Origin: Saprospiraceae bacterium
GTDB taxonomy: Bacteria > Bacteroidota > Bacteroidia > Chitinophagales > Saprospiraceae
Assembly (NCBI GenBank): GCA_958295895.1
Contig: CATQHI010000005.1
Coordinates: 72,501 to 136,500, forward strand
Direction: 5' to 3'
Length of the DNA: 64,000 bases
Position 1 is the first letter of the stretch; the number at the start of each line of letters is the position of its first letter. The translations under genes and the position numbers were made by a program. Positions 1-64,000 of this stretch are shown here, one piece after another. The notes under the pieces are model-generated. The model worked only from the letters and a program-made list of their open reading frames with translations, did no database searches and was not told where the DNA came from.

Positions 1-1292
<1,292 letters not shown>

Positions 1293-1568
1293 TTATTTTT
1301 CTTAGGTTCGTAGGGAATCGCGTGACGTTATAATCCGTCGCTGAGGACTTATGAGTAGTAAGTAAAGTATGTGGCAGCACGCTTGTGGAAAAGTCTACCT
1401 ACGGTAAGTAGGTAGCAGGTAATTTTAGTAATCGGTCTACGGTTGAGTAGTGGATCGAAGGCACGTACGCCAGTTTACCACGGCGGTGAAAAGGCCTGAA
1501 GCTCTCTTATCGAACTTGTTGATCGTTCTTCAAAGGAACGCGGCTGCTCTGAGCAGTCTGCAAAGACT
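1293..1568 (+). other. 23S-5S spacer
   Basis: About 276 bases between the two rRNAs with no tRNA gene that I can fold. It holds a short perfect hairpin, CTACCTAC-GGTA-GTAGGTAG type, at 1395-1415, probably a processing or antitermination structure. Small ORFs crossing it have no support. Confidence 0.6.
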
Positions 1569-1678
1569 TTGGTGGCTACAGCGGGCAGGCTCACCTCTTA
1601 CCATTCCGAACAGAGAAGTTAAGCTGCCCAGCGCCGATGGTACTTGGACTGGCTCCCGGGAGAGTAGGTCGCCGCCAA
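1569..1678 (+). rRNA. 5S ribosomal RNA
   Basis: About 110 bases. The ends TTGGTGGC and GCCGCCAA pair as the terminal helix with one wobble. The central CCATTCCGAACAGAGAAGTT is the classic 5S loop B/C sequence, and the 3' arm has the usual GGGAGAGTAGG. It lies downstream of 23S on the same strand, closing the rRNA operon. Confidence 0.95.
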
Positions 1679-1684
1679 TTTTAT

Positions 1685-1721
1685 GGGAAGCCTCCCCGCT
1701 ACGCTAGCGGGGGGGCTTCCC
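1685..1721. terminator. rRNA operon terminator hairpin
   Basis: Long near-perfect GC-rich inverted repeat (GGGAAGCC..CCCCGCT / AGCGGGG..GGCTTCCC, loop ACGCT) seven bases after the 5S gene. There is no T-run, so it may work as a transcript end or processing structure. It also faces the end of uvrA, coming from the other side. Confidence 0.75.
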
Positions 1722-1750
1722 TCGTTGAGGGCCAGCAGCAGCGGCCGACT

Positions 1751-4576
1751 CTACGATAAGTACCGTCCAGTATAACTCCCCGCCACTCCAGCCAGCTCCT
1801 CCGGCCGGCCCTGAAATACCAGGTACCCCCCATCCCGGCCCCCCTCAGGACCCAGGTCGATCACATAGTCCGCCGACTTGATCACGTCGATATTGTGCTC
1901 CACAATCAGCACCGTATGCCCATTCTCGACCAATGCATTGAGCGCCGTCAGCAGCACCCGCACATCATCAAAGTGCAGTCCCGTAGTGGGCTCGTCGAAG
2001 ATGAACAGGATATGCTCCCCCGCCTTCTCCTTCGTCAGGAAGCTAGCTAGCTTCACCCGCTGTGCTTCTCCGCCGGATAGGGTAGCGCTTGACTGCCCGA
2101 GCGTCACGTAGCCCAATCCCACATCCTGCAGTGGTTGTAGCTTCTTAGCTACATCACTCTCCTCGGCAAAGAACTCAATGGCCTCGTCTATGCTCAGATT
2201 AAGGATCTCTGCAATATGCTTACCATTATACTGCACATCCAGAATTTCCTTTTTAAAGCGGGCGCCATTACACTCTTCGCACACCAGCCGCACATCAGCC
2301 AGGAACTGCATTTCCACCACCTGCTCGCCCTCCCCCTTACAAGTCGGGCACCGGCCTCCATCGACGTTGAAGCTAAAGAAGCTTGGCTTGTAACCCCGGA
2401 TTTTTGCCAGTTGCTGCTTCACCATCAGGTTGCGGATGGCATCGTAGGCTCCGACGTAGGTCACCGGGTTGGAGCGGCTACTCTTGCCGATCGGACTCTG
2501 GTTGACCATTTCTACCTGGGTGATCAGCTTCGTATCACCCTCCAGGCTGGTAAACGGTCCGGGCGCCTGCGAGGTCCCCTCACCTAGCTCACGCCGTAGG
2601 GCAGGGTAGAGGATACCCTTGATCAGACTCGTCTTCCCACTACCCGACACGCCGGAAACCACCGTGATGGCATTCAGCGGCACCTGCACGTCGATCTTCT
2701 TTAGGTTATGCATCCGCGCGCCCGTCAGCTTGAGCCAGTTCGTGAGGCGGCGACGCTCGGCCGGGGGCTCGATAGCCATGGTGCCATTCATGTACTTCGT
2801 GGTCAGGCTCTCCGTGGCCTCGTCGTAGATCGCTTCGTAGGGACCAGCGAAGATCACCTCTCCACCGAATACTCCAGCCTTCGGTCCGATATCGATCAGG
2901 TAATCGGCCGCGGCGATGATGCCCTCCTCGTGCTCTACGACCAGTACGGTATTACCCAGGTCACGCAGGCGCCGTAACACCGCGACCAGCCGCTCCGTAT
3001 CCCGGGGGTGTAGTCCTACACTAGGCTCATCCAGAATGTACAGACTCGCCGTGAGGTTACTACCCAGCGTACGCGTCAGGTTGATGCGCTGGCTCTCCCC
3101 CCCAGACAGCGTATTGCTGAGCCGGTTAATGGTTAGGTAGCTCAACCCCAGATCCATCATACTCTGTAGCCGGTTGTTGATCTCCAGCAGTAGGCGGCGG
3201 GCAATGGTCGTATCGTGCTCGTTGAGGTTCAACTCCTGAAAGTGACGTTGCAGCAGGTCGATCGGAAGGTCCACTAGCTCCGTGATTGCCTTGCCGTCGA
3301 TTTTTACGTAGCCGGCTTCCTTCCGTAATCTTCCCCCCCGGCAGGTCGGACAAAGCGTACGCCCCCGGTAGCGGGCCAGCATCACCCGGTTCTGAATCTT
3401 GTAGAGCTTCTTCTGTAAGTCCTCAAAAAAGGCATGGATACCGCCCACGTGTCGGTTACCATCCCAGAGCTCCCGCTTCTGAGCCTCGGTCAGATCACCG
3501 TAGGCGGTATGTACTGGGAAGTCGAAGCGATTGGCCATCCGTAAGAAGTTGCGCTGCCACTCCCCGTAGGTATTGCCCGACCAGGGAGCCACCGCGCCCT
3601 CGTACACCGAGAGGCTCGGATTGGGTACAACCTTATCCTCATCGATGCCCATCGTACGGCTAAAGCCTTCGCAAGTCGGGCAGGCTCCGAAGGGATTGTT
3701 ATAGTTGAATAGCGCCGGCGAAGGCTCCAGAAAGGTCATCCCGTCCAGGGCGAAGCGGTTGTTAAAGGCCTCCCATGCCCCGCCCTCCTCACTCACGATC
3801 ACCTCCCCGTCCCCCTCCGTAAAGGCCGTCTGCACCGAGTCGGCGATCCGCTTCGTATTCTCCTCATCGTCGGTCCGCACCACGAAGCGGTCCACGAGCA
3901 CCATCATTTCTTCCTCGGTTTCCAGCGCGTTGAGCACCTTCTCCAGGCTCGGCCGGTCGGATTCCAGCACGTCGTCGATCTGCTGGGGCTCGTCATCCAC
4001 CAGTACGCGGGTGTAACCCTTCTGCTGTAGCAGTTCCAGCTCCCGACGTAGGGTGCGATCACCGTAGGTACGGGGCACCGGGGCGTAGAGGTACAGCCTA
4101 CTTCCTTCCTCCCGGGAGGTGATGTAGTCCACCACGTCGGTCACCGTATGCCGCTTCACCTCCTCCCCGCTGATGGGACTGTAGGTACGGCCCACGCGTG
4201 CGTAGAGCAGGCGCAGGTAGTCGTAGATTTCGGTCAGCGTGCCCACTGTAGAGCGCGCATTAGCCGTCGTCGTCTTCTGCTCGATCGCGATGGCCGGACA
4301 GATTCCACGGATATAGTCCACCTCCGGCTTTTTCATCCGCATCAGGAACTGCCGGGCGTAGCTGCTTAGCGACTCTACGTACCGCCGCTGCCCCTCGGCA
4401 AAGAGCGTGTCCATCGTGATACTCGACTTCCCGCTGCCACTCACTCCGGTCACCACCACTAGTTGGTTCTTAGGAATTGTGAGGTCTATATCCTTCAGGT
4501 TATTGGCCTTCGCTCCCTTAATAAAAATGGCGGTACGCAGGTCGGCCGCCGTCTGCTCGTTTCGGTTCGTGGACAT
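1751..4576 (-). CDS. uvrA: UvrABC system subunit A (excinuclease ATPase)
   Basis: DNA damage recognition ATPase of nucleotide excision repair, 941 residues, the normal family length. Two ABC modules are visible: Walker A GVSGSGKSS at residues 44-52 and GVSGSGKTS near 640; signatures LSGGESQRINL near 494 and LSGGEAQRVKL near 834. Zinc-binding CPTC pairs occur in the N-terminal half, and the zinc finger starting CPTCKGEGE lies near 745. I chose the ATG at 4576 (MSTNRNEQ). The ORF is open upstream to 4687, but those extra 37 residues are unlike UvrA and contain a copy of the dispersed 18-bp repeat (4630-4647), so they are more likely 5' leader. The gene is divergent from the acyltransferase and convergent with the rRNA operon. 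Confidence 0.97.
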   Translation of the reverse strand: MSTNRNEQTAADLRTAIFIKGAKANNLKDIDLTIPKNQLVVVTGVSGSGKSSITMDTLFAEGQRRYVESLSSYARQFLMRMKKPEVDYIRGICPAIAIEQKTTTANARSTVGTLTEIYDYLRLLYARVGRTYSPISGEEVKRHTVTDVVDYITSREEGSRLYLYAPVPRTYGDRTLRRELELLQQKGYTRVLVDDEPQQIDDVLESDRPSLEKVLNALETEEEMMVLVDRFVVRTDDEENTKRIADSVQTAFTEGDGEVIVSEEGGAWEAFNNRFALDGMTFLEPSPALFNYNNPFGACPTCEGFSRTMGIDEDKVVPNPSLSVYEGAVAPWSGNTYGEWQRNFLRMANRFDFPVHTAYGDLTEAQKRELWDGNRHVGGIHAFFEDLQKKLYKIQNRVMLARYRGRTLCPTCRGGRLRKEAGYVKIDGKAITELVDLPIDLLQRHFQELNLNEHDTTIARRLLLEINNRLQSMMDLGLSYLTINRLSNTLSGGESQRINLTRTLGSNLTASLYILDEPSVGLHPRDTERLVAVLRRLRDLGNTVLVVEHEEGIIAAADYLIDIGPKAGVFGGEVIFAGPYEAIYDEATESLTTKYMNGTMAIEPPAERRRLTNWLKLTGARMHNLKKIDVQVPLNAITVVSGVSGSGKTSLIKGILYPALRRELGEGTSQAPGPFTSLEGDTKLITQVEMVNQSPIGKSSRSNPVTYVGAYDAIRNLMVKQQLAKIRGYKPSFFSFNVDGGRCPTCKGEGEQVVEMQFLADVRLVCEECNGARFKKEILDVQYNGKHIAEILNLSIDEAIEFFAEESDVAKKLQPLQDVGLGYVTLGQSSATLSGGEAQRVKLASFLTKEKAGEHILFIFDEPTTGLHFDDVRVLLTALNALVENGHTVLIVEHNIDVIKSADYVIDLGPEGGRDGGYLVFQGRPEELAGVAGSYTGRYLS

Positions 4577-4629
4577 AGGGTGGGAACGAGCGGGCCGGGG
4601 GTGGGGTTTCGTGCACCAGGTGGCAAAAT

Positions 4630-4647
4630 GGGCGGGGCCGCAGGTGC
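4630..4647 (-). repeat. Dispersed 18-bp repeat, copy 1 (upstream of uvrA)
   Basis: Exact consensus GCACCTGCGGCCCCGCCC read on the minus strand, about 54 bases upstream of the uvrA start codon and in the same sense as uvrA. It is followed by ATTTTG in that direction. Confidence 0.85.
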
Positions 4648-4726
4648 GCACAACAGTAGAGGGGCCGGCAGGTATGATACGGCGCACTTTATCCGTTCTA
4701 TTGCGGTAACCCGACGTGGTGAGCTG

Positions 4727-4734
4727 TACTTTTG
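4727..4734 (+). promoter_or_regulatory. Bacteroidota -7 promoter box TACTTTTG
   Basis: Exact match to TAnnTTTG. Transcription would begin near 4739, downstream of the GTG at 4716. This argues for the later GTG start (4800) of the acyltransferase and a leader of about 60 bases. The -33 TTG is weak (spacing 23). Confidence 0.55.
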
Positions 4735-4799
4735 CGGCATTTCCTGCGAAAGACGCCTACCAAACTGCCCCTAACGTACCCTATGAATCAAACCCTTAC

Positions 4800-6605
4800 G
4801 TGAAGTACAGAACCGATATAGATGGGCTGCGGGCGCTCGCAGTAGTCTCCGTGATCCTCTTCCACCTGGGGTTTTTACCCAACGGCTACCTGGGCGTCGA
4901 CGTCTTCTTCGTCATCAGTGGCTACCTGATCACCAGTATCGTGTACCGGGAGTCGGAGCAGGATAAGTTCTCCATCACGCACTTCTACATGCGGCGCATC
5001 CGGCGCATTATTCCGCTGGTGCTCTTCATTACGGCGGTAGCCTTCGTACTCGGGCTCTGGCTGATGCTACCCGACGACTTCGAAAACCTCTGCCAGGCCA
5101 TCGTCGCCTCCAACGTCTCGGCCAACAATATCTTGATGTACATCACCTCCTCGGACTACTGGGCGGTGAAGAATGACTACAAGCCACTGATGCACACCTG
5201 GAGCCTGGGCATCGAGGAGCAGTTTTACCTGTTGTACCCCTTTCTGTTTTACTTCTTCAAGGGCAGTAAGGTGCACCGGGTGAAGTACATTCTCATTGCG
5301 CTGACGGCGCTATCCCTGGGGGCCTTCCTGCTGCAGGACAACGTGGCGGCTAAATTCTACTTCATCCAGTACCGCTTTTTCGAGCTCGCCATTGGAGGGC
5401 TGGGGGCTATTCTGTTTCGGGACGCGATCGTGAAGAACTACCGGACGGGGCGGTTTCTGCTGTACGCCCTCCTGGCCCTGGTGGCGGTGATCCTGTATTT
5501 CCCCATTATTCCAAGTAACGATGTCAAGGTACTGCTGACTACAATGCTCACCGTAGGTCTGCTGATCGTCGGTAAGGAGTATTTCGATAAGGATGCCCTT
5601 TACCAGGGCTTGATGTCAAATCCGGTGGCCCGCTACATCGGCATGATCAGCTACAGCCTCTACATGTGGCATCAGCTCGTTTTCGCCTTCGCCCGCTACG
5701 CTTTCCTGGACGAGATCACGCCGCCGTGGGCCGTGGCGCTCTCCGCCCTCACCTTCGTGCTCTCTATCGCTACCTACTACGGCATCGAGAATACCTTCCG
5801 GCAGCGGCGGGTCATGGCTACGCGCACGGTACTCGTTACCACCGCCGCGGCCTTTCTGGTCACTACGGTAGGGGCCTTCTACGTCTATACGCTGGGCGGG
5901 GTAATCCGGGACTACCCCGTACTGGGGCTTACCCGTGCCGAGGTAGCTAAGGAGCAAAAGTTCCTCAGTGGCGGAGGCGGTATTCACATTCGCTACAACG
6001 AACGCATCCGCGATATTGACCGGGGCTTCGATGACCTGAGTAAGATCAACACCCTGGTGATGGGCAACAGCTTCGGCCGTGACGCCGCTAACATCCTGCT
6101 CGAATCAGAGGTAGCCGATGAACTCGAGGTGCGCTACTTCGAGATCGGTAGGGCGATGGACGACGACTCCCTAGCCATCCGTATGCAACAGGCCGATAAG
6201 ATCTTTATTGGTGCTCAGGGTCCTCTCAGCAAAGATTGGCTCACCGAGCTCGAGCAGCGGTACGATTTTAAGATCGATCGCAACAAGATTTGGGTCATCG
6301 GCACCAAGGACTTCGGGTTCAGTAGCGGTATCCACTATAACCGGATCGATGCCGATACCGACTTCACCACCTACCGTACCCGCATGGAGGACCACGCTAC
6401 GGTACGCAATGCAGCCCTGAAATCCGAGTGGCAGGATCGCTACATCGACCTCATCGATCTGCTGGGTGATCAACACGGCAATATTTTGGTCTTTACTCCC
6501 GAGGGTAAGCTCATCAGTCAGGATACCGAGCACCTTACGAAGTACGGGGCTCAGTACATTGCCGAGCGCCTGAATGAACGTCTGAGAGAGATCGTCAATA
6601 GCTAA
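4800..6605 (+). CDS. Membrane acyltransferase 3 (OafA/YrhL type) with SGNH domain
   Basis: Probably O-acetylates a cell-surface or extracellular glycan. The first ~370 residues form an acyltransferase-3 domain with about ten hydrophobic segments and the typical VDVFFVISGYLIT start; the conserved His of that family lies in the first helix (ILFHLGFLPNGYLG). A periplasmic SGNH-like part follows: the Ser block reads VMGNSFGRD near residue 420 and the C-terminal Asp/His block reads EHLTKYGAQY near 577. The usual GDSH/GNSH His is Phe here, so hydrolase or transferase activity of this domain is uncertain. 601 residues from GTG 4800. A GTG at 4716 is also in frame but lies upstream of the best promoter box. 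The gene stands alone. Confidence 0.85.
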   Translation: MKYRTDIDGLRALAVVSVILFHLGFLPNGYLGVDVFFVISGYLITSIVYRESEQDKFSITHFYMRRIRRIIPLVLFITAVAFVLGLWLMLPDDFENLCQAIVASNVSANNILMYITSSDYWAVKNDYKPLMHTWSLGIEEQFYLLYPFLFYFFKGSKVHRVKYILIALTALSLGAFLLQDNVAAKFYFIQYRFFELAIGGLGAILFRDAIVKNYRTGRFLLYALLALVAVILYFPIIPSNDVKVLLTTMLTVGLLIVGKEYFDKDALYQGLMSNPVARYIGMISYSLYMWHQLVFAFARYAFLDEITPPWAVALSALTFVLSIATYYGIENTFRQRRVMATRTVLVTTAAAFLVTTVGAFYVYTLGGVIRDYPVLGLTRAEVAKEQKFLSGGGGIHIRYNERIRDIDRGFDDLSKINTLVMGNSFGRDAANILLESEVADELEVRYFEIGRAMDDDSLAIRMQQADKIFIGAQGPLSKDWLTELEQRYDFKIDRNKIWVIGTKDFGFSSGIHYNRIDADTDFTTYRTRMEDHATVRNAALKSEWQDRYIDLIDLLGDQHGNILVFTPEGKLISQDTEHLTKYGAQYIAERLNERLREIVNS

Positions 6606-6653
6606 CGGAGTCCGCTACTTCACCGAACCAAATTATAGAGTGGCAGGCTACAC

Positions 6654-6699
6654 CCACCAGTCTGACACTTCAAGTAACCGGTCAGACTGATTTCTGGTG
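6654..6699. terminator. Inverted repeat after the acyltransferase gene
   Basis: AGTCTGAC (6659-6666) and GTCAGACT (6681-6688) pair, with an outer CACCAG/CTGGTG pair. There is no clean T-run. It may be a weak terminator or an operator for the following lipoprotein gene. Confidence 0.4.
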
Positions 6700-6758
6700 C
6701 CAAACGCATTGTGGCTTCACGGTGGATGATGGCCCGGTCATGTTAAGTAGATTAGCAA

Positions 6759-7888
6759 ATGCGCCTGCTTCTCCTTTCTTTGGGTCTCCTACTGTGTACT
6801 TGCTCCACACCGGGTTCCTCCGCACCTGCTACCGAGCCCCCTCCCCGAACTGCCGCTCGGGTGGATACCGGGGTAGTTATCTCCCGCACCGCTTACGCCG
6901 AAAAGTTGGAGGGCTTTTGGTTGGGACAATGTAATGTATTGCCAACTGGACCGGGCTGGTGACGGAAATGGATAAGATCGGCAACATCGGCGAGCTACAG
7001 ACCGAAGCCTTCTACACCCGCGCCGACTGGGGTAAGCCCGACCAGCCGAGCATCTGGGGGCAAGGCGTACCGAGTGACCTATCGCCTACCATCGACTTCG
7101 TGTTCGTAGGTCCGGACAGTGTGTGGGGCTCGGACGACGATACCGACCTGGAGTATATGTACCAGGAACTACTCCATAGCCACGCGACCAGTGTGCTCAC
7201 TCCCGAACAGATCAGGGCGGGCTGGCTCAAACACATCGCCGAAGAGGAGGAAAATTACCTCTGGGTAGCCAACCAGCGTGCGCTCGACCTGATGCACGAG
7301 GGCATACTACCCCTCGCCACCGGATACCCCGAGCGGAACGAACATTACGATATGATCGATGCGCAACTGACGACCGAGCTATTCGGACTCTACGCGCCGC
7401 TCCGTCCTGATGTCGCTTTACGGATGGCTGAGCTACCGATTCGGACCGTGGCGCGCCAGAACGCTGCCTGGATCGCCGACTTCTACATAGTGATGTACGC
7501 GCTAGCCGCCGGAGTCGATACGCTGCAACCGCTCGGCCCACAACTACGGGCTAACGCAACTCAGGCACGCACTCACCTGCCGGATACCTCCTATGCCGCC
7601 AAGATGTACGACTATACGCTGGCGCAATACCGGACGGGACAGCCCTGGGAGACAACGCGTGATGCGATTTACCAACGCTACCAGGTAGAGAGCGCGGACG
7701 GCTACGACCTTACTGCCCGGCAGCTACACTGCAACCGCACGCGGCGAAACTTTCCCAACAACGGGGTGGACACCTTTGCTGCCATGGCGCGCAAGGGGGT
7801 GGAGATCGTCGACCGGGTAGTTACCGAAGAGCTGGGTGGTGAGGTACTAGCAGCTGAGGATAGTTGGCGCATGCCTACAGAACGGTAA
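6759..7888 (+). pseudogene. ADP-ribosylglycohydrolase family lipoprotein, frameshifted and internally deleted
   Basis: Starts as a lipoprotein (lipobox ending in Cys within LLLCTCST). The N-terminal segment ends GFWLGQC at 6932. The expected continuation IANWTGLVTEMDKIG resumes at 6938 in another frame. The break is a perfect tandem duplication of AATGT (6928-6932, 6933-6937), a net +5 shift that stops the protein at 6962. Downstream the family sequence is good until LHCN, then jumps to RTRRNFPNNGVDTF near 7732. Relatives, as I recall them, carry about 70-90 residues at that point, including the C-terminal metal-binding Asp motif (GWDSDN type). So this looks like a dead gene with two independent lesions. 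The 309-residue downstream frame could still be translated but would lack signal and metal site. Confidence 0.75.
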
Positions 7889-7934
7889 TCTCCAAGCAAG
7901 CATAGTACCCCGAAGACTGGAGACCGATTTATCG

Positions 7935-8504
7935 CTAGCTCAGTACATCCACTTTACCGGAACCTAGATTGTAGTAGGCCGGTACGATACGCACCTTGCC
8001 GCCCTCTACGGCCTGGCGGATGATCTCACTACGCTCCTGCAAATCCTTAGCGGTCAGTCGGGCATTTTCCTTTACTACCTCGTTAACGGAGGCACCGTCG
8101 GGGGCCGCCTCGATGGCCGGGGTGATGTGGCCGACCAGGTGGTTGAGGTTCTCCCCGTTGTCGCCTCCCTTCATGGCGGCGGTGACTGCTCCGCAGCTCT
8201 CGTGACCGAGCACCATGATGATGCCCGTACCCAGGTTGGCCACGGCATACTCGATACTGGCGATGCTAGAACTATTAGCGATGTTACCGGCTACGCGGAT
8301 GACAAAGAGCTCGCCCAGTCCGGCGTCAAAGGCAAACTCGGGCACCACGCGGCTATCGGCGCAGCTCAATATGATGGCGTAGGGCTCCTGACCGGAGGTG
8401 AGTGCGCTGCGGCGATTGGAATCCTGAAGTTGGCCGTCGAGTTTATCGGCGACGAAGCGGGCATTGCCCTCCTGGAGGCGGGTGAGAACTTGATCCTGAT
8501 TCAT
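7935..8504 (-). CDS. Beta-class carbonic anhydrase
   Basis: Interconverts carbon dioxide and bicarbonate. 189 residues with the full beta-class zinc site: Cys48, the Asp50/Arg52 dyad (CADSR), His101 and Cys104 (HESC). No signal peptide, so cytoplasmic. I chose the ATG at 8504 (MNQDQV); the open frame to 8645 is leader sequence and contains an exact promoter box at 8582-8589. The gene is divergent from the SDR gene, sharing a 147-base intergenic region. The C-terminal VRIVPAYYNLGSGKVDVL block is typical of the family. Confidence 0.94.
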   Translation of the reverse strand: MNQDQVLTRLQEGNARFVADKLDGQLQDSNRRSALTSGQEPYAIILSCADSRVVPEFAFDAGLGELFVIRVAGNIANSSSIASIEYAVANLGTGIIMVLGHESCGAVTAAMKGGDNGENLNHLVGHITPAIEAAPDGASVNEVVKENARLTAKDLQERSEIIRQAVEGGKVRIVPAYYNLGSGKVDVLS

Positions 8505-8581
8505 AGTGGGTACGATTGGGTGACGGTGGTGGTACGATAGGAACGGCAATATGTTTAATCCACCTACTAACAGGGTGTAGC

Positions 8582-8613
8582 CAAAAGTACCCGGCAGCCG
8601 AACCAATGACCAA
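8582..8613 (-). promoter_or_regulatory. Promoter of the carbonic anhydrase gene
   Basis: On the minus strand TTGG (8610-8613), 20-base spacer, TACTTTTG (8582-8589): a good fit to the Bacteroidota sigma consensus. Predicted leader about 70 bases. Confidence 0.65.
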
Positions 8614-8651
8614 GGCCTCCGGTAAAATGATAAACATCCAACCAACTGACT

Positions 8652-9509
8652 ATGAACCGACTAGCCAATAAAGTAGCCCTGGTGACGGGCGGTGCCACCG
8701 GCATCGGCGAGGCCATCTCCAAACTCTTCGCCCGCGAGGGCGCGCGCGTAGTGGTCGCAGGCCTACCCGATGATCCGGTCGACAAGGTCGCCAACGAAAT
8801 CCGGCAGAACGGCGGCGATGCCATCGGCTTTACCGGTGACATTAGCTTCCTGGAAGTAGCCAACGAGTGCGTACAGCGTACTACGGACACCTACGGACAA
8901 CTGGACATCCTGATCAACAACGCCGGCGTGTTCGTCGAGACCAACGAGGTGCAGGATTACACGGAGCATGCTTTCGACTATATGCTACGCAACAACGTGC
9001 GCTCTACCTTCATCATGACCAAGGCCGCGCTGCCCGCGCTACAGAAGACGAAGGGGAATATTGTCATTGCCGGCTCCGAGGCGGGCGTGCTCGGTATCCC
9101 ACAGAATGCGGCGTACGGCGGCACCAAGGCCTTCAACATGGCCTTCGCCAAGGGGGTAGCCGGTGAGCAGGCGGCCCACGGGGTGCGGTGTAATGTCGTC
9201 GGCCCCGGACCCATCGATACGGCGTGGACGCACAAGGAAACCGGCCCCATGAACAAGAAGATGGAGAAGCTCAATAACCAGGCTAACCTGATGGGCCGCC
9301 GCGGCACACCGGAGGAAGTTGCTAACGTGTACCTCTTTCTGGCCTCCGCCGAGGCGAGCTACGTGACCGGCGCCGTGTATATGGTTGACGGCGGCATCAC
9401 CATCGGTAAGGGCCCCGCGGGCGATCAAGCCGATAGCTCCTTTAAGGAGGAACCGGAGCAGGACCTCAATCTGCAACACGGGATGGAGGGGCACACCGCC
9501 ATCCGCTGA
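8652..9509 (+). CDS. SDR-family oxidoreductase (classical short-chain dehydrogenase)
   Basis: NAD(P)-dependent Rossmann enzyme, 285 residues. TGGATGIG at 12-19 is the cofactor loop, NNAG near 90 the central motif, and YGGTK near 155-159 the catalytic Tyr/Lys, with the Ser in SEAG before it. The family ends near VDGGITIG; here a further ~30 hydrophilic residues with Gln/Glu/His follow. The substrate cannot be told. Monocistronic: divergent from the carbonic anhydrase and closed by a strong terminator at 9521-9555. Confidence 0.92.
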   Translation: MNRLANKVALVTGGATGIGEAISKLFAREGARVVVAGLPDDPVDKVANEIRQNGGDAIGFTGDISFLEVANECVQRTTDTYGQLDILINNAGVFVETNEVQDYTEHAFDYMLRNNVRSTFIMTKAALPALQKTKGNIVIAGSEAGVLGIPQNAAYGGTKAFNMAFAKGVAGEQAAHGVRCNVVGPGPIDTAWTHKETGPMNKKMEKLNNQANLMGRRGTPEEVANVYLFLASAEASYVTGAVYMVDGGITIGKGPAGDQADSSFKEEPEQDLNLQHGMEGHTAIR

Positions 9510-9520
9510 GCCTAAATGAG

Positions 9521-9555
9521 AAAGGTCCGACACCGGGAGGTGTCGGACCTTTTTT
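9521..9555. terminator. Bidirectional intrinsic terminator
   Basis: AAAGGTCCGACACC - GGGA - GGTGTCGGACCTTTTTT: a perfect stem with an A-run on one side and a T-run on the other. It serves the SDR gene and the convergent small-protein array. Confidence 0.92.
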
Positions 9556-9576
9556 CACCATGATTAGGCAAGGTAT

Positions 9577-9906
9577 TTAGATCTCGTTGGCTGCCTCGAT
9601 CAGTTTCTGACCGAGTTGGCTGATCTTTTGCGCGTCGGTGCCACTGGCCTTATCGGCGAAGGCGACGGTGTGCTGACCTACGGAATCAAGCTTCTGCCGG
9701 AGTTCCAGGCTATCGGGATCGTCGCCGCTAGTGAGCATGCTTTCGAGCTCGCGCAGTTCGCCAGCTAAGTTTTTCAGCGCAGGGTCATCGCTCCCGTTTA
9801 GGGTGGTGATCCAACTGTTAATATTGGTCGACGCGTTGGGTTTTGCCCGCTGTAATCCCTGATCGAGGGAGTCGATAGTAGCGTCGAGTTGTGCAGTGTG
9901 TGCCAT
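9577..9906 (-). CDS. Small helical protein of unknown function, paralogue A
   Basis: 109 residues, no signal peptide, no cysteine, hydrophilic and predicted helical. Shares with its two neighbours an N-terminal LDxTIxxL block, AKxxAS, a conserved Trp in WI, a middle IA/LA-xxLxxL heptad-like segment, and a C-terminal LGxxL..AA.E ending. Most diverged of the three in the third quarter (SVGQHTVAFADKASG against SLGQQTTAAAGRAEG). Last gene of a minus-strand run of three and ends 22 bases before a strong terminator. I recognise no family. Confidence 0.82.
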   Translation of the reverse strand: MAHTAQLDATIDSLDQGLQRAKPNASTNINSWITTLNGSDDPALKNLAGELRELESMLTSGDDPDSLELRQKLDSVGQHTVAFADKASGTDAQKISQLGQKLIEAANEI

Positions 9907-9945
9907 AGTTCGTTACGTTTTCGGGTACTGAAATCTGTGGTGTGC

Positions 9946-10275
9946 CTAAAGGCTCTCGGCGGCATCGGTCAGTTGCTGGCCAAGTTCCTTGATCTTCTCG
10001 GCGGTGGCACCTTCGGCCTGCTTGGCGGCGGTGGTGGTATGCTTACCGAGGGAAGTCATTGCCTTCTTGACTTTGGCGGAATCAATCTCTTTCTGACCGA
10101 GTAACTCTTTGAGCTTCTCGAGCTCGTCGGCTATTTTTCCTAGGGCGGGAGTGTCGGAATCATTAAGGGCGTCAATCCAGCTGCCGATGCTGCGGCTGGC
10201 ACCGGTCTTTGCCTTATCGAGGCCTTTGCCGAGCGAGTCGATGGTGGAGTCGAGGTGTTGGTTCTGATTAGCCAT
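9946..10275 (-). CDS. Small helical protein of unknown function, paralogue B
   Basis: 109 residues and Lys/Glu-rich. Core features: LDSTIDSLGKGLDKAK, the GSWIDAL motif with the shared Trp, and SLGKHTTTAAKQAEG. It lies 39 bases upstream of paralogue A and has the only AT-rich upstream gap of the array (10276-10393), which probably carries a promoter for B and A. It resembles general small helical stress or chaperone-like proteins in composition only; no function can be assigned from sequence. Confidence 0.82.
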   Translation of the reverse strand: MANQNQHLDSTIDSLGKGLDKAKTGASRSIGSWIDALNDSDTPALGKIADELEKLKELLGQKEIDSAKVKKAMTSLGKHTTTAAKQAEGATAEKIKELGQQLTDAAESL

Positions 10276-10393
10276 ATGGTATACGGGTTGTTTGCAGTCT
10301 AAGCTTCCTCTTCCAACTATTGTTCAAATAAATAACTTTTTAAAACAAAGGTGATTTTTGTGAACTATTTATCAGATATCAAAAGGTTAGCTG
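10276..10393 (-). promoter_or_regulatory. AT-rich gap, probable promoter for paralogues B and A
   Basis: 118 bases, far richer in A/T than the surroundings. On the minus strand it contains CACCTTTG and TTTATTTG, each one base off TAnnTTTG. The exact start site is not clear. Confidence 0.35.
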
Positions 10394-10732
10394 CTAGCTA
10401 TCAATCGACTCGGCGGCATCCGAAAGCTTGCGCCCCAGTTGCATGAGCTTATTAGAGGTCAGGCCCTCGGCACGCCCGGCAGCGGCGGTGGTTTGCTGAC
10501 CGAGCGAGCTGAGTAGCTGCTTGACCTGATTGCCGTTCACAGTATCGGCGCTCAGGGCGCTTTCGAGCTGCTGCAGATCTTCGGCGATGCGCTTCTGTGC
10601 CTGGTCGTTGCTGCTGCTGAGGTTGTCGATCCAGTTGCGGACGTTGGTGGAGGCACCGCTTTTGGCCTCACTGAGGTCCTGGTCAAGCGCGGCGATGGTT
10701 GCGTCTAGATTGGTGGTATCGTTGGTTGCCAT
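10394..10732 (-). CDS. Small helical protein of unknown function, paralogue C
   Basis: 112 residues, first gene of the array. Shares LDATIAALDQDL, the RNWIDNL motif, SSLGQQTTAAAGRAEG and KLSDAAES with B. It is Gln/Ser-rich where B is Lys-rich, so the copies have diverged in charge while keeping the hydrophobic pattern. It follows the broken hydrolase gene by 56 bases on the same strand, with no clear promoter between them. Confidence 0.82.
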   Translation of the reverse strand: MATNDTTNLDATIAALDQDLSEAKSGASTNVRNWIDNLSSSNDQAQKRIAEDLQQLESALSADTVNGNQVKQLLSSLGQQTTAAAGRAEGLTSNKLMQLGRKLSDAAESIDS

Positions 10733-10788
10733 GGTACTGTGTTTACCATGTCAATAGACTGAATGGGAATATGGTTCACGCCTATCGC

Positions 10789-11834
10789 TCACTTCCCCTG
10801 TGTGTCCACCGTGTTAATAAAATCGATTAGCCCCGTGAAGTAGCGTTCCTGGTCGTCGTACATCGCCATGTGGCTTCCCTCGGGTAGGTAGAGTGAGTGG
10901 CCATTGGGAAGCTGCTCGGCCATTTTGGCCATATACTTGGGGTCCATCGTATCGTACTCGGCTCCTATACATAGCGTGGGTACCTGTAGTTGTTTCAAGT
11001 CATCAAAGCGGTCCCAGTCTTCTAGCACCGCCCCGTCACGGATACCGAACTCGCTCGGCCCCTGCATGGCCAGGTAAATATCGTAGCTCAGGTCGCCGAA
11101 GCCGCGCAGCACCGGCTCGGGCCATTCTGCGGCCGGCATGCGCAGCACGTGCTCGGGGTAGTAGGTGGTCATTAGAAGCTCCTCGTACCGGGGGTTGGCG
11201 TAGTCCTCGGCGGCCTCCAGGTCGCGGATCTCCTTGCGCACCGCGGGGGTCGAGCTGCGCGCCCAGCACCTCCTCGGCGTAGCGGTTTGTACTCCGGTAC
11301 GGAGGCCATCATATTGGAGATGATGAGTCCCTTTAGGTGCTCGCCGTGGGCGAAGGCGTACTCCAGGGCTAGGATACCGCCCCAGGAGTGCCCCAGTAGG
11401 TAGAAGTTGTCGGCATCCAGGCCGAGCGCCGTCCGCACCTGCTCCACCTCACTGACGAAGCGGTCGATCGTCCACAGGTTCGGTCATTCGGCTTATCGCT
11501 GTAACCGCTCTCTAGCTGGTCGTAATAGTAGTACTCGATGCCCGCCCCCGGTAGGTAGCTATCGAAGGCCTCGAAGTAGGCGTGATTGCCCCCGGGGCCG
11601 CCGTGTAGCAGCAGCACTTTTTTACGGGGGGTTATTGCCTACCCGCTTGGTCCATACCCGGTACTCCCCGCTGGGCGTCGTGATTGGGATCATCTTCACG
11701 CCACCGGAGAGGAGGTCGTCGCGGCCGGTGTTGTCGTAGTAGGCAAGCGATTCGTCCGCTGTATCGGCCACCGCGGCGGGTGGGGTGGGGGAGCAGGCGG
11801 CGAGGACGGTCAGCAGTACGAGGTAGCGTAGCAT
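10789..11834 (-). pseudogene. Alpha/beta hydrolase (proline iminopeptidase-like) lipoprotein with four frameshifts
   Basis: Starts at 11834 as a lipoprotein (lipobox LAAC, residues around 12-15). Joined by hand, the pieces give an S33-type aminopeptidase: oxyanion HGGPGG, nucleophile block GHSWGG, Asp block GAEYDTMDP and terminal His in EGSHMAMYD, so all catalytic residues are present. The frame breaks are a C6 run at 11626-11631 where C5 is needed, one base missing (or two extra) near 11478-11482, an extra C near 11283-11286, and a C5 run near 11244-11250 where C4 is needed. Three of the four are single-C gains in C runs, so assembly error in homopolymers must be considered beside real decay. 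Confidence 0.75.
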
Positions 11835-11865
11835 CGGCACATGTTTGTCTGCAATGTAGCAAACT

Positions 11866-11883
11866 GGGCGGGGTCGCAGGTGC
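11866..11883 (-). repeat. Dispersed 18-bp repeat, copy 2 (upstream of the hydrolase)
   Basis: GCACCTGCGACCCCGCCC on the minus strand, preceded by TT and followed by AGTTTG, 32 bases upstream of the hydrolase start and in the same sense. Identical 18-mer to copy 8 inside pheT. Confidence 0.85.
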
Positions 11884-11951
11884 AATGAAATTCGAACGGT
11901 AATCTGCCAACGTGTGGCCGCCACTTACCGTCTAGCTACGAAATTCACACC

Positions 11952-13074
11952 ATGTGGTACCTACGTCTATTCATTTTCCTACCCCTGGTCTTTTCCTGCG
12001 ATCCCAGCGTAACGGATGAGGAGGACAGCCGCATCATGACCGACGCCGAGGTCGATGCCCTAACCGTAAGCTGTAATTTGGCCTTCCCTGGTTACCAAGT
12101 GCGCTCCTCCGCCCCTCCGGAAGAGTCCAGTATGACCATCGACCTCGACTTTACGGATACTCAGCATGGCATCGCTGTAGGAGGCGGGGGCCTGATCGCG
12201 CACACAGCCGATGGGGGCGAGAGCTGGCAGCGCGTAGCCGATGGCCTCACGGACGCCGCACTTAGTAATCTGGCGCGGGTAGCGGCAACTACCGTCGTAT
12301 TCGCTATGGGATCGTCGGAAGGTGCCACTAGCGGTGCAGTAGAAAGAAGCCGCGCCCTGTTACTCCGCAGTGATGATGGAGGAGTTAGCTGGAATAAAAT
12401 TTACCTAGACAGTTTTACTACCGCCGCCGATCTCCGCTTCGCTACTGAGCAGGAGGGACTGGCCTTACTCTACGAGCGGGTGGATGGCTTCGACTACCAA
12501 CCCGGGTTATACCAGACCGGCGACGGAGGCGTGAGCTGGCGGGAGATCGCTTAACCCCCAGGAAATTCAGGCTACTGAATTTCGGCAACTAGAGGGCCGC
12601 CTGGCCATCTTTGGCTCCCGGGGCATTGCCCTGCAGGACGGACCGTTAGGAAGCTGGGAACTGCGCTCCTTTCCGGACGATGGCGGCACACAGCTGCTAT
12701 TTGATGGAGTAGCCACCGGTGTGCTTACCCAGATAGATAACAGTCCTTCCACTTCGCCCCGGCCCGTTAGGTTCTACCGAACCACCGACGGTGGACAAAA
12801 CTGGACGTTGGGCAACGACGGTGTATCCGGTCCCTTAGATTTAGCGTATCTCTCTCCTGATGGCACTGGCTTCATTATTCAATCTCGTTTTAAGGTCAGT
12901 GGAGACATAGCTTTTCAAATCGGTCACCTTTACCACATTACCACTGATGGCGGGCTCACTTGGTTCCCGCTGCGTAAGACTGATGGTGACTGCGGCTACG
13001 GTCGGTTCCTGAAGGAAATCGTGCCCGGCGTAGTGATGTCAGTAGGTCAGCAAACAGTAGTGCTGACGAAGTAA
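11952..13074 (+). pseudogene. BNR/sialidase-repeat-like lipoprotein with one frameshift
   Basis: Begins with lipobox LVFSC (Cys16). The first 200 residues contain TADGGESWQ, SDDGGVSWN and TGDGGVSWR, the Asp-box signature of BNR/photosystem II stability-factor-like propellers. The first frame stops at 12554. From about 12543 the +1 frame continues with no stop to 13074 and carries two more Asp boxes (TTDGGQNWT, TTDGGLTWF). Removing one base near 12549 gives a single protein of about 373 residues. So this is one gene with a single-base gain, either a young pseudogene or a sequencing error. No partner gene is obvious. Confidence 0.7.
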
Positions 13075-13081
13075 GTACGAA

Positions 13082-13154
13082 GCTGCCTCCGGCAGCGCTG
13101 TGCAACGCAACTTGTAGTTGCGGCGTGACACTGCCAGCGCAGTCGTAGACTGCG
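13082..13154. repeat. Array of three short hairpins (REP-like)
   Basis: GCTGCC-TCC-GGCAGC at 13082-13096, CGCAACT-TGT-AGTTGCG at 13106-13122 and CGCAGTC-GTA-GACTGCG at 13138-13154. All have perfect stems of 6-7 bp and 3-base loops, starting 24 and 32 bases apart. They lie in the gap after the broken BNR gene. No T-run, so not ordinary terminators. Confidence 0.65.
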
Positions 13155-13166
13155 TGGTACGGCATT

Positions 13167-13181
13167 GCACCCGCGGCCCCG
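13167..13181 (+). repeat. Dispersed 18-bp repeat, copy 3 (3'-truncated)
   Basis: GCACCCGCGGCCCCG preceded by TT, then diverging (GCCGC). Sense orientation, 33 bases upstream of the next start codon. Confidence 0.65.
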
Positions 13182-13214
13182 GCCGCATCCCCCACATTGG
13201 CTTTATCTTGTCGT

Positions 13215-14486
13215 ATGCCCCGTCCGGATCACCGCCCGCCCCTACTGTACTGGATTGCCGCCCTAGCCTGCTTAATTCCCCAACTTACCTACGCCCAGCT
13301 CGTACTAGACGTTACCGAGACGATCTACCTCACCCCCGGCACCCCCCGTAGCGGCTACTACGTAGGACTGAGCACCCCCCTAGCCTCCCTCCGGCAGGCC
13401 GTCGATGCGATCACCCTAAGCCCCGCGCCCACCGCCGTACTCGAAGACAGTAGCTTCTTCGAATGGCAGACTCCAACGACCGACAGTGTACACCTCACCT
13501 ACCGGATCGTGACCAATCCCCTGCCAGAATGGGGGAGTAGACCCACAACTACGGATACCATACGGGAGACGGCTGATTTAGCCAGCTATGTGCTGCCAGC
13601 CCTACCTCGTGAGGAGGTGGGTAAAACCGCACTCGGCAAGGCCGCCCGCGAGAATGTGACCGCTACCGTAGAGCGCCTTCTCAAGATCCTACGCCGCACC
13701 AAGGTGGTCCGCGATGCGGACAACTTCAACCTCGCACAGCCCCTGCTCGAGGACCTCTTCCGCAGACAGACCACCCCCCGCCGTAAGCACGAGCTCCTTT
13801 CCCTGGGCCTACAGTACCACGGCATCCCGCACCGCCTGGTCTCGGGCAAGGTGCTGCGCTTCGGCACGGTGCTCGAAAATCAACTCTGGGCCGAGGTGCA
13901 GGTCAACAACCGCTGGAGCCGCATCGATCTGGCCGAGCGCGATGACTACCTGCGGGAGAATTCGGTATACCTGAGCTGCTCCTACGACTACCGTAACTTT
14001 TCGTTTACGGTGCTCGGCCCGGAAGTAGTCGACTGGCGGGGGGAGTACGAGGAAACCCTACTCAAACTGTGGGACGCAAAAGACCGGGCGCTGGCAAAGG
14101 AAGACTACCCCCTGGCCATCAGCTACCTCGATACCGTGCTACGGTATGCCCCTAAGCTGCTCGTAGCCGTTGCGGAAAAGGGCCTGGTAATCGTGCAGGC
14201 GGGCGATACCCTCGGGGGGATGAAGTACCTACAGTACGTACTAAATAACGCAACGCAAAATGATGACAAGGCCACCGCATACCTCCAGTTAGCCAAGTAC
14301 TACGCCCTCACTGACGATACCGATCAGGCGTTGCAGGCCCTGGCCAGGTCCAACACCTTCGTGCCCATCACCCTACAGGTCATCTACAACGACCTGCGCT
14401 TCGCCCGGCTACTAAACAACGTTAAGATACTGCGCCGGCTCCGCGACCTGTATCCCGAGCCGACGGTGTATACCGAGGAGGAATAG
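13215..14486 (+). CDS. Exported transglutaminase-like/TPR protein, unknown function
   Basis: 423 residues from ATG 13215, with a signal peptide ending LTYAQ. An upstream TTG at 13197 is less likely because a near-match promoter box (TATCTTGT) sits three bases before the ATG. Residues ~150-260 look like a transglutaminase core fold: ELLSLGLQYHGIPHRLVSGKV, then NQLWAEVQVNNRWSRIDLAE, the positions where active members have Cys and the HAW block. Both catalytic residues are absent here. The last third reads as TPR helices (YPLAISYLDTVLRYAP, TAYLQLAKYYALTDD). Probably periplasmic, possibly non-catalytic. Followed after 27 bases by another exported protein. Confidence 0.75.
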   Translation: MPRPDHRPPLLYWIAALACLIPQLTYAQLVLDVTETIYLTPGTPRSGYYVGLSTPLASLRQAVDAITLSPAPTAVLEDSSFFEWQTPTTDSVHLTYRIVTNPLPEWGSRPTTTDTIRETADLASYVLPALPREEVGKTALGKAARENVTATVERLLKILRRTKVVRDADNFNLAQPLLEDLFRRQTTPRRKHELLSLGLQYHGIPHRLVSGKVLRFGTVLENQLWAEVQVNNRWSRIDLAERDDYLRENSVYLSCSYDYRNFSFTVLGPEVVDWRGEYEETLLKLWDAKDRALAKEDYPLAISYLDTVLRYAPKLLVAVAEKGLVIVQAGDTLGGMKYLQYVLNNATQNDDKATAYLQLAKYYALTDDTDQALQALARSNTFVPITLQVIYNDLRFARLLNNVKILRRLRDLYPEPTVYTEEE

Positions 14487-14513
14487 GCCCATGTTGCCTA
14501 CCTTGACCGGCCT

Positions 14514-15044
14514 ATGAAGACCCTCCTTACCGGCAGCTGCCTCTTCCTGAGCGTACTGCTCTCCGCCCAGACCTTCCCCGACGACTGGTACGGCAGCTGG
14601 CGGGGCGACCTGTCGATCTGGCGGGCCGGTCAGCAGGTGGATACCGTGCCGATGGAATTCGAGCTCAGCCTGGCCGATACGGGCGGCATCAACTACATCA
14701 TCCGCTACCTGCCCGAGGGCCGGCCGGTCGATGAGCGCAGCTATCTGCTTCAGTCGGTTGACTCCACCGCCGGCCACTACGTCATCGACGAGCGCAACGG
14801 CATCCTGCTCGACGAGTACTTGGTCGATAACTGCCTCTACAGCCGCTTCGACGTGATGGGCAGCGACCTGCTCGCCCGGATCTGCTACATGGCTCAGGAT
14901 ACCCTAGAATACGAAATCACCGGCGGCCCGGTGGATCCCATCCGGGAGTCGGGGGCTACCACCGTGGGTACCGATACCATCCCTCCGGTGCGTGCCTACC
15001 GCATCGGCAGCGTCACAAAGGCCAAACTCTACCGGGAAGAATAA
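14514..15044 (+). CDS. Exported protein of unknown function
   Basis: 176 residues with signal peptide MKTLLTGSCLFLSVLLSAQ. The mature part starts DDWYGSWRGDL and alternates short beta strands (PMEFELSLA, INYIIRYLP, YVIDERNGILLDEYLV), which suggests a small lipocalin-like barrel; this is fold guessing only. Ends with SVTKAKLYREE. A TACCTTGA box sits seven bases before the ATG, the same geometry as at pheT, so it may have its own near-leaderless transcript. Confidence 0.72.
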   Translation: MKTLLTGSCLFLSVLLSAQTFPDDWYGSWRGDLSIWRAGQQVDTVPMEFELSLADTGGINYIIRYLPEGRPVDERSYLLQSVDSTAGHYVIDERNGILLDEYLVDNCLYSRFDVMGSDLLARICYMAQDTLEYEITGGPVDPIRESGATTVGTDTIPPVRAYRIGSVTKAKLYREE

Positions 15045-15096
15045 GCGCCGTGCAGCTCACAAATCGTACTTCGTACATCTAAACTCGTAAATCCAC

Positions 15097-15981
15097 ATGC
15101 CCCTAGCCATACATAACTGGATGCGTGCCGAGCCCCTGGAAGCCACCCTGGCGCGTATCACACCGCTGGGGTATGAATACCTGGAGATACAGGGCACCCC
15201 GGCCGATTACGATACCACGGAAGTACGCGGTCTCCTGAAGCAGTACGGCATCAAGTGTTGGGGCTCAGTGACGCTTATGCTCGGTACCCGCAACCTGCTG
15301 GCGGTAGACGAGGCCGAGCGCGCCGCCTCCGTACAGTACGTCAAGGACATCATCACTATGGTCAAGGAGCTCGACGGGCAGATGGTCAGCGTGGTGCCCG
15401 GCACGGTAGGGAAGATCATACCCGGCGCCCGCCCCGAGGAGGAATGGGAGTGGGCGGTAGCATCGATGCAGGAATGTTACGAGTTCGCACAAGCCGCCGG
15501 CGTGAAACTTGGTATCGAGCCCATCAACCGCTTCGAGACCTACTTCGTCAACCGCGGCGATCAGGCCCTGGCGCTGGCTGAGGCTACGGGGCCGGACTGC
15601 GGCGTCTGCCTCGACATCTTCCACATGAACATTGAGGAGCAGGACCCCTACGCTACGATCCGCCGAATGGGGGACCGCCTCGTAGGTTTCCACGTTGCCG
15701 AGAATAACCGCATGGCCCCGGGCATGGGTAGCATCGACTGGCCCGCGCTGTTGAACACCCTGAAGGAAGTAGGCTTCACCGGCCCCCTCTCCGTAGAGTT
15801 CGCCGCCCCGGTCGACCGCACCCCCGCCAATCCCTACCCCGGCAACATCGACACCGAACCGCAGGGACTCACCGAGGAGGCCCGCAAGTTCCTGGAGGAT
15901 CACGGTAGCTCCGCCCTGACCGAGGAGTTCTACACCATGCTTACCCGTACCTCCGCCGAGACCCTGCTGCCCCTACTATGA
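15097..15981 (+). CDS. Sugar phosphate isomerase/epimerase family (AP-endonuclease-2 TIM barrel)
   Basis: 294 residues, related to D-tagatose/D-psicose 3-epimerases. The divalent-metal site can be traced: Glu in IEPINRFE near 141, Asp in CLDIFHMN near 172, His in GFHVAEN near 198 and Glu in SVEFAAP near 234. No signal peptide, so cytoplasmic. Its stop overlaps the start of the next gene by four bases (ATGA), so the two enzymes are translationally coupled. First gene of the sugar-acid locus. Confidence 0.9.
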   Translation: MPLAIHNWMRAEPLEATLARITPLGYEYLEIQGTPADYDTTEVRGLLKQYGIKCWGSVTLMLGTRNLLAVDEAERAASVQYVKDIITMVKELDGQMVSVVPGTVGKIIPGARPEEEWEWAVASMQECYEFAQAAGVKLGIEPINRFETYFVNRGDQALALAEATGPDCGVCLDIFHMNIEEQDPYATIRRMGDRLVGFHVAENNRMAPGMGSIDWPALLNTLKEVGFTGPLSVEFAAPVDRTPANPYPGNIDTEPQGLTEEARKFLEDHGSSALTEEFYTMLTRTSAETLLPLL

Positions 15982-17138
15982 GGATCAAGGCCATCAACGC
16001 CTACTGGCTGCGCTGCCCCATCCCCGCCGGCCGGCAGTGGCGTTCGGACTACGGCCACCTCACCCACTTCGATATGACGCTGGTGGAGGTGATCGACGAG
16101 GGCGGTATGATGGGCTACGGCGAGGCCAAGGCCGCAGTAGGTGCTACTGGGGCCTGTGCCAGCATCGTCACCTGCATTGAGCAGGAGCTCGCTCCCCAGC
16201 TCGTCGGACAGGAGGCCAGTAACATCACCGCCATCTGGGACATGGTCTACAACGGTAGCCGCTACCACTACGCCCGCGATCGGGGCCGGGTGTTTCCTAT
16301 CCTGGGCAATCGGGGTACCACCATGTCCGCCCTCAGCGGTATCGACACCGCCCTCTGGGACCTGAAGGGCAAGCGCCTCGGCGTCCCCGTGGTCGAGCTT
16401 CTCGGCGGAGCCTGCCGCGACTCCATGAAGTGCTACGCCAGCGGCGGCTGGGCCGACGTGACTGCCCTCGGTGATCAGCTCAAAAGCTACGTAGATTACG
16501 GCTACGGCGGTGTCAAAATGCGGGTGGGGGTCATGGATGACACCGTCCGTCATACCGTAGCGCGCACCGAGGCGGCTCGCGCAGCCCTTGGCCCCGACAT
16601 CGACATCATGGTCGACGCCCACGGCACCTTCTCCGTCACCGAGGCCCGCCGCTACGCTCGTCTTACCGAAGACCTCGACCTCTACTGGTTCGAGGAGCCC
16701 GTGACCTCCGACAATAAGGCCGGCACGGCCGAGATCCGCCGTAGCACCACCACGCCCATTGCCGCCGGCGAGAGCGAGTTCACCCGCTTCGACTTCCGCG
16801 ATCTTATCACTGCGGGGGCCGTCGACGTCCTCCAGCCCGACTGCGCCATCGTGGGCGGTATCACCGAGGCCCGCCGCGTGGCTGCCCTCGCCGAGACCTA
16901 TCAGCTCGAGCTAGCCCCCCACTGCTGGGGCTCGGCATTTAGCTTCATGGCGGGGGTGCATTTGGCCTTTAGTAGCTCCTCGGCGCACTACATCGAGCAC
17001 TCGCTGGGGGGCAATCCGTTACTTTACGAGTTGGTCAAGGAAGCACCGGTGGTGAAGGATGGACGGATACTATCTCCGGAGCGGCCGGGTTTGGGGGTAG
17101 AGGTGGATGAGGAGTTTATTCGTAAGTTTCGGGTGTAG
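15978..17138 (+). CDS. Enolase-superfamily enzyme, mandelate racemase subgroup (probable sugar-acid dehydratase)
   Basis: 386 residues. Active-site series: K-M-R in GVKMRVG near 180 (second Lys of KxK is Arg), metal ligands Asp in VDAHG near 212, Glu in WFEEP near 238 and Glu in AAGESE near 264, then Asp in LQPDC and the base His in APHCWG near 314. This layout is that of acid-sugar dehydratases and racemases, which abstract a proton alpha to a carboxylate. The exact substrate is unknown. Cytoplasmic, coupled to the epimerase upstream. Confidence 0.9.
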   Translation: MRIKAINAYWLRCPIPAGRQWRSDYGHLTHFDMTLVEVIDEGGMMGYGEAKAAVGATGACASIVTCIEQELAPQLVGQEASNITAIWDMVYNGSRYHYARDRGRVFPILGNRGTTMSALSGIDTALWDLKGKRLGVPVVELLGGACRDSMKCYASGGWADVTALGDQLKSYVDYGYGGVKMRVGVMDDTVRHTVARTEAARAALGPDIDIMVDAHGTFSVTEARRYARLTEDLDLYWFEEPVTSDNKAGTAEIRRSTTTPIAAGESEFTRFDFRDLITAGAVDVLQPDCAIVGGITEARRVAALAETYQLELAPHCWGSAFSFMAGVHLAFSSSSAHYIEHSLGGNPLLYELVKEAPVVKDGRILSPERPGLGVEVDEEFIRKFRV

Positions 17139-17199
17139 ACACCTGTAACGCCCGCAACGCAACAACCCAACAACTCCCAAACGCAACAACCCCTACACT

Positions 17200-17685
17200 T
17201 TGGAAATCAACCACGTCACCCTAATCGTAGACCAGCTCGAAGAAGCCGCCGCCTTCTACGAGCACGAAATGGGCCTACAACCCATCCCGGCCTTCGTCTT
17301 TGATTATCCCACGGCCTTCTTTCGCATCACCAATACCACTCAACTGCATCTGAGCGAGTGGGAGGATACGCGGTCGTTTCGGGGCCACCTCTGTCTGCGC
17401 GTCGACGACTTCTCGGAGATGTACTGGCGCTTCAAGCAGCAGGGCCGCATCGACATCACGCCCTGGGGGAAGGTGCGCCGACTGCCCGACGGGGCCATGC
17501 AGGCCTTCATCCGCGACCCGGCCGGTAACCTGCTGGAGCTAACCTCGTATCCGGAAGCGGAGATCGATCCGAAGATTTTTGGGGAAGAACTGTACCAGGA
17601 GGGGCTGTACGTGAGTGGCCGCAACGACTTTCGTGGTTACAAGGCCAAAAATGCTAGCCTCTACCACCCGCCCGTCCCCGAATGA
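17200..17685 (+). CDS. VOC family protein (glyoxalase/dioxygenase fold)
   Basis: 161 residues starting at TTG 17200 (MEINHVTLIVDQLEEAAAFY). One VOC module of paired beta-alpha-beta-beta-beta units: possible metal ligands are His in INHVTL, His in QLHLSE, and Glu in NLLELTSYP. C-terminal tail YVSGRNDFRGYKAKNAS is extra. It overlaps the next gene by four bases (ATGA), so it belongs to the same operon. Preceded by a low-complexity A/C-rich gap with repeated GCAACAACCC. Confidence 0.85.
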   Translation: MEINHVTLIVDQLEEAAAFYEHEMGLQPIPAFVFDYPTAFFRITNTTQLHLSEWEDTRSFRGHLCLRVDDFSEMYWRFKQQGRIDITPWGKVRRLPDGAMQAFIRDPAGNLLELTSYPEAEIDPKIFGEELYQEGLYVSGRNDFRGYKAKNASLYHPPVPE

Positions 17686-18602
17686 AGCCGACCGTACTGT
17701 TTTTAGAATCCGTCGATCCGGCGGCTTACGCGCTACTGCCGACCGAGGAGTATACCGCGATTTTACCCGGGAGGGAGCCAGCCGACTACGGTGAAGTAAA
17801 CGCCATCGTCACCCGCGGCAAGGGCGAGGTGGACCGTCCGCTCATCGACCGCTGCCCGGCCCTGCGGGTGATCGTGCGTTGCGGGGTGGGCGTCAACAAT
17901 ATCGAGGTAGACTATGCCACCACCCGCGGCGTCCAGGTACTCAATGTGCCGGGGGTGAACGCGGCCACCGTTGCCGAGCACACCCTGGGCCTCATGCTCA
18001 TGCTGGTGCGCGGCATGTACCGCCTGGTGCGGGAGGTCAAGCAGGGCAACTGGGACTACCGCACCACCTACGCCGGTAAGGAACTACGTGACCTCAAACT
18101 CGGTATCGTAGGCCGCGGCGACATCGGCAAGCGCGTGGGCGGGGCCGCAGGTGCGCTGCAAATGGAGGTGCGCTACGCCCGGCGGCACCGCGGCGATACT
18201 GCCGAGGGCCACCTTCCACTGGTCGACCTACTGGCGCAGAGTGATGTAGTGAGTCTGCACGTACCACTGACCGCTGAGACCCGTAACCTCATCGACGCAG
18301 AGGCACTGGCTCGGATGCAGGCCGGTAGCTACCTAGTCAACACCGCCCGGGGGGAGATTGTGGATGCCGCTGCGTTGCTGGATGCATTGGAGCGGGGGCA
18401 CTTGGCGGGCTACGCCAGTGACCTACTTTCCGGGGAAGGGGAGGTGCAGCGGCGGCTTATCGCTCACCCGAATGTGCTGATCACGCCCCATGCAGCTAGT
18501 CTTACGTCATTGACGTTTCGGGAGCTTTCGGAGCGCGGGGTACGGCATGTGGTGGAGTATCTGGGGGGGCAGGAAATTCAGAGGAGATTTCGGGTGAACT
18601 AG
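17682..18602 (+). CDS. D-2-hydroxyacid dehydrogenase (SerA-like, NAD-dependent)
   Basis: 306 residues. NAD loop GIVGRGDIG near 141-149, catalytic Arg in NTARGE near 222, Glu around 250 and His in TPHAAS near 269. It probably reduces or oxidises a 2-keto or 2-hydroxy acid made by the dehydratase upstream (inference from context). Between the glycine loop and strand 2 the protein carries RVGGAAGALQM, encoded by copy 4 of the dispersed repeat at the place where relatives have a charged helix. Confidence 0.9.
   Translation: MKPTVLFLESVDPAAYALLPTEEYTAILPGREPADYGEVNAIVTRGKGEVDRPLIDRCPALRVIVRCGVGVNNIEVDYATTRGVQVLNVPGVNAATVAEHTLGLMLMLVRGMYRLVREVKQGNWDYRTTYAGKELRDLKLGIVGRGDIGKRVGGAAGALQMEVRYARRHRGDTAEGHLPLVDLLAQSDVVSLHVPLTAETRNLIDAEALARMQAGSYLVNTARGEIVDAAALLDALERGHLAGYASDLLSGEGEVQRRLIAHPNVLITPHAASLTSLTFRELSERGVRHVVEYLGGQEIQRRFRVN
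18137..18154 (-). repeat. Dispersed 18-bp repeat, copy 4 (inside 2-hydroxyacid dehydrogenase)
   Basis: Exact consensus on the minus strand (GGGCGGGGCCGCAGGTGC on plus), antisense to the gene, coding for GGAAGA. Confidence 0.85.
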
Positions 18603-18639
18603 TTCCTATTTTTTATTTGCGGTTACTATTGGGGCAGCG

Positions 18640-18660
18640 AAACGTGAGCATATTACGTTT
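18640..18660. promoter_or_regulatory. Candidate operator upstream of the first SusC
   Basis: Inverted repeat AAACGT (18640-18645) - 9 bases - ACGTTT (18655-18660) in the 106-base gap before SusC. Spacing suits a dimeric regulator of LacI or GntR type, but no regulator gene is in the window. Confidence 0.3.
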
Positions 18661-18708
18661 TTGCCGACAGCCACCTCCTTGGTGGAAATTTGAACGATCG
18701 TGTATCCA

Positions 18709-21700
18709 ATGACTCCTCCTATGCGAATGCTATTCAGCAGGGCGATTTGCCTTACTGGCTTTTTCTGCCTCCTTACTACTGCCGCCTGGGCGCAAACCAC
18801 CGTCACGGGTACCGTAATCGACCAGGATGGAATCGGGCTACCGGGCGTGAACATACTTGTGGTAGGATCCAGTACCGGCACCGTTACGGATCTGGATGGT
18901 ACCTACAATATATCGGTACCCGAGGGCGGTACGCTGCGCTTTTCCTTCATCGGCTTTGAGGCTCAGGAGATAGAAGTTAGTGGGCAGTCCACAATCGACG
19001 TTACCCTCGGAGCCAGTGCGGACGTGCTCGAGGAAGTGGTCGTAGTGGGCTACGGTAGCCAGCGCAGGGAGGCTGTGACCGGCGCCGTTTCCTCTATTAG
19101 CTCAGAAGAGGTTTCTGCTCTAACGGTAACTAACCTGGGTGAGGCCATCCAGGGTCGTCTGGCCGGTGTGCAGGTCACGGGTGGAGGTGCTCCCGGTGAG
19201 GCGCCGCTGATCCAGGTGCGGGGTATCGGCTCCATTAGCTTTGGCTCGGGTCCGCTCTACGTAGTGGATGGCGTACCCGGTGCCGGTGGACTCAATCAGT
19301 TTGATTCCCGCGATATTGCCAGCGTCAACGTGCTCAAGGATGCTTCGGCGACTGCCGTATACGGTTCGCGCGCCTCCAATGGCGTCATCATCATCGAAAC
19401 GAAGAAAGGCTCAAACAGCGGAGGTATCCGCCTCAGTTTGGAATCTACGGTAGGCGTACAAACGCAGCCCCGTCGCTACGACGTACTCAACTCAGAGCAG
19501 TATATCCGCTACGCGGAAACCCTCAACGGTATGCCGCTGGCTCGCACCCTTAACGGTGGCCTAGATGAAGAAACGTACCCGGGCTCTGGAGTAACCTTCA
19601 GAGAAACTAATACCAACTGGCAGGACGCCATTTTCCAGGATGGACTCATCACCCAGAACTCGCTGCACATTACCGGCGGCAACGATCGCTCGACCTTCTT
19701 TTCCTCCTTCGGCTACCTTAAGCAGGAGGGCATACTGATCGGATCGCCCTACGAGCGGTACAATTTCCGTATTAACAGCGAGCATAACATCAGCGAGAAC
19801 GGCCGCCTCAAATTTGGCCAGACCTTGTTGTTAGTCAACGACATTCGGGGCATTCAGCCTACCCTAGGTGGCCGCACCCAGTTTCTACAGGCTATTCAGT
19901 CTATTCCCTACCAGCCAATCTATAACCCCACGAATATCGGTGGTTTTTCCGGTGCGAATCAGGGACAGGACAGCGCCGACCCCGGTAACCCCGTGCTAGC
20001 CGCTAACCTCCTAGAAAATACAGACCAGGTATTCAAGACCCTGGGCACCGCCTACGCCAGCTATGAGATCATCGACGGACTAGAGGCTCAGTTGTTCTTC
20101 GGAGCAAATTTTCAAACCTTCCGGAATACCAATCACACACCGGTATATGAGTCGACCACGCCGCAAATCCTTAATCAAGTTAGCGAAAACAGAAGCACCA
20201 ATTTCAGTCCATTGTACCGCGGCCTACTCAATTTCGACCGGATTTTCGGGGATCACAGCATCAGTGCCGTAGTAGTTGGAGAGGTCCAAGACAACAACAA
20301 TAACTTTCTGGCTCTGAGTGGCATACAGCCAAATCCGGTGCTGGACGTGCTCACGGGTGCCACTCAGTTCAACGGTAGCGGCAATCCCAGCGAGTCGACG
20401 CTGCGCTCCTTCGTCACCCGTGTGACCTATGGGTACGAGGGGAAGTATTACGCTACCTTTAGTTTCCGCCGTGACGGTTCGTCCATCTTCGCCCCGGGCT
20501 TCCAAACGGAAAATTTTCCGGCTGGTGCCATCGGCTGGAACATCAGCGAGGAACCCTTCATGGACGATACTCCCTTTAGCCTACTTAAGGCACGGGCTAG
20601 CTACGGCCGTACGGGATCCATTGGCCTCGGCCCCTACAGCTTTCAGGACCCCATTAATTCCAGTCTGGGGCCGGTCTTTGGCGGTGCGGAACAGCCCATC
20701 GGCTCGTTCATTAGTTCGCTAGCTAACCCTAACCTCCGCTGGGAATTGACCGATATGCTCAATATCGGACTTGACGTTGGTTTCTTCAACAACCGCCTCA
20801 ACTTCAGCATGGAGTACTACGACCGCCAGGTCGACAACCTCATCCTGAGCGTCCAGCTTCCCCCCTCCGTCGGGGTAGGTTCGACGCAGCAGAACGTAGG
20901 GGCCATGAAGAACACCGGCTTTGAATTCCAGGGGCAGTACTACGGCAACCAGAGCAGTCCCTTTCAGTGGAACGTATCGGTTAATCTGAGCACCAATACC
21001 AACGAGGTGCTGCGGCTGGCCTCCGAGGACGACGTGATCTTTGCCAATAATGATGAGGCCTATACGGGCAACTTCGCCTCCACCATTACCCGCGCCGGCG
21101 ATCCGATCTACAGCTTTTACGGCTTCGAGACCGACGGCATCTTCCAGACGTTCGACGAGATCGATGCGGCTAACGCGCTGGACGATAACCCCACCACTTC
21201 CTTTCAGGACAATGCCGCCCCCGGTGACATTCGGTTCGTGGACCAGAACGGTGACGGAGCGATCACTGCCGCCGATCGGGTAATTCTAGGTAGCTACCTC
21301 CCTGATTTTACCTATGGCATCAACTTCAATGCCCGCTACCTCGGATTTGATTTTAATGTGTTCTTTAATGGTTCGCAGGGCAACGACGTGTACAACGGTA
21401 CGGCTTCGCTGCTCACGCAGACCACCCGTCTGTTCAACGTCAGCACCGACATCCTTAACGCCTGGACGCCGCAGAACACGAGTACCGACGTGCCCCGTAT
21501 CGCCCTCAACGACCCCAACAACAACCGCCGCGTATCCGACCGTTTCATCGAAGACGGTTCTTACCTGCGACTACGGGGATTGACGGTCGGCTACACGCTA
21601 CCCCTGACAGACAACAACTTCGTATCTAATCTACGCCTCTACCTTACGGGGCAGAACCTGTTCACCATCACCGGTTACAGTGGTCTAGACCCCGAAGTTG

Positions 21701-21786
21701 GGGGTGGCATTGGCTCGGTAGGGTTCGATAATGGTGACTACCCGGCGGCACGTTCCTTCATCTTTGGCGCACAGCTAGGCTTCTAG
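18709..21786 (+). CDS. SusC-type TonB-dependent outer-membrane transporter (first copy)
   Basis: About 1025 residues. Signal peptide (LTTAAWAQ), then a carboxypeptidase-regulatory-like beta-sandwich (VTGTVIDQDGIGLPGVNI, residues ~30-105), TonB-contact and plug region (VVVGYGSQRREAVTGAVSS, then RGIGS..GPLYVVDGVPG), and a 22-strand barrel ending GAQLGF. Imports an oligomeric or bulky substrate with the SusD lipoprotein that follows. Start uncertain: GTG 18700 and ATGs at 18709, 18721 and 18727 are in frame. Closely similar to the second SusC at 28432-31488, pointing to duplication. Confidence 0.95.
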   Translation: MTPPMRMLFSRAICLTGFFCLLTTAAWAQTTVTGTVIDQDGIGLPGVNILVVGSSTGTVTDLDGTYNISVPEGGTLRFSFIGFEAQEIEVSGQSTIDVTLGASADVLEEVVVVGYGSQRREAVTGAVSSISSEEVSALTVTNLGEAIQGRLAGVQVTGGGAPGEAPLIQVRGIGSISFGSGPLYVVDGVPGAGGLNQFDSRDIASVNVLKDASATAVYGSRASNGVIIIETKKGSNSGGIRLSLESTVGVQTQPRRYDVLNSEQYIRYAETLNGMPLARTLNGGLDEETYPGSGVTFRETNTNWQDAIFQDGLITQNSLHITGGNDRSTFFSSFGYLKQEGILIGSPYERYNFRINSEHNISENGRLKFGQTLLLVNDIRGIQPTLGGRTQFLQAIQSIPYQPIYNPTNIGGFSGANQGQDSADPGNPVLAANLLENTDQVFKTLGTAYASYEIIDGLEAQLFFGANFQTFRNTNHTPVYESTTPQILNQVSENRSTNFSPLYRGLLNFDRIFGDHSISAVVVGEVQDNNNNFLALSGIQPNPVLDVLTGATQFNGSGNPSESTLRSFVTRVTYGYEGKYYATFSFRRDGSSIFAPGFQTENFPAGAIGWNISEEPFMDDTPFSLLKARASYGRTGSIGLGPYSFQDPINSSLGPVFGGAEQPIGSFISSLANPNLRWELTDMLNIGLDVGFFNNRLNFSMEYYDRQVDNLILSVQLPPSVGVGSTQQNVGAMKNTGFEFQGQYYGNQSSPFQWNVSVNLSTNTNEVLRLASEDDVIFANNDEAYTGNFASTITRAGDPIYSFYGFETDGIFQTFDEIDAANALDDNPTTSFQDNAAPGDIRFVDQNGDGAITAADRVILGSYLPDFTYGINFNARYLGFDFNVFFNGSQGNDVYNGTASLLTQTTRLFNVSTDILNAWTPQNTSTDVPRIALNDPNNNRRVSDRFIEDGSYLRLRGLTVGYTLPLTDNNFVSNLRLYLTGQNLFTITGYSGLDPEVGGGIGSVGFDNGDYPAARSFIFGAQLGF

Positions 21787-21886
21787 GAGACAAAAACTCC
21801 AAAACCAGCAAACCGGTAGATTACGTTTATCAACTGCGGGAACACTGACCATTTCGCCAATATCAACAGTTACAACACTTTCGATC

Positions 21887-23419
21887 ATGAGATTAAGATT
21901 ACTTTCTTTACTGGTGCTGTTGCTCGTCATCGGATACGGCTGCCAGGAGGACGATTTGACCCGCCTCGATCCAGGGCGCGTGGTCCCCGAGAATTATTTT
22001 AATACCGCCGACCAGATCGAGTCGGCTGTGCTGAGCGCCTACGCCCCCATGCGTTCGCCCAATGTCGCCGGGCGCTGGTACTACTTCCTCAACGACCTGC
22101 GTGATGATCAACACATCGGTACCAGTGCACTGTTTCAAACCGGGGGTGCCCTCACCCGCGGGGAGCAGACCGCTACGGCCGGGGAGATTAACGCACACTG
22201 GACCTCGCTTTATCTGATGATCCACCGCGCCAACACCGCCCTGGATGGTATCGCGGGCAACACGAACCTCACCGATGACGTAAAGAACCCGCTGGAAGCC
22301 GAAGCCCGCTTCCTACGCGGGTGGGCCTACAACGAGATCGCTACCAACTTCGGCGGCGCGCCCATCTACCTTAGTCGTGTTACCGATCTGGATCAATTCC
22401 TGCCCCGCAGCCCACGTGAGGCAGTATTCGACCAGGCCCAATCCGATCTGCAGTTCGCCGCCGATAATCTCCCCGTGGATCGTGTGGACGACCAACGCGG
22501 TCGGGCCACCCGGGGTGCTGCCCTCGGATTTCTGGGTCGCAGCTACATGCAGAGCAATGAATTAGATGCCGCCAGGACGGCACTAGAGGCCGTAGTCGGC
22601 CTAGGTACTTATTCCCTCAACGAGAACTTTTTCGACAACTTCACCGAGGAGAATGACTTCACGCCCGAAAGCCTCTTCGAGGTGGTCTACGCACCCATTG
22701 GTGATTTTAACTGGGGAGGAACAACCACCGGTGACGGTATCGAAGCCAAGTCCGTTCGCGCTCAGGAGTACGGTCCTAGTTGGCGCAACGTCACCCCCTC
22801 TTCCAATATTGCTAACCTATTCGAGAACGAACTCGCCGGTTGCTCCTACACCGATCCTCGCTTGTCCCAGACAGTCATCTTCGAAGATCAAACCTACGGT
22901 CCCGACAATACCATCCCCCTGGTGATCAATGAAAACGGCCCACGGATCAACTATCAGGGAATGGAAGTTTACGCCAACTGGTATAAATATGAGGTCTACT
23001 ACAAGCAAGACCCCGGTGCCTACTACACCACGACTACGAACTATGTCGTCATGCGCTACGCGGACGTGCTGTTGCTGTTAGCCGAGATCGAGGCGCGTCA
23101 GGGTAATCTGGAACAGGCCCGTACCTACATGAACATGGTACGCGAGCGTGCGGGAGTACCCGACATCGAGGAAAGCTGTGTAGCTAACGGTACGCAAGCC
23201 GAACTCATCAAGGCCATCGTAGACGAGCGGGGCAAGGAGCTAGCCTCCGAGGCTATACGTGCCCGTGACCTCCGCCGCTGGGATGAGGCCGGCGTCATCG
23301 ACGCGGCCGATTACCTTGATTACTGGAGCGATAAGCAGTTACTCCTGCCCATACCGCTACAGGAAATCATCACCAATCCGCAAATCACCGAGGCCGATCA
23401 AAACCCCGGCTATAACTAA
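21887..23419 (+). CDS. SusD-type substrate-binding lipoprotein (first copy; RagB/SusD family)
   Basis: 510 residues. Lipobox with Cys19 (GYGCQEDDL). Helical TPR-like scaffold with FLRGWAYNEIATNFGGAPIYL and a C-terminal half with MRYADVLLLLAEIEAR, the family hallmark, ending ADQNPGYN. Forms the lid of the SusC transporter. The C-terminal ending is shared exactly with the second SusD (26792-28318). A terminator follows at 23439. Confidence 0.95.
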   Translation: MRLRLLSLLVLLLVIGYGCQEDDLTRLDPGRVVPENYFNTADQIESAVLSAYAPMRSPNVAGRWYYFLNDLRDDQHIGTSALFQTGGALTRGEQTATAGEINAHWTSLYLMIHRANTALDGIAGNTNLTDDVKNPLEAEARFLRGWAYNEIATNFGGAPIYLSRVTDLDQFLPRSPREAVFDQAQSDLQFAADNLPVDRVDDQRGRATRGAALGFLGRSYMQSNELDAARTALEAVVGLGTYSLNENFFDNFTEENDFTPESLFEVVYAPIGDFNWGGTTTGDGIEAKSVRAQEYGPSWRNVTPSSNIANLFENELAGCSYTDPRLSQTVIFEDQTYGPDNTIPLVINENGPRINYQGMEVYANWYKYEVYYKQDPGAYYTTTTNYVVMRYADVLLLLAEIEARQGNLEQARTYMNMVRERAGVPDIEESCVANGTQAELIKAIVDERGKELASEAIRARDLRRWDEAGVIDAADYLDYWSDKQLLLPIPLQEIITNPQITEADQNPGYN

Positions 23420-23438
23420 TCGGGCATCCCGAGCGTAC

Positions 23439-23472
23439 AAAGGGACCGCTTCCGTAGGGAGACGGTCCCTTT
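23439..23472 (+). terminator. Hairpin between SusD and the FG-GAP gene
   Basis: AAAGGGACCG (23439-23448) pairs with CGGTCCCTTT (23463-23472). Only 20 bases before the next start codon, so it may attenuate rather than end transcription of the locus. Confidence 0.75.
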
Positions 23473-23492
23473 GCCGTTTATGCACCGCCGCT

Positions 23493-26400
23493 ATGCGTCC
23501 CTATCTAGCTGTCCTCATACTTCTGGTTGTCGGCTGTGGACAGAAGCCTTCGGAGCTGCGCTTCGAGCTTATGCCCACCCGTAAACACGGTATCACGTTC
23601 CAGAACACCATCCCCGAAAACGACACCATCAACATCCTCCTTTACGAGTACCTCTACAACGGCGGCGGCATCGGGGTAGGGGACTTTGACCGCAACGGGC
23701 TGCCCGACCTCTACTTCAGCGGTAACCTGGTCTCCGGAGCGCTTTACCTGCAACAACCCGACCACACCTTCCGCGACGTAACCCTCCCGGGCGGGCTTAC
23801 CACCTCGGTCTGGGTAGCCGGCGTAGCCGTCACCGACCTAGACGGCAACGGCTACGAAGATCTGTACCTCTCCGTGCTCGATCCGGACGACGATACCCCT
23901 AGCCCCAACCTGCTGTTTCTCAACGACGGCCCCCAGGGTGCAGATAGTATTCCCAAATTTCGGGAGGTGGCCAGTCAGGTTGGGCTGGCCGATCCCGGCT
24001 ACGGTACTCAGGCCGCTTTCGTCGACTACGACCGGGATGGCGACCTCGATGTCTATGTGCTCAATAATTCGTTGGAAAGCTACCCCCGCACCGTAGCCAA
24101 GGGCACCGATACCCTGGGCCGGGGTAAGAGCGTCGACCGGCTGTACGAAAACATCACCGTGCCCGGCGGCCCCCTGGCCTTCCGCCCCACCGAGCAGATC
24201 CGCAGTGAGGGCTGGGGACTCGGTATCGGGGTCCAGGACTTTGACGCCGACGGCTACCCCGATCTCTACATCGGCAACGACTTTATGTCGAATGACTTCC
24301 TACTCATCAACCGGCAGGGGCAACTGCACGATGAGATCACCCGCCGCATGCTCCATCAGTCGAAAAACACGATGGGCGTCGACATCGCCGATCTTAACAA
24401 CGACGGGCAGTCCGAGATCGTCACCGTCGATATGCTCCCCGACGATAACCTACGCCGCAAAACCATGATCGGTGACATCCCCTTCCGGCAGCACGGCGAG
24501 GAGGCCCGCGGCGGTTACAATACCCAGTACCTGCGCAACACCCTCCAACTCAATAACGGCGATGGCACCTTCTCCGACATCGCCTTCCTGGCCGGTACCG
24601 CCGATACCGACTGGAGCTGGACGCCCCTGCTCGCTGATTTCGACAACGATGGGCTGCGCGATCTCTTCGTGTCCAATGGCTATCCGAAGGACATTACCAA
24701 CCGGGACTTTATGGACTTCAGCGCCCAGGCCACCCAGTTCGGCACCGGAGAAGCCCAGTTGCAACGCGTCAAGGCTGCCCTCGCCGAAGTAGGCGGCGTA
24801 CACCAGCCCAACTACCTATTCCGTAACCGCGGCGATCTCACCTTCGAACGTAGCGGCTGGCTACCCGACGATCCCACCTACTCCAACGGCGCGGTCTACC
24901 TCGACTACGACGGTGACGGCGACCTCGACCTCGTCACCAATAACATCAACGAGCCCGCCGGTCTGTACCGCAACCTCAGCCGCGAGCAGCAGCCCGATTC
25001 CACCCACTTTTTACAGATCCACCTGGAGGGACCGGCGGGCAACTCCGACGGCCTGGGTACCCGGGTGTACCTCCGCGCGGATACCCTGAGCCTGTTCGCC
25101 GAGCAACAGCGACAGCGCGGCTACCTGTCCACGCTCGGCAGCACACTGCACTTCGGCCTGGGCGGGCATTCTACCATCGACCGGCTGCTGGTCATCTGGC
25201 CCGACGGGCGTACTACTGAGCGCAGTAACCTTCCGGTAGATCAGGTACTGACCGTTCCCCACGCCACCTCCGTTGCACCTGCGGCCCCGCCCAAGGTGGA
25301 CGCTTTCTTTGCTACTTCAACCGAAGTGTTGCAGCCCATAGAGGTACCCGGTCTTCCGGTGCACCGGGAGTCGGACTACACAGACTTTGATCGCTACGCC
25401 CTGGCCCTGCGCGACAACTCCCACGCCGGTCCTGCTCTGGCTACCGATGGCCGGCTGCTCTTCTTCGGTGGGGCGGCGGGCCAGGCTGTCAGCATCTACG
25501 ATATCCAGGCGGGGACGCAGGTGCAGACGCTGAGCGAAACGGAGCCGGGGGAGGCTGCGCGGCTGCTACTAGTGGACGTAGACGGCGACGGCGATCTGGA
25601 CCTATACGTCGGTAATGGAAGCAGTGAATTCGTAGGGCGGGAGGAGCTACTGCGCGATCAGTTGTACATCAACCAAACCGGAACGTACCGGTTAGCCGAG
25701 GGGGCACTCCCCGACCTTAGGGTGGTGACTGGAGCAGTAGCTACGGCGGACCTGGAGGGGGACGGGGATCAGGATCTGTTTGTAGGGGCGCGACTGCAAG
25801 CAGGGGACTATCCGCGGGGACCAATGTCGTATATCCTGCGCAACGAGGGGGGAGCCTTCACCGTAGCGGATAGCCTGGACCTCGGTATGGTCACGGGAGC
25901 AGTTTGGGAGGATCTCAACGGCGATGGGCAGTCCGATCTGGTGGTAGTAGGGGAATACAGTGCGCCGGTGGTGTCACTCAACGAAGGTGGCCGGCTGGTC
26001 CGGCAGCCTAGCGATGACAACTTGACCGGCTGGTGGTACAGCCTAACTCCGAATGACCTAGATGGCGACGGCGATACTGATTTGCTGGCCGGCAACCTAG
26101 GAATGAATTCGTACTACCAGGCCACGGTAAGGCAGCCACTCACCGTGCGTGCCGACGACTACGATCGCAATGGGGCGCTGGACCCCATTGTAACCGCCTA
26201 CAACGGCGAAGTGGCTTACCCCGTACATCCCCGTAATACCCTGGGCCGACAGTTGCCCGGGCTCAAGCGGCAAATCCCTGATTACGCTAGCTACGGGAGG
26301 TGGACGGAGCGGGACTTGCCGCCGGTTACCGAGCAGGGGGTAAAGTTGGAAGCCAGGGAGTTTCGGTCGGCCTGGTTGGAAAACGATGGGACGGGAACAT

Positions 26401-26711
26401 TTACCGTCCACTTTTTACCGCTGGCTGCACAAACCGCTCCAGTACAAGCCGCTGTACGCTACTACTTGGCGGATGGCCGGGCCGCACTTCTGGTCGTACA
26501 GAATGACTACGCACTGGAAGTGCACGGTGGGCGCCTGGATGCAGGTACGGGCTTTGCGTTGACACTCGATGCCAGTGGGGCACCCGAGGTGTTGCCGCAC
26601 TACTGGTCGGTACGGGCGGATGCCCGTTCGGTGGTTGTGATGGGAGATACCATAGTAGTGGGAGTCAACGGCGGTACCCTGAAAGCTTACCGGGACCCGA
26701 AGCGGCGGTAA
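23493..26711 (+). CDS. FG-GAP/VCBS-repeat lipoprotein with ASPIC/UnbV domain
   Basis: 1072 residues from ATG 23493; lipobox VVGC with Cys15. At least ten calcium-loop repeats of the pattern DxDxDGxxDL (for example DFDRNGLPDLYFSG, DYDRDGDLDVYV, DVDGDGDLDLYVG) suggest two beta-propellers. Between them, near residues 510-590, lies an ASPIC/UnbV block (GLGTRVYL, LHFGLGGHSTIDRLLVIWPDG). In Bacteroidota such proteins often accompany SusCD pairs, so a surface-exposed binding role in this uptake system is likely, not proven. The open frame before 23493 is SusD sequence in another frame. Copies 5 and 15 of the repeat lie inside. Confidence 0.9.
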   Translation: MRPYLAVLILLVVGCGQKPSELRFELMPTRKHGITFQNTIPENDTINILLYEYLYNGGGIGVGDFDRNGLPDLYFSGNLVSGALYLQQPDHTFRDVTLPGGLTTSVWVAGVAVTDLDGNGYEDLYLSVLDPDDDTPSPNLLFLNDGPQGADSIPKFREVASQVGLADPGYGTQAAFVDYDRDGDLDVYVLNNSLESYPRTVAKGTDTLGRGKSVDRLYENITVPGGPLAFRPTEQIRSEGWGLGIGVQDFDADGYPDLYIGNDFMSNDFLLINRQGQLHDEITRRMLHQSKNTMGVDIADLNNDGQSEIVTVDMLPDDNLRRKTMIGDIPFRQHGEEARGGYNTQYLRNTLQLNNGDGTFSDIAFLAGTADTDWSWTPLLADFDNDGLRDLFVSNGYPKDITNRDFMDFSAQATQFGTGEAQLQRVKAALAEVGGVHQPNYLFRNRGDLTFERSGWLPDDPTYSNGAVYLDYDGDGDLDLVTNNINEPAGLYRNLSREQQPDSTHFLQIHLEGPAGNSDGLGTRVYLRADTLSLFAEQQRQRGYLSTLGSTLHFGLGGHSTIDRLLVIWPDGRTTERSNLPVDQVLTVPHATSVAPAAPPKVDAFFATSTEVLQPIEVPGLPVHRESDYTDFDRYALALRDNSHAGPALATDGRLLFFGGAAGQAVSIYDIQAGTQVQTLSETEPGEAARLLLVDVDGDGDLDLYVGNGSSEFVGREELLRDQLYINQTGTYRLAEGALPDLRVVTGAVATADLEGDGDQDLFVGARLQAGDYPRGPMSYILRNEGGAFTVADSLDLGMVTGAVWEDLNGDGQSDLVVVGEYSAPVVSLNEGGRLVRQPSDDNLTGWWYSLTPNDLDGDGDTDLLAGNLGMNSYYQATVRQPLTVRADDYDRNGALDPIVTAYNGEVAYPVHPRNTLGRQLPGLKRQIPDYASYGRWTERDLPPVTEQGVKLEAREFRSAWLENDGTGTFTVHFLPLAAQTAPVQAAVRYYLADGRAALLVVQNDYALEVHGGRLDAGTGFALTLDASGAPEVLPHYWSVRADARSVVVMGDTIVVGVNGGTLKAYRDPKRR
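25275..25292 (+). repeat. Dispersed 18-bp repeat, copy 5
   Basis: Exact consensus GCACCTGCGGCCCCGCCC in sense, preceded by TT, coding for APAAPP just after the ASPIC/UnbV block. Confidence 0.85.
25507..25524 (-). repeat. Dispersed 18-bp repeat, copy 15 (diverged)
   Basis: 16 of 18 positions match on the minus strand (plus reads AGGCGGGGACGCAGGTGC), 215 bases from copy 5 in the same gene and opposite orientation. Confidence 0.55.
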
Positions 26712-26731
26712 GTATTTACTACCTCACACAG

Positions 26732-26764
26732 AAAAGGACCGCTCCTTCAAGGAGCGGTCCTTTT
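26732..26764. terminator. Bidirectional intrinsic terminator
   Basis: AAAAGGACCGCTCC - TTCAA - GGAGCGGTCCTTTT, a perfect stem between convergent genes. Confidence 0.92.
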
Positions 26765-26791
26765 ACTGACACGAGTACTTGCTAGATTAGT

Positions 26792-28318
26792 CTAGTTGTA
26801 CCCGGGGTTTTGATCTGCCTGGGTAATCATTGGGTTATTGATGATCTCGTCCAGAGGGATTGGCAACAGGAACTTCTGCTCATTGTAGCCAAGGATAGCC
26901 TCGGCGTCTACGATACCGGCCGTGTGCCAGCGGCGCAGGTCACGACCGCGGACCTGTTCGGTCACCAGTTCAATAGCCCGCTCGAAAACAACGGCGTCCA
27001 TAATCTCATCGGCCGAACCGTTGGGAATACCGGCCTCATCGAGGAGGGGGGCACCGACCCGGGCGCGAACTTGGTTGATCAGATCGCGTGCGCGGTTCAG
27101 GTCTCCGCCGCTGCGTACCTCGGCTTCGGCTAGCAGCAGCAGGACATCGGCGTAACGCATGATGATTAGGTTCGAGGAGGTCAACTGAAAACTAGGTACC
27201 TCCTGGCGGTAGTAGATGCCATACTTGTAGAAATTGGCGAGCACACTACGACCGGCAAAGGTGATCGGAGCACTGTTGGCGTTAATATCGATTACGAATT
27301 CGTCATTTGGGCCGTAGCTCTCGCCGTTCAAAATGATAATTTCGTCCCACCGGGGGTCGGTGTAATCATCGCCCTTATCTACGTGGGGGATGAGGTCAAT
27401 AAGAGCCTGGCTCGGCACGGCGTTCCGCCAGAAGGGGCCATACTCCTGAGCGCGAGCGCTCTGGGAATTGGGGCCGCCTCCGCTACTGTCACCGGAGTCG
27501 TCCCAATTATAGCCACCATTGGGGGCGAAGATGACCTCGAAGAGTGCCTCACCGAGAAAGTCATTTTCGACGATGAAGTTATCGCCGTAGTTTTCCAGTA
27601 GAACGTATTTGTTCATGGCGACGATATCGTTCAGGACCTGTTTGGCTTCTTCCAGATCACCGCTCTGCATCAGACTACGGGCTAGAAAGCCCCGCGCGCT
27701 GCCCTTATTGCCACGGCCCTGGGTACGATCAATGGCTAAGTTGTCAACGGCGAAGCGTAAATCTGACTGCGCTTGTGCAAAGACAGCCTCACGGCTGGAG
27801 CGGGGTTGATAGTCCTCGGTAGACAGCGCGCGCGTCAGGTAGATTGGTGCGCCGCCCCAAAGGGTAGCAACTTCATTGTAAGCCCAACCGCGCAGGAATT
27901 TAGCTTCGGCCTCGAACTCTAGCTTCTTAGCGTCACTGACCGTGGTATTGGCCGTAATGCCATCCAGTGCGGTATTCATCCGATGGATCATGTCATAGAA
28001 GGCATCGAAAAGTTCGCGAACGTGACGACTGCTCGAATTTTGCTGACCAAGGTTGAGCTCCGGAGCGATTTGCATAGCCGAGGTCGCCGTGTGGTGGTCA
28101 TCCATCAGATCATGCATGATGTAATAGTGGCGCAGGGTAAGGTGCTGCGCACGCATGCTGGCGTAACCGGAGATAACGGCTGCGTCAAGTTGGGCCTCAG
28201 TTTGGAAGAAGTCATCTGGATCGAATCGGTTGGGGTCCAGTTGGGTAAGATCTTCCTCCTGACATCCGTAGTACAGGAAGCCGATGAGACCCAGCAGTAT
28301 GAGTATTCTTAATTTCAT
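26792..28318 (-). CDS. SusD-type substrate-binding lipoprotein (second copy)
   Basis: 508 residues, lipobox Cys19 (LYYGCQEEDL). Same block order as the first SusD: FLRGWAYNEVATLWGGAPIYL, MRYADVLLLLAEAEVR, ending ADQNPGYN. Divergence in the middle (the NWDDSGDSSGGGPNSQ loop) lies where substrate-contact loops of SusD proteins occur, so specificity may differ. Downstream partner of the SusC at 28432-31488 on the same strand, 113 bases apart. Confidence 0.95.
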   Translation of the reverse strand: MKLRILILLGLIGFLYYGCQEEDLTQLDPNRFDPDDFFQTEAQLDAAVISGYASMRAQHLTLRHYYIMHDLMDDHHTATSAMQIAPELNLGQQNSSSRHVRELFDAFYDMIHRMNTALDGITANTTVSDAKKLEFEAEAKFLRGWAYNEVATLWGGAPIYLTRALSTEDYQPRSSREAVFAQAQSDLRFAVDNLAIDRTQGRGNKGSARGFLARSLMQSGDLEEAKQVLNDIVAMNKYVLLENYGDNFIVENDFLGEALFEVIFAPNGGYNWDDSGDSSGGGPNSQSARAQEYGPFWRNAVPSQALIDLIPHVDKGDDYTDPRWDEIIILNGESYGPNDEFVIDINANSAPITFAGRSVLANFYKYGIYYRQEVPSFQLTSSNLIIMRYADVLLLLAEAEVRSGGDLNRARDLINQVRARVGAPLLDEAGIPNGSADEIMDAVVFERAIELVTEQVRGRDLRRWHTAGIVDAEAILGYNEQKFLLPIPLDEIINNPMITQADQNPGYN

Positions 28319-28431
28319 GATCGAAATAAATTAGTGGCGTGAAGGAGAAAGGTGGAGTACGCCGATCCGGCTACCGGGGCCCTACTCAAGATATAACAAA
28401 GGTGGGTATCCGTTTTAGCATACTTTGTCGG

Positions 28432-31400
28432 CTAAAAGCCGATCTGGGCTCCAAAGAGGAATGAACGGGCCACGGGGTAGCGGCCGGCATCAAAGCCGAC
28501 GAGTCCCCCCGTGATCTGACCGATTTCTGGGTCTAGCCCACTGTAGCCGGTTAGGGTGATGGCGTTCTGGGCGCTTACATAGAGGCGGAGGTTGGCGATG
28601 GCCGAGCCAGCTCCGAAGGGAACCGTATAGCCCAAGGTGACATTCTTCAGACGTAGATAGGAGCCATCTTCCAAGAAGCGGTCCGACATCCGGCGGTTGT
28701 TGTTTGGGTCGTTTAGGGCCACGCGGGGCACGTCTGTATTAGGGTTCGTTGGCGTCCAGGCATCGAGGAACTTTTCCGGGGCACCATTGAAAAGGCGCGT
28801 CGTCTGGTAGCGCAGCGAACGGAACCCATTGTAGATGTCGTTGCCCTGGCTACCCTGTAGGAAGAGACTCACATCGAAGTTGCGGAAAGTGCCCGAGAAG
28901 TTCAGACCGTAGATGAAGTCGGGAAGGTAGCTTCCTAGAATGATTCGGTCCTGATCGGTAATCCTACCATCGCCGTTTTGGTCCACAAAGCGTACGTCAC
29001 CAGGGGCGGCATTATCCTGAAATGAGGTGGTTGGGTCGTCGTCTAGTGCGTTAGCTGCATCGATTTCGTCGACCGTCTGGAAGAGGCCGTCCGTCTCAAA
29101 GCCGAAAAACGAGAACACGGGGTCACCAACGCGGGTAATCGTGGGGGCAAATTCGCCGGTGTATCCCTGTCCGACCTCGTTATTACCGAAAAAGATCGCA
29201 CCATCCTCTACCGCCAGGCGTAGCACCTCGTTGGTATTGGTGCTCACGTTGGCCGATACATTCCAGACGAAGGCTTGGTCACGGGGGCTAAAGAATTGCC
29301 CCTGGAATTCAAATCCGGTGTTGCGCATGGCGCCGACATTTACCGAAGTGCCGTCAGGCCCGAAAGAGGGTGATAGGGGGATGTTGAGGATCAGGTTATC
29401 CACCTCTCGATCGTAGTACTCCAGGCTGAAGTTAAGCCGGTTGTTTAGGAAGCCTACGTCGAGGCCCACGTTGAGCATATCGGTGATCTCCCAGCTTAGA
29501 CCGGTGTTAGGCAGGTCGGATATGTAGGCACCAAGCGACGGGGTATTGTCACCTCCCAGGACGGCACCGATCGTCTGCTGAATCGGGGCCTGAAATCTGT
29601 ACGGGCCTAGCCCGATACTACCCGTCCGGCCGTAGCTGGCGCGCAGTTTCATCTCGGAGACCGGGGTGTTCTGCATAAAGGGCTCCTCACTCACACGCCA
29701 GGCTACGGCACCGGCGGGAAAGATTTCCGTTCCGTTACCGGGCGCGAAGATCGACGAACCATCGCGGCGTACGCTACCGCTAATAAGGTAACGCCCCCGA
29801 TAACCATAGGTGAAGCGGCCGATCGCCGACTGGAGAACGGTTTTGTTTCGCGTTGTGGTGCCGGCCGTAATGGTAGCTCCCTCCAGATTCGTTAGGTCAT
29901 TGGTTGAATGGTTGCCCTGGATACGTGCAAAGCCGTTGTATGTTTCCTGGACCTCCCCGACGGCGGTGGCGTTGATACTGTGGTCACCGAAGATGCGGTC
30001 GTAGGTCAATTGCCCCCGGTAGAGGGGTGAGTAGTCATTGGATCGCGATTCTGTAATGACGTTAATATTATTGCTTACCGTAGCCTGGTAGATGGGGTCC
30101 CGGTTGTAACCGCGGTAAATTTGATTATTACCTGAGTAAAGGGCTGTAGCCGTCAGACCCTCTAAGATATCGTATTCCAGTGCCACCGTACCGAAGATGC
30201 GGGTGGTGCGTGTGCGGTTGATCTCCTGTAGGGCATTACGGATTGGATTACGGGGGTCGGCACTATCTAGACCCTGTTGTGCTCCGTTGAAGCCTCCGAT
30301 GTTGTTGGGATTGCGGATGGGTAGGTAGGGGATGCTCTGTACGGCATCGCGCAGTAGGTTGCCCTCCCGATCGTTGCGATCGTCATTGGAGATCGCTAGC
30401 GTCTGGATGAAGCGAAAGCGACCGCTCTCCACCAGGTCGTGGCGGCTGTTGATCCGGAAGTTATAGCGCTCGTAGCCACCCCCGATGATAACGCCCTCCT
30501 GCTTCAGATAACCCAGGGAGGAAAAGAAGCTGCTCCGGCTACTACCGCCGCTGATGTGGAGGCTATTTTGTGTCAGCAGACCGTCCTGAAACAGCGCGTC
30601 CTGATAATTAACCTGCTGTTCACGGTAGGGTACGGTTTCCCCGGGGGGCGTCTCATCGAGCTTTCGTGCGAGAGGAATGCCCGAAAGCACCTCGGCGTAA
30701 CTAACGTAGTCGGCCGTGGAAAACCCTTCGTAGCGTCCTGGCTGAGTTTGTACGCCCACCGTACTTTCGGCCGTGATCCGAATTGGTTGGTCACGGGAGC
30801 CGGACTTGGTGGTCACAAGTAGTACCCCATTCGAGGCCCGCGACCCGTAAATGGCCGTCGAGGAGGCGTCCTTCAGTACGGTAATGCTCTCCACGTCGCG
30901 GCTATCAAACTGGTTAAGACTTCCGGCTCCGGGTACTCCGTCGACGACGATAAGCGGGCCGGAGCCAAAGTTGATCGAGCCGATGCCGCGCACCTGGATC
31001 TGAGGAGCTTGACCCGGGTCACCGCTGGACGTGACCTGCACACCCGCCAGCCGCCCCTGAATGGCTTCCCCCAAATCAGGCGTAATGACTTGGGTTAGGG
31101 CTTCACTGTTTACCGAGCTAATGGCACCGGTGACCGCCTCGCGGCGCTGGCTCCCGTAACCCACCACTACCACCTCGTCAATGAGATTGGCATCGGAGCC
31201 CAGCGTAAGATCGATGGTCGTCTGTCCATTTACTACCACCTCCTGGGGGGAAAATCCGATATACGAAAAGCGTAATGTAGCATCTTCTGGGGCCGATAAG
31301 CTGTAGACACCGTCCAGATCGGTCACGGTGCCCGAACTCGTACCGACGACGATAACGTTCACGCCGGGTAGGCCTAAGCCCGATTCGTCTACCACCGTAC

Positions 31401-31488
31401 CAGTGACGGTTATTTGGCCCCACACTGAGGTGGAGAACAGGCACAGTAGGGAAAACAGGCCCACATACCTGAAGAATGACAGTTGCAT
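28432..31488 (-). CDS. SusC-type TonB-dependent outer-membrane transporter (second copy)
   Basis: 1018 residues from ATG 31488 (MQLSFFRYVGLF); an ATG at 31512 is also in frame. Signal peptide ends SVWGQ. Carboxypeptidase-regulatory-like domain (VTGTVVDESGLGLPGVNV), plug with VVVGYGSQRREAVTGAISS and GPLIVVDGVPGAG, barrel ending GAQIGF. The blocks are so close to the first SusC that an inverted duplication of the SusCD pair around the FG-GAP gene is the simplest explanation. Confidence 0.95.
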   Translation of the reverse strand: MQLSFFRYVGLFSLLCLFSTSVWGQITVTGTVVDESGLGLPGVNVIVVGTSSGTVTDLDGVYSLSAPEDATLRFSYIGFSPQEVVVNGQTTIDLTLGSDANLIDEVVVVGYGSQRREAVTGAISSVNSEALTQVITPDLGEAIQGRLAGVQVTSSGDPGQAPQIQVRGIGSINFGSGPLIVVDGVPGAGSLNQFDSRDVESITVLKDASSTAIYGSRASNGVLLVTTKSGSRDQPIRITAESTVGVQTQPGRYEGFSTADYVSYAEVLSGIPLARKLDETPPGETVPYREQQVNYQDALFQDGLLTQNSLHISGGSSRSSFFSSLGYLKQEGVIIGGGYERYNFRINSRHDLVESGRFRFIQTLAISNDDRNDREGNLLRDAVQSIPYLPIRNPNNIGGFNGAQQGLDSADPRNPIRNALQEINRTRTTRIFGTVALEYDILEGLTATALYSGNNQIYRGYNRDPIYQATVSNNINVITESRSNDYSPLYRGQLTYDRIFGDHSINATAVGEVQETYNGFARIQGNHSTNDLTNLEGATITAGTTTRNKTVLQSAIGRFTYGYRGRYLISGSVRRDGSSIFAPGNGTEIFPAGAVAWRVSEEPFMQNTPVSEMKLRASYGRTGSIGLGPYRFQAPIQQTIGAVLGGDNTPSLGAYISDLPNTGLSWEITDMLNVGLDVGFLNNRLNFSLEYYDREVDNLILNIPLSPSFGPDGTSVNVGAMRNTGFEFQGQFFSPRDQAFVWNVSANVSTNTNEVLRLAVEDGAIFFGNNEVGQGYTGEFAPTITRVGDPVFSFFGFETDGLFQTVDEIDAANALDDDPTTSFQDNAAPGDVRFVDQNGDGRITDQDRIILGSYLPDFIYGLNFSGTFRNFDVSLFLQGSQGNDIYNGFRSLRYQTTRLFNGAPEKFLDAWTPTNPNTDVPRVALNDPNNNRRMSDRFLEDGSYLRLKNVTLGYTVPFGAGSAIANLRLYVSAQNAITLTGYSGLDPEIGQITGGLVGFDAGRYPVARSFLFGAQIGF

Positions 31489-31590
31489 AAAGTGATGGTT
31501 TTTGCTGATCAAATACTACCTCTTGCTGCTTGTCCAAGTCGGATGGGAGGGCCGCGCTAGTAGTACAGTGGCCGTAGGGAGGTTGATGCT

Positions 31591-31615
31591 AGAGGTGATA
31601 CTAGTGGTGACTAGT
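31591..31615. promoter_or_regulatory. Short repeats in the divergent SusC/enolase promoter region
   Basis: Direct repeat of CTAG-A/T-GGTGA, with ACTAGTGGTGACTAGT at 31600-31615 being two palindromic ACTAGT sites. It lies in the 281-base gap between the second SusC and the second enolase-superfamily gene, whose remaining part is AT-rich. Possible operator for coordinate control. Confidence 0.35.
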
Positions 31616-31769
31616 CGTTTAAAGTCACCGCCAAATATATATGGAGCTTCCTAAGAAACCAAAGAATAATGCCTGTCCAACCACTAATTTTACCAAATCA
31701 ATCGGTTGCAATTAATTTGCATCTGTATCGCCGATCAACCAACTAGTCAGACAAGCCACCAAACACTTT

Positions 31770-33023
31770 ATGAACCGCCGCTATTTTCTCTCCACTACCT
31801 CTTGCCTGCTGCTTCCCCCCGGTGCCAGTTATCCCGCTTGTACCCGCGGCCCCGCACCCCCCTTCGCCTACCCAGATCTTGATGCCGCCGCCGCCCGCCC
31901 CGTCCTCCGTCGCGACCTCTTCCCCGACCCCGTCACCATAGAATCCGTAGAGCTGCTACGCTACGAGGACAACTTCCTCTGCCGGGTACGTACCACCGAC
32001 GGAGCCGAGGGCCTGAGCGTAAGCAACAACTACCAGATGGTGTACCTCTATCCCATCCAGGTACTGCGCATCAATCCCTACTTCGTGGGCAAGGATGCCC
32101 GCGACCTGGATGCGTTGATCGACGGGGTGTACACCCACATGAGCAACTACAAGCTACAGAGTCTGGCGCTGTGGGTGCCGCTGGCTACGGTGGAATTCGC
32201 GCTCCTGGACCTGCTGGGGAAGCTTGCCGATAAGCCCATTGGTGAGCTGCTCTGCGACCGAATTTACCAACCCAAGATCGCCGTCTACCAAGCTAACAAC
32301 AACCGGGGTAGGAGCGCCGAGGAAAGCCTGGCTAACATTCAGGAGACCGTGGCCCGCACCGGGGCCCGGGCCGTTAAATTCAAGGTAGCGGGGCGGATGC
32401 TGGATGCAGAGGCACCGGCGGGGCGGTCCGAGCGGCTGATCCCCATGGTCCGTAAGGCCTTCGGCGAGGAGATGACGATTTACGCCGACGCCAATGGGGG
32501 TTACGAGCCCGAGGAGGCCGTGCGGATCGGGCGACTGATGGCCGAGTACGGCTACGGCTTTTACGAGGAGCCCATCGCCTTTGATCGCTACCAGGAACTA
32601 AAGGACATCGCCGGCCGGTTCAACGTTCCACTGGCCGGGGGGGAGCAGGAGCCCAGTTTCTACAACTTCCGCTACCTGATCGGGGAGGGGGTGCTGGACG
32701 TGGTGCAGCCGGATATCTTCTACTACGGCGGTATGATCCGCAGTATGCGAGTAGCGCGGATGGCCGCGGCGGCGGGCAAGATCTGCGTGCCGCACATTTC
32801 CGGCTCGGGGCTGGGCTTCCTGTACATGGCCCACTTCGTGAGTGCGCTGGAGAATGCCGGCCCTTACCACGAGTTCAAGGAGAACACTCGGGAGCTGCCC
32901 TACGACTGCCCGACCAGCTCGATGACAGTTACGGACGGGACGCTGAAGGTGCCGACCGGACCGGGGGCGGGAGTCGTGGTGGAGCCGGACTTCATCCGTC
33001 GGCACGCGCTCGTTACCGGCTGA
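31770..33023 (+). CDS. Enolase-superfamily enzyme with Tat-like signal (probable exported dehydratase/racemase)
   Basis: 417 residues. The N-terminus reads NRRYFLS, a twin-arginine-type motif, then a hydrophobic stretch, so export to the periplasm is likely. Active site: KFK in VKFKVAG near 204, metal ligands Asp in YADANGG near 238, Glu in YEEP near 265 and Glu in AGGEQE, Asp in VQPDIF, base His in VPHISGSG near 341. This is the mandelate-racemase subgroup with a full KxK, unlike the first enzyme (KMR). The region just after the signal (PACTRGPAP) is encoded by copy 6 of the dispersed repeat. Divergent from SusC, so likely part of the same regulon. Confidence 0.88.
   Translation: MNRRYFLSTTSCLLLPPGASYPACTRGPAPPFAYPDLDAAAARPVLRRDLFPDPVTIESVELLRYEDNFLCRVRTTDGAEGLSVSNNYQMVYLYPIQVLRINPYFVGKDARDLDALIDGVYTHMSNYKLQSLALWVPLATVEFALLDLLGKLADKPIGELLCDRIYQPKIAVYQANNNRGRSAEESLANIQETVARTGARAVKFKVAGRMLDAEAPAGRSERLIPMVRKAFGEEMTIYADANGGYEPEEAVRIGRLMAEYGYGFYEEPIAFDRYQELKDIAGRFNVPLAGGEQEPSFYNFRYLIGEGVLDVVQPDIFYYGGMIRSMRVARMAAAAGKICVPHISGSGLGFLYMAHFVSALENAGPYHEFKENTRELPYDCPTSSMTVTDGTLKVPTGPGAGVVVEPDFIRRHALVTG
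31840..31857 (+). repeat. Dispersed 18-bp repeat, copy 6 (diverged)
   Basis: GTACCCGCGGCCCCGCAC, 16 of 18 to consensus, preceded by CTT, in the frame that codes TRGPAP right after the signal peptide. Confidence 0.6.
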
Positions 33024-33082
33024 GTTGGACTTCACGCCAGCGTTTCCGTGCGGGTGTCGTATTTTCCAGCAAAACTACCCGC

Positions 33083-36000
33083 ATGTTGAAAGCTTTCCTC
33101 TCCAGCTGTATTCTTCTCCTCTGTCTTTCCGCGGTTGCCCAGGAGGCTCCCGAAACCCTCAAGGGGCTGCCCCTGCGCAACGTCGGTCCTGCCTTCGTGG
33201 CCGGCCGCATCGCCGACATCGCCGTAGACCCCAAGCACGAGAATACCTGGTACGTAGCCGTAGCCTCCGGCGGCGTGTGGAAAACGAAGAACGCCGGGGT
33301 GACCTGGGAGCCGATTTTCGACGACCAGCCCTCCTACTCCACCGGCTGCGTCACCGTAGACCCCACCAATCCGGCCACCGTATGGGTCGGCACGGGGGAG
33401 AACGTGGGCGGCCGGCACATCGGCTTTGGCGACGGCATCTACCGCAGCGACGATGCCGGTAAGCACTGGGAAAATATGGGACTGAAGGAGTCGGAGCACA
33501 TCTCCAAGATCATCGTCCACCCCGGCAATTCCGACGTGATCTGGGTAGCGGCACAGGGGCCACTCTGGAGTGAGGGCGGGCAGCGCGGGTGCTACAAAAG
33601 TACGGATGGCGGTAAAAGCTGGCAGCGTACCCTGGGCGACGATGCCTGGACCGGCGTGACCGACCTGCTGATCGATCCCCGCAATCCCGATGTGCTCTAC
33701 GCCGCCACCTGGCAGCGCCACCGTACCGTGGCCGCCTACCTCGGCGGTGGCCCGGGCTCCGGCATCCACCGCAGCCGCGACGGCGGCGAAAGCTGGGAGG
33801 AACTCACCACCGGGCTGCCTGAGTCGAACATGGGTAAGATCGGTCTGGCCATCAGTCCGCAGGACCCGGATGTAGTGTACGCCACCATTACCCTGGATCG
33901 TACCAAGGGCGGCGTATTCCGCTCCGCCAATCAGGGGGCCAGCTGGACCAAGATGAGCGACGTGGTGCCGGGAGGTACCGGTCCGCACTACTACCAGGAG
34001 CTCTACGCCAGTCCCCACGCCTTCGACCGGCTCTACCTGATGGCCGTGCGCGTGCTGGTCAGCGATGACGGCGGTAAGAACTTCCGCGAAATGCAGGAGG
34101 AGCGCAAGCACAGCGACAACCACGCGCTGGTGTTTCGACAGGACAACCCCGACTACCTGCTCGTCGGTACCGACGCCGGGCTCTACGAAAGTTTCGATCT
34201 GGCGGAGAACTGGCGCTTCATCGACAATATGCCCATCACCCAGTACTATAAGGTGGCCGTCGACGATCGCGAACCCTTCTACCACATCTTCGGCGGCACC
34301 CAGGACAACGGTAGTCACGGCGGCCCCAGCCGTACCGACAGCGAGAGCGGTATCCGCAATGGCGACTGGTACAAAACGCTGTTCGCCGACGGCCACCAGT
34401 CGGCCACCGAACCCGGCAATCCCGATATCATCTACGCCGAAACGCAGCAGGGCGGCCTGCACCGGGTGGACCTTAAGACCGGTGAGCCCGTCCTCGTGCA
34501 GCCACAGCCACGGGCCGGCGATCCCCAAGAGCGCTTCAACTGGGACGCGCCGATCGTAGTGAGCCCCCACGACCCCGCCCGCCTCTACTTCGCCAGCTAC
34601 CGTGTGTGGCGCAGCGACAACCGCGGTGACGACTGGCAACCCGTCAGTGAGGACCTCACCCGCAACGAGGAACGCCTGGCCCTACCCATCATGGGCGGGG
34701 TACAGAGCTGGGACAACCCCTGGGACGTGCGCGCCATGTCCAACTACAATACCATCACCTCCCTTTCCGAATCTCCCGTACAGGAAGGACTCCTCTGGGC
34801 CGGCACCGACGATGGCATTCTGCAGGTGAGCGAAGACGGCGGCGAGAGCTGGCGCAAGATCATGGTGAGTAGCCTACCCGGCGTACCCGAGCGGGCCTTC
34901 ATCAACGACGTGAAGGCCGACCGCTTCGAGGCGGGTACCGTGTACGTTTCGCTCGATAACCATAAGGAGGGCGACTACGCCCCCTACCTATTCAAGAGCA
35001 CCGACCTGGGCCGCAGCTGGACCGACCTGGGCGGTAGCCTGACGGACCGGACCCTGGTCTGGCGCCTGGTCCAGGACTTCGAGAAGCCGGAGCTGCTCTT
35101 TATCGGTACCGAAAACGGCATCTACACCTCGCTGAACGGCGGGGAGGAGTGGAAGAAGCTGGACGGTACGCCTACCATTCCCTTCCGCGACCTGGCCATT
35201 CAGGAGCGGGAGCACGATCTGGTGGGGGCAAGCTTTGGCCGTAGCTTCTGGATTCTGGATGACTACAGCCCCCTGCGCGAGATGAGTGAGGAGACGATGG
35301 ACCAGGATGCCCACCTCTTTGCTACCCGCGATGCCTGGTGGTATAGTCCACGTGATAACGATCCGGGGGTCGGAGCCGACCAGTACGCCGCCGAGAACCC
35401 TCCGTTCGGGGCCGTCTTCACTTACCACCTGAAGGAGGGCTTTGAAAGCCTAGCCAAGGCTCGCCAGGAAAAGGAAAAAGAGCTGACGGAAGCCGGTGAG
35501 GATGTAGCTTTCCCAGGCTACGAGGCGCTGGACGCCGAGGCCCGGCAGACCGCTCCGATCGTCTGGCTCACCGTATACGACGAGGACGGTGAGGTGGTGC
35601 GCAAGGTGAAGGGGGAAACGACTGCAGGTATCCACCGTACGACCTGGGACCTGCGGTACCCCTCCACGCGGGCACTGTCTCCGGGGCAGTCGAGTGACGA
35701 CGGCGGCGGGCGGTGGTCGGCCGGACCCCTGGTGGCGCCGGGCAGCTATACGGTTCGACTGTCCAGGCAGGAGCGAGGGGAGGTCAGCGAACTAGCCGGG
35801 CCGGTGAGCTTTCGCGTTAAGGCACTGCATGAACCCACCGTGGAGGGGCCCGACCCCCAGGAGTATCAGGTCTACCGACTTGAGGTGAAGGCGATACAGG
35901 ACCGGCTAGCGGCCGTGCAAGAATTCATGGAAGAAACCGATGAGACCTTGGAAACCATGGAGACCGCCCTACAGCGGGCGGCCACTGCGCCGGGTACCCT

Positions 36001-36316
36001 GAGTGGTAAGCTGTACGAGTTGCGGCAGGAGTTCGCCGAGTTAGACCAGCGCATAAACGGTAGCACAAGCCGAAATGAAATCGGCGAGCGCAACCCTCCG
36101 GCGGTGAGCGACCACTTCTCCGCCGGCAACCGGGGGCTGACCACCACCTACGGGCCCACCGGTAATCACCGGCAGAGTCTGCGGATAGCCGCCGATCAAC
36201 TCACCGATCTGATGCCCCGCATCGAACGGATGCGGGACGAGGCGATCCCCGCCCTCCAGCGGGAACTGCGCGAGGCCGGTGCTCCCTACATCATCGGTGC
36301 CGCCCCCCGGCAATAA
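33083..36316 (+). CDS. Exported BNR/VPS10-like beta-propeller protein
   Basis: 1077 residues. Signal peptide (LLLCLSAVAQ). Residues ~30-750 contain many Asp-box repeats (for example SDDAGKHW, STDGGKSW, SRDGGESW, SEDGGESW, STDLGRSW) typical of sortilin/VPS10-like ten-bladed propellers or BNR glycosidase relatives. A C-terminal part of ~300 residues has a helical segment (LEVKAIQDRLAAVQEFMEETDETLETME). No type IX sorting domain at the end. Role unknown; propellers of this kind bind peptides or glycans. It sits 59 bases after the exported enolase-type enzyme and may be co-transcribed with it. Confidence 0.88.
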   Translation: MLKAFLSSCILLLCLSAVAQEAPETLKGLPLRNVGPAFVAGRIADIAVDPKHENTWYVAVASGGVWKTKNAGVTWEPIFDDQPSYSTGCVTVDPTNPATVWVGTGENVGGRHIGFGDGIYRSDDAGKHWENMGLKESEHISKIIVHPGNSDVIWVAAQGPLWSEGGQRGCYKSTDGGKSWQRTLGDDAWTGVTDLLIDPRNPDVLYAATWQRHRTVAAYLGGGPGSGIHRSRDGGESWEELTTGLPESNMGKIGLAISPQDPDVVYATITLDRTKGGVFRSANQGASWTKMSDVVPGGTGPHYYQELYASPHAFDRLYLMAVRVLVSDDGGKNFREMQEERKHSDNHALVFRQDNPDYLLVGTDAGLYESFDLAENWRFIDNMPITQYYKVAVDDREPFYHIFGGTQDNGSHGGPSRTDSESGIRNGDWYKTLFADGHQSATEPGNPDIIYAETQQGGLHRVDLKTGEPVLVQPQPRAGDPQERFNWDAPIVVSPHDPARLYFASYRVWRSDNRGDDWQPVSEDLTRNEERLALPIMGGVQSWDNPWDVRAMSNYNTITSLSESPVQEGLLWAGTDDGILQVSEDGGESWRKIMVSSLPGVPERAFINDVKADRFEAGTVYVSLDNHKEGDYAPYLFKSTDLGRSWTDLGGSLTDRTLVWRLVQDFEKPELLFIGTENGIYTSLNGGEEWKKLDGTPTIPFRDLAIQEREHDLVGASFGRSFWILDDYSPLREMSEETMDQDAHLFATRDAWWYSPRDNDPGVGADQYAAENPPFGAVFTYHLKEGFESLAKARQEKEKELTEAGEDVAFPGYEALDAEARQTAPIVWLTVYDEDGEVVRKVKGETTAGIHRTTWDLRYPSTRALSPGQSSDDGGGRWSAGPLVAPGSYTVRLSRQERGEVSELAGPVSFRVKALHEPTVEGPDPQEYQVYRLEVKAIQDRLAAVQEFMEETDETLETMETALQRAATAPGTLSGKLYELRQEFAELDQRINGSTSRNEIGERNPPAVSDHFSAGNRGLTTTYGPTGNHRQSLRIAADQLTDLMPRIERMRDEAIPALQRELREAGAPYIIGAAPRQ

Positions 36317-36387
36317 GTACGATGCCTAAACCATCGCCCCACCACGGGGTTATAAAGGACCCATCCGAAAATCACCGGCCCTAGCCT

Positions 36388-36395
36388 ATATTTAC
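36388..36395 (+). promoter_or_regulatory. Near-match promoter box TATATTTA upstream of pdhA
   Basis: One base off TAnnTTTG, in an AT-rich patch 43 bases before the pdhA start. Confidence 0.35.
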
Positions 36396-36437
36396 TAGGT
36401 AAAGTTTACGTAATCAGCGAAATTCCGCTCTTCTAGC

Positions 36438-37496
36438 ATGGATACAGCCCAGAAAGAAATCGCCACTCCGTCCAGCCCTTCTACGACCGCCAAGAAAAAC
36501 GGGGCGACTAAGGGGACCAAGTACAGTAAGGAACAGTACCTGAGTTGGTACACCCTCATGCTGCGCATTCGCCGCTTCGAAGAGCGCGCCCTGATGGCCT
36601 ACGGGCAGCAGGACGTGCGGGGCTTCTGCCATGTATACATCGGGCAGGAGGCCGTAGCCGCCGGCATCGAAAGCGCCCTGATCGAGGGCGACGGTATTGT
36701 GACCGCCTACCGCCAGCACGGTACCGCCATTGGCCGGGGTGTAAGCACGAAGGAGGCCATGGCTGAGTTGTACGGTAAGAGCACCGGTATCGTGAAGGGC
36801 AAGGGCGGTAGTATGCACTTCTTCAGCCGCGAGAACAAGTACTTTGGCGGCAATGGTATTGTAGGCGCGCAGATTCCCATCGGTACCGGTATCGCCTTCG
36901 CCGAGAAGTACCGCAGGACGAATAACCTCTGCGTCGTAATGTTCGGCGATGGAGCCGCCCGCCAGGGAGCCCTCTGGGAAAGCTGGAACATGGCCATGAC
37001 CTGGAAGGTGCCCGCCCTGTACATCTGTGAGAACAACGGCTACGCTATGGGCACCAGCGTACAACGCACCAGCAACGTGACCGACCTGAGCCAGCTCGGC
37101 GCTAGTTTCGATATGCCCAGCGAGAGCGTCGATGGCATGAACCCGGAGTCCGTGCACGAGGCCGTCAGCCGCGCCGCCGAGCACATCCGCGCCGGTAAGG
37201 GGCCCTATTACCTGGAGATCAAGACCTACCGCTACAAGGGCCACTCCGTCTCCGACCCCGCCCGCTACCGCGAGAAGGATGAGGTGAAGAGCTACCAGGA
37301 CCGTGATCCGACCAAAGTTACCGAGCGCACCATCCTCGACAACGGCATTGCTACGGCCGAGGAGCTTAAGGCCATCAAGAATCAAATCAAGGAGGAAATC
37401 GCCGAGGCCGCTAAGTTCGCCGAGGAGAGCCCGCTGCCGGATGGGGCCGATCTTTATGCGGATAACTACTCTCAGCCTTATCCCTTCCTGACCTAA
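36438..37496 (+). CDS. pdhA: Pyruvate dehydrogenase E1 component, alpha subunit
   Basis: 352 residues. Thiamine-diphosphate enzyme subunit decarboxylating pyruvate. Visible motifs: R-x-F-E-E-R near the start of the domain (IRRFEERALMAYG), GQEAVAAG, YRQHGTAIGRG, KGKGGSMHFF, and the ThDP block GDGAARQGALWESWNMA ending in the NN pair of CENNGYAMGT. The Ser/Tyr loop YRYKGHSVSDPARYR is the phosphorylation-loop region of this family. Residues 1-30 are a Lys/Thr-rich extension. The beta subunit and E2 are not adjacent, as is common in this phylum. Confidence 0.94.
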   Translation: MDTAQKEIATPSSPSTTAKKNGATKGTKYSKEQYLSWYTLMLRIRRFEERALMAYGQQDVRGFCHVYIGQEAVAAGIESALIEGDGIVTAYRQHGTAIGRGVSTKEAMAELYGKSTGIVKGKGGSMHFFSRENKYFGGNGIVGAQIPIGTGIAFAEKYRRTNNLCVVMFGDGAARQGALWESWNMAMTWKVPALYICENNGYAMGTSVQRTSNVTDLSQLGASFDMPSESVDGMNPESVHEAVSRAAEHIRAGKGPYYLEIKTYRYKGHSVSDPARYREKDEVKSYQDRDPTKVTERTILDNGIATAEELKAIKNQIKEEIAEAAKFAEESPLPDGADLYADNYSQPYPFLT

Positions 37497-37508
37497 TACC
37501 AAAAGCCC

Positions 37509-37516
37509 TATCTTTG
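37509..37516 (+). promoter_or_regulatory. Bacteroidota -7 promoter box TATCTTTG
   Basis: Exact TAnnTTTG 53 bases before the TPR gene start; starts a separate transcript after pdhA. Confidence 0.6.
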
Positions 37517-37569
37517 CGCGACTTTTTCGACCCCGCACCAAAGCAGGCGAACAAGAAGCTACACCAGAT

Positions 37570-38325
37570 ATGGCAAAGAATAACATCGGCCGTCGCCCCA
37601 CCGGCACCCCCCGGGGCGGACGCAAAAAAGCAGGCGATACGAACCAGATCCGCATCGAGAAAGACGATACCCTCGTCGACATCGTAGAGGTACGCGACCA
37701 GGGGCTGGACTTCTTCGAGCGCAATCGCACAATCATCATTGGTGCCGTGATCGGCCTGATCGCTATTGTAGCCGGTGCCCTATTGTACCAGACCTTCATC
37801 AAAGCCCCCGCCGAGCGGGAGGCCGCCGAACAGATGCAACAGGCGCAGTACCAGTTCGAGCAGGACAGCTTCAGCCTAGCACTTACGAATCCCGGTCAGG
37901 GCTACCCCGGCTTCCTGGACATCGCCGATCAGTATGGCAGTACCGATGCCGGTAACCTGGCTAACTACTACGCTGCCGTCAGCTACCTGAACCTGGGTAA
38001 GTACGACGCCGCCCTCGATTACCTCAATGACTTCGACGCCGACGGCGAGCTGATGCCCGCCATGAAGGCCGGCGTACGCGGTGACCTGCTCAGTGAACTT
38101 AACGACTTCGACGGTGCCACTACCGCTTACCAGGAGGCCGTAGATGCATCCGGTGAAAACTACGTCACGGGGGGCTACTACCTCAATAAACTCGGTCTGC
38201 TGCTGCGCAAGGAGGGCCGTACGGACGACGCCCTGGCCGCCTTCCGCCGCCTCAAGGCCGACTACAGCCTCAGTACCGAAGCCGCCCAGGCCGATAAGTA
38301 CATTGCCGCCCTGGAGCTCCAGTAG
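37570..38325 (+). CDS. Membrane-anchored TPR protein (YfgM-like)
   Basis: 251 residues. A basic N-terminus (GRRPTGTPRGGRKK), one membrane helix at ~54-75 (IIIGAVIGLIAIVAGALLY), then TPR-type helices (LANYYAAVSYLNLGKYDAALDYL; LLLRKEGRTDDALAAFRRLK). Orientation with the TPRs in the periplasm is likely. Relatives act with the Sec translocon or in envelope assembly; here only the architecture supports that. Confidence 0.82.
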   Translation: MAKNNIGRRPTGTPRGGRKKAGDTNQIRIEKDDTLVDIVEVRDQGLDFFERNRTIIIGAVIGLIAIVAGALLYQTFIKAPAEREAAEQMQQAQYQFEQDSFSLALTNPGQGYPGFLDIADQYGSTDAGNLANYYAAVSYLNLGKYDAALDYLNDFDADGELMPAMKAGVRGDLLSELNDFDGATTAYQEAVDASGENYVTGGYYLNKLGLLLRKEGRTDDALAAFRRLKADYSLSTEAAQADKYIAALELQ

Positions 38326-38328
38326 CGA

Positions 38329-39093
38329 TCAGGCACCGAACTCCCGGTGCAGCAGCCGTAGCGTCTTGATCTTCTTGCCACTGCTGTCGTAGATCGACAC
38401 CAGGTACAAGCCATCCGGTAGCTTACGAATATCGTAGCCGCTACCATCGGCCGGCCCGTCGAAGCTCATCATCTGTCGCCCCAGCGTATTGGTCAGCTCG
38501 ATGCGCCCGATGGTGGTACCGCGGGGGGTCTCTACGAAAAAACGCTCCGTGGCCGGATTAGGGTACAGCCGCACCGCTGTAGTCGGGGCCCGATTGGGTA
38601 GCTCCTGTTGCTGCGCAGCGTTCACCGGGGCAGCACGCTGCCGCACCACCGTACTCACCCGGGCGGTAGCGAGCGTAGCCCCCGGCACGGTCTGATCCGA
38701 GAACCGTAGCTCCGTGCTGCCGCTACCCGCCACCCCGTCCGGCTGGAGTACGACGTAAAAGGTAGCCGATTGGCCGGGAGCCAGGGGAATAAAGCGCCCG
38801 GTCTCCTGCTCGCTAGCGGTCATCACGTAGGGGGTAGTCCGGCTCAGGCGATCCATGGCGCGGTAACTCCAGGCGGCGGGCTGGCTGCGGCGCACGCTCT
38901 GGCGCACCAGTTGGATGCTACGACCGGAATTATTGGTCACCACCACGGAAGTGACATCTTCGAAGTTCTCCTCCAGGTTATCCACCGTGACCTCCTTGGT
39001 GATTTCCGCCGGTTCCACGCGCAGTACGCCACTTTCCTGCGCCCGGAGGCAGGATGCGAGGAGGACGGCAAGCAGTAGGTACACAGTTCTCAT
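38329..39093 (-). CDS. Exported protein with type IX secretion C-terminal sorting domain
   Basis: 254 residues from ATG 39093 with a signal peptide (LLAVLLASCLRAQ). The middle is an immunoglobulin-like beta domain (ITKEVTVDNLEENFEDVTSVVVTNN). The last ~75 residues are a type A T9SS sorting domain: VRLYPNPATERFFVE, IGRIELTNTLGRQM, GLYLVSIYDSSGKKIKTLRLL. The protein is therefore expected on the cell surface or released. No enzyme motif. Divergent from pheT. Confidence 0.88.
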   Translation of the reverse strand: MRTVYLLLAVLLASCLRAQESGVLRVEPAEITKEVTVDNLEENFEDVTSVVVTNNSGRSIQLVRQSVRRSQPAAWSYRAMDRLSRTTPYVMTASEQETGRFIPLAPGQSATFYVVLQPDGVAGSGSTELRFSDQTVPGATLATARVSTVVRQRAAPVNAAQQQELPNRAPTTAVRLYPNPATERFFVETPRGTTIGRIELTNTLGRQMMSFDGPADGSGYDIRKLPDGLYLVSIYDSSGKKIKTLRLLHREFGA

Positions 39094-39168
39094 ATAGGCA
39101 GGTGGCGTAAAGCGGGGTGTGTTATAGCAACGGTAGGGATTGGGCAAGGTTAGCACCGTCCTAATAAT

Positions 39169-39186
39169 AATCCCCCGCGGGGGATT
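39169..39186. promoter_or_regulatory. Perfect 18-bp palindrome between divergent genes
   Basis: AATCCCCCGCGGGGGATT, followed by TTT on plus. It looks like a terminator stem but lies between two divergent start codons (39093 minus, 39243 plus), so a protein-binding site or leader hairpin is possible. Confidence 0.45.
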
Positions 39187-39227
39187 TTTCTCCGTGCGAC
39201 GCAGATTTTAACATTCATTTACTTCCC

Positions 39228-39235
39228 TACCTTTG
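39228..39235 (+). promoter_or_regulatory. Promoter box TACCTTTG of pheT
   Basis: Exact TAnnTTTG ending seven bases before the pheT ATG, implying an almost leaderless transcript. Confidence 0.65.
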
Positions 39236-39242
39236 CCCGCCT

Positions 39243-41675
39243 ATGAAAGTATCACTCAACTGGCTGCGCCAGTACCTCGACCTGGAGCTGCCCCCGGAGC
39301 GCGTCGGCGAGATACTTACCGGTACCGGATTGGAGGTAGAGGGCATAGACAAGGTAGAGTCCATACCCGGCGGCCTGGAGGGGGTAGTCGTTGGCCACGT
39401 ACTCACCTGCGGCAAGCACCCAGGGGCCGATCGGCTCTCCCTGACTACCGTTGCTGTCGGACAGGAACAGCCCGTAACGATTGTCTGTGGAGCCCCCAAC
39501 GTAGCCGCCGGCCAGTACGTTCTGGTCGCCACCGTCGGCACCACCCTGTACCCCACCGGTGGCAAACCTTTCACGATCAAGAAGGGCAAGATCCGCGGCG
39601 AGGTGAGCGAGGGCATGATCTGCGCCGAGGATGAGCTTGGGCTGGGCACCGACCACGCCGGCATCATCGTGCTCGACCGCGCCTACGCCCCCGGCACGCC
39701 CGCCGCTGCGGTGTACGAGCTGGAGACCGACTACGTGTACGAGATCGGCCTCACCCCCAACCGCTCCGACGCCACCAGCCACCTCGGGGTAGCCTTCGAT
39801 CTGGCCGCGGCACTGAGTGTGGAAGCGGGCGGGCGGGTCACGGTGCACCGTCCCGATACCTCCGCCTTCACCCCCGGCGCTGCACCTGCGTTCCCCGCCC
39901 GAGTGGTTGACCCAACGCAGGCCCCGCGTTATGCCGGTCTGGTGATCGAAAACCTGACCGTAGCGCCTAGCCCCGACTGGCTCCGCACCCGTCTCCTGGC
40001 CGTGGGCGTGCGCCCCATCAATAACGTGGTCGACGTGACCAACTTCGTGCTGCACGAGCTTGGCCAGCCGCTACACGCCTTCGACCTCGATAAGATTGGG
40101 GGCGGCCGCATCATCGTGGAAAAACTGCCCGCGGGCACCGTCTTCCAATCGCTCGATGGGATCAACCGCAACCTCTCCGACGACGACCTCATGATCTGCG
40201 ACGGCCACCACCGTCCCATGTGTATCGCCGGCGTGTTCGGGGGAGCGGAGAGTGGCGTGACGGGGGGTACCACCCGTATCTTTCTGGAATCTGCCCACTT
40301 CGACCCCGGTACCACGCGGCGCTCCAGTATGCGCCATACGCTGCGGACGGATGCGGCGCGCATCTTCGAGAAGGGGAGCGACCCCAACATCTGCGTCTAT
40401 GCCCTGGAGCGGGCTGCCCTGCTGCTGCAGGAGGTGGCCGGGGGGCGGGTGGCCGGTGAAATCCTAGACTTGTACCCCCATCCCGTGACGCCACTGCAAG
40501 TGGACGTACGCTACCGCCGCGTCACCGAGCTGATCGGCGTGGATCTGGGCCGCGAGCGCATCCATACCATTCTGCGTAGCATGGATATGGACATCGTGCG
40601 CAGTGACGAGCAGCAGTTCACGGTAGCCGTGCCGACCAATAAGGTGGACGTGATCCGGGAGGTGGACGTGATCGAGGAGCTGCTGCGCGTGTACGGCTTC
40701 AACAAGATCCCGGAGCCGGACTCGATCACTACGGCCATGGTCGTGGCCCCGCATCCCGACCCCAACGCCCTACGCGAGCTCATCGGTGACCTGCTGGCCG
40801 CCAACGGATTTCTGGAAATGATGGCCCTGAGCCTGTCCGAAAGTCGGTACTACGCCGAGCGCACGGACCTGGTCGGGATCAACAACACCAGCAACGTCCA
40901 CCTCGACATCATGCGGCCCGATCTGCTGCTGTCCGCTCTAGAGGCCGTACGCCACAACCAGGCCTTTAGCCAGCGCGACCTGCGGCTCTTTGAGTTCGGG
41001 CGCAGCTACCACCAGGACGCCGAAGAAGGTTACCGCGAAGTCAACCACCTCAGCCTTACGCTGAGCGGCCGCCGCCAGCCGGAATCCTGGCACACGGCAG
41101 GCGACAAAAATCCGGATGCCACCTTCTACACCCTCAGGGCAGCCGTCGAGCTCGTGCTGCAGCGCCTCGGCGTAGACCATTACCGCACGGCGGAGGCTCC
41201 CGCACGGGACTTTGCGTACGGTCTGCGCTACCACAAGGGTCCGCTAGAACTTGTAGACTTGGGCGGGGTCGCAGGTGCAAAGTTGCGGGCAGGAGACGTC
41301 AAGGTCCCCGTGTTCTACGCCGACTTCAACTGGGATAACGTCCTTCGCGTCCTACCCAAGAAACCTATACCGGTCGAGACGCCGGGTCGCTACCCCACGG
41401 TGCGCCGCGACCTGGCCCTGGTGCTCGACGGCCCGGTGACCTTCGCCGAGGTAGCAGGCCTGGCCCGTAAAGCGGAGAAAAAACTACTTACCGACGTCAA
41501 CCTCTTCGACGTGTACCGCAATGAGGAGCAGCTCGGAGCGGGCCGTAAGAGCTACGCGGTGAGCTTTGTCTTCGGCAGCACCGAGCGTACCCTACAGGAT
41601 AAGGAGGTGGACCGGGCCATGCGGTCCGTCGAGCAGTCGCTGGTCAAACAACTGGGGGCCGAGGTTCGCCGTTAA
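39243..41675 (+). CDS. pheT: Phenylalanine-tRNA ligase beta subunit
   Basis: 810 residues, the usual length. N-terminal MKVSLNWLRQYLDLELPPE, a tRNA-binding (OB) domain at ~40-150 with VVVGHVLTCGKHPGADRLSLTTV, B3/B4 editing region, B5 with RTDAARIFEKGSDPN, and a C-terminal anticodon-binding FDX-ACB domain (RYPTVRRDLALVLD). Works as an alpha2-beta2 enzyme; pheS is not in the window. Repeat copies 7 and 8 fall inside, coding for APAFPA and GGVAGA. Confidence 0.97.
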   Translation: MKVSLNWLRQYLDLELPPERVGEILTGTGLEVEGIDKVESIPGGLEGVVVGHVLTCGKHPGADRLSLTTVAVGQEQPVTIVCGAPNVAAGQYVLVATVGTTLYPTGGKPFTIKKGKIRGEVSEGMICAEDELGLGTDHAGIIVLDRAYAPGTPAAAVYELETDYVYEIGLTPNRSDATSHLGVAFDLAAALSVEAGGRVTVHRPDTSAFTPGAAPAFPARVVDPTQAPRYAGLVIENLTVAPSPDWLRTRLLAVGVRPINNVVDVTNFVLHELGQPLHAFDLDKIGGGRIIVEKLPAGTVFQSLDGINRNLSDDDLMICDGHHRPMCIAGVFGGAESGVTGGTTRIFLESAHFDPGTTRRSSMRHTLRTDAARIFEKGSDPNICVYALERAALLLQEVAGGRVAGEILDLYPHPVTPLQVDVRYRRVTELIGVDLGRERIHTILRSMDMDIVRSDEQQFTVAVPTNKVDVIREVDVIEELLRVYGFNKIPEPDSITTAMVVAPHPDPNALRELIGDLLAANGFLEMMALSLSESRYYAERTDLVGINNTSNVHLDIMRPDLLLSALEAVRHNQAFSQRDLRLFEFGRSYHQDAEEGYREVNHLSLTLSGRRQPESWHTAGDKNPDATFYTLRAAVELVLQRLGVDHYRTAEAPARDFAYGLRYHKGPLELVDLGGVAGAKLRAGDVKVPVFYADFNWDNVLRVLPKKPIPVETPGRYPTVRRDLALVLDGPVTFAEVAGLARKAEKKLLTDVNLFDVYRNEEQLGAGRKSYAVSFVFGSTERTLQDKEVDRAMRSVEQSLVKQLGAEVRR
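39882..39900 (+). repeat. Dispersed repeat, copy 7 (19-base variant)
   Basis: GCACCTGCGTTCCCCGCCC, with TT in place of the central G, coding for APAFPA in pheT. Same variant form as copy 14. Confidence 0.6.
41261..41278 (-). repeat. Dispersed 18-bp repeat, copy 8 (inside pheT)
   Basis: GGGCGGGGTCGCAGGTGC on plus, flanked by AA, the same 18-mer as copy 2. Antisense to pheT, coding for GGVAGA. Confidence 0.85.
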
Positions 41676-41706
41676 TGCCTACCTTCACCCCGCTAGACTA
41701 TCCGTA

Positions 41707-42012
41707 ATGACACCGGCAACCCAACTGGACGGCATCGAACTGAAACTGCGGCAACTCACCGCCCAGGTAGAGCGCCAGCGGGCGCAGTACCGGGCCGTGG
41801 TCGCCGACAACGAGCGCCTACAGGGGGAGCTCGACCGCCAGCAGGGGATGGTCACCGCACTACAGGATAAGCTAGCCCGAGCTACCTCCACTACCTCCCA
41901 GCCAGCCCCTACCGCTCCGCCGGCCGCGGCCGATACCACCCAGCAGCGCGAAACCATCGCCTACTGCCTCGAGGAGATCGACCGCTGCCTCGACTGGCTC
42001 CACCGCAACTAA
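41707..42012 (+). CDS. Small coiled-coil protein preceding zapA
   Basis: 101 residues from ATG 41707. Residues 5-60 form a continuous coiled coil (LDGIELKLRQLTAQVERQRAQ..), then an Ala/Pro/Thr linker and a C-terminal amphipathic helix (IAYCLEEIDRCLDWLHRN). Four bases separate it from zapA. Coiled-coil proteins encoded next to zapA are common in Bacteroidota and are thought to act at the division site; a ZapB-like role is an inference. Confidence 0.8.
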   Translation: MTPATQLDGIELKLRQLTAQVERQRAQYRAVVADNERLQGELDRQQGMVTALQDKLARATSTTSQPAPTAPPAAADTTQQRETIAYCLEEIDRCLDWLHRN

Positions 42013-42015
42013 GTC

Positions 42016-42318
42016 ATGGCCAACGCCCCGGACAATAAACCCATCACTGTCGTTATCGCCGGCCGCCCCTACCCCATCCGCGTCACGGAGGGCGAGGAAA
42101 AGGGCCTGCGCGCGCTTGTGGGTGAGATTAATGACCGTTTCAATGACTTTCAGATCAAGTACCGCGACCGTGATAAGCAGGACTGTCTGGTGATGACGCT
42201 GCTGACCTACGCCAGTGAGTTGCGCAGTGCCCGCGAGCAGGCCGATAGCGGCAGCGACGATGCGCTCCGTAAGCGCCTGGCCCAGCTGGACAAGATGGTG
42301 GAGGGGATGCTCGGCTAG
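42016..42318 (+). CDS. zapA: Cell division protein ZapA
   Basis: 100 residues. Starts with the ZapA N-terminal beta hairpin (ITVVIAGRPYPIRVTEGEEKGLRALVGEIND) followed by a long helix (YRDRDKQDCLVMTLLTYASELRSARE). It binds and bundles FtsZ at the Z-ring. Lies between the coiled-coil gene and rny, 29 bases before the latter. Confidence 0.88.
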   Translation: MANAPDNKPITVVIAGRPYPIRVTEGEEKGLRALVGEINDRFNDFQIKYRDRDKQDCLVMTLLTYASELRSAREQADSGSDDALRKRLAQLDKMVEGMLG

Positions 42319-42347
42319 TGCCCTTACCCTTTTAACTTAAGTACACC

Positions 42348-44018
42348 ATGGAAATCATCATCGGGCTCGTCATCGGGCTCCTCGTAGGCGCTACCGTCGC
42401 CTATTTCATCTTCGGCGGCAGGGCCAAAGCCCAGGACCAATCCCACCAGCAGGAAGCCGAAAGGCTGCTGGCTGACGCCCGCCTCCAGGCAGAAAAGGAA
42501 CACACCGACGCCAAACTGAAGGCCGAGCAGACCTTCGCCGAGTACAAGGATAAGCAGGAGGCCTTCAAGAAGCAGAAGATCGCCGAGAGCCGCGAGAAAT
42601 TCGCCCGTTACAAGGACGAATTCAAGCAGGAAAAAGCCGAGGAACTCGTAGAACTCCGCGAAAAGCGGGAGGCCCTCAAGGAGGAGCAGACCAGCATGAA
42701 GGAGGAGCGCGCCAGCTTCAAGGCCGATCTCGATGAGATCCTCAAGGCCAAGGAAAGCTTCCAGCAACGGGAGGAAGAAATCCAGTCCCGCAAGGCCCAG
42801 CTCGAGGAGGAGATCGAACGCACCCGCGAAAAGCAGACCGAGCTCGATACCCAGCACGACCGCTTCACCCAGGAGCTCGAAAAGATCGCTAGCCTCAGCC
42901 AGTCCGAGGCCAAGCAGCGCCTCCTGGAGGAAGTGCGCGCCAAGGCCGAGACCGACGCCATGAGCCTGCGCCGTGAGCTGCTCGTGGAAGCCAAGGAGGA
43001 CGCCGCCAAGGACGCCCGCAAGGTGGTCATCAATACCATCCAGCGCATGTGCGCCGAGATGACCATCGAGAACACCGTCTCGGTCTTTAGCCTAGATAGC
43101 GATAGCGTCAAGGGGCAGATCATCGGCCGCGAGGGCCGCAACATCCGCGCCATCGAGGCCGCTACCGGCGCCGAGTTGGTCGTCGACGATACCCCGGAGA
43201 CCATCGTCATCTCCAGCTTCGACCCCATCCGCCGCGAGGTAGCCCGCCTGTCGCTGAAGCGCCTGGTAAGCGACGGCCGCATTCACCCCGCCCGCATCGA
43301 GGAGGTCGTCACCAAAACCCGTAAGGAGCTCGAGGAGGGCATCAAGGAGATCGGCCAGAAGACCGTCATCGAGCTCGATGTTCACGGACTGCCCGCCGAC
43401 CTTATCCGCATGGTGGGCCGCATGCGCTACCGCTCCAGCTACGGGCAGAACCTGCTCAAGCACAGCGTAGAGACCGCCCACCTCTGTGCCGTCATGGCCG
43501 CCGAGATGGGACTGAGCAAAAAGCAGGTCAAACTCGCCAAGCGCGCCGGCCTGCTCCACGACATCGGCAAGGTCGCCGACGAGGACAACGAGCTCAGCCA
43601 CGCCCTCTACGGCATGCAGCTAGCCGAAAAGCTCAACGAGAACCCCATCGTGGTCAACGCCATCGGGGCCCACCACGACGAGATCGAGATGAACAACATC
43701 ATCTCGCCCATCGTACAGGCCTGCGATGCCATCAGCGGGGCCCGCCCCGGTGCCCGCCGCGAAATTCTGGAGGGCTACATCACCCGCATCAAGGAATTGG
43801 AGGACATCGCCAAAAAGAACGAGGGGGTCAACTCCGCCTTCGCCATGCAGGCCGGCCGCGAACTGCGCGTCCTGGTCGAGGCCGATAAGGTGAGCGACCA
43901 GCACGCCGACGAGTTGAGCTTCAAGATCAGCCAGGAGATCCAGGAGACCATGCAGTACCCCGGCCAGATCAAGGTGATGGTGATCCGTGAGACCCGCTCG
44001 GTGGCCTACGCCCGCTAG
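42348..44018 (+). CDS. rny: Ribonuclease Y
   Basis: 556 residues. Membrane helix at the very start ([21 protein letters not shown]), long charged coiled coil at ~30-230, KH domain ([28 protein letters not shown]) and HD phosphohydrolase domain with HDIGK near 404. Initiates mRNA decay at the membrane. Ends four bases inside the 3' end of the convergent metalloprotease gene. Confidence 0.96.
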
Positions 44019-45295
44019 CGGACTACGACGCGGCTGGTAAAGGCCCGGTCCCCGTCCGGCACGAACAGATTATACACGCCGGTGGCCAGCCCTTCTACGC
44101 TGAAGGTCACCTGCGCCCCGGCGTTTTCAATGTTCAACCGGCGTACCTGCCGACCGGCGGCGTCGAAGAGCATGGCGGCGGTGGGTTGTCTCACATCGCC
44201 CAGCGGCAGGATAAAGGAACTCGCCGTAGGGTTGGGGTAAATTCCCAGCCGGTCGGCAATGAGGGTAGGACTGCCCGTAGAGATCACGGTAGCATCGAAG
44301 TTAAGTGGCCAACCCATATCGAAGAAGATACCCAGGGTGATCTGCCCCGGTTCCCGGATCACCTCGCCGTTAGCGATCTGCGGGGTCATGAGGGCGTCGA
44401 GGGTGCCCCGGCCGAAGGTACTCTCATCCGTATGGCTCACGCTGCTCCCTATGTCGAACGTAGAGGGGGCAAAAAGCGGCACCAGCTCTCCACCATTTTT
44501 GGCTACCGCACTGTCGCCGGCCCAGTCGAGCTGGCTGATGATGGCCGTGAAACGGCCGGCGGAGGTAATGCCCGCAGGTCCGAACTCCACCGTATCCACC
44601 AGGCGGAGCCCCGGCGGTGTTTCCAGGAACTTATCGTAGACGATGAAACGATCCAGCCCGTCGTCACCCAGAAAGCCGATGTTGGCCGTCGTATCGATGG
44701 TGCTATCTACCCGAATACTGCTCAGAAAACCCAGTCCGTGGCCCAGCTCGTGGATCATGACGGTCGCCATGTCGGTGCGCGCCCGCGAGATCGGCCCGGT
44801 CACGTTGTAGGCCCAGTTGGCGGTGCTGTTCACCACTACGTTGATGTCCGGCATCGTGTCGTTCTGGTTTTCGCCGGTTAGGGCCTCGACCAGTGAGCCC
44901 ACATACCATACACTGCTATCCGGGGCTCCCACGAAGTCCGCGAACAGCGTGGTAGGCCCGGCACTGGCCAGCAGTCGCTCATCCCCGCGGTCGCGCCAGT
45001 CGACGGACACGTTGATGGGTACATCGGACTGTAGAAAAGAACCCCACACATCACCGGCGAAGCGGATGGCAGTCCTGGCCTCACTCGGTACGCTATCGGA
45101 AAACTCAAACACGAACTGCGCCGTCAGCGGTCGGTTCTGCTGCCTAAACTCCACGGGGAAGTCCTGCACGAAGGTGGTATCCCCGTCATTACCACACGTA
45201 ATGGTAAAGCCAGGGGCTTGCTGCTGGGCAAACACTAGGGTGGGGCCGCAGGTGCAAAGCAGGAGGAAAAAGGCGAGAGAAGCGAACTGTTTCAT
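44015..45295 (-). CDS. Exported zinc metalloprotease with T9SS sorting domain
   Basis: 426 residues, signal peptide ending VFAQ. Zinc motif HELGHGLGF near 183 (HExxHxxG, metzincin type), preceded by TDMATVMI. The last ~85 residues are a type A sorting domain ([17 protein letters not shown] ... [10 protein letters not shown].. SRVVVR). Expected to be cell-surface or secreted. The signal peptide stretch [11 protein letters not shown] is encoded by repeat copy 9. Convergent overlap with rny by four bases. Confidence 0.9.
45238..45255 (-). repeat. Dispersed 18-bp repeat, copy 9 (in a signal peptide)
   Basis: GCACCTGCGGCCCCACCC on the minus strand, 17 of 18, preceded by TTT and followed by TAGTGTTTG. 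Read in the frame CTCGPT within the hydrophobic core of the signal peptide. Confidence 0.8.
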
Positions 45296-45336
45296 TGGCG
45301 TTGCGGGAGAGGATAGCAGTAGGTGAAAAACATCAG

Positions 45337-46146
45337 TCAGGTAAGGGTCAGGTCGTCATGCCGGGGCACCCAGCCCAAGGTACGCAGGGCGGTAGAATCC
45401 ACGAGCTTACCCGCCGCTCCACCGGCCGTAAAGATGGGGGCCTCGCGGCCCGCCCGTTGCGACAAAGTACCGTAAAATGCACGTTTTGTCGGATGGGTCG
45501 CTGCGCAGACGTTGAAGGTGCCCGTCGCTCCGGTACCAATAACGTGAGCGATGGCGGCCACGGCATCCGCCTGGTGAACCAAGTTAACCGGGGCATCTGC
45601 CTGAGCTACTGTCCGCCCGGAGGCGAAAAAACTAGCCGGATCGCGACCGGGACCAAACAGTCCGGCCAGGCGAAGTACCGTGAGCCGCGCGGCCCGGTCA
45701 CTCAGCCACCGCTCGGCAGCCAGCACGGCCTGGGCGGAGTGGGTATCCGGGGCGGGGGGAGTTGCCTCGGTGACCCTACCCCCCGCCGCCCGGCCGTAGA
45801 CGCCCGTACTGCTGGTGTACACTAAGTGCAGCCCGTCGGTCAGAACGTCGGCCAGCGGGGCCAACGCTGCCAAATAGGTAGTGGTTGCCTCCTCCCGCAG
45901 GCGCCGCCCACCCGGGGGTAGCGTCACGACCAGGGCGTCGCAGTCCCGCAGGAAAACCTCGAGCGGTCCGCTCAGTGCCGGTAGATCGATGGGGTAGGGG
46001 TCGGCCCCAAGGTCGAGCAGCTGAGCGCGGGTAGCTTCCCGCCGGTAGCTGGCTCGCACGGCATGACCCCGGTGTGCGAGGGCACGAACCAGGGGCATAC
46101 CCAACCAGCCGGTACCCAGGATGGCGATCGTTTTGCGTGGCTCCAT
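45337..46146 (-). CDS. NAD-dependent epimerase/dehydratase-like protein (YeeZ type extended SDR)
   Basis: 269 residues. Rossmann start IAILGTGWLGMPLV (GxGxxG), YTSSTGVYG with the Ser/Tyr pair and a relaxed Lys motif, LRLAGLFGPGR and a C-terminal LRTLGWVPRHDD as in atypical sugar-nucleotide SDRs. The TGWLG form of the glycine loop is that of the YeeZ subgroup, whose substrate is not known. Transcription probably starts at the ATG itself (box TACTTTTA at 46151-46158). Confidence 0.85.
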   Translation of the reverse strand: MEPRKTIAILGTGWLGMPLVRALAHRGHAVRASYRREATRAQLLDLGADPYPIDLPALSGPLEVFLRDCDALVVTLPPGGRRLREEATTTYLAALAPLADVLTDGLHLVYTSSTGVYGRAAGGRVTEATPPAPDTHSAQAVLAAERWLSDRAARLTVLRLAGLFGPGRDPASFFASGRTVAQADAPVNLVHQADAVAAIAHVIGTGATGTFNVCAATHPTKRAFYGTLSQRAGREAPIFTAGGAAGKLVDSTALRTLGWVPRHDDLTLT

Positions 46147-46150
46147 GACC

Positions 46151-46202
46151 TAAAAGTACAATAGCTGACACTTGCCTCCAACGTGTAATCTTTATGATTA
46201 CA
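46151..46202. promoter_or_regulatory. Divergent control region with 7-bp palindromic operator
   Basis: TGTAATC (46184-46190) - TTTAT - GATTACA (46196-46202). For the minus gene a -7-like TACTTTTA lies at 46151-46158 with TTGG 19 bases upstream. The palindrome is upstream of both divergent promoters. Confidence 0.5.
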
Positions 46203-46237
46203 TCAAGGGAAAAAACGAATAATTTGAATTATTTTGC

Positions 46238-46268
46238 TTGTGTATTTGGGAGGAAAGTCGTAAATTTG
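46238..46268 (+). promoter_or_regulatory. Promoter TTG-N20-TAAATTTG
   Basis: TTG at 46238-46240, spacer 20, TAAATTTG at 46261-46268, an exact TAnnTTTG. Gives a leader of about 165 bases for the kinase-like gene, with possible short stems but no SAM riboswitch core that I recognise. Confidence 0.6.
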
Positions 46269-46441
46269 TGAGGCAATCGGAAGCAGCAATCCGGATAGAA
46301 CTACATGTTTTGAGTGAGTATTTACGGGAGGAGGGCAACTGGCTCTCCTTTCCTTTTTTGCAACCTGTTTCGGGAGTCCTGGCGATCATCGCCGGGGCTC
46401 TTTTTTTGGCTCTACCTTGTACCCTGTACGAACCAATGCGC

Positions 46442-47461
46442 ATGAACGAACTGGCAGACCGCTTTACCACCGCCACGGGCAGTAGGTTTTACCTTACCGC
46501 CGGGGATGCGGACGGGGTAGGCAACTACCTCCGGCAGCAGGGCTACCTGATCGACGGGGAGGAAGTCACGGAGGTGGAACCGGCCGGCGAGGGCAATATG
46601 AACCTCACGCTACGGGTAGTGACTAGCCGGCGGCACTTTATCCTTAAGCAGAGCCGGCCGTGGGTAGCCAAATTTCCCCAACTGGAAGCTCCGGTGGAGC
46701 GTGTGCTCATCGAACGTGATTTCCAGCGGGCCATCGCCGGCGATCGCTTTCTGACCGGTAAGATGCCCGAGCTGCTTAAGTCCGATGCCACCAACTACGT
46801 ACTACTGCTGGAGGACCTGGGGGAGGACGCCACGGACCTAAGCACTATCTACACCGATGGAGAGGGCATGAGTCGCGGTCAGCTCGCCACCCTGCTGGAA
46901 TACGCCGGTAAGTTGCACCGGCTCCACCCCCCGGGCTTTCCCGCCAACACAGCCCTTAAGGCGCTCAACCACGCGCACGTGTTCGACCTGCCCCTGCGGC
47001 CGGACAACGGCTTTTCGCTCGACGCCATTCATCCCGGACTGGCCGAGGTAGCCCAGCCCTTCCAGCACGATGAAAAACTTCGCCGCGTGGTGACTGGCCT
47101 GGGTCGGCACTACCTGGCTACCGGCACCGCGTTGATTCACGGCGACTTCTACCCGGGCAGTTTTCTGGAAACCGACGGTGGGGTATACGTCATCGACGCC
47201 GAGTTCGCCTACCTGGGCCGACCGGAGTTCGATATCGGCGTGCTGATGGCCCACCTATTGATGAGCCGCGCCAGCGAAAAGCGCATTTTACAGATCGACA
47301 CCGACTACGCCAAGCCGGCGGGCTTCGATGCGGGGCTAGCGCGGCAGTTTTGTTACGTAGAGATCATCCGGCGCATCATCGGTATTGCCCAACTACCGCT
47401 CTCCCTGACGCTCGACGAACGTGGCCGGATCCTGGATCGGGCGCGGGCGGGGCTGGTGTAG
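46442..47461 (+). CDS. Phosphotransferase of the APH fold, methylthioribose-kinase-like
   Basis: 339 residues from ATG 46442 (MNELADRF; ATG 46436 is two codons earlier). Order of motifs matches MtnK: GEGNMNLTLRV for the glycine-rich loop, FILKQSRPWVAKFPQLEAPVERVLIE with the ATP-binding Lys, catalytic HGDFYPGS near 233 and VIDAEFAYLGRPEFDIG near 255. Would phosphorylate 5-methylthioribose or a related sugar. The open frame extends back to 46238, but that stretch overlaps the promoter. No other methionine-salvage gene is next to it, so the substrate remains open. Confidence 0.82.
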   Translation: MNELADRFTTATGSRFYLTAGDADGVGNYLRQQGYLIDGEEVTEVEPAGEGNMNLTLRVVTSRRHFILKQSRPWVAKFPQLEAPVERVLIERDFQRAIAGDRFLTGKMPELLKSDATNYVLLLEDLGEDATDLSTIYTDGEGMSRGQLATLLEYAGKLHRLHPPGFPANTALKALNHAHVFDLPLRPDNGFSLDAIHPGLAEVAQPFQHDEKLRRVVTGLGRHYLATGTALIHGDFYPGSFLETDGGVYVIDAEFAYLGRPEFDIGVLMAHLLMSRASEKRILQIDTDYAKPAGFDAGLARQFCYVEIIRRIIGIAQLPLSLTLDERGRILDRARAGLV

Positions 47462-47491
47462 GACAACCGTCCGGGGTGTCAGTCCGTTAGT

Positions 47492-47499
47492 TAAGTTTG
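47492..47499 (+). promoter_or_regulatory. Promoter box TAAGTTTG upstream of secA
   Basis: Exact TAnnTTTG, 97 bases before the secA start. Copy 10 of the repeat lies between them. Confidence 0.5.
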
Positions 47500-47552
47500 G
47501 TGCCACATTGGCGGATGCGAGCGGCTGGCTTGGTATTCGCACGAATGAGCTT

Positions 47553-47570
47553 GCACCCGCGTCCCCGCCC
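47553..47570 (+). repeat. Dispersed 18-bp repeat, copy 10 (secA leader)
   Basis: GCACCCGCGTCCCCGCCC, 17 of 18, preceded by CTT, in sense 26 bases before the secA start; TTTTAC follows three bases on. Confidence 0.8.
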
Positions 47571-47596
47571 CTGTTTTACTGTAAAGTTTCCCCGTT

Positions 47597-50500
47597 ATGT
47601 TCAAGGCCCTCAAACGACTCTTCGGTTCTAAGCAGGACCGCGACGTTGCCATCTACCAACCCGTGGTGGAGGAGATCAACGAAATCTTTGCGGAGCTGAG
47701 CACGCTGTCGAACGACGAGCTGCGGGCACGTACGGACACCTTCCGCAGCCGCATCGCCGAGTACCTCTCCGGTATCGACGGGGAGATTAAAAAGTTGCGG
47801 GAAGAGGCAGAGGCCGAGCCTGATTTTCGGCAAAAGGACGACATCTTTAAGGAAGTCGATCGACTGCAGGAGCAGCGTGACGAGGAGCTCGAAGTGGTAC
47901 TCAAGGAAATTCTGCCCGCCGCCTTTGCTACGGTCAAGGAAGCCGCCCGCCGCTTTACCGAAGGCCCCCTGACAATGACCGCCACCGCGGCCGACCGGGA
48001 ACTGGCCGCCAAGCGCGACTACGTGACCATCGACGAAAACGGGCAGGCTACCTACAGCAATACCTGGATGGCCGCCGGCGGTGAGATCGAATGGCAGATG
48101 ATCCACTACGACGTACAGCTGATCGGCGGACAGGTGCTGCACGACGGTAAGATTGCCGAGATGCAGACCGGTGAGGGTAAGACCCTGGTGGCCACCCTGC
48201 CGGCCTACCTCAACGGACTGAGCGGCCGCGGCGTGCACGTGGTGACGGTCAACAACTACCTGGCCCAGCGGGATGCGGAGTGGATCGGCCCGGTGATGCA
48301 GTTCCTGGGTTTGAGTATCGACTGTATTGACCTCTACCGCCCCCACAGTCCCGAGCGGGTGAAGGCCTACGCGGCCGACATCACCTACGGTACCAACAAC
48401 GAGTTCGGCTTTGATTACCTGCGGGACAACATGGCCCGCGCGATCGCCGACAAGGTGCAGCGCGCCCACCACTTCGCGATGATTGACGAGGTAGACTCGG
48501 TGCTGGTTGACGATGCCCGTACGCCGCTAATCATCTCCGGCCCGGTCACCAACAACGCCGACGATCAGGACTACCTGGAGCTCAAACCGGCCATCGAAAA
48601 ACTGATCGCCGCCCAGCAGCGGACGGCCAATAAGTTCCTGACCGAAGCCAAGCGCCTGTTCAACGAGGGCTACATTGGCCCGGAGGAGGGGGAGGCCGGT
48701 CTGGCCCTGTACCGCGCTTTCCGCGCCTACCCCAAGAGCCGCCCCCTGATCAAGTTTCTCTCCACCGAAGGTGCCCGTGTGCTGCTGCAGAAGACGGAGA
48801 ACACCTACATGGCGGAAAACAACAAACGGATGCCGGAGGTGGATGCCGAGCTCTACTTCACTATCGACGAGAAGAACCGCCAGGTCGACCTCACCGATAA
48901 GGGCACTGACTACCTAAGTAAGTACAACGACGACCCCAGCTTCTTCATCCTGCACGATCTAGCCACTAGCATGGCCGAGGTCGAAAAGCGCTCCGATCTG
49001 AGCAAGGAAGAGAAGGCCCTAGAGAAGAACAAACTAGCTCAGGATTTTGGCGTCAAATCCAAGCGCCTGCACGCTATCTCCCAGTTGCTCAAGGCCTACG
49101 CCCTCTTCGAGCGCGATTCGGAGTACGTGGTGATGGACGGGCAGGTCAAGATCGTCGACGAGCAGACCGGCCGCATGATGGAGGGCCGTCGCTACTCCGA
49201 CGGACTCCACCAGGCGCTCGAGGCCAAGGAGAACGTCAAGGTGGGCGAATTGACGCAAACCTACGCCACGGTGACCCTGCAGAACTACTTCCGCATGTAC
49301 CATAAGCTCTGTGGTATGACGGGTACGGCCGAGACCGAGGCCGGGGAGTTCTGGGAGATCTATAAGCTCGACGTCGTGGTGATCCCCACCAACCGGCCCG
49401 TACAGCGCGCCGACACGAACGATAAGATCTACAAGACGGACCGCGAGAAATTCAACGCCGTCATTGACGACATTGTGGAGCTGAGTAACGCCGGTCGCCC
49501 CGTACTGGTAGGCACCACGGCCGTAGACATCAGCGAGAAGCTGAGCCGTATGCTCAAGCTCCGTGGTATCGAGCACAACGTCCTGAATGCCAAGCAGCAC
49601 CAGCGCGAGGCCGATATCGTCGCCGAGGCCGGTCGCCCCGGCAAGGTGACCATTGCTACTAACATGGCCGGCCGGGGTACGGACATTAAGATCGGCGAGG
49701 CCGTCAAGCAGGCCGGTGGACTGGCCATCGTCGGTACCGAGCGCCACGATAGCCGGCGGGTAGACCGCCAGTTGCGCGGTCGGGCCGGCCGTCAGGGAGA
49801 TCCTGGATCGAGCCTCTTCTACGTCAGCCTGGAGGATAAGCTGATGCGTTACTTCCAGAGCGACCGGATCGCTAAATGGATGGACCGCGCCGGCCACAAG
49901 GAGGGCGACGTGATCCAGGCCGGCATCGTGACCAAGTCGATCGAGAACGCCCAGAAAAAGGTGGAGGAGAACAACTTCGGCATCCGCAAGCGGCTGCTCG
50001 AGTACGATGACGTGATGAACATCCAGCGTGAGGCCATCTACCGCAAGCGCGATAATGCCCTGAGCGGGCAGCGGCTGAGCCTGGACCTGAATAACTCCTT
50101 CGAGGGGCTCATCGACGACATCGCCTACGCCCACAAGCAGAACGGTACCTACGACACCTTCCGCCTGGCCACCCAGCGGCTGCTTGGCTTCGAGTCTACG
50201 ATCCAGGCCGCCGACTTTGACCACAAGGACGTCAACGACGTAGCCGATCAACTGCTGGAGGAGTTCCGCGCCTTCTACGATAAGAAAATGCTCACCCTCA
50301 TCGACCGGGTGATGCCGCACATCCGCCGCGTCAACGAGGAGCAGCCCGGTCGCTTCCGGCGTATCATCATTCCGTTCACCGACGGCAGCACCCACCCGCT
50401 ACAGATTACGGCAGACATCGAGCGTGCCCTGGAGACCAACGGCCGCAGCATCAAATCCGACATCGAAAAGACGGTCACCCTGGCCATCCTCGACGAGAAC

Positions 50501-50926
50501 TGGAAGGAGCACCTCCGCAGCATGGACGAGCTCAAGACCAGTACCAACATGGCCTCCTTTGAGCAGAAGGACCCACTGGTGGTATATAAGATGGAATCCT
50601 ACAATCTCTTCGAGGAGCTCATCAGCCGCATCAACATGAAGACCACCAGCTACCTGGCCACGGGTGATCTGCTGGTGCAGCAGCCCGAGGAGATCCAGGA
50701 GGCCCGCCCGCCCCGCCGCGTGGTCACCCCACCCACCCAGATCAACCGCAGCAGTCAGGAGCCGGTCGGCGCCGAGGCCCAGGCCGCCGCCGCCCGCCAG
50801 GCCGCCGAATCCGTCAGCCAGCCCCAGAAGGTAGAAACCTTCCAGCGGGAAACGGCCAAGGTGAAGCGCAACGACCCCTGCCCCTGCGGTAGCGGCAAGA
50901 AGTTCAAGCACTGCCACGGCAAGTAG
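47597..50926 (+). CDS. secA: Protein translocase subunit SecA
   Basis: 1109 residues, the long form of Bacteroidota. ATPase motor of Sec export: Walker A TGEGKT near 191, DEVD near 298, NMAGRGTDIKIG and the GRAGRQGDPGSS helicase motif near 694-735. The preprotein cross-linking and scaffold domains follow. The C-terminal zinc SEC-C motif CPCGSGKKFKHCHG is intact and follows a Pro/Ala/Gln linker. Confidence 0.98.
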   Translation: MFKALKRLFGSKQDRDVAIYQPVVEEINEIFAELSTLSNDELRARTDTFRSRIAEYLSGIDGEIKKLREEAEAEPDFRQKDDIFKEVDRLQEQRDEELEVVLKEILPAAFATVKEAARRFTEGPLTMTATAADRELAAKRDYVTIDENGQATYSNTWMAAGGEIEWQMIHYDVQLIGGQVLHDGKIAEMQTGEGKTLVATLPAYLNGLSGRGVHVVTVNNYLAQRDAEWIGPVMQFLGLSIDCIDLYRPHSPERVKAYAADITYGTNNEFGFDYLRDNMARAIADKVQRAHHFAMIDEVDSVLVDDARTPLIISGPVTNNADDQDYLELKPAIEKLIAAQQRTANKFLTEAKRLFNEGYIGPEEGEAGLALYRAFRAYPKSRPLIKFLSTEGARVLLQKTENTYMAENNKRMPEVDAELYFTIDEKNRQVDLTDKGTDYLSKYNDDPSFFILHDLATSMAEVEKRSDLSKEEKALEKNKLAQDFGVKSKRLHAISQLLKAYALFERDSEYVVMDGQVKIVDEQTGRMMEGRRYSDGLHQALEAKENVKVGELTQTYATVTLQNYFRMYHKLCGMTGTAETEAGEFWEIYKLDVVVIPTNRPVQRADTNDKIYKTDREKFNAVIDDIVELSNAGRPVLVGTTAVDISEKLSRMLKLRGIEHNVLNAKQHQREADIVAEAGRPGKVTIATNMAGRGTDIKIGEAVKQAGGLAIVGTERHDSRRVDRQLRGRAGRQGDPGSSLFYVSLEDKLMRYFQSDRIAKWMDRAGHKEGDVIQAGIVTKSIENAQKKVEENNFGIRKRLLEYDDVMNIQREAIYRKRDNALSGQRLSLDLNNSFEGLIDDIAYAHKQNGTYDTFRLATQRLLGFESTIQAADFDHKDVNDVADQLLEEFRAFYDKKMLTLIDRVMPHIRRVNEEQPGRFRRIIIPFTDGSTHPLQITADIERALETNGRSIKSDIEKTVTLAILDENWKEHLRSMDELKTSTNMASFEQKDPLVVYKMESYNLFEELISRINMKTTSYLATGDLLVQQPEEIQEARPPRRVVTPPTQINRSSQEPVGAEAQAAAARQAAESVSQPQKVETFQRETAKVKRNDPCPCGSGKKFKHCHGK

Positions 50927-50946
50927 TTTTCTAATCAACCCCAGGA

Positions 50947-51582
50947 TTGAATCAACTGATCGACCACACCTTCCTTAGCCCCCAGGCTACGCTAGCTGAC
51001 ATCAAGCGCCTCTGCGCCGAAGCAGTGGAGCACGGCTTCTACGCCATTTGTATCCCACCCTACTACGTCGCCCGCGCCCGGGCCGAGCTACAGGATACCG
51101 GTGTGCGCCTTGCCACCGTGATCGGCTTTCCCTACGGATACTCCGAGACGGTGATCAAGGTCGCCGAGGCCCGTCGCAGCATCGAGGAGGGGGCCGACGA
51201 GCTCGACATCGTCATCAACATCGCCGCCGTCAAATCCGCCGACTGGGCCTACGTGCGCACCGAGATCGAGCAGATGGCTACCACCGTGCGCCTCAAGGGC
51301 AAGGTCTGCAAGCTGATCCTAGAGCTTGGCGTACTTACCGATGCCGAGCGCGATCGCCTGATCGAGATCTGCAACGCCGTGCGGCCGAACTACGTCAAAA
51401 CCTCTTCCGGCCTCCACGGCGGAGCCACCGTGGAGCAAGTGCGCCAACTGCGTGCTACCTTGCATCCCGAAATCAAGATCAAGGCCAGTGGCGGTATTCG
51501 CAGCGGTGCCGACGCTCAGGCCCTGCTCGCGGCCGGCGCCGACCGCATCGGCACCTCGGCCAGTCTCGTCCTACTCACCTAA
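50947..51582 (+). CDS. deoC: Deoxyribose-phosphate aldolase
   Basis: 211 residues from a TTG start (MNQLIDHTFLSPQAT). Schiff-base Lys in NYVKTSSG near 149, second Lys in IKASGGIR near 179, and Asp in ELDIVIN. Splits 2-deoxyribose-5-phosphate to glyceraldehyde-3-phosphate and acetaldehyde. Starts 20 bases after secA and ends 11 bases before the SPOR-like gene; probably one transcript. Confidence 0.95.
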   Translation: MNQLIDHTFLSPQATLADIKRLCAEAVEHGFYAICIPPYYVARARAELQDTGVRLATVIGFPYGYSETVIKVAEARRSIEEGADELDIVINIAAVKSADWAYVRTEIEQMATTVRLKGKVCKLILELGVLTDAERDRLIEICNAVRPNYVKTSSGLHGGATVEQVRQLRATLHPEIKIKASGGIRSGADAQALLAAGADRIGTSASLVLLT

Positions 51583-51593
51583 GTTTTTCGTCC

Positions 51594-51998
51594 ATGCGCA
51601 CCCTGCTTGCCCTCGCCGCCGTGTTGCTCGCTACCGCCACCAGCCAGGCGCAGCAGTCCAGTAACCTGGTCGTCACCCCCGATCCCGACGTGGAGCGCCT
51701 GCTCGACCTTTTCGCCGAGGTCAGCGAGGCCGAGGAGGAGGTCGAGGGCTGGCGCGTACAGATCCTAGCTACTACCGACCGGCAACAACTGGAGCAAACT
51801 GAGGCAGAGTTCAAATCGACCTACCCCAGCGTACCCATCGACTGGGTGCACAATAGCCCCTACTACAAGTTGCGCGCGGGGGCCTTCTTTACCCGCCCTG
51901 AGGCCGACGGTCTCCGCCAGCGCTTGAGCCGCGAGTTCGAGGGCGTCTATCTGGTTAAGGATGAAGTCACCGAAGCCGAGCTGCTTAAGATGTACTAA
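51594..51998 (+). CDS. Exported SPOR-like domain protein
   Basis: 134 residues from ATG 51594. Signal peptide (LLATATSQAQ), short spacer, then a SPOR-type fold: GWRVQILATTDRQQLEQTEAEFKSTYP, YYKLRAGAFFTRPEADGLRQRLSREFEGVYLVKDEV. SPOR domains bind denuded peptidoglycan glycan, and the next gene is rodA, so a cell-wall role is plausible. An open frame before 51594 belongs to deoC in another frame. Confidence 0.85.
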   Translation: MRTLLALAAVLLATATSQAQQSSNLVVTPDPDVERLLDLFAEVSEAEEEVEGWRVQILATTDRQQLEQTEAEFKSTYPSVPIDWVHNSPYYKLRAGAFFTRPEADGLRQRLSREFEGVYLVKDEVTEAELLKMY

Positions 51999-52001
51999 CC
52001 C

Positions 52002-53417
52002 ATGGCCCGTTCCCTGAAGCGGCCGCGTACGGATGTCACCACCGTCATCCTGTACATTTTTTTGGTGTGTACGGGGCTGCTCATGATCTACTCCGTGGGT
52101 GCTCCCCCGGATGGCTACACGGGTAGCACCCTGAACCTTCTCACTACCCCCTTCGGCAAGCAATTTATCTGGGCCGGTATTTCGGTAGGCGTCTGGGTCT
52201 GCATCAATTACCTCATCGACCGCAAGGTCTGGGTAGTGGGTGCCTATCCCATCTACGCCGTCACCGTCCTGCTACTCCTACTGGTCCTGGTGGTGGGTAA
52301 GGAGATCAATGGAGCCCGTTCCTGGTTCAGTCTGGCGGGTTTCACCTTTCAGCCCAGCGAGCTGGCCAAGTTTGGGGCCTGTCTGGCCATGGCGGCCTTC
52401 CTGAGTCAGTACTCCGGTAAGCTCGATCAGCTGCGTACGGTTGTTTATGGCTGTATCATTTGGCTCATTCCGGCCGTTGTCATTCTGGGCCAGCCGGATA
52501 TGGGCTCTACACTGGTCTTCACCGGCTTTCTACTCGTCATGTACCGCGAAGGGCTCACCCCGCTGCTCTTCGTCCTCGGTGGTTTCACGGCGTTCATGGT
52601 CGTACTCGGCATCCTTTTTCCCTTTCAGTACCTACTGGTGGCGCTACTGGCCCTCTGTGTGCTCCTCTACGCCCTTTCCCTTCCCCGGCGGTCTAAACTG
52701 TACGGTCTACTGGGCGGGGCCGCGGGTGCAGCGGCCTACGTGGGGGTACAGTCCGGCTACGGCTGGCAGTCCGCCGCGGGACTAGGTATCCTACTCTTCG
52801 CGCTGATCGGCTACCACCTTAGCCAGCGCAACACCCGCCTGGTCGCCACCAGCCTATTTTTCATCAGCTGGGGGCTGGCCCTCACCTTCACGGCTAACTA
52901 CGTCTATACCAGCGACGTGCTTCCCGCCCACCAGCACGAGCGCATCGTGGTGTGGCTGCACCCCGAGGATGCCGACCCCCGGGGCAGCTACTACAATCTG
53001 CTGCAGAGTAAGCTGGCCATTGCCGCCGGGGGCCTGAGCGGGCGGGGTCTCCAGCAGGGTACCATGACCCGCTTCGACTACGTGCCGGAGCAGCAGACGG
53101 ACTTCATCTTCTCCGCCATTGGTGAGGAGCAGGGCTTCATTGGAGTAGGGATGCTGATCCTCATCTTCGGTCTGCTACTCTACCGTATAACGGTGATCGC
53201 TGAGCGGCAGCGGCGCACCTTCGCCCGGGCCTACGCCTACGGAGTGGCCGGTATATTACTGGTCCATTTTCTAGTCAACGTAGGGATGACGATGGGCTTG
53301 GTGCCGGTGATCGGCATTCCACTGCCGTTCATCTCTAAGGGGGGCTCCTCGCTGCTGAGCTTCACGATCATGATCGCCGTGATGCTGAAGCTGGATAAGC
53401 ACCGGGGGGAGGTGTAG
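52002..53417 (+). CDS. rodA: Peptidoglycan glycosyltransferase RodA (SEDS family)
   Basis: 471 residues, about ten membrane helices. SEDS signature: GKEINGARSWFSLAGFTFQPSELAKFG early, QPDMGSTLV for the catalytic-Asp helix, and PEQQTDFIFSAIGEEQGFIG then GLVPVIGIPLPFISKGGSSLL late. A hydrophilic-poor middle stretch (~190-250) contains LGGAAGAAAYVG from repeat copy 11. Polymerises lipid II in the elongation machinery. Starts three bases after the SPOR-like gene. Confidence 0.94.
   Translation: MARSLKRPRTDVTTVILYIFLVCTGLLMIYSVGAPPDGYTGSTLNLLTTPFGKQFIWAGISVGVWVCINYLIDRKVWVVGAYPIYAVTVLLLLLVLVVGKEINGARSWFSLAGFTFQPSELAKFGACLAMAAFLSQYSGKLDQLRTVVYGCIIWLIPAVVILGQPDMGSTLVFTGFLLVMYREGLTPLLFVLGGFTAFMVVLGILFPFQYLLVALLALCVLLYALSLPRRSKLYGLLGGAAGAAAYVGVQSGYGWQSAAGLGILLFALIGYHLSQRNTRLVATSLFFISWGLALTFTANYVYTSDVLPAHQHERIVVWLHPEDADPRGSYYNLLQSKLAIAAGGLSGRGLQQGTMTRFDYVPEQQTDFIFSAIGEEQGFIGVGMLILIFGLLLYRITVIAERQRRTFARAYAYGVAGILLVHFLVNVGMTMGLVPVIGIPLPFISKGGSSLLSFTIMIAVMLKLDKHRGEV
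52712..52729 (-). repeat. Dispersed 18-bp repeat, copy 11 (inside rodA)
   Basis: GGGCGGGGCCGCGGGTGC on plus, the same 18-mer as copy 13, antisense to rodA, coding for GGAAGA in a membrane segment. Confidence 0.85.
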
Positions 53418-53462
53418 GGTAGTACAATGCTGCTTCCGGCTGCACCGGCAGTGTGCAGAAAA

Positions 53463-53497
53463 AAGCGGGTGAAGACATTAGATGTCTTCACCCGCTT
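53463..53497. terminator. Bidirectional terminator hairpin
   Basis: AAGCGGGTGAAGACAT - TAG - ATGTCTTCACCCGCTT, preceded by an A-run, between convergent rodA and the outer-membrane protein gene. Confidence 0.88.
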
Positions 53498-53524
53498 GAT
53501 GGTGGTGTTGGAGGCAGCTTCGTA

Positions 53525-56491
53525 CTAGAAATTAAAGCGGTAGCCGCCCGTCAGTTGATTCACGCTGAAGAAATTGCGCGTCGAGAAGTCAGCAAAGAAG
53601 CGGCCGTTGCCTACCGGTAGGTAGCTACCAATAACCAGGTTGATGGCCGGGCGGAAGTTCAACTCATCACTGTCGTCTTTATCCTTGATCTGCATGGCAC
53701 CTACTCCCAGTCCCACGTAGGGAATGAACCCATTGGCACGGGCTTCATCCGTAATGATGGGGTAGATAATGTTACCGAAGATGCCGAAGGTGGTGGGGCT
53801 ACCGATACCGAAGTACGCCTCTGGCATAAACTCAGCGCGCTGATCGGGCCCAAGTTTGTAGTGCCAGCGTAGGCCCAGACCCAAACCGGTGGCGTCACCG
53901 AAGTTGAAGCCGGCCGTACCGGACATCCCGGTGTAGGTAAAGTTAGAGAAGAAACCTTGTGTCTCGGCGTTGTCGTCGGCGAGATAAACTCCGCCGGTGT
54001 TGATGGTCAGTTCCTCCAGGGTCCGGGTGCCGGGTACGATGACGCGGTTACCGGCCGTATCGACGGTAGTCTTGGTGGCGGCTTCCTGGCGGGCCAGGCG
54101 GCGCTCCTGCCGCAGGCGATCGCGCTCCAGGTCCATACGCTCGTCGATGGCATCCTGCTGGGCATCGCGCTGGGCCAGTTCGCGGTTGGCTTGATCCAGA
54201 TCGCGCTGGAGGTCACGGATTTCCTCCATCATCTCACTCTGGTAATCCGTCAGGTCACGGATCATCTCCGTGCGTAGCTCCTCCGTCTGGGTGGGATCGT
54301 CATTCTCGCGTAGGTTATTGATGCGATCCGTGAGGCGGCGCTCCAGCTCCTCCAGGCGTTCATTGTCCTGGCTGCTGCTGCCGGCGCGGCCGGTATCTCC
54401 ACCGTCGCGACGCGCTTGCTCCAACTGCCGCTCCAGGTCCTGAATGCGGCGATCGGTGATGGGGGTACGACTGTCGGCACGGGTGGAGTCGGTATTCAAC
54501 CGCAAGCTACTAGACCCAGTAGTACTACGGCCACCACCCTGTAGGGACTCGATCTGGCGTTCCAGGTCGGCGATCCGGCGCTCTTCACTGGTCGTGTTTG
54601 AGTTACCACCCTGTCCGCGCAGGCGATCGAGCCGCTGCTCGAGCTGCTGGATACGCTCTTCTTCGCTACGGGGAGCGAAGTCATTGTTGCTGTAGCGACG
54701 CGACTGGCCTCCCATGTTCATCTGGAACATCATATCCTCCAGGCGCTCGATGCGGCGGTTAATTTGGTCCAGTTGGTCATTTTGCACGGTGGGCTGCTGT
54801 TGCATCTGGCCCTGTCCCGACTGTGCGGGCTGTTGGTTGGTCTGTCCGCCAGCATTGCGGTTACCGACTGCGTCGATGAGTCGGTCGATCTGCTGCGATT
54901 CCAGGTAGACGACACTACCCGTAGGGGTGCTGGCGGGGCGTGCACCGGGAGCTACTACTACGGGCTGCACCGGCCGGCCGAGGGCGGCATCAATCTCAGC
55001 ACGGTCTCGTTGTTTGACCTCCTGCTTGAGCGCCTGGTTGCGGTTGTCCAGTTCCTCTACGATGGCAGCGGCTTCATCACGCTCTCCCCGGATAATATCG
55101 GCCGTTTCGAGATCACCGGCGTCGAGGGCATCGATGAGCTCCTGGTCGAGGCTGGCGATGCTGTCTTGGTAGCGCTCGCGCAGGTCGGCAATTTCGCGCT
55201 GGTTGGTCTGGCGGATACTGTCGGAGCGGCGCTCAAAATCTTCCTGCTGAGCATCCAGTTGATCCTCGAGGGTAGAGCGGCGCACTACATCGGGGGTACT
55301 GGTCTTTCCACCGAGCGTGAAGCCTAAACCTGCACTGTACATGTAGCTGGTAGTGATTTGATCGCGACTGTTCAGATCTTCCAGGTCGCTGCTGGTAGTC
55401 AGTAGAGCTTTGATACCGCCGTTGAGTTTGACGCGCTCACCGAACTTCAGGTAGATACCACCCCCGCCGGAGGCAAAGTTCTGACTGGAAGCAAAGCCAC
55501 CGGCTTCCACAACTCCATTATTGTAGCCGCTATTGATGTCGATGCGTCCACCACCTACACTGAGGTAGGGTACGATTCCCGAGGAAGCCTGGGTGAGGTT
55601 GAAGCGAAAATCAGCACCATAGAGCGAGATATCGTCGAAATCAAAGTTGATGTCCTCATCCGTCATGCCGCGGTAGTAGAAACCACGGAGGCTGATGAGC
55701 GGGCCGAAGGAGAAGCCTGCGGTACCACCGGCGAAGTAGGCATCCCGGTAGGGGAGGCTGTTATCCCAATCGACCTGGGCAAGTCCAAGCTCTACAGGAA
55801 TGGACAGTCCACTCAGGCCGCCCTGAAAGGTGCGTAGGTACTCCTGGTCGATGTCGCTGAGCTGACCCGGGCGGCGGCCGCCGAGGTAGAACGACAGGTT
55901 AGCCGCTACGGCGAACGTGCCGATATTATCGTTGCCTACACTGAGATCTGGATTCCCGGCACGGTCGATGGAATCCAGGAGGTTGCGCACTACGTTTCCG
56001 GAAAAAGCAATGTACTTGCCCTCGACACCAAAGGCGTACCGATCGGCTGCACTGAGAGTAAGGCCGAGACCTACCGTGCCAAAAATGTTTTCCGCCTTAT
56101 CCAGGCCCTCCCGCTGCTGGCCCTGAATGCCACCCCCCAGGATGAGGTAAGGGAGTAGGGTGCCCCGGCCGACGTTAAGTTTCAGCTCGGCCCCGTACCG
56201 GTTGAGATCTACACCCTGGCCGCCGAAGGTGGAGTCGACGCCGATACCCAGGGCAGAGAAGTCGGTATTTAGATCGATAGTCTGCATGTAGGTAGCCCGC
56301 AGCTCGACGTACTCGCCGAAGCCGAAGCCAACACGGCCGCCAAACATAAAGGCGTCCTCCAGACCGGATTCGTTGCCAAACCAGTTGTAGGACACCGAGG
56401 GGGCTATCGTGTAGCTCACGCCCTTTACTTGCCCGAAGGCCGTAGCCCCGCAGAGGAGCAGCGCGAGAGAGAGTAGTAGGTTGTTACGCAT
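53525..56491 (-). CDS. Outer-membrane protein: beta-barrel, long coiled coil, beta-barrel
   Basis: 988 residues with a signal peptide (LLLCGATAFGQ). Residues ~20-390 are amphipathic beta strands with Gly and aromatic turns (YVELRATYMQTIDLNT, LLPYLILGGGIQGQ). Residues ~400-830 are almost wholly charged helix with Gln/Arg/Glu heptads (RRSDSIRQTNQREIADLRERYQ..., QLEQRLDRLRG, IADLERQIESLQ). After ~840 beta strands return, ending GYRFNF with a terminal Phe as in barrels. No OmpA-like domain is seen. Function unknown; the middle may span to peptidoglycan or oligomerise. Confidence 0.82.
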   Translation of the reverse strand: MRNNLLLSLALLLCGATAFGQVKGVSYTIAPSVSYNWFGNESGLEDAFMFGGRVGFGFGEYVELRATYMQTIDLNTDFSALGIGVDSTFGGQGVDLNRYGAELKLNVGRGTLLPYLILGGGIQGQQREGLDKAENIFGTVGLGLTLSAADRYAFGVEGKYIAFSGNVVRNLLDSIDRAGNPDLSVGNDNIGTFAVAANLSFYLGGRRPGQLSDIDQEYLRTFQGGLSGLSIPVELGLAQVDWDNSLPYRDAYFAGGTAGFSFGPLISLRGFYYRGMTDEDINFDFDDISLYGADFRFNLTQASSGIVPYLSVGGGRIDINSGYNNGVVEAGGFASSQNFASGGGGIYLKFGERVKLNGGIKALLTTSSDLEDLNSRDQITTSYMYSAGLGFTLGGKTSTPDVVRRSTLEDQLDAQQEDFERRSDSIRQTNQREIADLRERYQDSIASLDQELIDALDAGDLETADIIRGERDEAAAIVEELDNRNQALKQEVKQRDRAEIDAALGRPVQPVVVAPGARPASTPTGSVVYLESQQIDRLIDAVGNRNAGGQTNQQPAQSGQGQMQQQPTVQNDQLDQINRRIERLEDMMFQMNMGGQSRRYSNNDFAPRSEEERIQQLEQRLDRLRGQGGNSNTTSEERRIADLERQIESLQGGGRSTTGSSSLRLNTDSTRADSRTPITDRRIQDLERQLEQARRDGGDTGRAGSSSQDNERLEELERRLTDRINNLRENDDPTQTEELRTEMIRDLTDYQSEMMEEIRDLQRDLDQANRELAQRDAQQDAIDERMDLERDRLRQERRLARQEAATKTTVDTAGNRVIVPGTRTLEELTINTGGVYLADDNAETQGFFSNFTYTGMSGTAGFNFGDATGLGLGLRWHYKLGPDQRAEFMPEAYFGIGSPTTFGIFGNIIYPIITDEARANGFIPYVGLGVGAMQIKDKDDSDELNFRPAINLVIGSYLPVGNGRFFADFSTRNFFSVNQLTGGYRFNF

Positions 56492-56834
56492 AAAAAATGG
56501 GTTGAAGAAGTCCTTAGATACTTTCTGTTATAAGGTCAATATGATTCACAAATGTTCGCTGTAAAGGGGGTTAGGCTGCCCACAACGGTCCATAGAGTAC
56601 CATAAGTCACTAGGTGGACGGAGGTTCGGACCCGCTGAACATTCCGGCTTCGGGCCCGTAAGTGACCTCCCATAGACCCTGTCACCGGCAAAAGTCACCC
56701 CTACGACGCATTTATCTTTCCATTCCTCTGGGTGGTGCAGGCTCCCGTGCAACCCTGGCCATGGTGCCTCGTCCTTTCTAATACACACACTAACCCCAAC
56801 CATCCCCGTGGGAGCTCACCCAACCATACGCACC
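56492..56834. other. 343-base divergent intergenic region with paired inverted repeats
   Basis: GTCAC (56606) pairs with GTGAC (56662), enclosing CGGACCCG/CGGGCCCG. GGAGGT (56620) can pair with ACCTCC (56665), which overlaps the GTGAC arm, so the pairings are alternative or pseudoknotted. A near-match -7 box TATCTTTC is at 56713-56720 for the sigma factor gene. I see no gene here. Confidence 0.4.
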
Positions 56835-57407
56835 ATGCCGACCGCCGCCGACTACCGGGACACCCACCGGGCCATCGTGCTCGGATGCCAGCGTAAGGAC
56901 CGCAACGCCCAGCGCCAGCTGTACGGTCACTACGCCAAACCGATGTACAACGTCTGCCTCCGCATCCTCAAACACTCCCACGACGCCGAGGACGTGCTCC
57001 AGCTCGCCTTCGTACAGGTATTCTCCAAGATCGACACCTTCAACTTCGAGGCCTCGGTCAGTGCCTGGATCAAGCGCATCGTCGTCAATCGCTGCATTGA
57101 CCACCTCAAGAAGCGTCGCCTACTTACTACCGACTTCGATCCGGTACGCCACGACACCGGCACTACGGAAGACGACGACCGTGAACGCGAGCAGGTCGAT
57201 GAGGGCAGCTACACCGTCGAACGCATCCGCGCCGCCATGCGCAACCTCAGCGAGGGTTACCGGGTAGTCCTTAGTCTGTACCTCTTCGAGGGCTACGACC
57301 ACGAGGAGATCAGCCAGATCCTCGACATCAGCGTCGGCACCTCCAAATCACAGTACAGCCGCGCCCGCAAGCGCCTGGCCGAGTTACTTTCCACCGCCCC
57401 TAACTAA
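56835..57407 (+). CDS. ECF-type RNA polymerase sigma factor
   Basis: 190 residues from ATG 56835 (an upstream GTG at 56808 is in frame). Region 2: YGHYAKPMYNVCLRILKHSHDAEDVLQLAFVQVFSKID, with the typical DAEDVLQ. Region 4: helix-turn-helix with LSEGYRVVLSLYLFEGYDHEEISQILDISVGTSKSQYSRARKRL. Should direct RNA polymerase to a stress or envelope regulon and probably be held by the product of the next gene, seven bases downstream. Confidence 0.93.
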   Translation: MPTAADYRDTHRAIVLGCQRKDRNAQRQLYGHYAKPMYNVCLRILKHSHDAEDVLQLAFVQVFSKIDTFNFEASVSAWIKRIVVNRCIDHLKKRRLLTTDFDPVRHDTGTTEDDDREREQVDEGSYTVERIRAAMRNLSEGYRVVLSLYLFEGYDHEEISQILDISVGTSKSQYSRARKRLAELLSTAPN

Positions 57408-57414
57408 AACCGCC

Positions 57415-58110
57415 ATGAACGACGATAAACTAAAGGGTTTCATTCAGGATCACCGGACGGACTTCGATGAGGTCGCGCCCCCGGCCAGCCTGTGGGACCG
57501 CGTCGCCGCCGCCCTACCGAGTGATGAAGACGATGGCGACCCCCTCGAAACCTTCATCGCTACCCACCGCGAGGCTTTTGACGATGCCACGCCGCCCCCG
57601 CAGCTCCTTACCAAAGTGCTTGCACCCGCGGCCCCGCCTGCCTCAGCACCCAAGTTAAAGGTCAGCCATCGCCGCACCTTCCTGTATCTCACCGGCATTG
57701 CCGCCTCCCTACTGCTCATGTTCACCGCCTACCGCTTCGGCAATCGGGCGGGCTACCAGGCCGGGCAGGAGGAGCACCTCGCCCAGCAGATCCAGCAGCT
57801 CGATCCCGAACTGGCCGAGGCCGAACGCTTCTACCAGCAACGCATCGACGCCGAATTTACCCGCGTGGATCAGGTCAATGACGACCCTCAGTTGCGCCGT
57901 GACCTCAAGGAACTCGATGCCGCTACGGCCGACATCCGCGCTCAGCTTCTTAAAGTGCCCCAGAGTCAGCGCCCCATGCTGGTCAATGAACTCATCGAGG
58001 CCTACCGCACCAAACTCGATATCCTACTGCGCATCCAGCAGCGGATTCCTACTCCCAACTCCCCCGGGGCCCCCGCGCCCCGCCCCAATAAATCGACTCA
58101 TGAAAGTTAA
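57415..58110 (+). CDS. Membrane anti-sigma-factor-like protein with duplicated N-terminal motif
   Basis: 231 residues. One membrane helix at ~88-106 (FLYLTGIAASLLLMFTAYRF) divides a cytoplasmic N-terminal part from a periplasmic helical tail. The N-terminal part holds two copies of one motif, residues 9-30 and 47-68: FIxxHRxxFD followed by PPxxLxxxV, eleven identical positions at an exact offset of 38. Single copies of a similar motif occur in Bacteroidota anti-sigma proteins, as I recall them. The linker LAPAAPPAS between motif 2 and the helix is encoded by repeat copy 12. Overlaps the next gene by 11 bases. Confidence 0.82.
   Translation: MNDDKLKGFIQDHRTDFDEVAPPASLWDRVAAALPSDEDDGDPLETFIATHREAFDDATPPPQLLTKVLAPAAPPASAPKLKVSHRRTFLYLTGIAASLLLMFTAYRFGNRAGYQAGQEEHLAQQIQQLDPELAEAERFYQQRIDAEFTRVDQVNDDPQLRRDLKELDAATADIRAQLLKVPQSQRPMLVNELIEAYRTKLDILLRIQQRIPTPNSPGAPAPRPNKSTHES
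57622..57639 (+). repeat. Dispersed 18-bp repeat, copy 12 (inside the anti-sigma-like gene)
   Basis: GCACCCGCGGCCCCGCCT, 17 of 18, preceded by CTT, coding for APAAPP. Confidence 0.8.
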
Positions 58111-59236
58111 TTTCATTCCCCTCCTGGCCGTGCTGGCCTTTTTACTACCTAGCCTCGGCCATGCTACCACCCCCCGGACCGCCGATTTCGAAAAACGACT
58201 CTCGGAGACCTTCGACATCAACGCCAACGGACGGGTAAACCTCGAAAACCGCTACGGCGAGATCAAGGTCGTCACCTGGTCACAGCCCCGGGTCAAGATC
58301 GACGTGCTCATCCGGGTGCAGGCCCGCAACGAAGATGATTTTAAGAAGGTGCTGGAGCGTATCGACGTGAGCCTACGCGGCGGCGGCAGCAGCGTCTCGG
58401 CCACCACCACGGTCGGCTCCGGTGGCAGCAACAGCTGGTGGAGCTTTATCACGGGCAACAACAGCAGCAACGACTTCAAGATTTATTACACGGTCAGCAT
58501 GCCCGCCACGGTCGGCCTCGATGTAGACGCCAAGTACTGCGACGTCGAACTCCCCAACCTCAGCGGCCCCACCGTGCTCAACGTTGGCTACGGAGACCTC
58601 GTCGCCGGCAAGCTCACCGCCAGTAGCGAGCTAGACGTCAGCTACGGCTCGGCCCGCATCGAACAGCTCGGCGGTGGCAGCCGGGTCAAACTGCGCTACA
58701 GCGAGGGCACCTTCCGCAATACCGACGGTGACCTGACCTACGACGGCCGCTACAGCGAGGTCCGCTTCGGCACCGTAGGCGGCGTGCTGCGTCTCGATGT
58801 CGGCTACGAGGAGATCGAGGTGGAGTCCGCCACAGAAATCTACCTCAACGGCAGCTACAACGAGCTTGCCGCCGAACGCGTCGGCCGCGCCCACCTCGAC
58901 GGCAACTATACTGAGTTCCGCCTGGGCACCGTAACCAAATCACTTGAAGTAGATGGCAGCTACGGCGACGTAGAAGTAGGCACCCTCAGCGCCGGCTTCG
59001 ACCGCATCGACATCGACGTCTCCTACACCGACGTGCAGATCGACGTAGATAACGCCGCCGGCTACACCCTCGACCTCAGTGCGCGCTACGGCGACATTGA
59101 TGTACCCACCGCTGACCTGAGCCCCCGAGACATCCGTAGTGAGGGCTCCAGCGAGTCGGTGAGGGGTACTAAGGCGGGTACCGGGCGGGGGACGATCAAG
59201 ATCAGTACCAGCTACGGGGATATCGAGATCTACTAA
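58100..59236 (+). CDS. Exported DUF4097-like beta-solenoid protein
   Basis: 378 residues from ATG 58100, signal peptide ending LGHA. The mature part is built from repeats of about 20 residues with Tyr-Gly/Ser-Asp/Glu turns ([61 protein letters not shown]), typical of DUF4097/DUF2807-like adhesin-head solenoids. Such proteins often end sigma/anti-sigma operons in Bacteroidota; role probably at the envelope. Translationally coupled to the upstream gene. Confidence 0.85.
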
Positions 59237-60510
59237 AGTCCTAGTAGCAGCAGCGTAGGATCCTCCAGCAGCGCCTTCACCTTCACCAAAAAGGTCACCG
59301 ACGAGCTACCGTCAATCACCCGGTGGTCGTAGCTGAGGGCCAGGTACATCATGGGGCGGATCACGACCTGCCCATCCACCGCCACGGGCCGCTCGATGAT
59401 GTTGTGCATACCCAGGATGGCCGACTGCGGCTTATTGATGATGGGCGTACTCATCATACTCCCGAACACCCCGCCGTTGGTGATCGTGAAGGTGCCGCCG
59501 CTCATCTCCTCGATGCTCAGCTTGTTGTCGCGGGCCTTGGCGGCTAACTCCTTGAGCTTGGTTTCGATGTCGGCGAAGTGCAGCGACTCGATGTTGTGGA
59601 TGGGTGGTACGACCAGTCCGGTGGGCGTAGAGACGGCAAAGCTGATGTCGACGTAGTCGTGGTAGATCAGTTCCTTCCCGTCCTCGGTGATTTCGGCGTT
59701 CACGTCGGGCATTTCCAGAAGCACCTGGGCGCAGGCCTTGGCGAACAGCGACATGAAGCCCAACTTGACCCCGTACTTCTCCACAAATCTTTCCTGCACG
59801 CTGCTGCGCAGGGCCATCACAGCGCTCAGGTCCACCTCATTGAAGGTAGTGAGCATGGCCGTTTCGTTTTTCGCGCTCACCAGGCGGGAGGCGATGGTAC
59901 GGCGCATGCGGCTCATCTTCTCGGTGCGCGTGTTGCGGGAGAAGGAGGGCGAAGGGGAGGTGCTGCGCGCAGGCTGGGGCTTAGGGGAAGCGGGCGGGGC
60001 CGCGGGTGCAGCGGACTTGGTGGGAGCAGCCGCAGCAGGCGTGGGCTTCGAGACTGCCGACTGCGCATCGGCCTTGGTGATGCGCCCGTCGCGACCGGAG
60101 CCGTTGACGGTACTGGGGTCTACATCGTTTTCGCGCAGAATCTTGCCGGCGGCGGGGCTGGGGGTGCCGGTGGCGTAGGTGCGCTCGTCCGCCGGTGCTT
60201 TTTGCGGCGTCTCGGCCGCCGAGGCAGCCGCTGCGCTTGGTGCTTCGGCGGCCGAGCCGTTGTCACCCGATGCGCTCGTGTCGATCTTTGCTACCAGGGC
60301 CCCAATCTTCAGGTCGTCACCCTCGCCGGCCACGTACATGAGCTTACCGGCTGCCTCGGCGGGAAATTCCAGGGTGGCCTTATCGGATTCAAACTCACAG
60401 ATGGGCTCGTCGAGCTCTACGTAGTCGCCATCGCCCTTGAGCCATTCGCTCAGGGTGACTTCGGTGACGCTTTCCCCGATGACGGGGACTTTCATTTCGA
60501 CGATGCTCAT
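59233..60510 (-). CDS. sucB: Dihydrolipoyl succinyltransferase, E2 of 2-oxoglutarate dehydrogenase
   Basis: 425 residues. One lipoyl domain (1-77) with the lipoyl Lys44 in ESDKATLEF, an Ala/Pro linker, a peripheral subunit-binding domain at ~115-150 ([32 protein letters not shown]), a second Ala/Pro/Ser linker, and the catalytic domain with HRVIDG (His396, Asp400). The [13 protein letters not shown] entry and the [17 protein letters not shown] block fit SucB. The second linker carries repeat copy 13. E1 (sucA) is not adjacent. Four bases overlap the end of the solenoid gene, convergent. Confidence 0.93.
59992..60009 (-). repeat. Dispersed 18-bp repeat, copy 13 (sucB linker)
   Basis: GCACCCGCGGCCCCGCCC on the minus strand, in sense with sucB, coding for APAAPP in the inter-domain linker. 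Confidence 0.85.
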
Positions 60511-60603
60511 GGGGGGAATGAATCTAAGGTTGGGTTAAATCTGCCTGGAGTAACGCGGCGGTGTGCGCGGGGTTGAGGTAAAGGTACAGTACATTGGCGG
60601 CCG

Positions 60604-61305
60604 ATGCCCCGCCCCCCGACCGTGCCGCGCCTGCGCTACTACCTGAGTTACCTGTGGGAGCAAAGCCTGGTACGTACCTCTTCGGAGTACAACGCCTACC
60701 TGGAGGTCTGCGTAGTATACGGCCGGTTACAACTGGTGGCCGAGGATGCCATCTACAGCTTCGGCGACTACTACCTCAACTTCCGTAAGGTCTTCGAGGT
60801 GTTCAACTATCAGGAGCTACCGGAGCGGGCGGCGGTGCTGGTGCTGGGCCTGGGCCTGGGCAGCATACCGGAGCTACTGGAGCGGCACATCGGCGTAGAC
60901 TACACCTACGTAGCCGTGGAGATCGACCCGGTGATCATCGAGCTAGCCAGTCGGTATAGTCTGCCCGCGCTGGACTCCCCGGTGGAAGTGGTGCAGGCCG
61001 ACGCCATGGCCTTTTTACAGCTCGACGAGCGGCGCTTCGACCTGATCTGTGTAGATGTCTTCCAGGATGCCACCATACCGGAGCACTTAGATGATGAGTC
61101 ATTCCTAGCGCTCTGCCGCGAGAGTTTGCTGCCCGGTGGGGCCCTGATCTATAACCGGCTGGCCTCCAGCATTCCGGACCGTAATGCCGCAAAAACCTAC
61201 TTCACCGAGACCTTTGCACCGGCGTTCCCCGCCCCCTACCTGTACGATACGGGGGGCAACTACCTGCTGGTGAACGACGGCAAGTTTCTTACTTTGGCGG
61301 GATGA
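60604..61305 (+). CDS. Spermidine-synthase-like methyltransferase-fold protein
   Basis: 233 residues. Rossmann methyltransferase core: VLVLGLGLGSIPELLE as the nucleotide loop, VAVEIDPVIIELA with the acidic residue of motif II, and DLICVDVFQDATIPEHL where true spermidine synthases have D-x-x-D-P. The N-terminal YLEVCVVYGRLQLVAEDAIYSFGD matches the beta hairpin of that family. Whether it makes a polyamine is uncertain. A TACATTGG box ends six bases before the ATG. Repeat copy 14 codes for APAFPA near the end. Confidence 0.82.
   Translation: MPRPPTVPRLRYYLSYLWEQSLVRTSSEYNAYLEVCVVYGRLQLVAEDAIYSFGDYYLNFRKVFEVFNYQELPERAAVLVLGLGLGSIPELLERHIGVDYTYVAVEIDPVIIELASRYSLPALDSPVEVVQADAMAFLQLDERRFDLICVDVFQDATIPEHLDDESFLALCRESLLPGGALIYNRLASSIPDRNAAKTYFTETFAPAFPAPYLYDTGGNYLLVNDGKFLTLAG
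61216..61234 (+). repeat. Dispersed repeat, copy 14 (19-base variant)
   Basis: GCACCGGCGTTCCCCGCCC, preceded by TTT, the same TT-variant as copy 7; sense, coding for APAFPA. Confidence 0.55.
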
Positions 61306-61661
61306 AACGTATTTGTCCTGAGTGCGGGGAGGAATACACCGGGCGGAGTGATAAAAAGTACTGTTCGGCTCCCTGCCGGGCGGCCTTTCATAACCGGGCG
61401 CGGGCCGCGGAGCAGGTTTTTCAGCGCAGCATCAACAACATTCTACGCCATAACCGCAATGTGCTGGCCGAGCTCAATCCCGACGGCAAGGCCAACGTGA
61501 AGCGGGAGCGTATGATCGACCGCGGCTTCAAGTTCCGCTACTTCACCAACGAGTACCATACGCGTAACGGCACATTGTACCACTTTTGCTACGACTATGG
61601 GTACCGGGTGGAAGAGGGGGAGTGGGTGTTGCTGATTAAACGACAAGAATATGTGGAGTAG
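61302..61661 (+). CDS. Small zinc-ribbon protein, conserved, unknown function
   Basis: 119 residues. Cys5, Cys8, Cys21 and Cys25 (CPEC...YCSAPC) make a zinc ribbon, followed by a basic helix (RAAFHNRARAAEQVFQRSINNILRHNRNVLAELNPDGK) and a beta-rich end with aromatic residues. I recall similar proteins in many Bacteroidota, without a known role; nucleic-acid binding is a guess. Overlaps the previous gene by four bases, and a TACTTTGG box lies four bases before its ATG. Confidence 0.82.
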   Translation: MKRICPECGEEYTGRSDKKYCSAPCRAAFHNRARAAEQVFQRSINNILRHNRNVLAELNPDGKANVKRERMIDRGFKFRYFTNEYHTRNGTLYHFCYDYGYRVEEGEWVLLIKRQEYVE

Positions 61662-61680
61662 ACACTGCGCTGGTTAGCAT

Positions 61681-62145
61681 CTAACTCGGGAATAATCTCT
61701 CGATCGCCTTCTCCCGCTCCGTAAAAATCCCCTCCACCTGCCGGTGCACGAACAGCCGGTCCGCGATCGTGCCAAGAATACCGAGGGGAGCCTGGTAGTG
61801 CAAGATATCCCGCATCTCCGTAGTCTGCTTGTCGATCGCCCGAAAGTGATGTTGGTGGTGCCAGAGGGCAAAGGGGCCAACGCGCTGGTCGTCGATGAAG
61901 TGACGGTGGTGCTCGATGTGGGTGATCTCAGTGACCCAGTCGGTGGTGAAGCCCGGAAAGGGGGTGATGCGGTACTGGATCACGATGCCCTCGTACATCT
62001 CCACACCGGCCACGGGAGTGAGGAACTCAAATTTGACCTCCGGGGGGGTAAGCTTTTCGAGGTTTTCGGGGCGGCTGAAGAAGTCCCAGGTGGTGGCCAG
62101 GGAGCGGGGGACGGTGGTGGTAGCGACGAGGCGGCGGGGGGTCAT
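61681..62145 (-). CDS. SRPBCC (START/polyketide cyclase-like) family protein
   Basis: 154 residues from ATG 62145. Features of the helix-grip fold: LATTWDFFSRPENLEKLTPPEVKFEFLTP at the start, VIQYRITPFPGFTTDWVTEITH in the beta sheet, and a long C-terminal helix (LFVHRQVEGIFTEREKAIERLF). The family binds hydrophobic ligands. The frame stays open upstream to 62214 without a better start. Confidence 0.85.
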   Translation of the reverse strand: MTPRRLVATTTVPRSLATTWDFFSRPENLEKLTPPEVKFEFLTPVAGVEMYEGIVIQYRITPFPGFTTDWVTEITHIEHHRHFIDDQRVGPFALWHHQHHFRAIDKQTTEMRDILHYQAPLGILGTIADRLFVHRQVEGIFTEREKAIERLFPS

Positions 62146-62269
62146 AGAAAAGCAGGTAGGTACATGAAAGTAGAAACGGAAGGAAAAGCGGCGGGGGTGG
62201 GGGAGTAGCCGCACTTTGTTAGGTCACCGTTAAAGTTTGGTGAGATATACACCGTATTACGCAACGGAG

Positions 62270-62277
62270 TATATTTG
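62270..62277 (+). promoter_or_regulatory. Promoter box TATATTTG of the TraR/DksA gene
   Basis: Exact TAnnTTTG in an AT-rich patch, 41 bases before the ATG at 62319. It also argues against the TTG start at 62292. Confidence 0.6.
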
Positions 62278-62318
62278 TGCACGCATTGTGATTGAAGTTT
62301 TTTCAAAAAAGCGATACC

Positions 62319-62687
62319 ATGCAAGCACAACAACAGACTCGGTACAGTGATGCCGAGCTCACCGAATTCAAAGCCATCATCGATAACAAACTCGCCGAGG
62401 CCCGTCGGCAGTTGCAATTTTACCTTGACCAGATGAGCGAGCAGACCAACAGCGAGGACGGTAAGCCCCGTGGCCTGGACGACGGTACCACCACCATGGC
62501 CAACGAGGAGATCAACCGCCTGGCCGGCCGGCAGCAGCAGCTGATCCAGCACCTGGAGAACGCCCTGCTGCGCATTCAGAACAAGGTGTATGGCATCTGC
62601 CGGCAGACCGGCGAGCTCATCAGCGCCGAGCGCCTGCGCATCGTGCCCCACACCACCCTGAGCATCCACGCCAAGCAGAACCGCTAG
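62319..62687 (+). CDS. TraR/DksA-family transcription regulator
   Basis: 122 residues from ATG 62319. Long coiled-coil N-terminal half (ELTEFKAIIDNKLAEARRQLQFYLDQM) with acidic residues near the tip and a C-terminal globule GICRQTGELISAERLRIVPHTTLSI. Only one Cys of the usual four-Cys zinc finger is present, as in other Bacteroidota members I remember. Binds RNA polymerase through the secondary channel. Followed by a terminator. Confidence 0.88.
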   Translation: MQAQQQTRYSDAELTEFKAIIDNKLAEARRQLQFYLDQMSEQTNSEDGKPRGLDDGTTTMANEEINRLAGRQQQLIQHLENALLRIQNKVYGICRQTGELISAERLRIVPHTTLSIHAKQNR

Positions 62688-62724
62688 GCGGCCTTACGAT
62701 ACAAAGTCGATTACGTAAATTGCC

Positions 62725-62754
62725 AACCCTTCCGCCGCCGGCGGAGGGGTTGCT
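62725..62754 (+). terminator. Terminator hairpin after the TraR/DksA gene
   Basis: AACCCTTCCGCC - GCC - GGCGGAGGGGTT, then GCTTCGTT; strong stem, poor T-run. Confidence 0.75.
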
Positions 62755-62781
62755 TCGTTATAAGGCCTTAGTTCTCGCTCC

Positions 62782-63384
62782 ATGTCCCGTAAGGCCACCG
62801 TCGCACTTATCCTCCTCACCGTATTGCTGCTGGATCAAGCCCTTAAGGCATGGGTCAAAACGCACATGGTCTACGGCGAGGAGATCGGTATCCTGGGGGC
62901 CGATCGCGCACTGATCCACTTCGTAGAGAACAACGGCATGGCCTTCGGACTGAGCTTCGGCGGCCGCATCGGTAAGCTGGTGCTGAGTCTATTCCGCATC
63001 GGCGCGGTGGTCGTGCTTGCCGTCTACCTGGCGGAGCTACTCCGCCGCCGGGCCCGCCCGCTGCTCATCACGGCCTTCTCCTTCGTCACCGCCGGGGCGC
63101 TGGGCAATATCATCGATAGCGTCCTGTACGGGGTGCTCTTCTCCGCCTCGGACCCCGGCGGCGGTGTGGCGGAGTTTTTGCCGGCGGGCGGTGGCTACGA
63201 GAGCTTGTTCTTCGGCCGCGTGGTCGACATGTTCTACTTCCCCCTTTTCTACGGTGTCTACCCCGACTGGCTACCCGTGGTCGGCGGCACGCCCTACCTC
63301 TTCTTTCGCCCCATTTTCAACGTGGCTGACGTAGCCATTTCGGTGGGGGTGGTGTTGCTGTTAGTGTATTACTACCGGAAATAA
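62782..63384 (+). CDS. lspA: Lipoprotein signal peptidase (signal peptidase II)
   Basis: 200 residues, four membrane helices. Catalytic aspartates in GNIIDSVLYG and NVADVAIS. Also LDQALKAWV and FVENNGMAFGLSFGG typical of the family, and an insert (~122-165) before VVDMFYFPLF as in other Bacteroidota. Cleaves lipoprotein signals such as those of the SusD and FG-GAP proteins here. Confidence 0.95.
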   Translation: MSRKATVALILLTVLLLDQALKAWVKTHMVYGEEIGILGADRALIHFVENNGMAFGLSFGGRIGKLVLSLFRIGAVVVLAVYLAELLRRRARPLLITAFSFVTAGALGNIIDSVLYGVLFSASDPGGGVAEFLPAGGGYESLFFGRVVDMFYFPLFYGVYPDWLPVVGGTPYLFFRPIFNVADVAISVGVVLLLVYYYRK

Positions 63385-63394
63385 ATTCCCCGCT

Positions 63395-63838
63395 TTGCTC
63401 CGCCTCTCCTCTAACCTCACCCTCTTCCTCAAGCTCTTCCTGCCAGTATTCTGGACCACGGTGCTGATGGGTATCACCCTGGTGACCTGGTTTTCCCCCG
63501 AGCACTACTTCGGTGGGGTATCGCTGCCTTCCCTGCGGTGGGGGATGCTATTTGTGCTACTGACCTGGGTAGCGCTTTCCTACTTCGTACTCTGGCCCCT
63601 GAAGCGGGTAGAGACGGACGGTGAGTACGTCTTTGTGACCAACTACTTCAGGACCGCCCGCTACCACCTGGTGGAGGAGGTACGGGGCATCAGCGAGGGG
63701 CGGTTGTTGTTTGTGCCGGTGTGTATCCTGGAGCTCCGGGGTAAGGGGACCTTCGGTAAGCGCATCCGCTTCGTGGCCTCGCGCAAGCAGTTCGATACCT
63801 TCCGGGCGGAGTACGCGGGTGCGGTGGACTTTCAGTGA
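63395..63838 (+). CDS. Small membrane protein of unknown function
   Basis: 147 residues from a TTG start ten bases after lspA. Two membrane helices (LKLFLPVFWTTVLMGITLVTWF; WGMLFVLLTWVALSYFVLW) and a cytoplasmic beta-rich tail (GEYVFVTNYFRTARYHLVEEVRGISEG) that resembles bacterial PH-like domains. Probably co-transcribed with lspA. Confidence 0.72.
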   Translation: MLRLSSNLTLFLKLFLPVFWTTVLMGITLVTWFSPEHYFGGVSLPSLRWGMLFVLLTWVALSYFVLWPLKRVETDGEYVFVTNYFRTARYHLVEEVRGISEGRLLFVPVCILELRGKGTFGKRIRFVASRKQFDTFRAEYAGAVDFQ

Positions 63839-63848
63839 GGCAGCGGCC

Positions 63849-64000
63849 TTAGAGGCGGGTATTGATCACGTTGTTGTACAGGGAGCCGAAGGTGTAGCTG
63901 AAACCTACGCTGATATCGGCATTGTAGCTGGTGGCGAGCTGGGTGATACCAAGCAGGCGGTCCTGCTCCGAGATCTCGCGGGCGGGCAGGCTGATCTGGT
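63849..64000 (-). CDS. Outer-membrane beta-barrel protein, C-terminal end (cut by window edge)
   Basis: The last 50 codons are in the window. They read as two barrel strands (LLGITQLATSYNADISVGFSYTFGSLYNNVINTRL). The SYTFGS-YNNV-N-R ending is typical of a group of Bacteroidota outer-membrane proteins. Nothing more can be said without the upstream part. Confidence 0.7.
   Translation of the reverse strand, partial: QISLPAREISEQDRLLGITQLATSYNADISVGFSYTFGSLYNNVINTRL

Follow-up and report, generated by a model that had tools for sequence, protein, structure and literature searches.

What is the 18-letter word that recurs along this DNA, inside genes and between them, and what keeps it there? The window (the whole 64-kb stretch analysed) comes from a Bacteroidota genome that falls in the same genus as Neolewinella maritima.

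The word in the window, the genome and the genus

A scan of the window with up to three mismatches gave 15 matches, compared with 0.55 expected in shuffles. The original prediction listed 15 copies, of which 13 are indeed 18-mers with zero to two mismatches at the right coordinates; those at 39882 and 61216 have a single added mid-word base, which makes them 19-mers. These two are weak evidence, the first because the surrounding DNA and the second because the copy itself is conserved as coding sequence in relatives. Two additional three-mismatch matches (34563 and 60150), outside that list, look like chance. The predicted recurrence of exact 18-mers was reproduced (T form three times, A variant twice and C form twice), as were the TT ahead of most copies (nine of 15) and the placement of copies both between and inside genes on either strand (Table 1).

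Table 1. Copies of the word in the window
Form	Coordinates	Strand	Setting
Exact (T form)	4630..4647	-	Gap between divergent UvrA-type gene (1751-4687, -) and acyltransferase gene (4716-6605, +)
A variant	11866..11883	-	Divergent gap; also kept in G155
1 mismatch	13167..13184	+	~30 nt 5' of gene called at 13215
Exact	18137..18154	-	Within 2-hydroxyacid dehydrogenase gene, antisense
Exact	25275..25292	+	Within FG-GAP/UnbV gene
2 mismatches	25507..25524	-	Within the same FG-GAP/UnbV gene as 25275..25292, opposite strand
2 mismatches	31840..31857	+	Enolase-like gene, 70 nt in
19-mer variant	39882..39900	+	Within phenylalanyl-tRNA synthetase beta gene
A variant	41261..41278	-	Phenylalanyl-tRNA synthetase beta gene, antisense
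1 mismatch	45238..45255	-	Secreted (Por_Secre_tail) protein, early codons; absent (lost) in G155
1 mismatch	47553..47570	+	26 nt 5' of secA gene
Exact (C form)	52712..52729	-	FtsW/RodA gene, antisense
1 mismatch	57622..57639	+	Within gene 57415-58110
Exact (C form)	59992..60009	-	2-oxoacid dehydrogenase E2 gene, sense strand
19-mer variant	61216..61234	+	Within ORF 60604-61305

At the position equivalent to the first copy, the related genome G155 reads GCACCTGCGTTCCCGCCC; this copy would fall within the first codons of the UvrA-type gene if that gene starts at GTG 4687. The copy upstream of secA is kept in five of six aligned relatives (two or fewer mismatches, position 10 free) amid diverged flanks, and is altered in G167.

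The dispersed word is real and genome-wide, extending beyond the window and exceeding its background as predicted: a search of the 4.77-Mb genome for GCACCYGCGGCCCCGCCC with up to two mismatches gives 888 matches, whereas a reversed control gives 12, and 864 kb of sampled sequence holds 170 copies, whereas a third-order Markov model predicts 1.1. The most over-represented 10-mers and 12-mers in these 864 kb belong to the word. Copies occur about once per 4 kb overall and once per 8 kb in each orientation, with 8–16 copies of TGCACCTGCG per 100-kb block of G000. The word is non-palindromic and asymmetric. Across the 170 copies, the flanks share little sequence and carry low information, with a weak 5' extension of the motif (C-11, A-9, T-6, S-4 and TT; T frequency 55% at -2 and 62% at -1); the letters downstream are A-rich in G152 (26 copies) and G156 (20 copies).

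Sister species share the word, which is abundant in 18 of the 21 genomes of the genus, and the other genera sampled have background levels of 0–5 copies. Two of the three word-poor members, G160 and G158, have an iterated word of their own, and in G167 the word is almost absent. Spelling also varies between species: C occupies position 13 in 83% of copies in G000 and 59% in G155, whereas the consensus letter there is G in G152 and G156, and G also predominates among the exact matches listed for G116 and G150 (G006, G159 and G153, with 1–3 copies each, were left out of this tally). The G158 word, counted there without three contigs shorter than 1 kb, occurs at a control-like level of at most eight copies per genome among 298 sampled genomes other than G158 (at least one copy in 195 of the 298). 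No comparable dispersed word was found in 100 kb each of G062, G100, G023, G042 and G080, a scan that a word rarer than that of G000 would escape given the 8–16 copies per block noted above; the best candidates there could be traced to a gene family in G023, to a CRISPR-like array in G042 and to a protein repeat in G100, with nothing in the others. Other repeats are present in G028 and G057. Among viral contigs, 52 stretches carry one exact copy apiece and none is a dense carrier.

Maintenance, turnover and placement of copies

In coding sequence, the word is maintained as DNA and not as protein. Where a fixed motif letter falls on a third codon position, coding copies agree with one relative in 125 of 155 cases (81%; 0.558 expected as a fraction), and whole-site identity equals that of control windows (14.26 versus 14.37 of 18) in the gapped test, which is the version used here. 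A strict ungapped test leaves 13 sites, with an identity of 15.10 of 18, barely above the 14.76 of GC-rich controls. The original claim that this is not a protein motif is supported, such a motif being rejected on the several frames on both strands together with the conservation at silent positions.

Individual copies turn over. Of 54 copies alignable with G155, 25 have a same-orientation counterpart, only two have an opposite one and 27 have none. A mobile short repeat of the REP or MITE-like type is very improbable as their source. The copies are frequently found in gaps whose length differs between species, and divergent pairs closer than 500 bp are in excess (15 versus 6.4 expected), as such a repeat might leave them; however, we found no parent element, the flanks share little sequence, and at copies lacking a counterpart in G155 the length of the insert is not constant, with some differing by substitution at equal length.

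According to genes from our own gene caller, 209 copies comprise 114 coding, 87 intergenic, seven at gene edges and one at an end, a 4.7-fold intergenic enrichment. Coding density is 0.214 copies per kb in genes whose ortholog is in place in G155 (n = 30) and 0.083 in others (n = 4 only); in large islands that G155 lacks, the deficit relative to the remainder is slight (0.229 versus 0.290 copies per kb). Copies between genes face the nearer gene start in G000 (divergent gaps 29:6; tandem gaps, sense, 35:13), G155 (9:0; 7:4) and G156 (4:0; 9:6), and 45 of 170 copies have a sense start codon no more than 75 nt ahead of the word, compared with 5.7 expected. These biases and the conservation at the DNA level would suit a binding site for a chromosomal protein, whether a nucleoid or folding protein or a global regulator, a reading that we nevertheless consider unlikely. 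The gene-start rule breaks down in G152 (2:2; 6:10), is ambiguous in G160 (1:0; 6:5) and is reversed for the G158 word, which as written reads away from gene starts (1:9; 4:4). Moreover, more than half of the 209 copies are intragenic on either strand (52 on the strand of the gene and 62 opposite), half of the alignable copies lack a G155 counterpart, and exact TAnnTTTG boxes are few around copies (no formal control).

The scarcity of these boxes was also the ground for rejecting a promoter element. Paired transcription terminators were rejected likewise, with eight pairs less than 250 bp apart in 800 kb, spaced 66–202 bp and all in opposite orientation.

Orientation-resolved spacing

A further feature, absent from the original prediction, is that spacing depends on orientation. 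Same-orientation pairs within 3 kb number 26 against 74 expected, whereas opposite-orientation pairs number 82 against 75, and neighbouring copies alternate orientation above chance. The pattern recurs in three pooled relatives and, more weakly, for two other words. The same-orientation avoidance persists between coding copies (11 pairs versus 21.2 expected), which is a further point against the chromosomal protein site. The avoidance is thus confined to copies facing the same way, which suggests that the word is read in a directional manner but does not point to an enzyme.

Instability of direct repeats could by itself produce the avoidance, with no directional function for the word, and we regard this as improbable. 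Direct repeats can delete the intervening DNA, and the avoidance does strengthen with stricter copies (∼0.25 of expected at one mismatch or fewer, ∼0.35 at two or fewer). The depletion reaches 3 kb, however, and deletion between 18-bp repeats 1–3 kb apart should be too rare for selection.

Each of the 32 25-kb bins examined contains both orientations, which does not support the proposed segregation site if it is of the polar KOPS kind. The replication-linked orientation bias typical of Chi and KOPS was not found in these bins, and orientation shows only a weak correlation with GC skew (r of 0.37 and of 0.49 over two sets of 16 bins; replication origin not located). The main rival to the uptake reading developed below is a Chi-like signal, at which an end-chewing helicase–nuclease (AddAB/RecBCD type) would stop when arriving from one side and so mark self DNA for recombination, each orientation serving the ends of one side. 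This predicts the observed redundancy of same-orientation copies and the independence of opposite ones. Chi sites are directional, lie on both strands and in genes as these copies do, and have a density comparable to one per ∼8 kb per orientation. They are, however, 5–8 nt long and usually replication-biased, whereas the core here is 18 bp with flanks, both orientations fill every bin and the skew correlation is weak; replacement of the word inside one genus is also unexpected for a repair signal. We consider a Chi-like role unlikely.

A proposed self-recognition signal and its relation to known systems

Given its maintenance as DNA, its species spellings and the independent spacing of its two orientations, the word is probably a self-DNA signal, most likely one acting during uptake. 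Our preferred reading, to which we assign a probability of about 50% from the sequence evidence, is a recognition signal of the DNA-uptake-sequence type spread by biased transformation. An uptake word, among the original suggestions, fits best with the dialects, the coding copies kept as DNA and the permissive places, uptake itself being predicted. Free DNA would be taken up, with word-bearing DNA preferred or processed from the word, and word-bearing alleles would spread via transformation until the permissive coding and non-coding places are saturated. Recognition would be directional, each copy serving one orientation over ∼3 kb, such that a nearby second copy in the same orientation would be redundant and an opposite one would not. 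The gene-start pointing of intergenic copies in G000 and G155 is not predicted by uptake.

ComEC is present in all 21 genomes of the genus, including the near-wordless G167, and HHH_3, which we take to be the ComEA-type fold, in 20. No convincing type IV pilus motor was detected: PF00437 matches occur in 20 of 21 genomes, with a best score of 24.9 bits and no more than 83 of the 370 positions covered, and 11 genomes just attain the cut-off of 24.9 bits (up to 25.5 with neighbours). The secretin PF00263 has no match in any of the 21. With no convincing motor and no secretin match, these genomes probably lack the known class of receptor; the profiles do not support pilus-based uptake with a minor-pilin receptor in these genomes, and the receptor would not be the minor pilin of the Neisseria pilus. 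The Riemerella-type surface domain DUF5689 occurs in G158 alone (one of 21). A literature search found no paper on transformation in Neolewinella.

More tentatively, we propose a pilus-independent, directional self-recognition word in Bacteroidota, set on a grid of ∼8 kb per orientation, where a strand-specific machine would start and act over ∼3 kb and where changes of word would form species barriers. If this is true, a Bacteroidota word with several dialects in one genus and no convincing pilus motor would mean that self-recognition evolved again via another machine, and the question becomes testable in cultured type strains. Orientation-resolved spacing is, furthermore, a simple genome test of directional reading, applicable to Haemophilus and Neisseria.

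Among known iterated words, HIP1 of cyanobacteria is a highly iterated genome-wide 8-bp palindrome. The Neolewinella word is similarly iterated but asymmetric and has species dialects, and the suggested HIP1-like nature is a poor fit. Uptake words are described in PMC12616744 as so far reported for Neisseriaceae and Pasteurellaceae only. The DUS of Neisseriaceae, as presented in PMC3630211, is a non-palindromic word repeated many times within and between genes; in core genes it occupies permissive places, and its dialect varies with the species. The Neolewinella word likewise has many non-palindromic copies, placed both in genes and between them at permissive sites, and dialects; it differs in its length (18 bp versus 10–12), its density of one per ∼4 kb, its phylum and its orientation-resolved spacing, and the lack of a convincing pilus motor leaves no ComP route, unlike DUS. 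For the USS of Pasteurellaceae, PMC1939737 gives 65% of H. influenzae copies in reading frames and an unbiased chromosomal orientation and discusses even spacing, and PMC12616744 describes a core with weaker flanks (extended USS). Copies inside reading frames, the absence of chromosomal orientation bias and a core with weaker flanks are common to both words. Uptake in H. influenzae is independent of USS orientation (PMC1939737), and an orientation rule is therefore not among the features known for uptake: in Neolewinella, copies keep away from others in the same orientation but not from opposite ones.

Abundance and form of the word

The original prediction described 15 copies of an 18-bp GC-rich repeat in the window, recurring beyond chance. 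A scan with up to three mismatches gave 15 sites (0.55 expected from dinucleotide shuffles) and recovered 13 of the predicted copies; the other two carry an extra base at the centre and are 19 bp long. The word is not confined to the window, as the 4.77 Mb source genome (G000) contains 888 copies (409 + 479) at up to two mismatches versus 12 for the reversed pattern. The predicted excess also holds against a third-order Markov background: an 864 kb sample of G000 contains 68, 119, 170 and 212 copies with at most 0, 1, 2 and 3 mismatches, compared with means of 0, 0, 1.1 and 12.2 in twelve order-3 sequences, and its most over-represented 10- and 12-mers (order-4 model) stem from the word.

In the logo of 170 G000 copies the 18-bp core is strong, position 6 being a pyrimidine and position 10 loose. 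A weak flank (C−11, A−9, T−6, C/G−4 and TT) precedes the core, and parts of it are found in both coding and noncoding copies; the downstream flank carries almost no signal. Additional A-rich downstream letters are present in the congeneric genomes G152 and G156 (26 and 20 copies). Searching the 864 kb for a broader consensus (at most two mismatches) located 209 copies (52 coding sense, 62 coding antisense, 87 intergenic, seven at gene edges and one at an end), with 4.7-fold enrichment in intergenic DNA. Gene starts are approximate owing to the custom simple codon-usage caller, and some 'upstream' copies actually lie within signal peptides, as judged from their sequences. The window also contains inverted gene pairs, the longer arms of which are 71–77% complementary.

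Coordinates of the copy upstream of secA and of other features observed alongside the word
Location	Feature	Details
Window, 47553	Copy of the word upstream of secA	Kept in five of six aligned relatives although flanks change
Window, 18700–23419 and 26792–31512	Two gene pairs forming an inverted repeat	Flank an FG-GAP/UnbV gene
G158, C115:8691–10592	Three DUF5689 domains	In one frame
G160, L098, ~15,450–15,710	~35-bp tandem repeat	With AGTGAGCTCTACCGCGCAGCCTCTACC
G167, L092–L093	Tandem arrays	ACTAAAAG and ATGGCGAAGCCAGC
G042, L147:1771–3711	CRISPR-like array	~47-bp repeat GCTGTAATCAACTACACTTAAGATACAATTTGAAAGCCAATCACAAC every 77 bp, at least 26 copies
G057 (outgroup), L151–L155	GC-rich repeat of at least ~120 bp	34 copies in 100 kb, several variable hairpins around AGGGCCGAGC
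G028, L156–L160	Dispersed word CCTTTCGGCAA	12 copies in 100 kb, both orientations

Distribution and dialects

The source lineage is Bacteroidota, Saprospiria, Lewinellaceae, and a single named relative of a window protein was found, in Neolewinella maritima (best segment 75% identical). Among 150 genomes of the family (112 genera, own genome included), hundreds of copies occur only in the source and two genomes of its genus (538 and 540), with 0 to 5 in the remainder. The word recurs in sister species: 18 of 21 genomes of the genus contain 165 to 1126 copies (position 13 free, at most one mismatch) and the three low genomes 2, 6 and 18, versus 0 to 7 for the reversed control. Samples of 100 kb from each of five other genera, a size of limited power (100 kb blocks of G000 contain 8–16 copies of TGCACCTGCG), gave no comparable word; the best candidates were rejected as a gene family, a CRISPR-like array and a protein repeat. 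The repeat in the outgroup G057 looks like a structured element, and the G028 word is possibly another iterated word. Among the open-licence papers listed by literature searches, no title or abstract reported such a word in Lewinella, Neolewinella, Saprospira or Bacteroidetes.

Position 13 varies within the genus: it is C in 83% of the copies in G000 and in 59% of those in G155, whereas G152 and G156 have G as their consensus letter and the exact matches listed for G116 and G150 mostly carry G. The low genomes are G160, G158 and G167. G160 has its own iterated TACCTGCGCTCCGCCGC(AAA), with ~16 dispersed copies in 160 kb, and G161 contains forms that are intermediate between the G160 and G000 words. 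The word of G158, CTAACAAAGTAGCAATG, looks unrelated and occurs 39 times in 140 kb; across the 298 family genomes sampled it is only at background level. Its reverse complement matches TTGCACCTGCG in register at TTGC and CT, a likeness that may be accidental. G167 lacks a clear word, the G160 form being just weakly over-represented there (8 versus 0.85).

Orientation-dependent spacing

Neighbouring copies in G000 alternate in orientation more often than in shuffles (144 of 206 versus 104 ± 7; none of 5000 as high). The corresponding fractions are 36/52 in G155 (19 of 5000 shuffles as high), 23/32 in G152 (51), 19/28 in G156 (256), 13/18 in G160 (299) and 21/34 in G158 (1201). Same-orientation pairs closer than 3 kb are depleted in G000 (26 versus 74 ± 8 at random places), with opposite-orientation pairs at 82 versus 75 ± 9; with places fixed and orientations shuffled, 26 of the 108 pairs within 3 kb share orientation, compared with 53 ± 5. 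For G155, G156 and G152 pooled, same-orientation pairs number 16 (44 ± 6.5 at random places, 31.5 ± 4 on orientation shuffling) and opposite pairs 48 (45 at random places). Pooling G158 and G160, each with its own word, gives 8 versus 15.4 ± 3.5 at random places (22 of 2000 as low) and, more weakly, 8 versus 12.3 ± 2.5 on orientation shuffling (229 of 4000). The depletion is absent from the reversed-motif control (14 versus 13.5). A by-product of operon starts is ruled out, because coding–coding pairs in G000 are also depleted (11 versus 21.2 ± 3.3; none of 4000 as low); this subset is small and weaker in the three relatives (3 versus 6.0).

Considered separately, the two orientations of G000 (mean spacings of 8.6 and 7.7 kb) are spaced more evenly than expected at random, with a variation of 0.67 and 0.73 versus 0.97–0.98, and both together less so (0.83 and 0.87 versus about 0.99). 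Divergent pairs within 500 bp are over-represented (15 versus 6.4). Most economically, this spacing suggests that each copy would act for its own orientation only, over ~3 kb. The orientation rule is also compatible with a Chi-like signal, a directional stop for a helicase-nuclease of the AddAB/RecBCD type, which we consider unlikely to be the reader.

Conservation and the proposed uptake reading

G000 was compared with one relative, G155, in blocks that are mostly 74–86% identical. For the 35 alignable coding copies (of 61; 26 not), third codon positions at fixed motif letters are identical in 125 of 155 cases (expected fraction 0.558, based on these codons at other places) and all third positions in 134 of 180 (0.536 expected). 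Overall, the copies and control windows from the genes that contain them are equally identical (14.26 versus 14.37 of 18). Thus, the silent letters of the word are maintained and the encoded amino acids are nothing special. A G155 copy (at most two mismatches) is still nearby for 20 of the 35. Of 113 copies of all kinds, 54 were alignable, 57 were not (many lying beyond the G155 stretches compared) and two were too long; the 54 have a same-orientation counterpart in 25 cases, only an opposite one in two and none in 27. In reverse, 26 of the 36 G155 copies with both flanks aligned (of 48) have a G000 copy.

Silent-position maintenance, occurrence on both strands, turnover and dialects are predicted by the molecular-drive view of uptake sequences, and we assign uptake-type self-recognition a probability of about 0.5. 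Counted against it are the orientations of intergenic copies, which point toward gene starts in divergent and tandem gaps of G000 (29:6 and 35:13), G155 (9:0 and 7:4) and G156 (4:0 and 9:6), slightly in G160 (1:0 and 6:5) and not in G152 (2:2 and 6:10), the G158 word as written being directed away (1:9 and 4:4). Additionally, orientation follows GC skew weakly (correlations of 0.37 and 0.49; 16 bins each), G167 retains ComEC and lacks the word, and islands missing from G155 contain only slightly fewer copies (0.229 versus 0.290 per kb).

All 21 genus genomes have ComEC, and all but one, a 55% complete genome, also have an HHH_3 domain protein. No secretin was matched in the 21, and the pilus motor family PF00437 gave only marginal matches in 20 (at most 83 of 370 positions; 11 barely above the cutoff), which we infer to be unrelated P-loops. 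An alternative uptake route may exist in Bacteroidota, since a mutant screen in Riemerella anatipestifer identified ComEC and DprA, plus an outer-membrane barrel and two further proteins (HHH and DUF5689), with no pilus gene among these (PMC8459023). DUF5689 occurs in one of the 21 genomes, G158, the carrier of the most different word. Uptake in H. influenzae is described as orientation-independent (PMC1939737), and the orientation rule of the Neolewinella word would not be expected from uptake of that kind.
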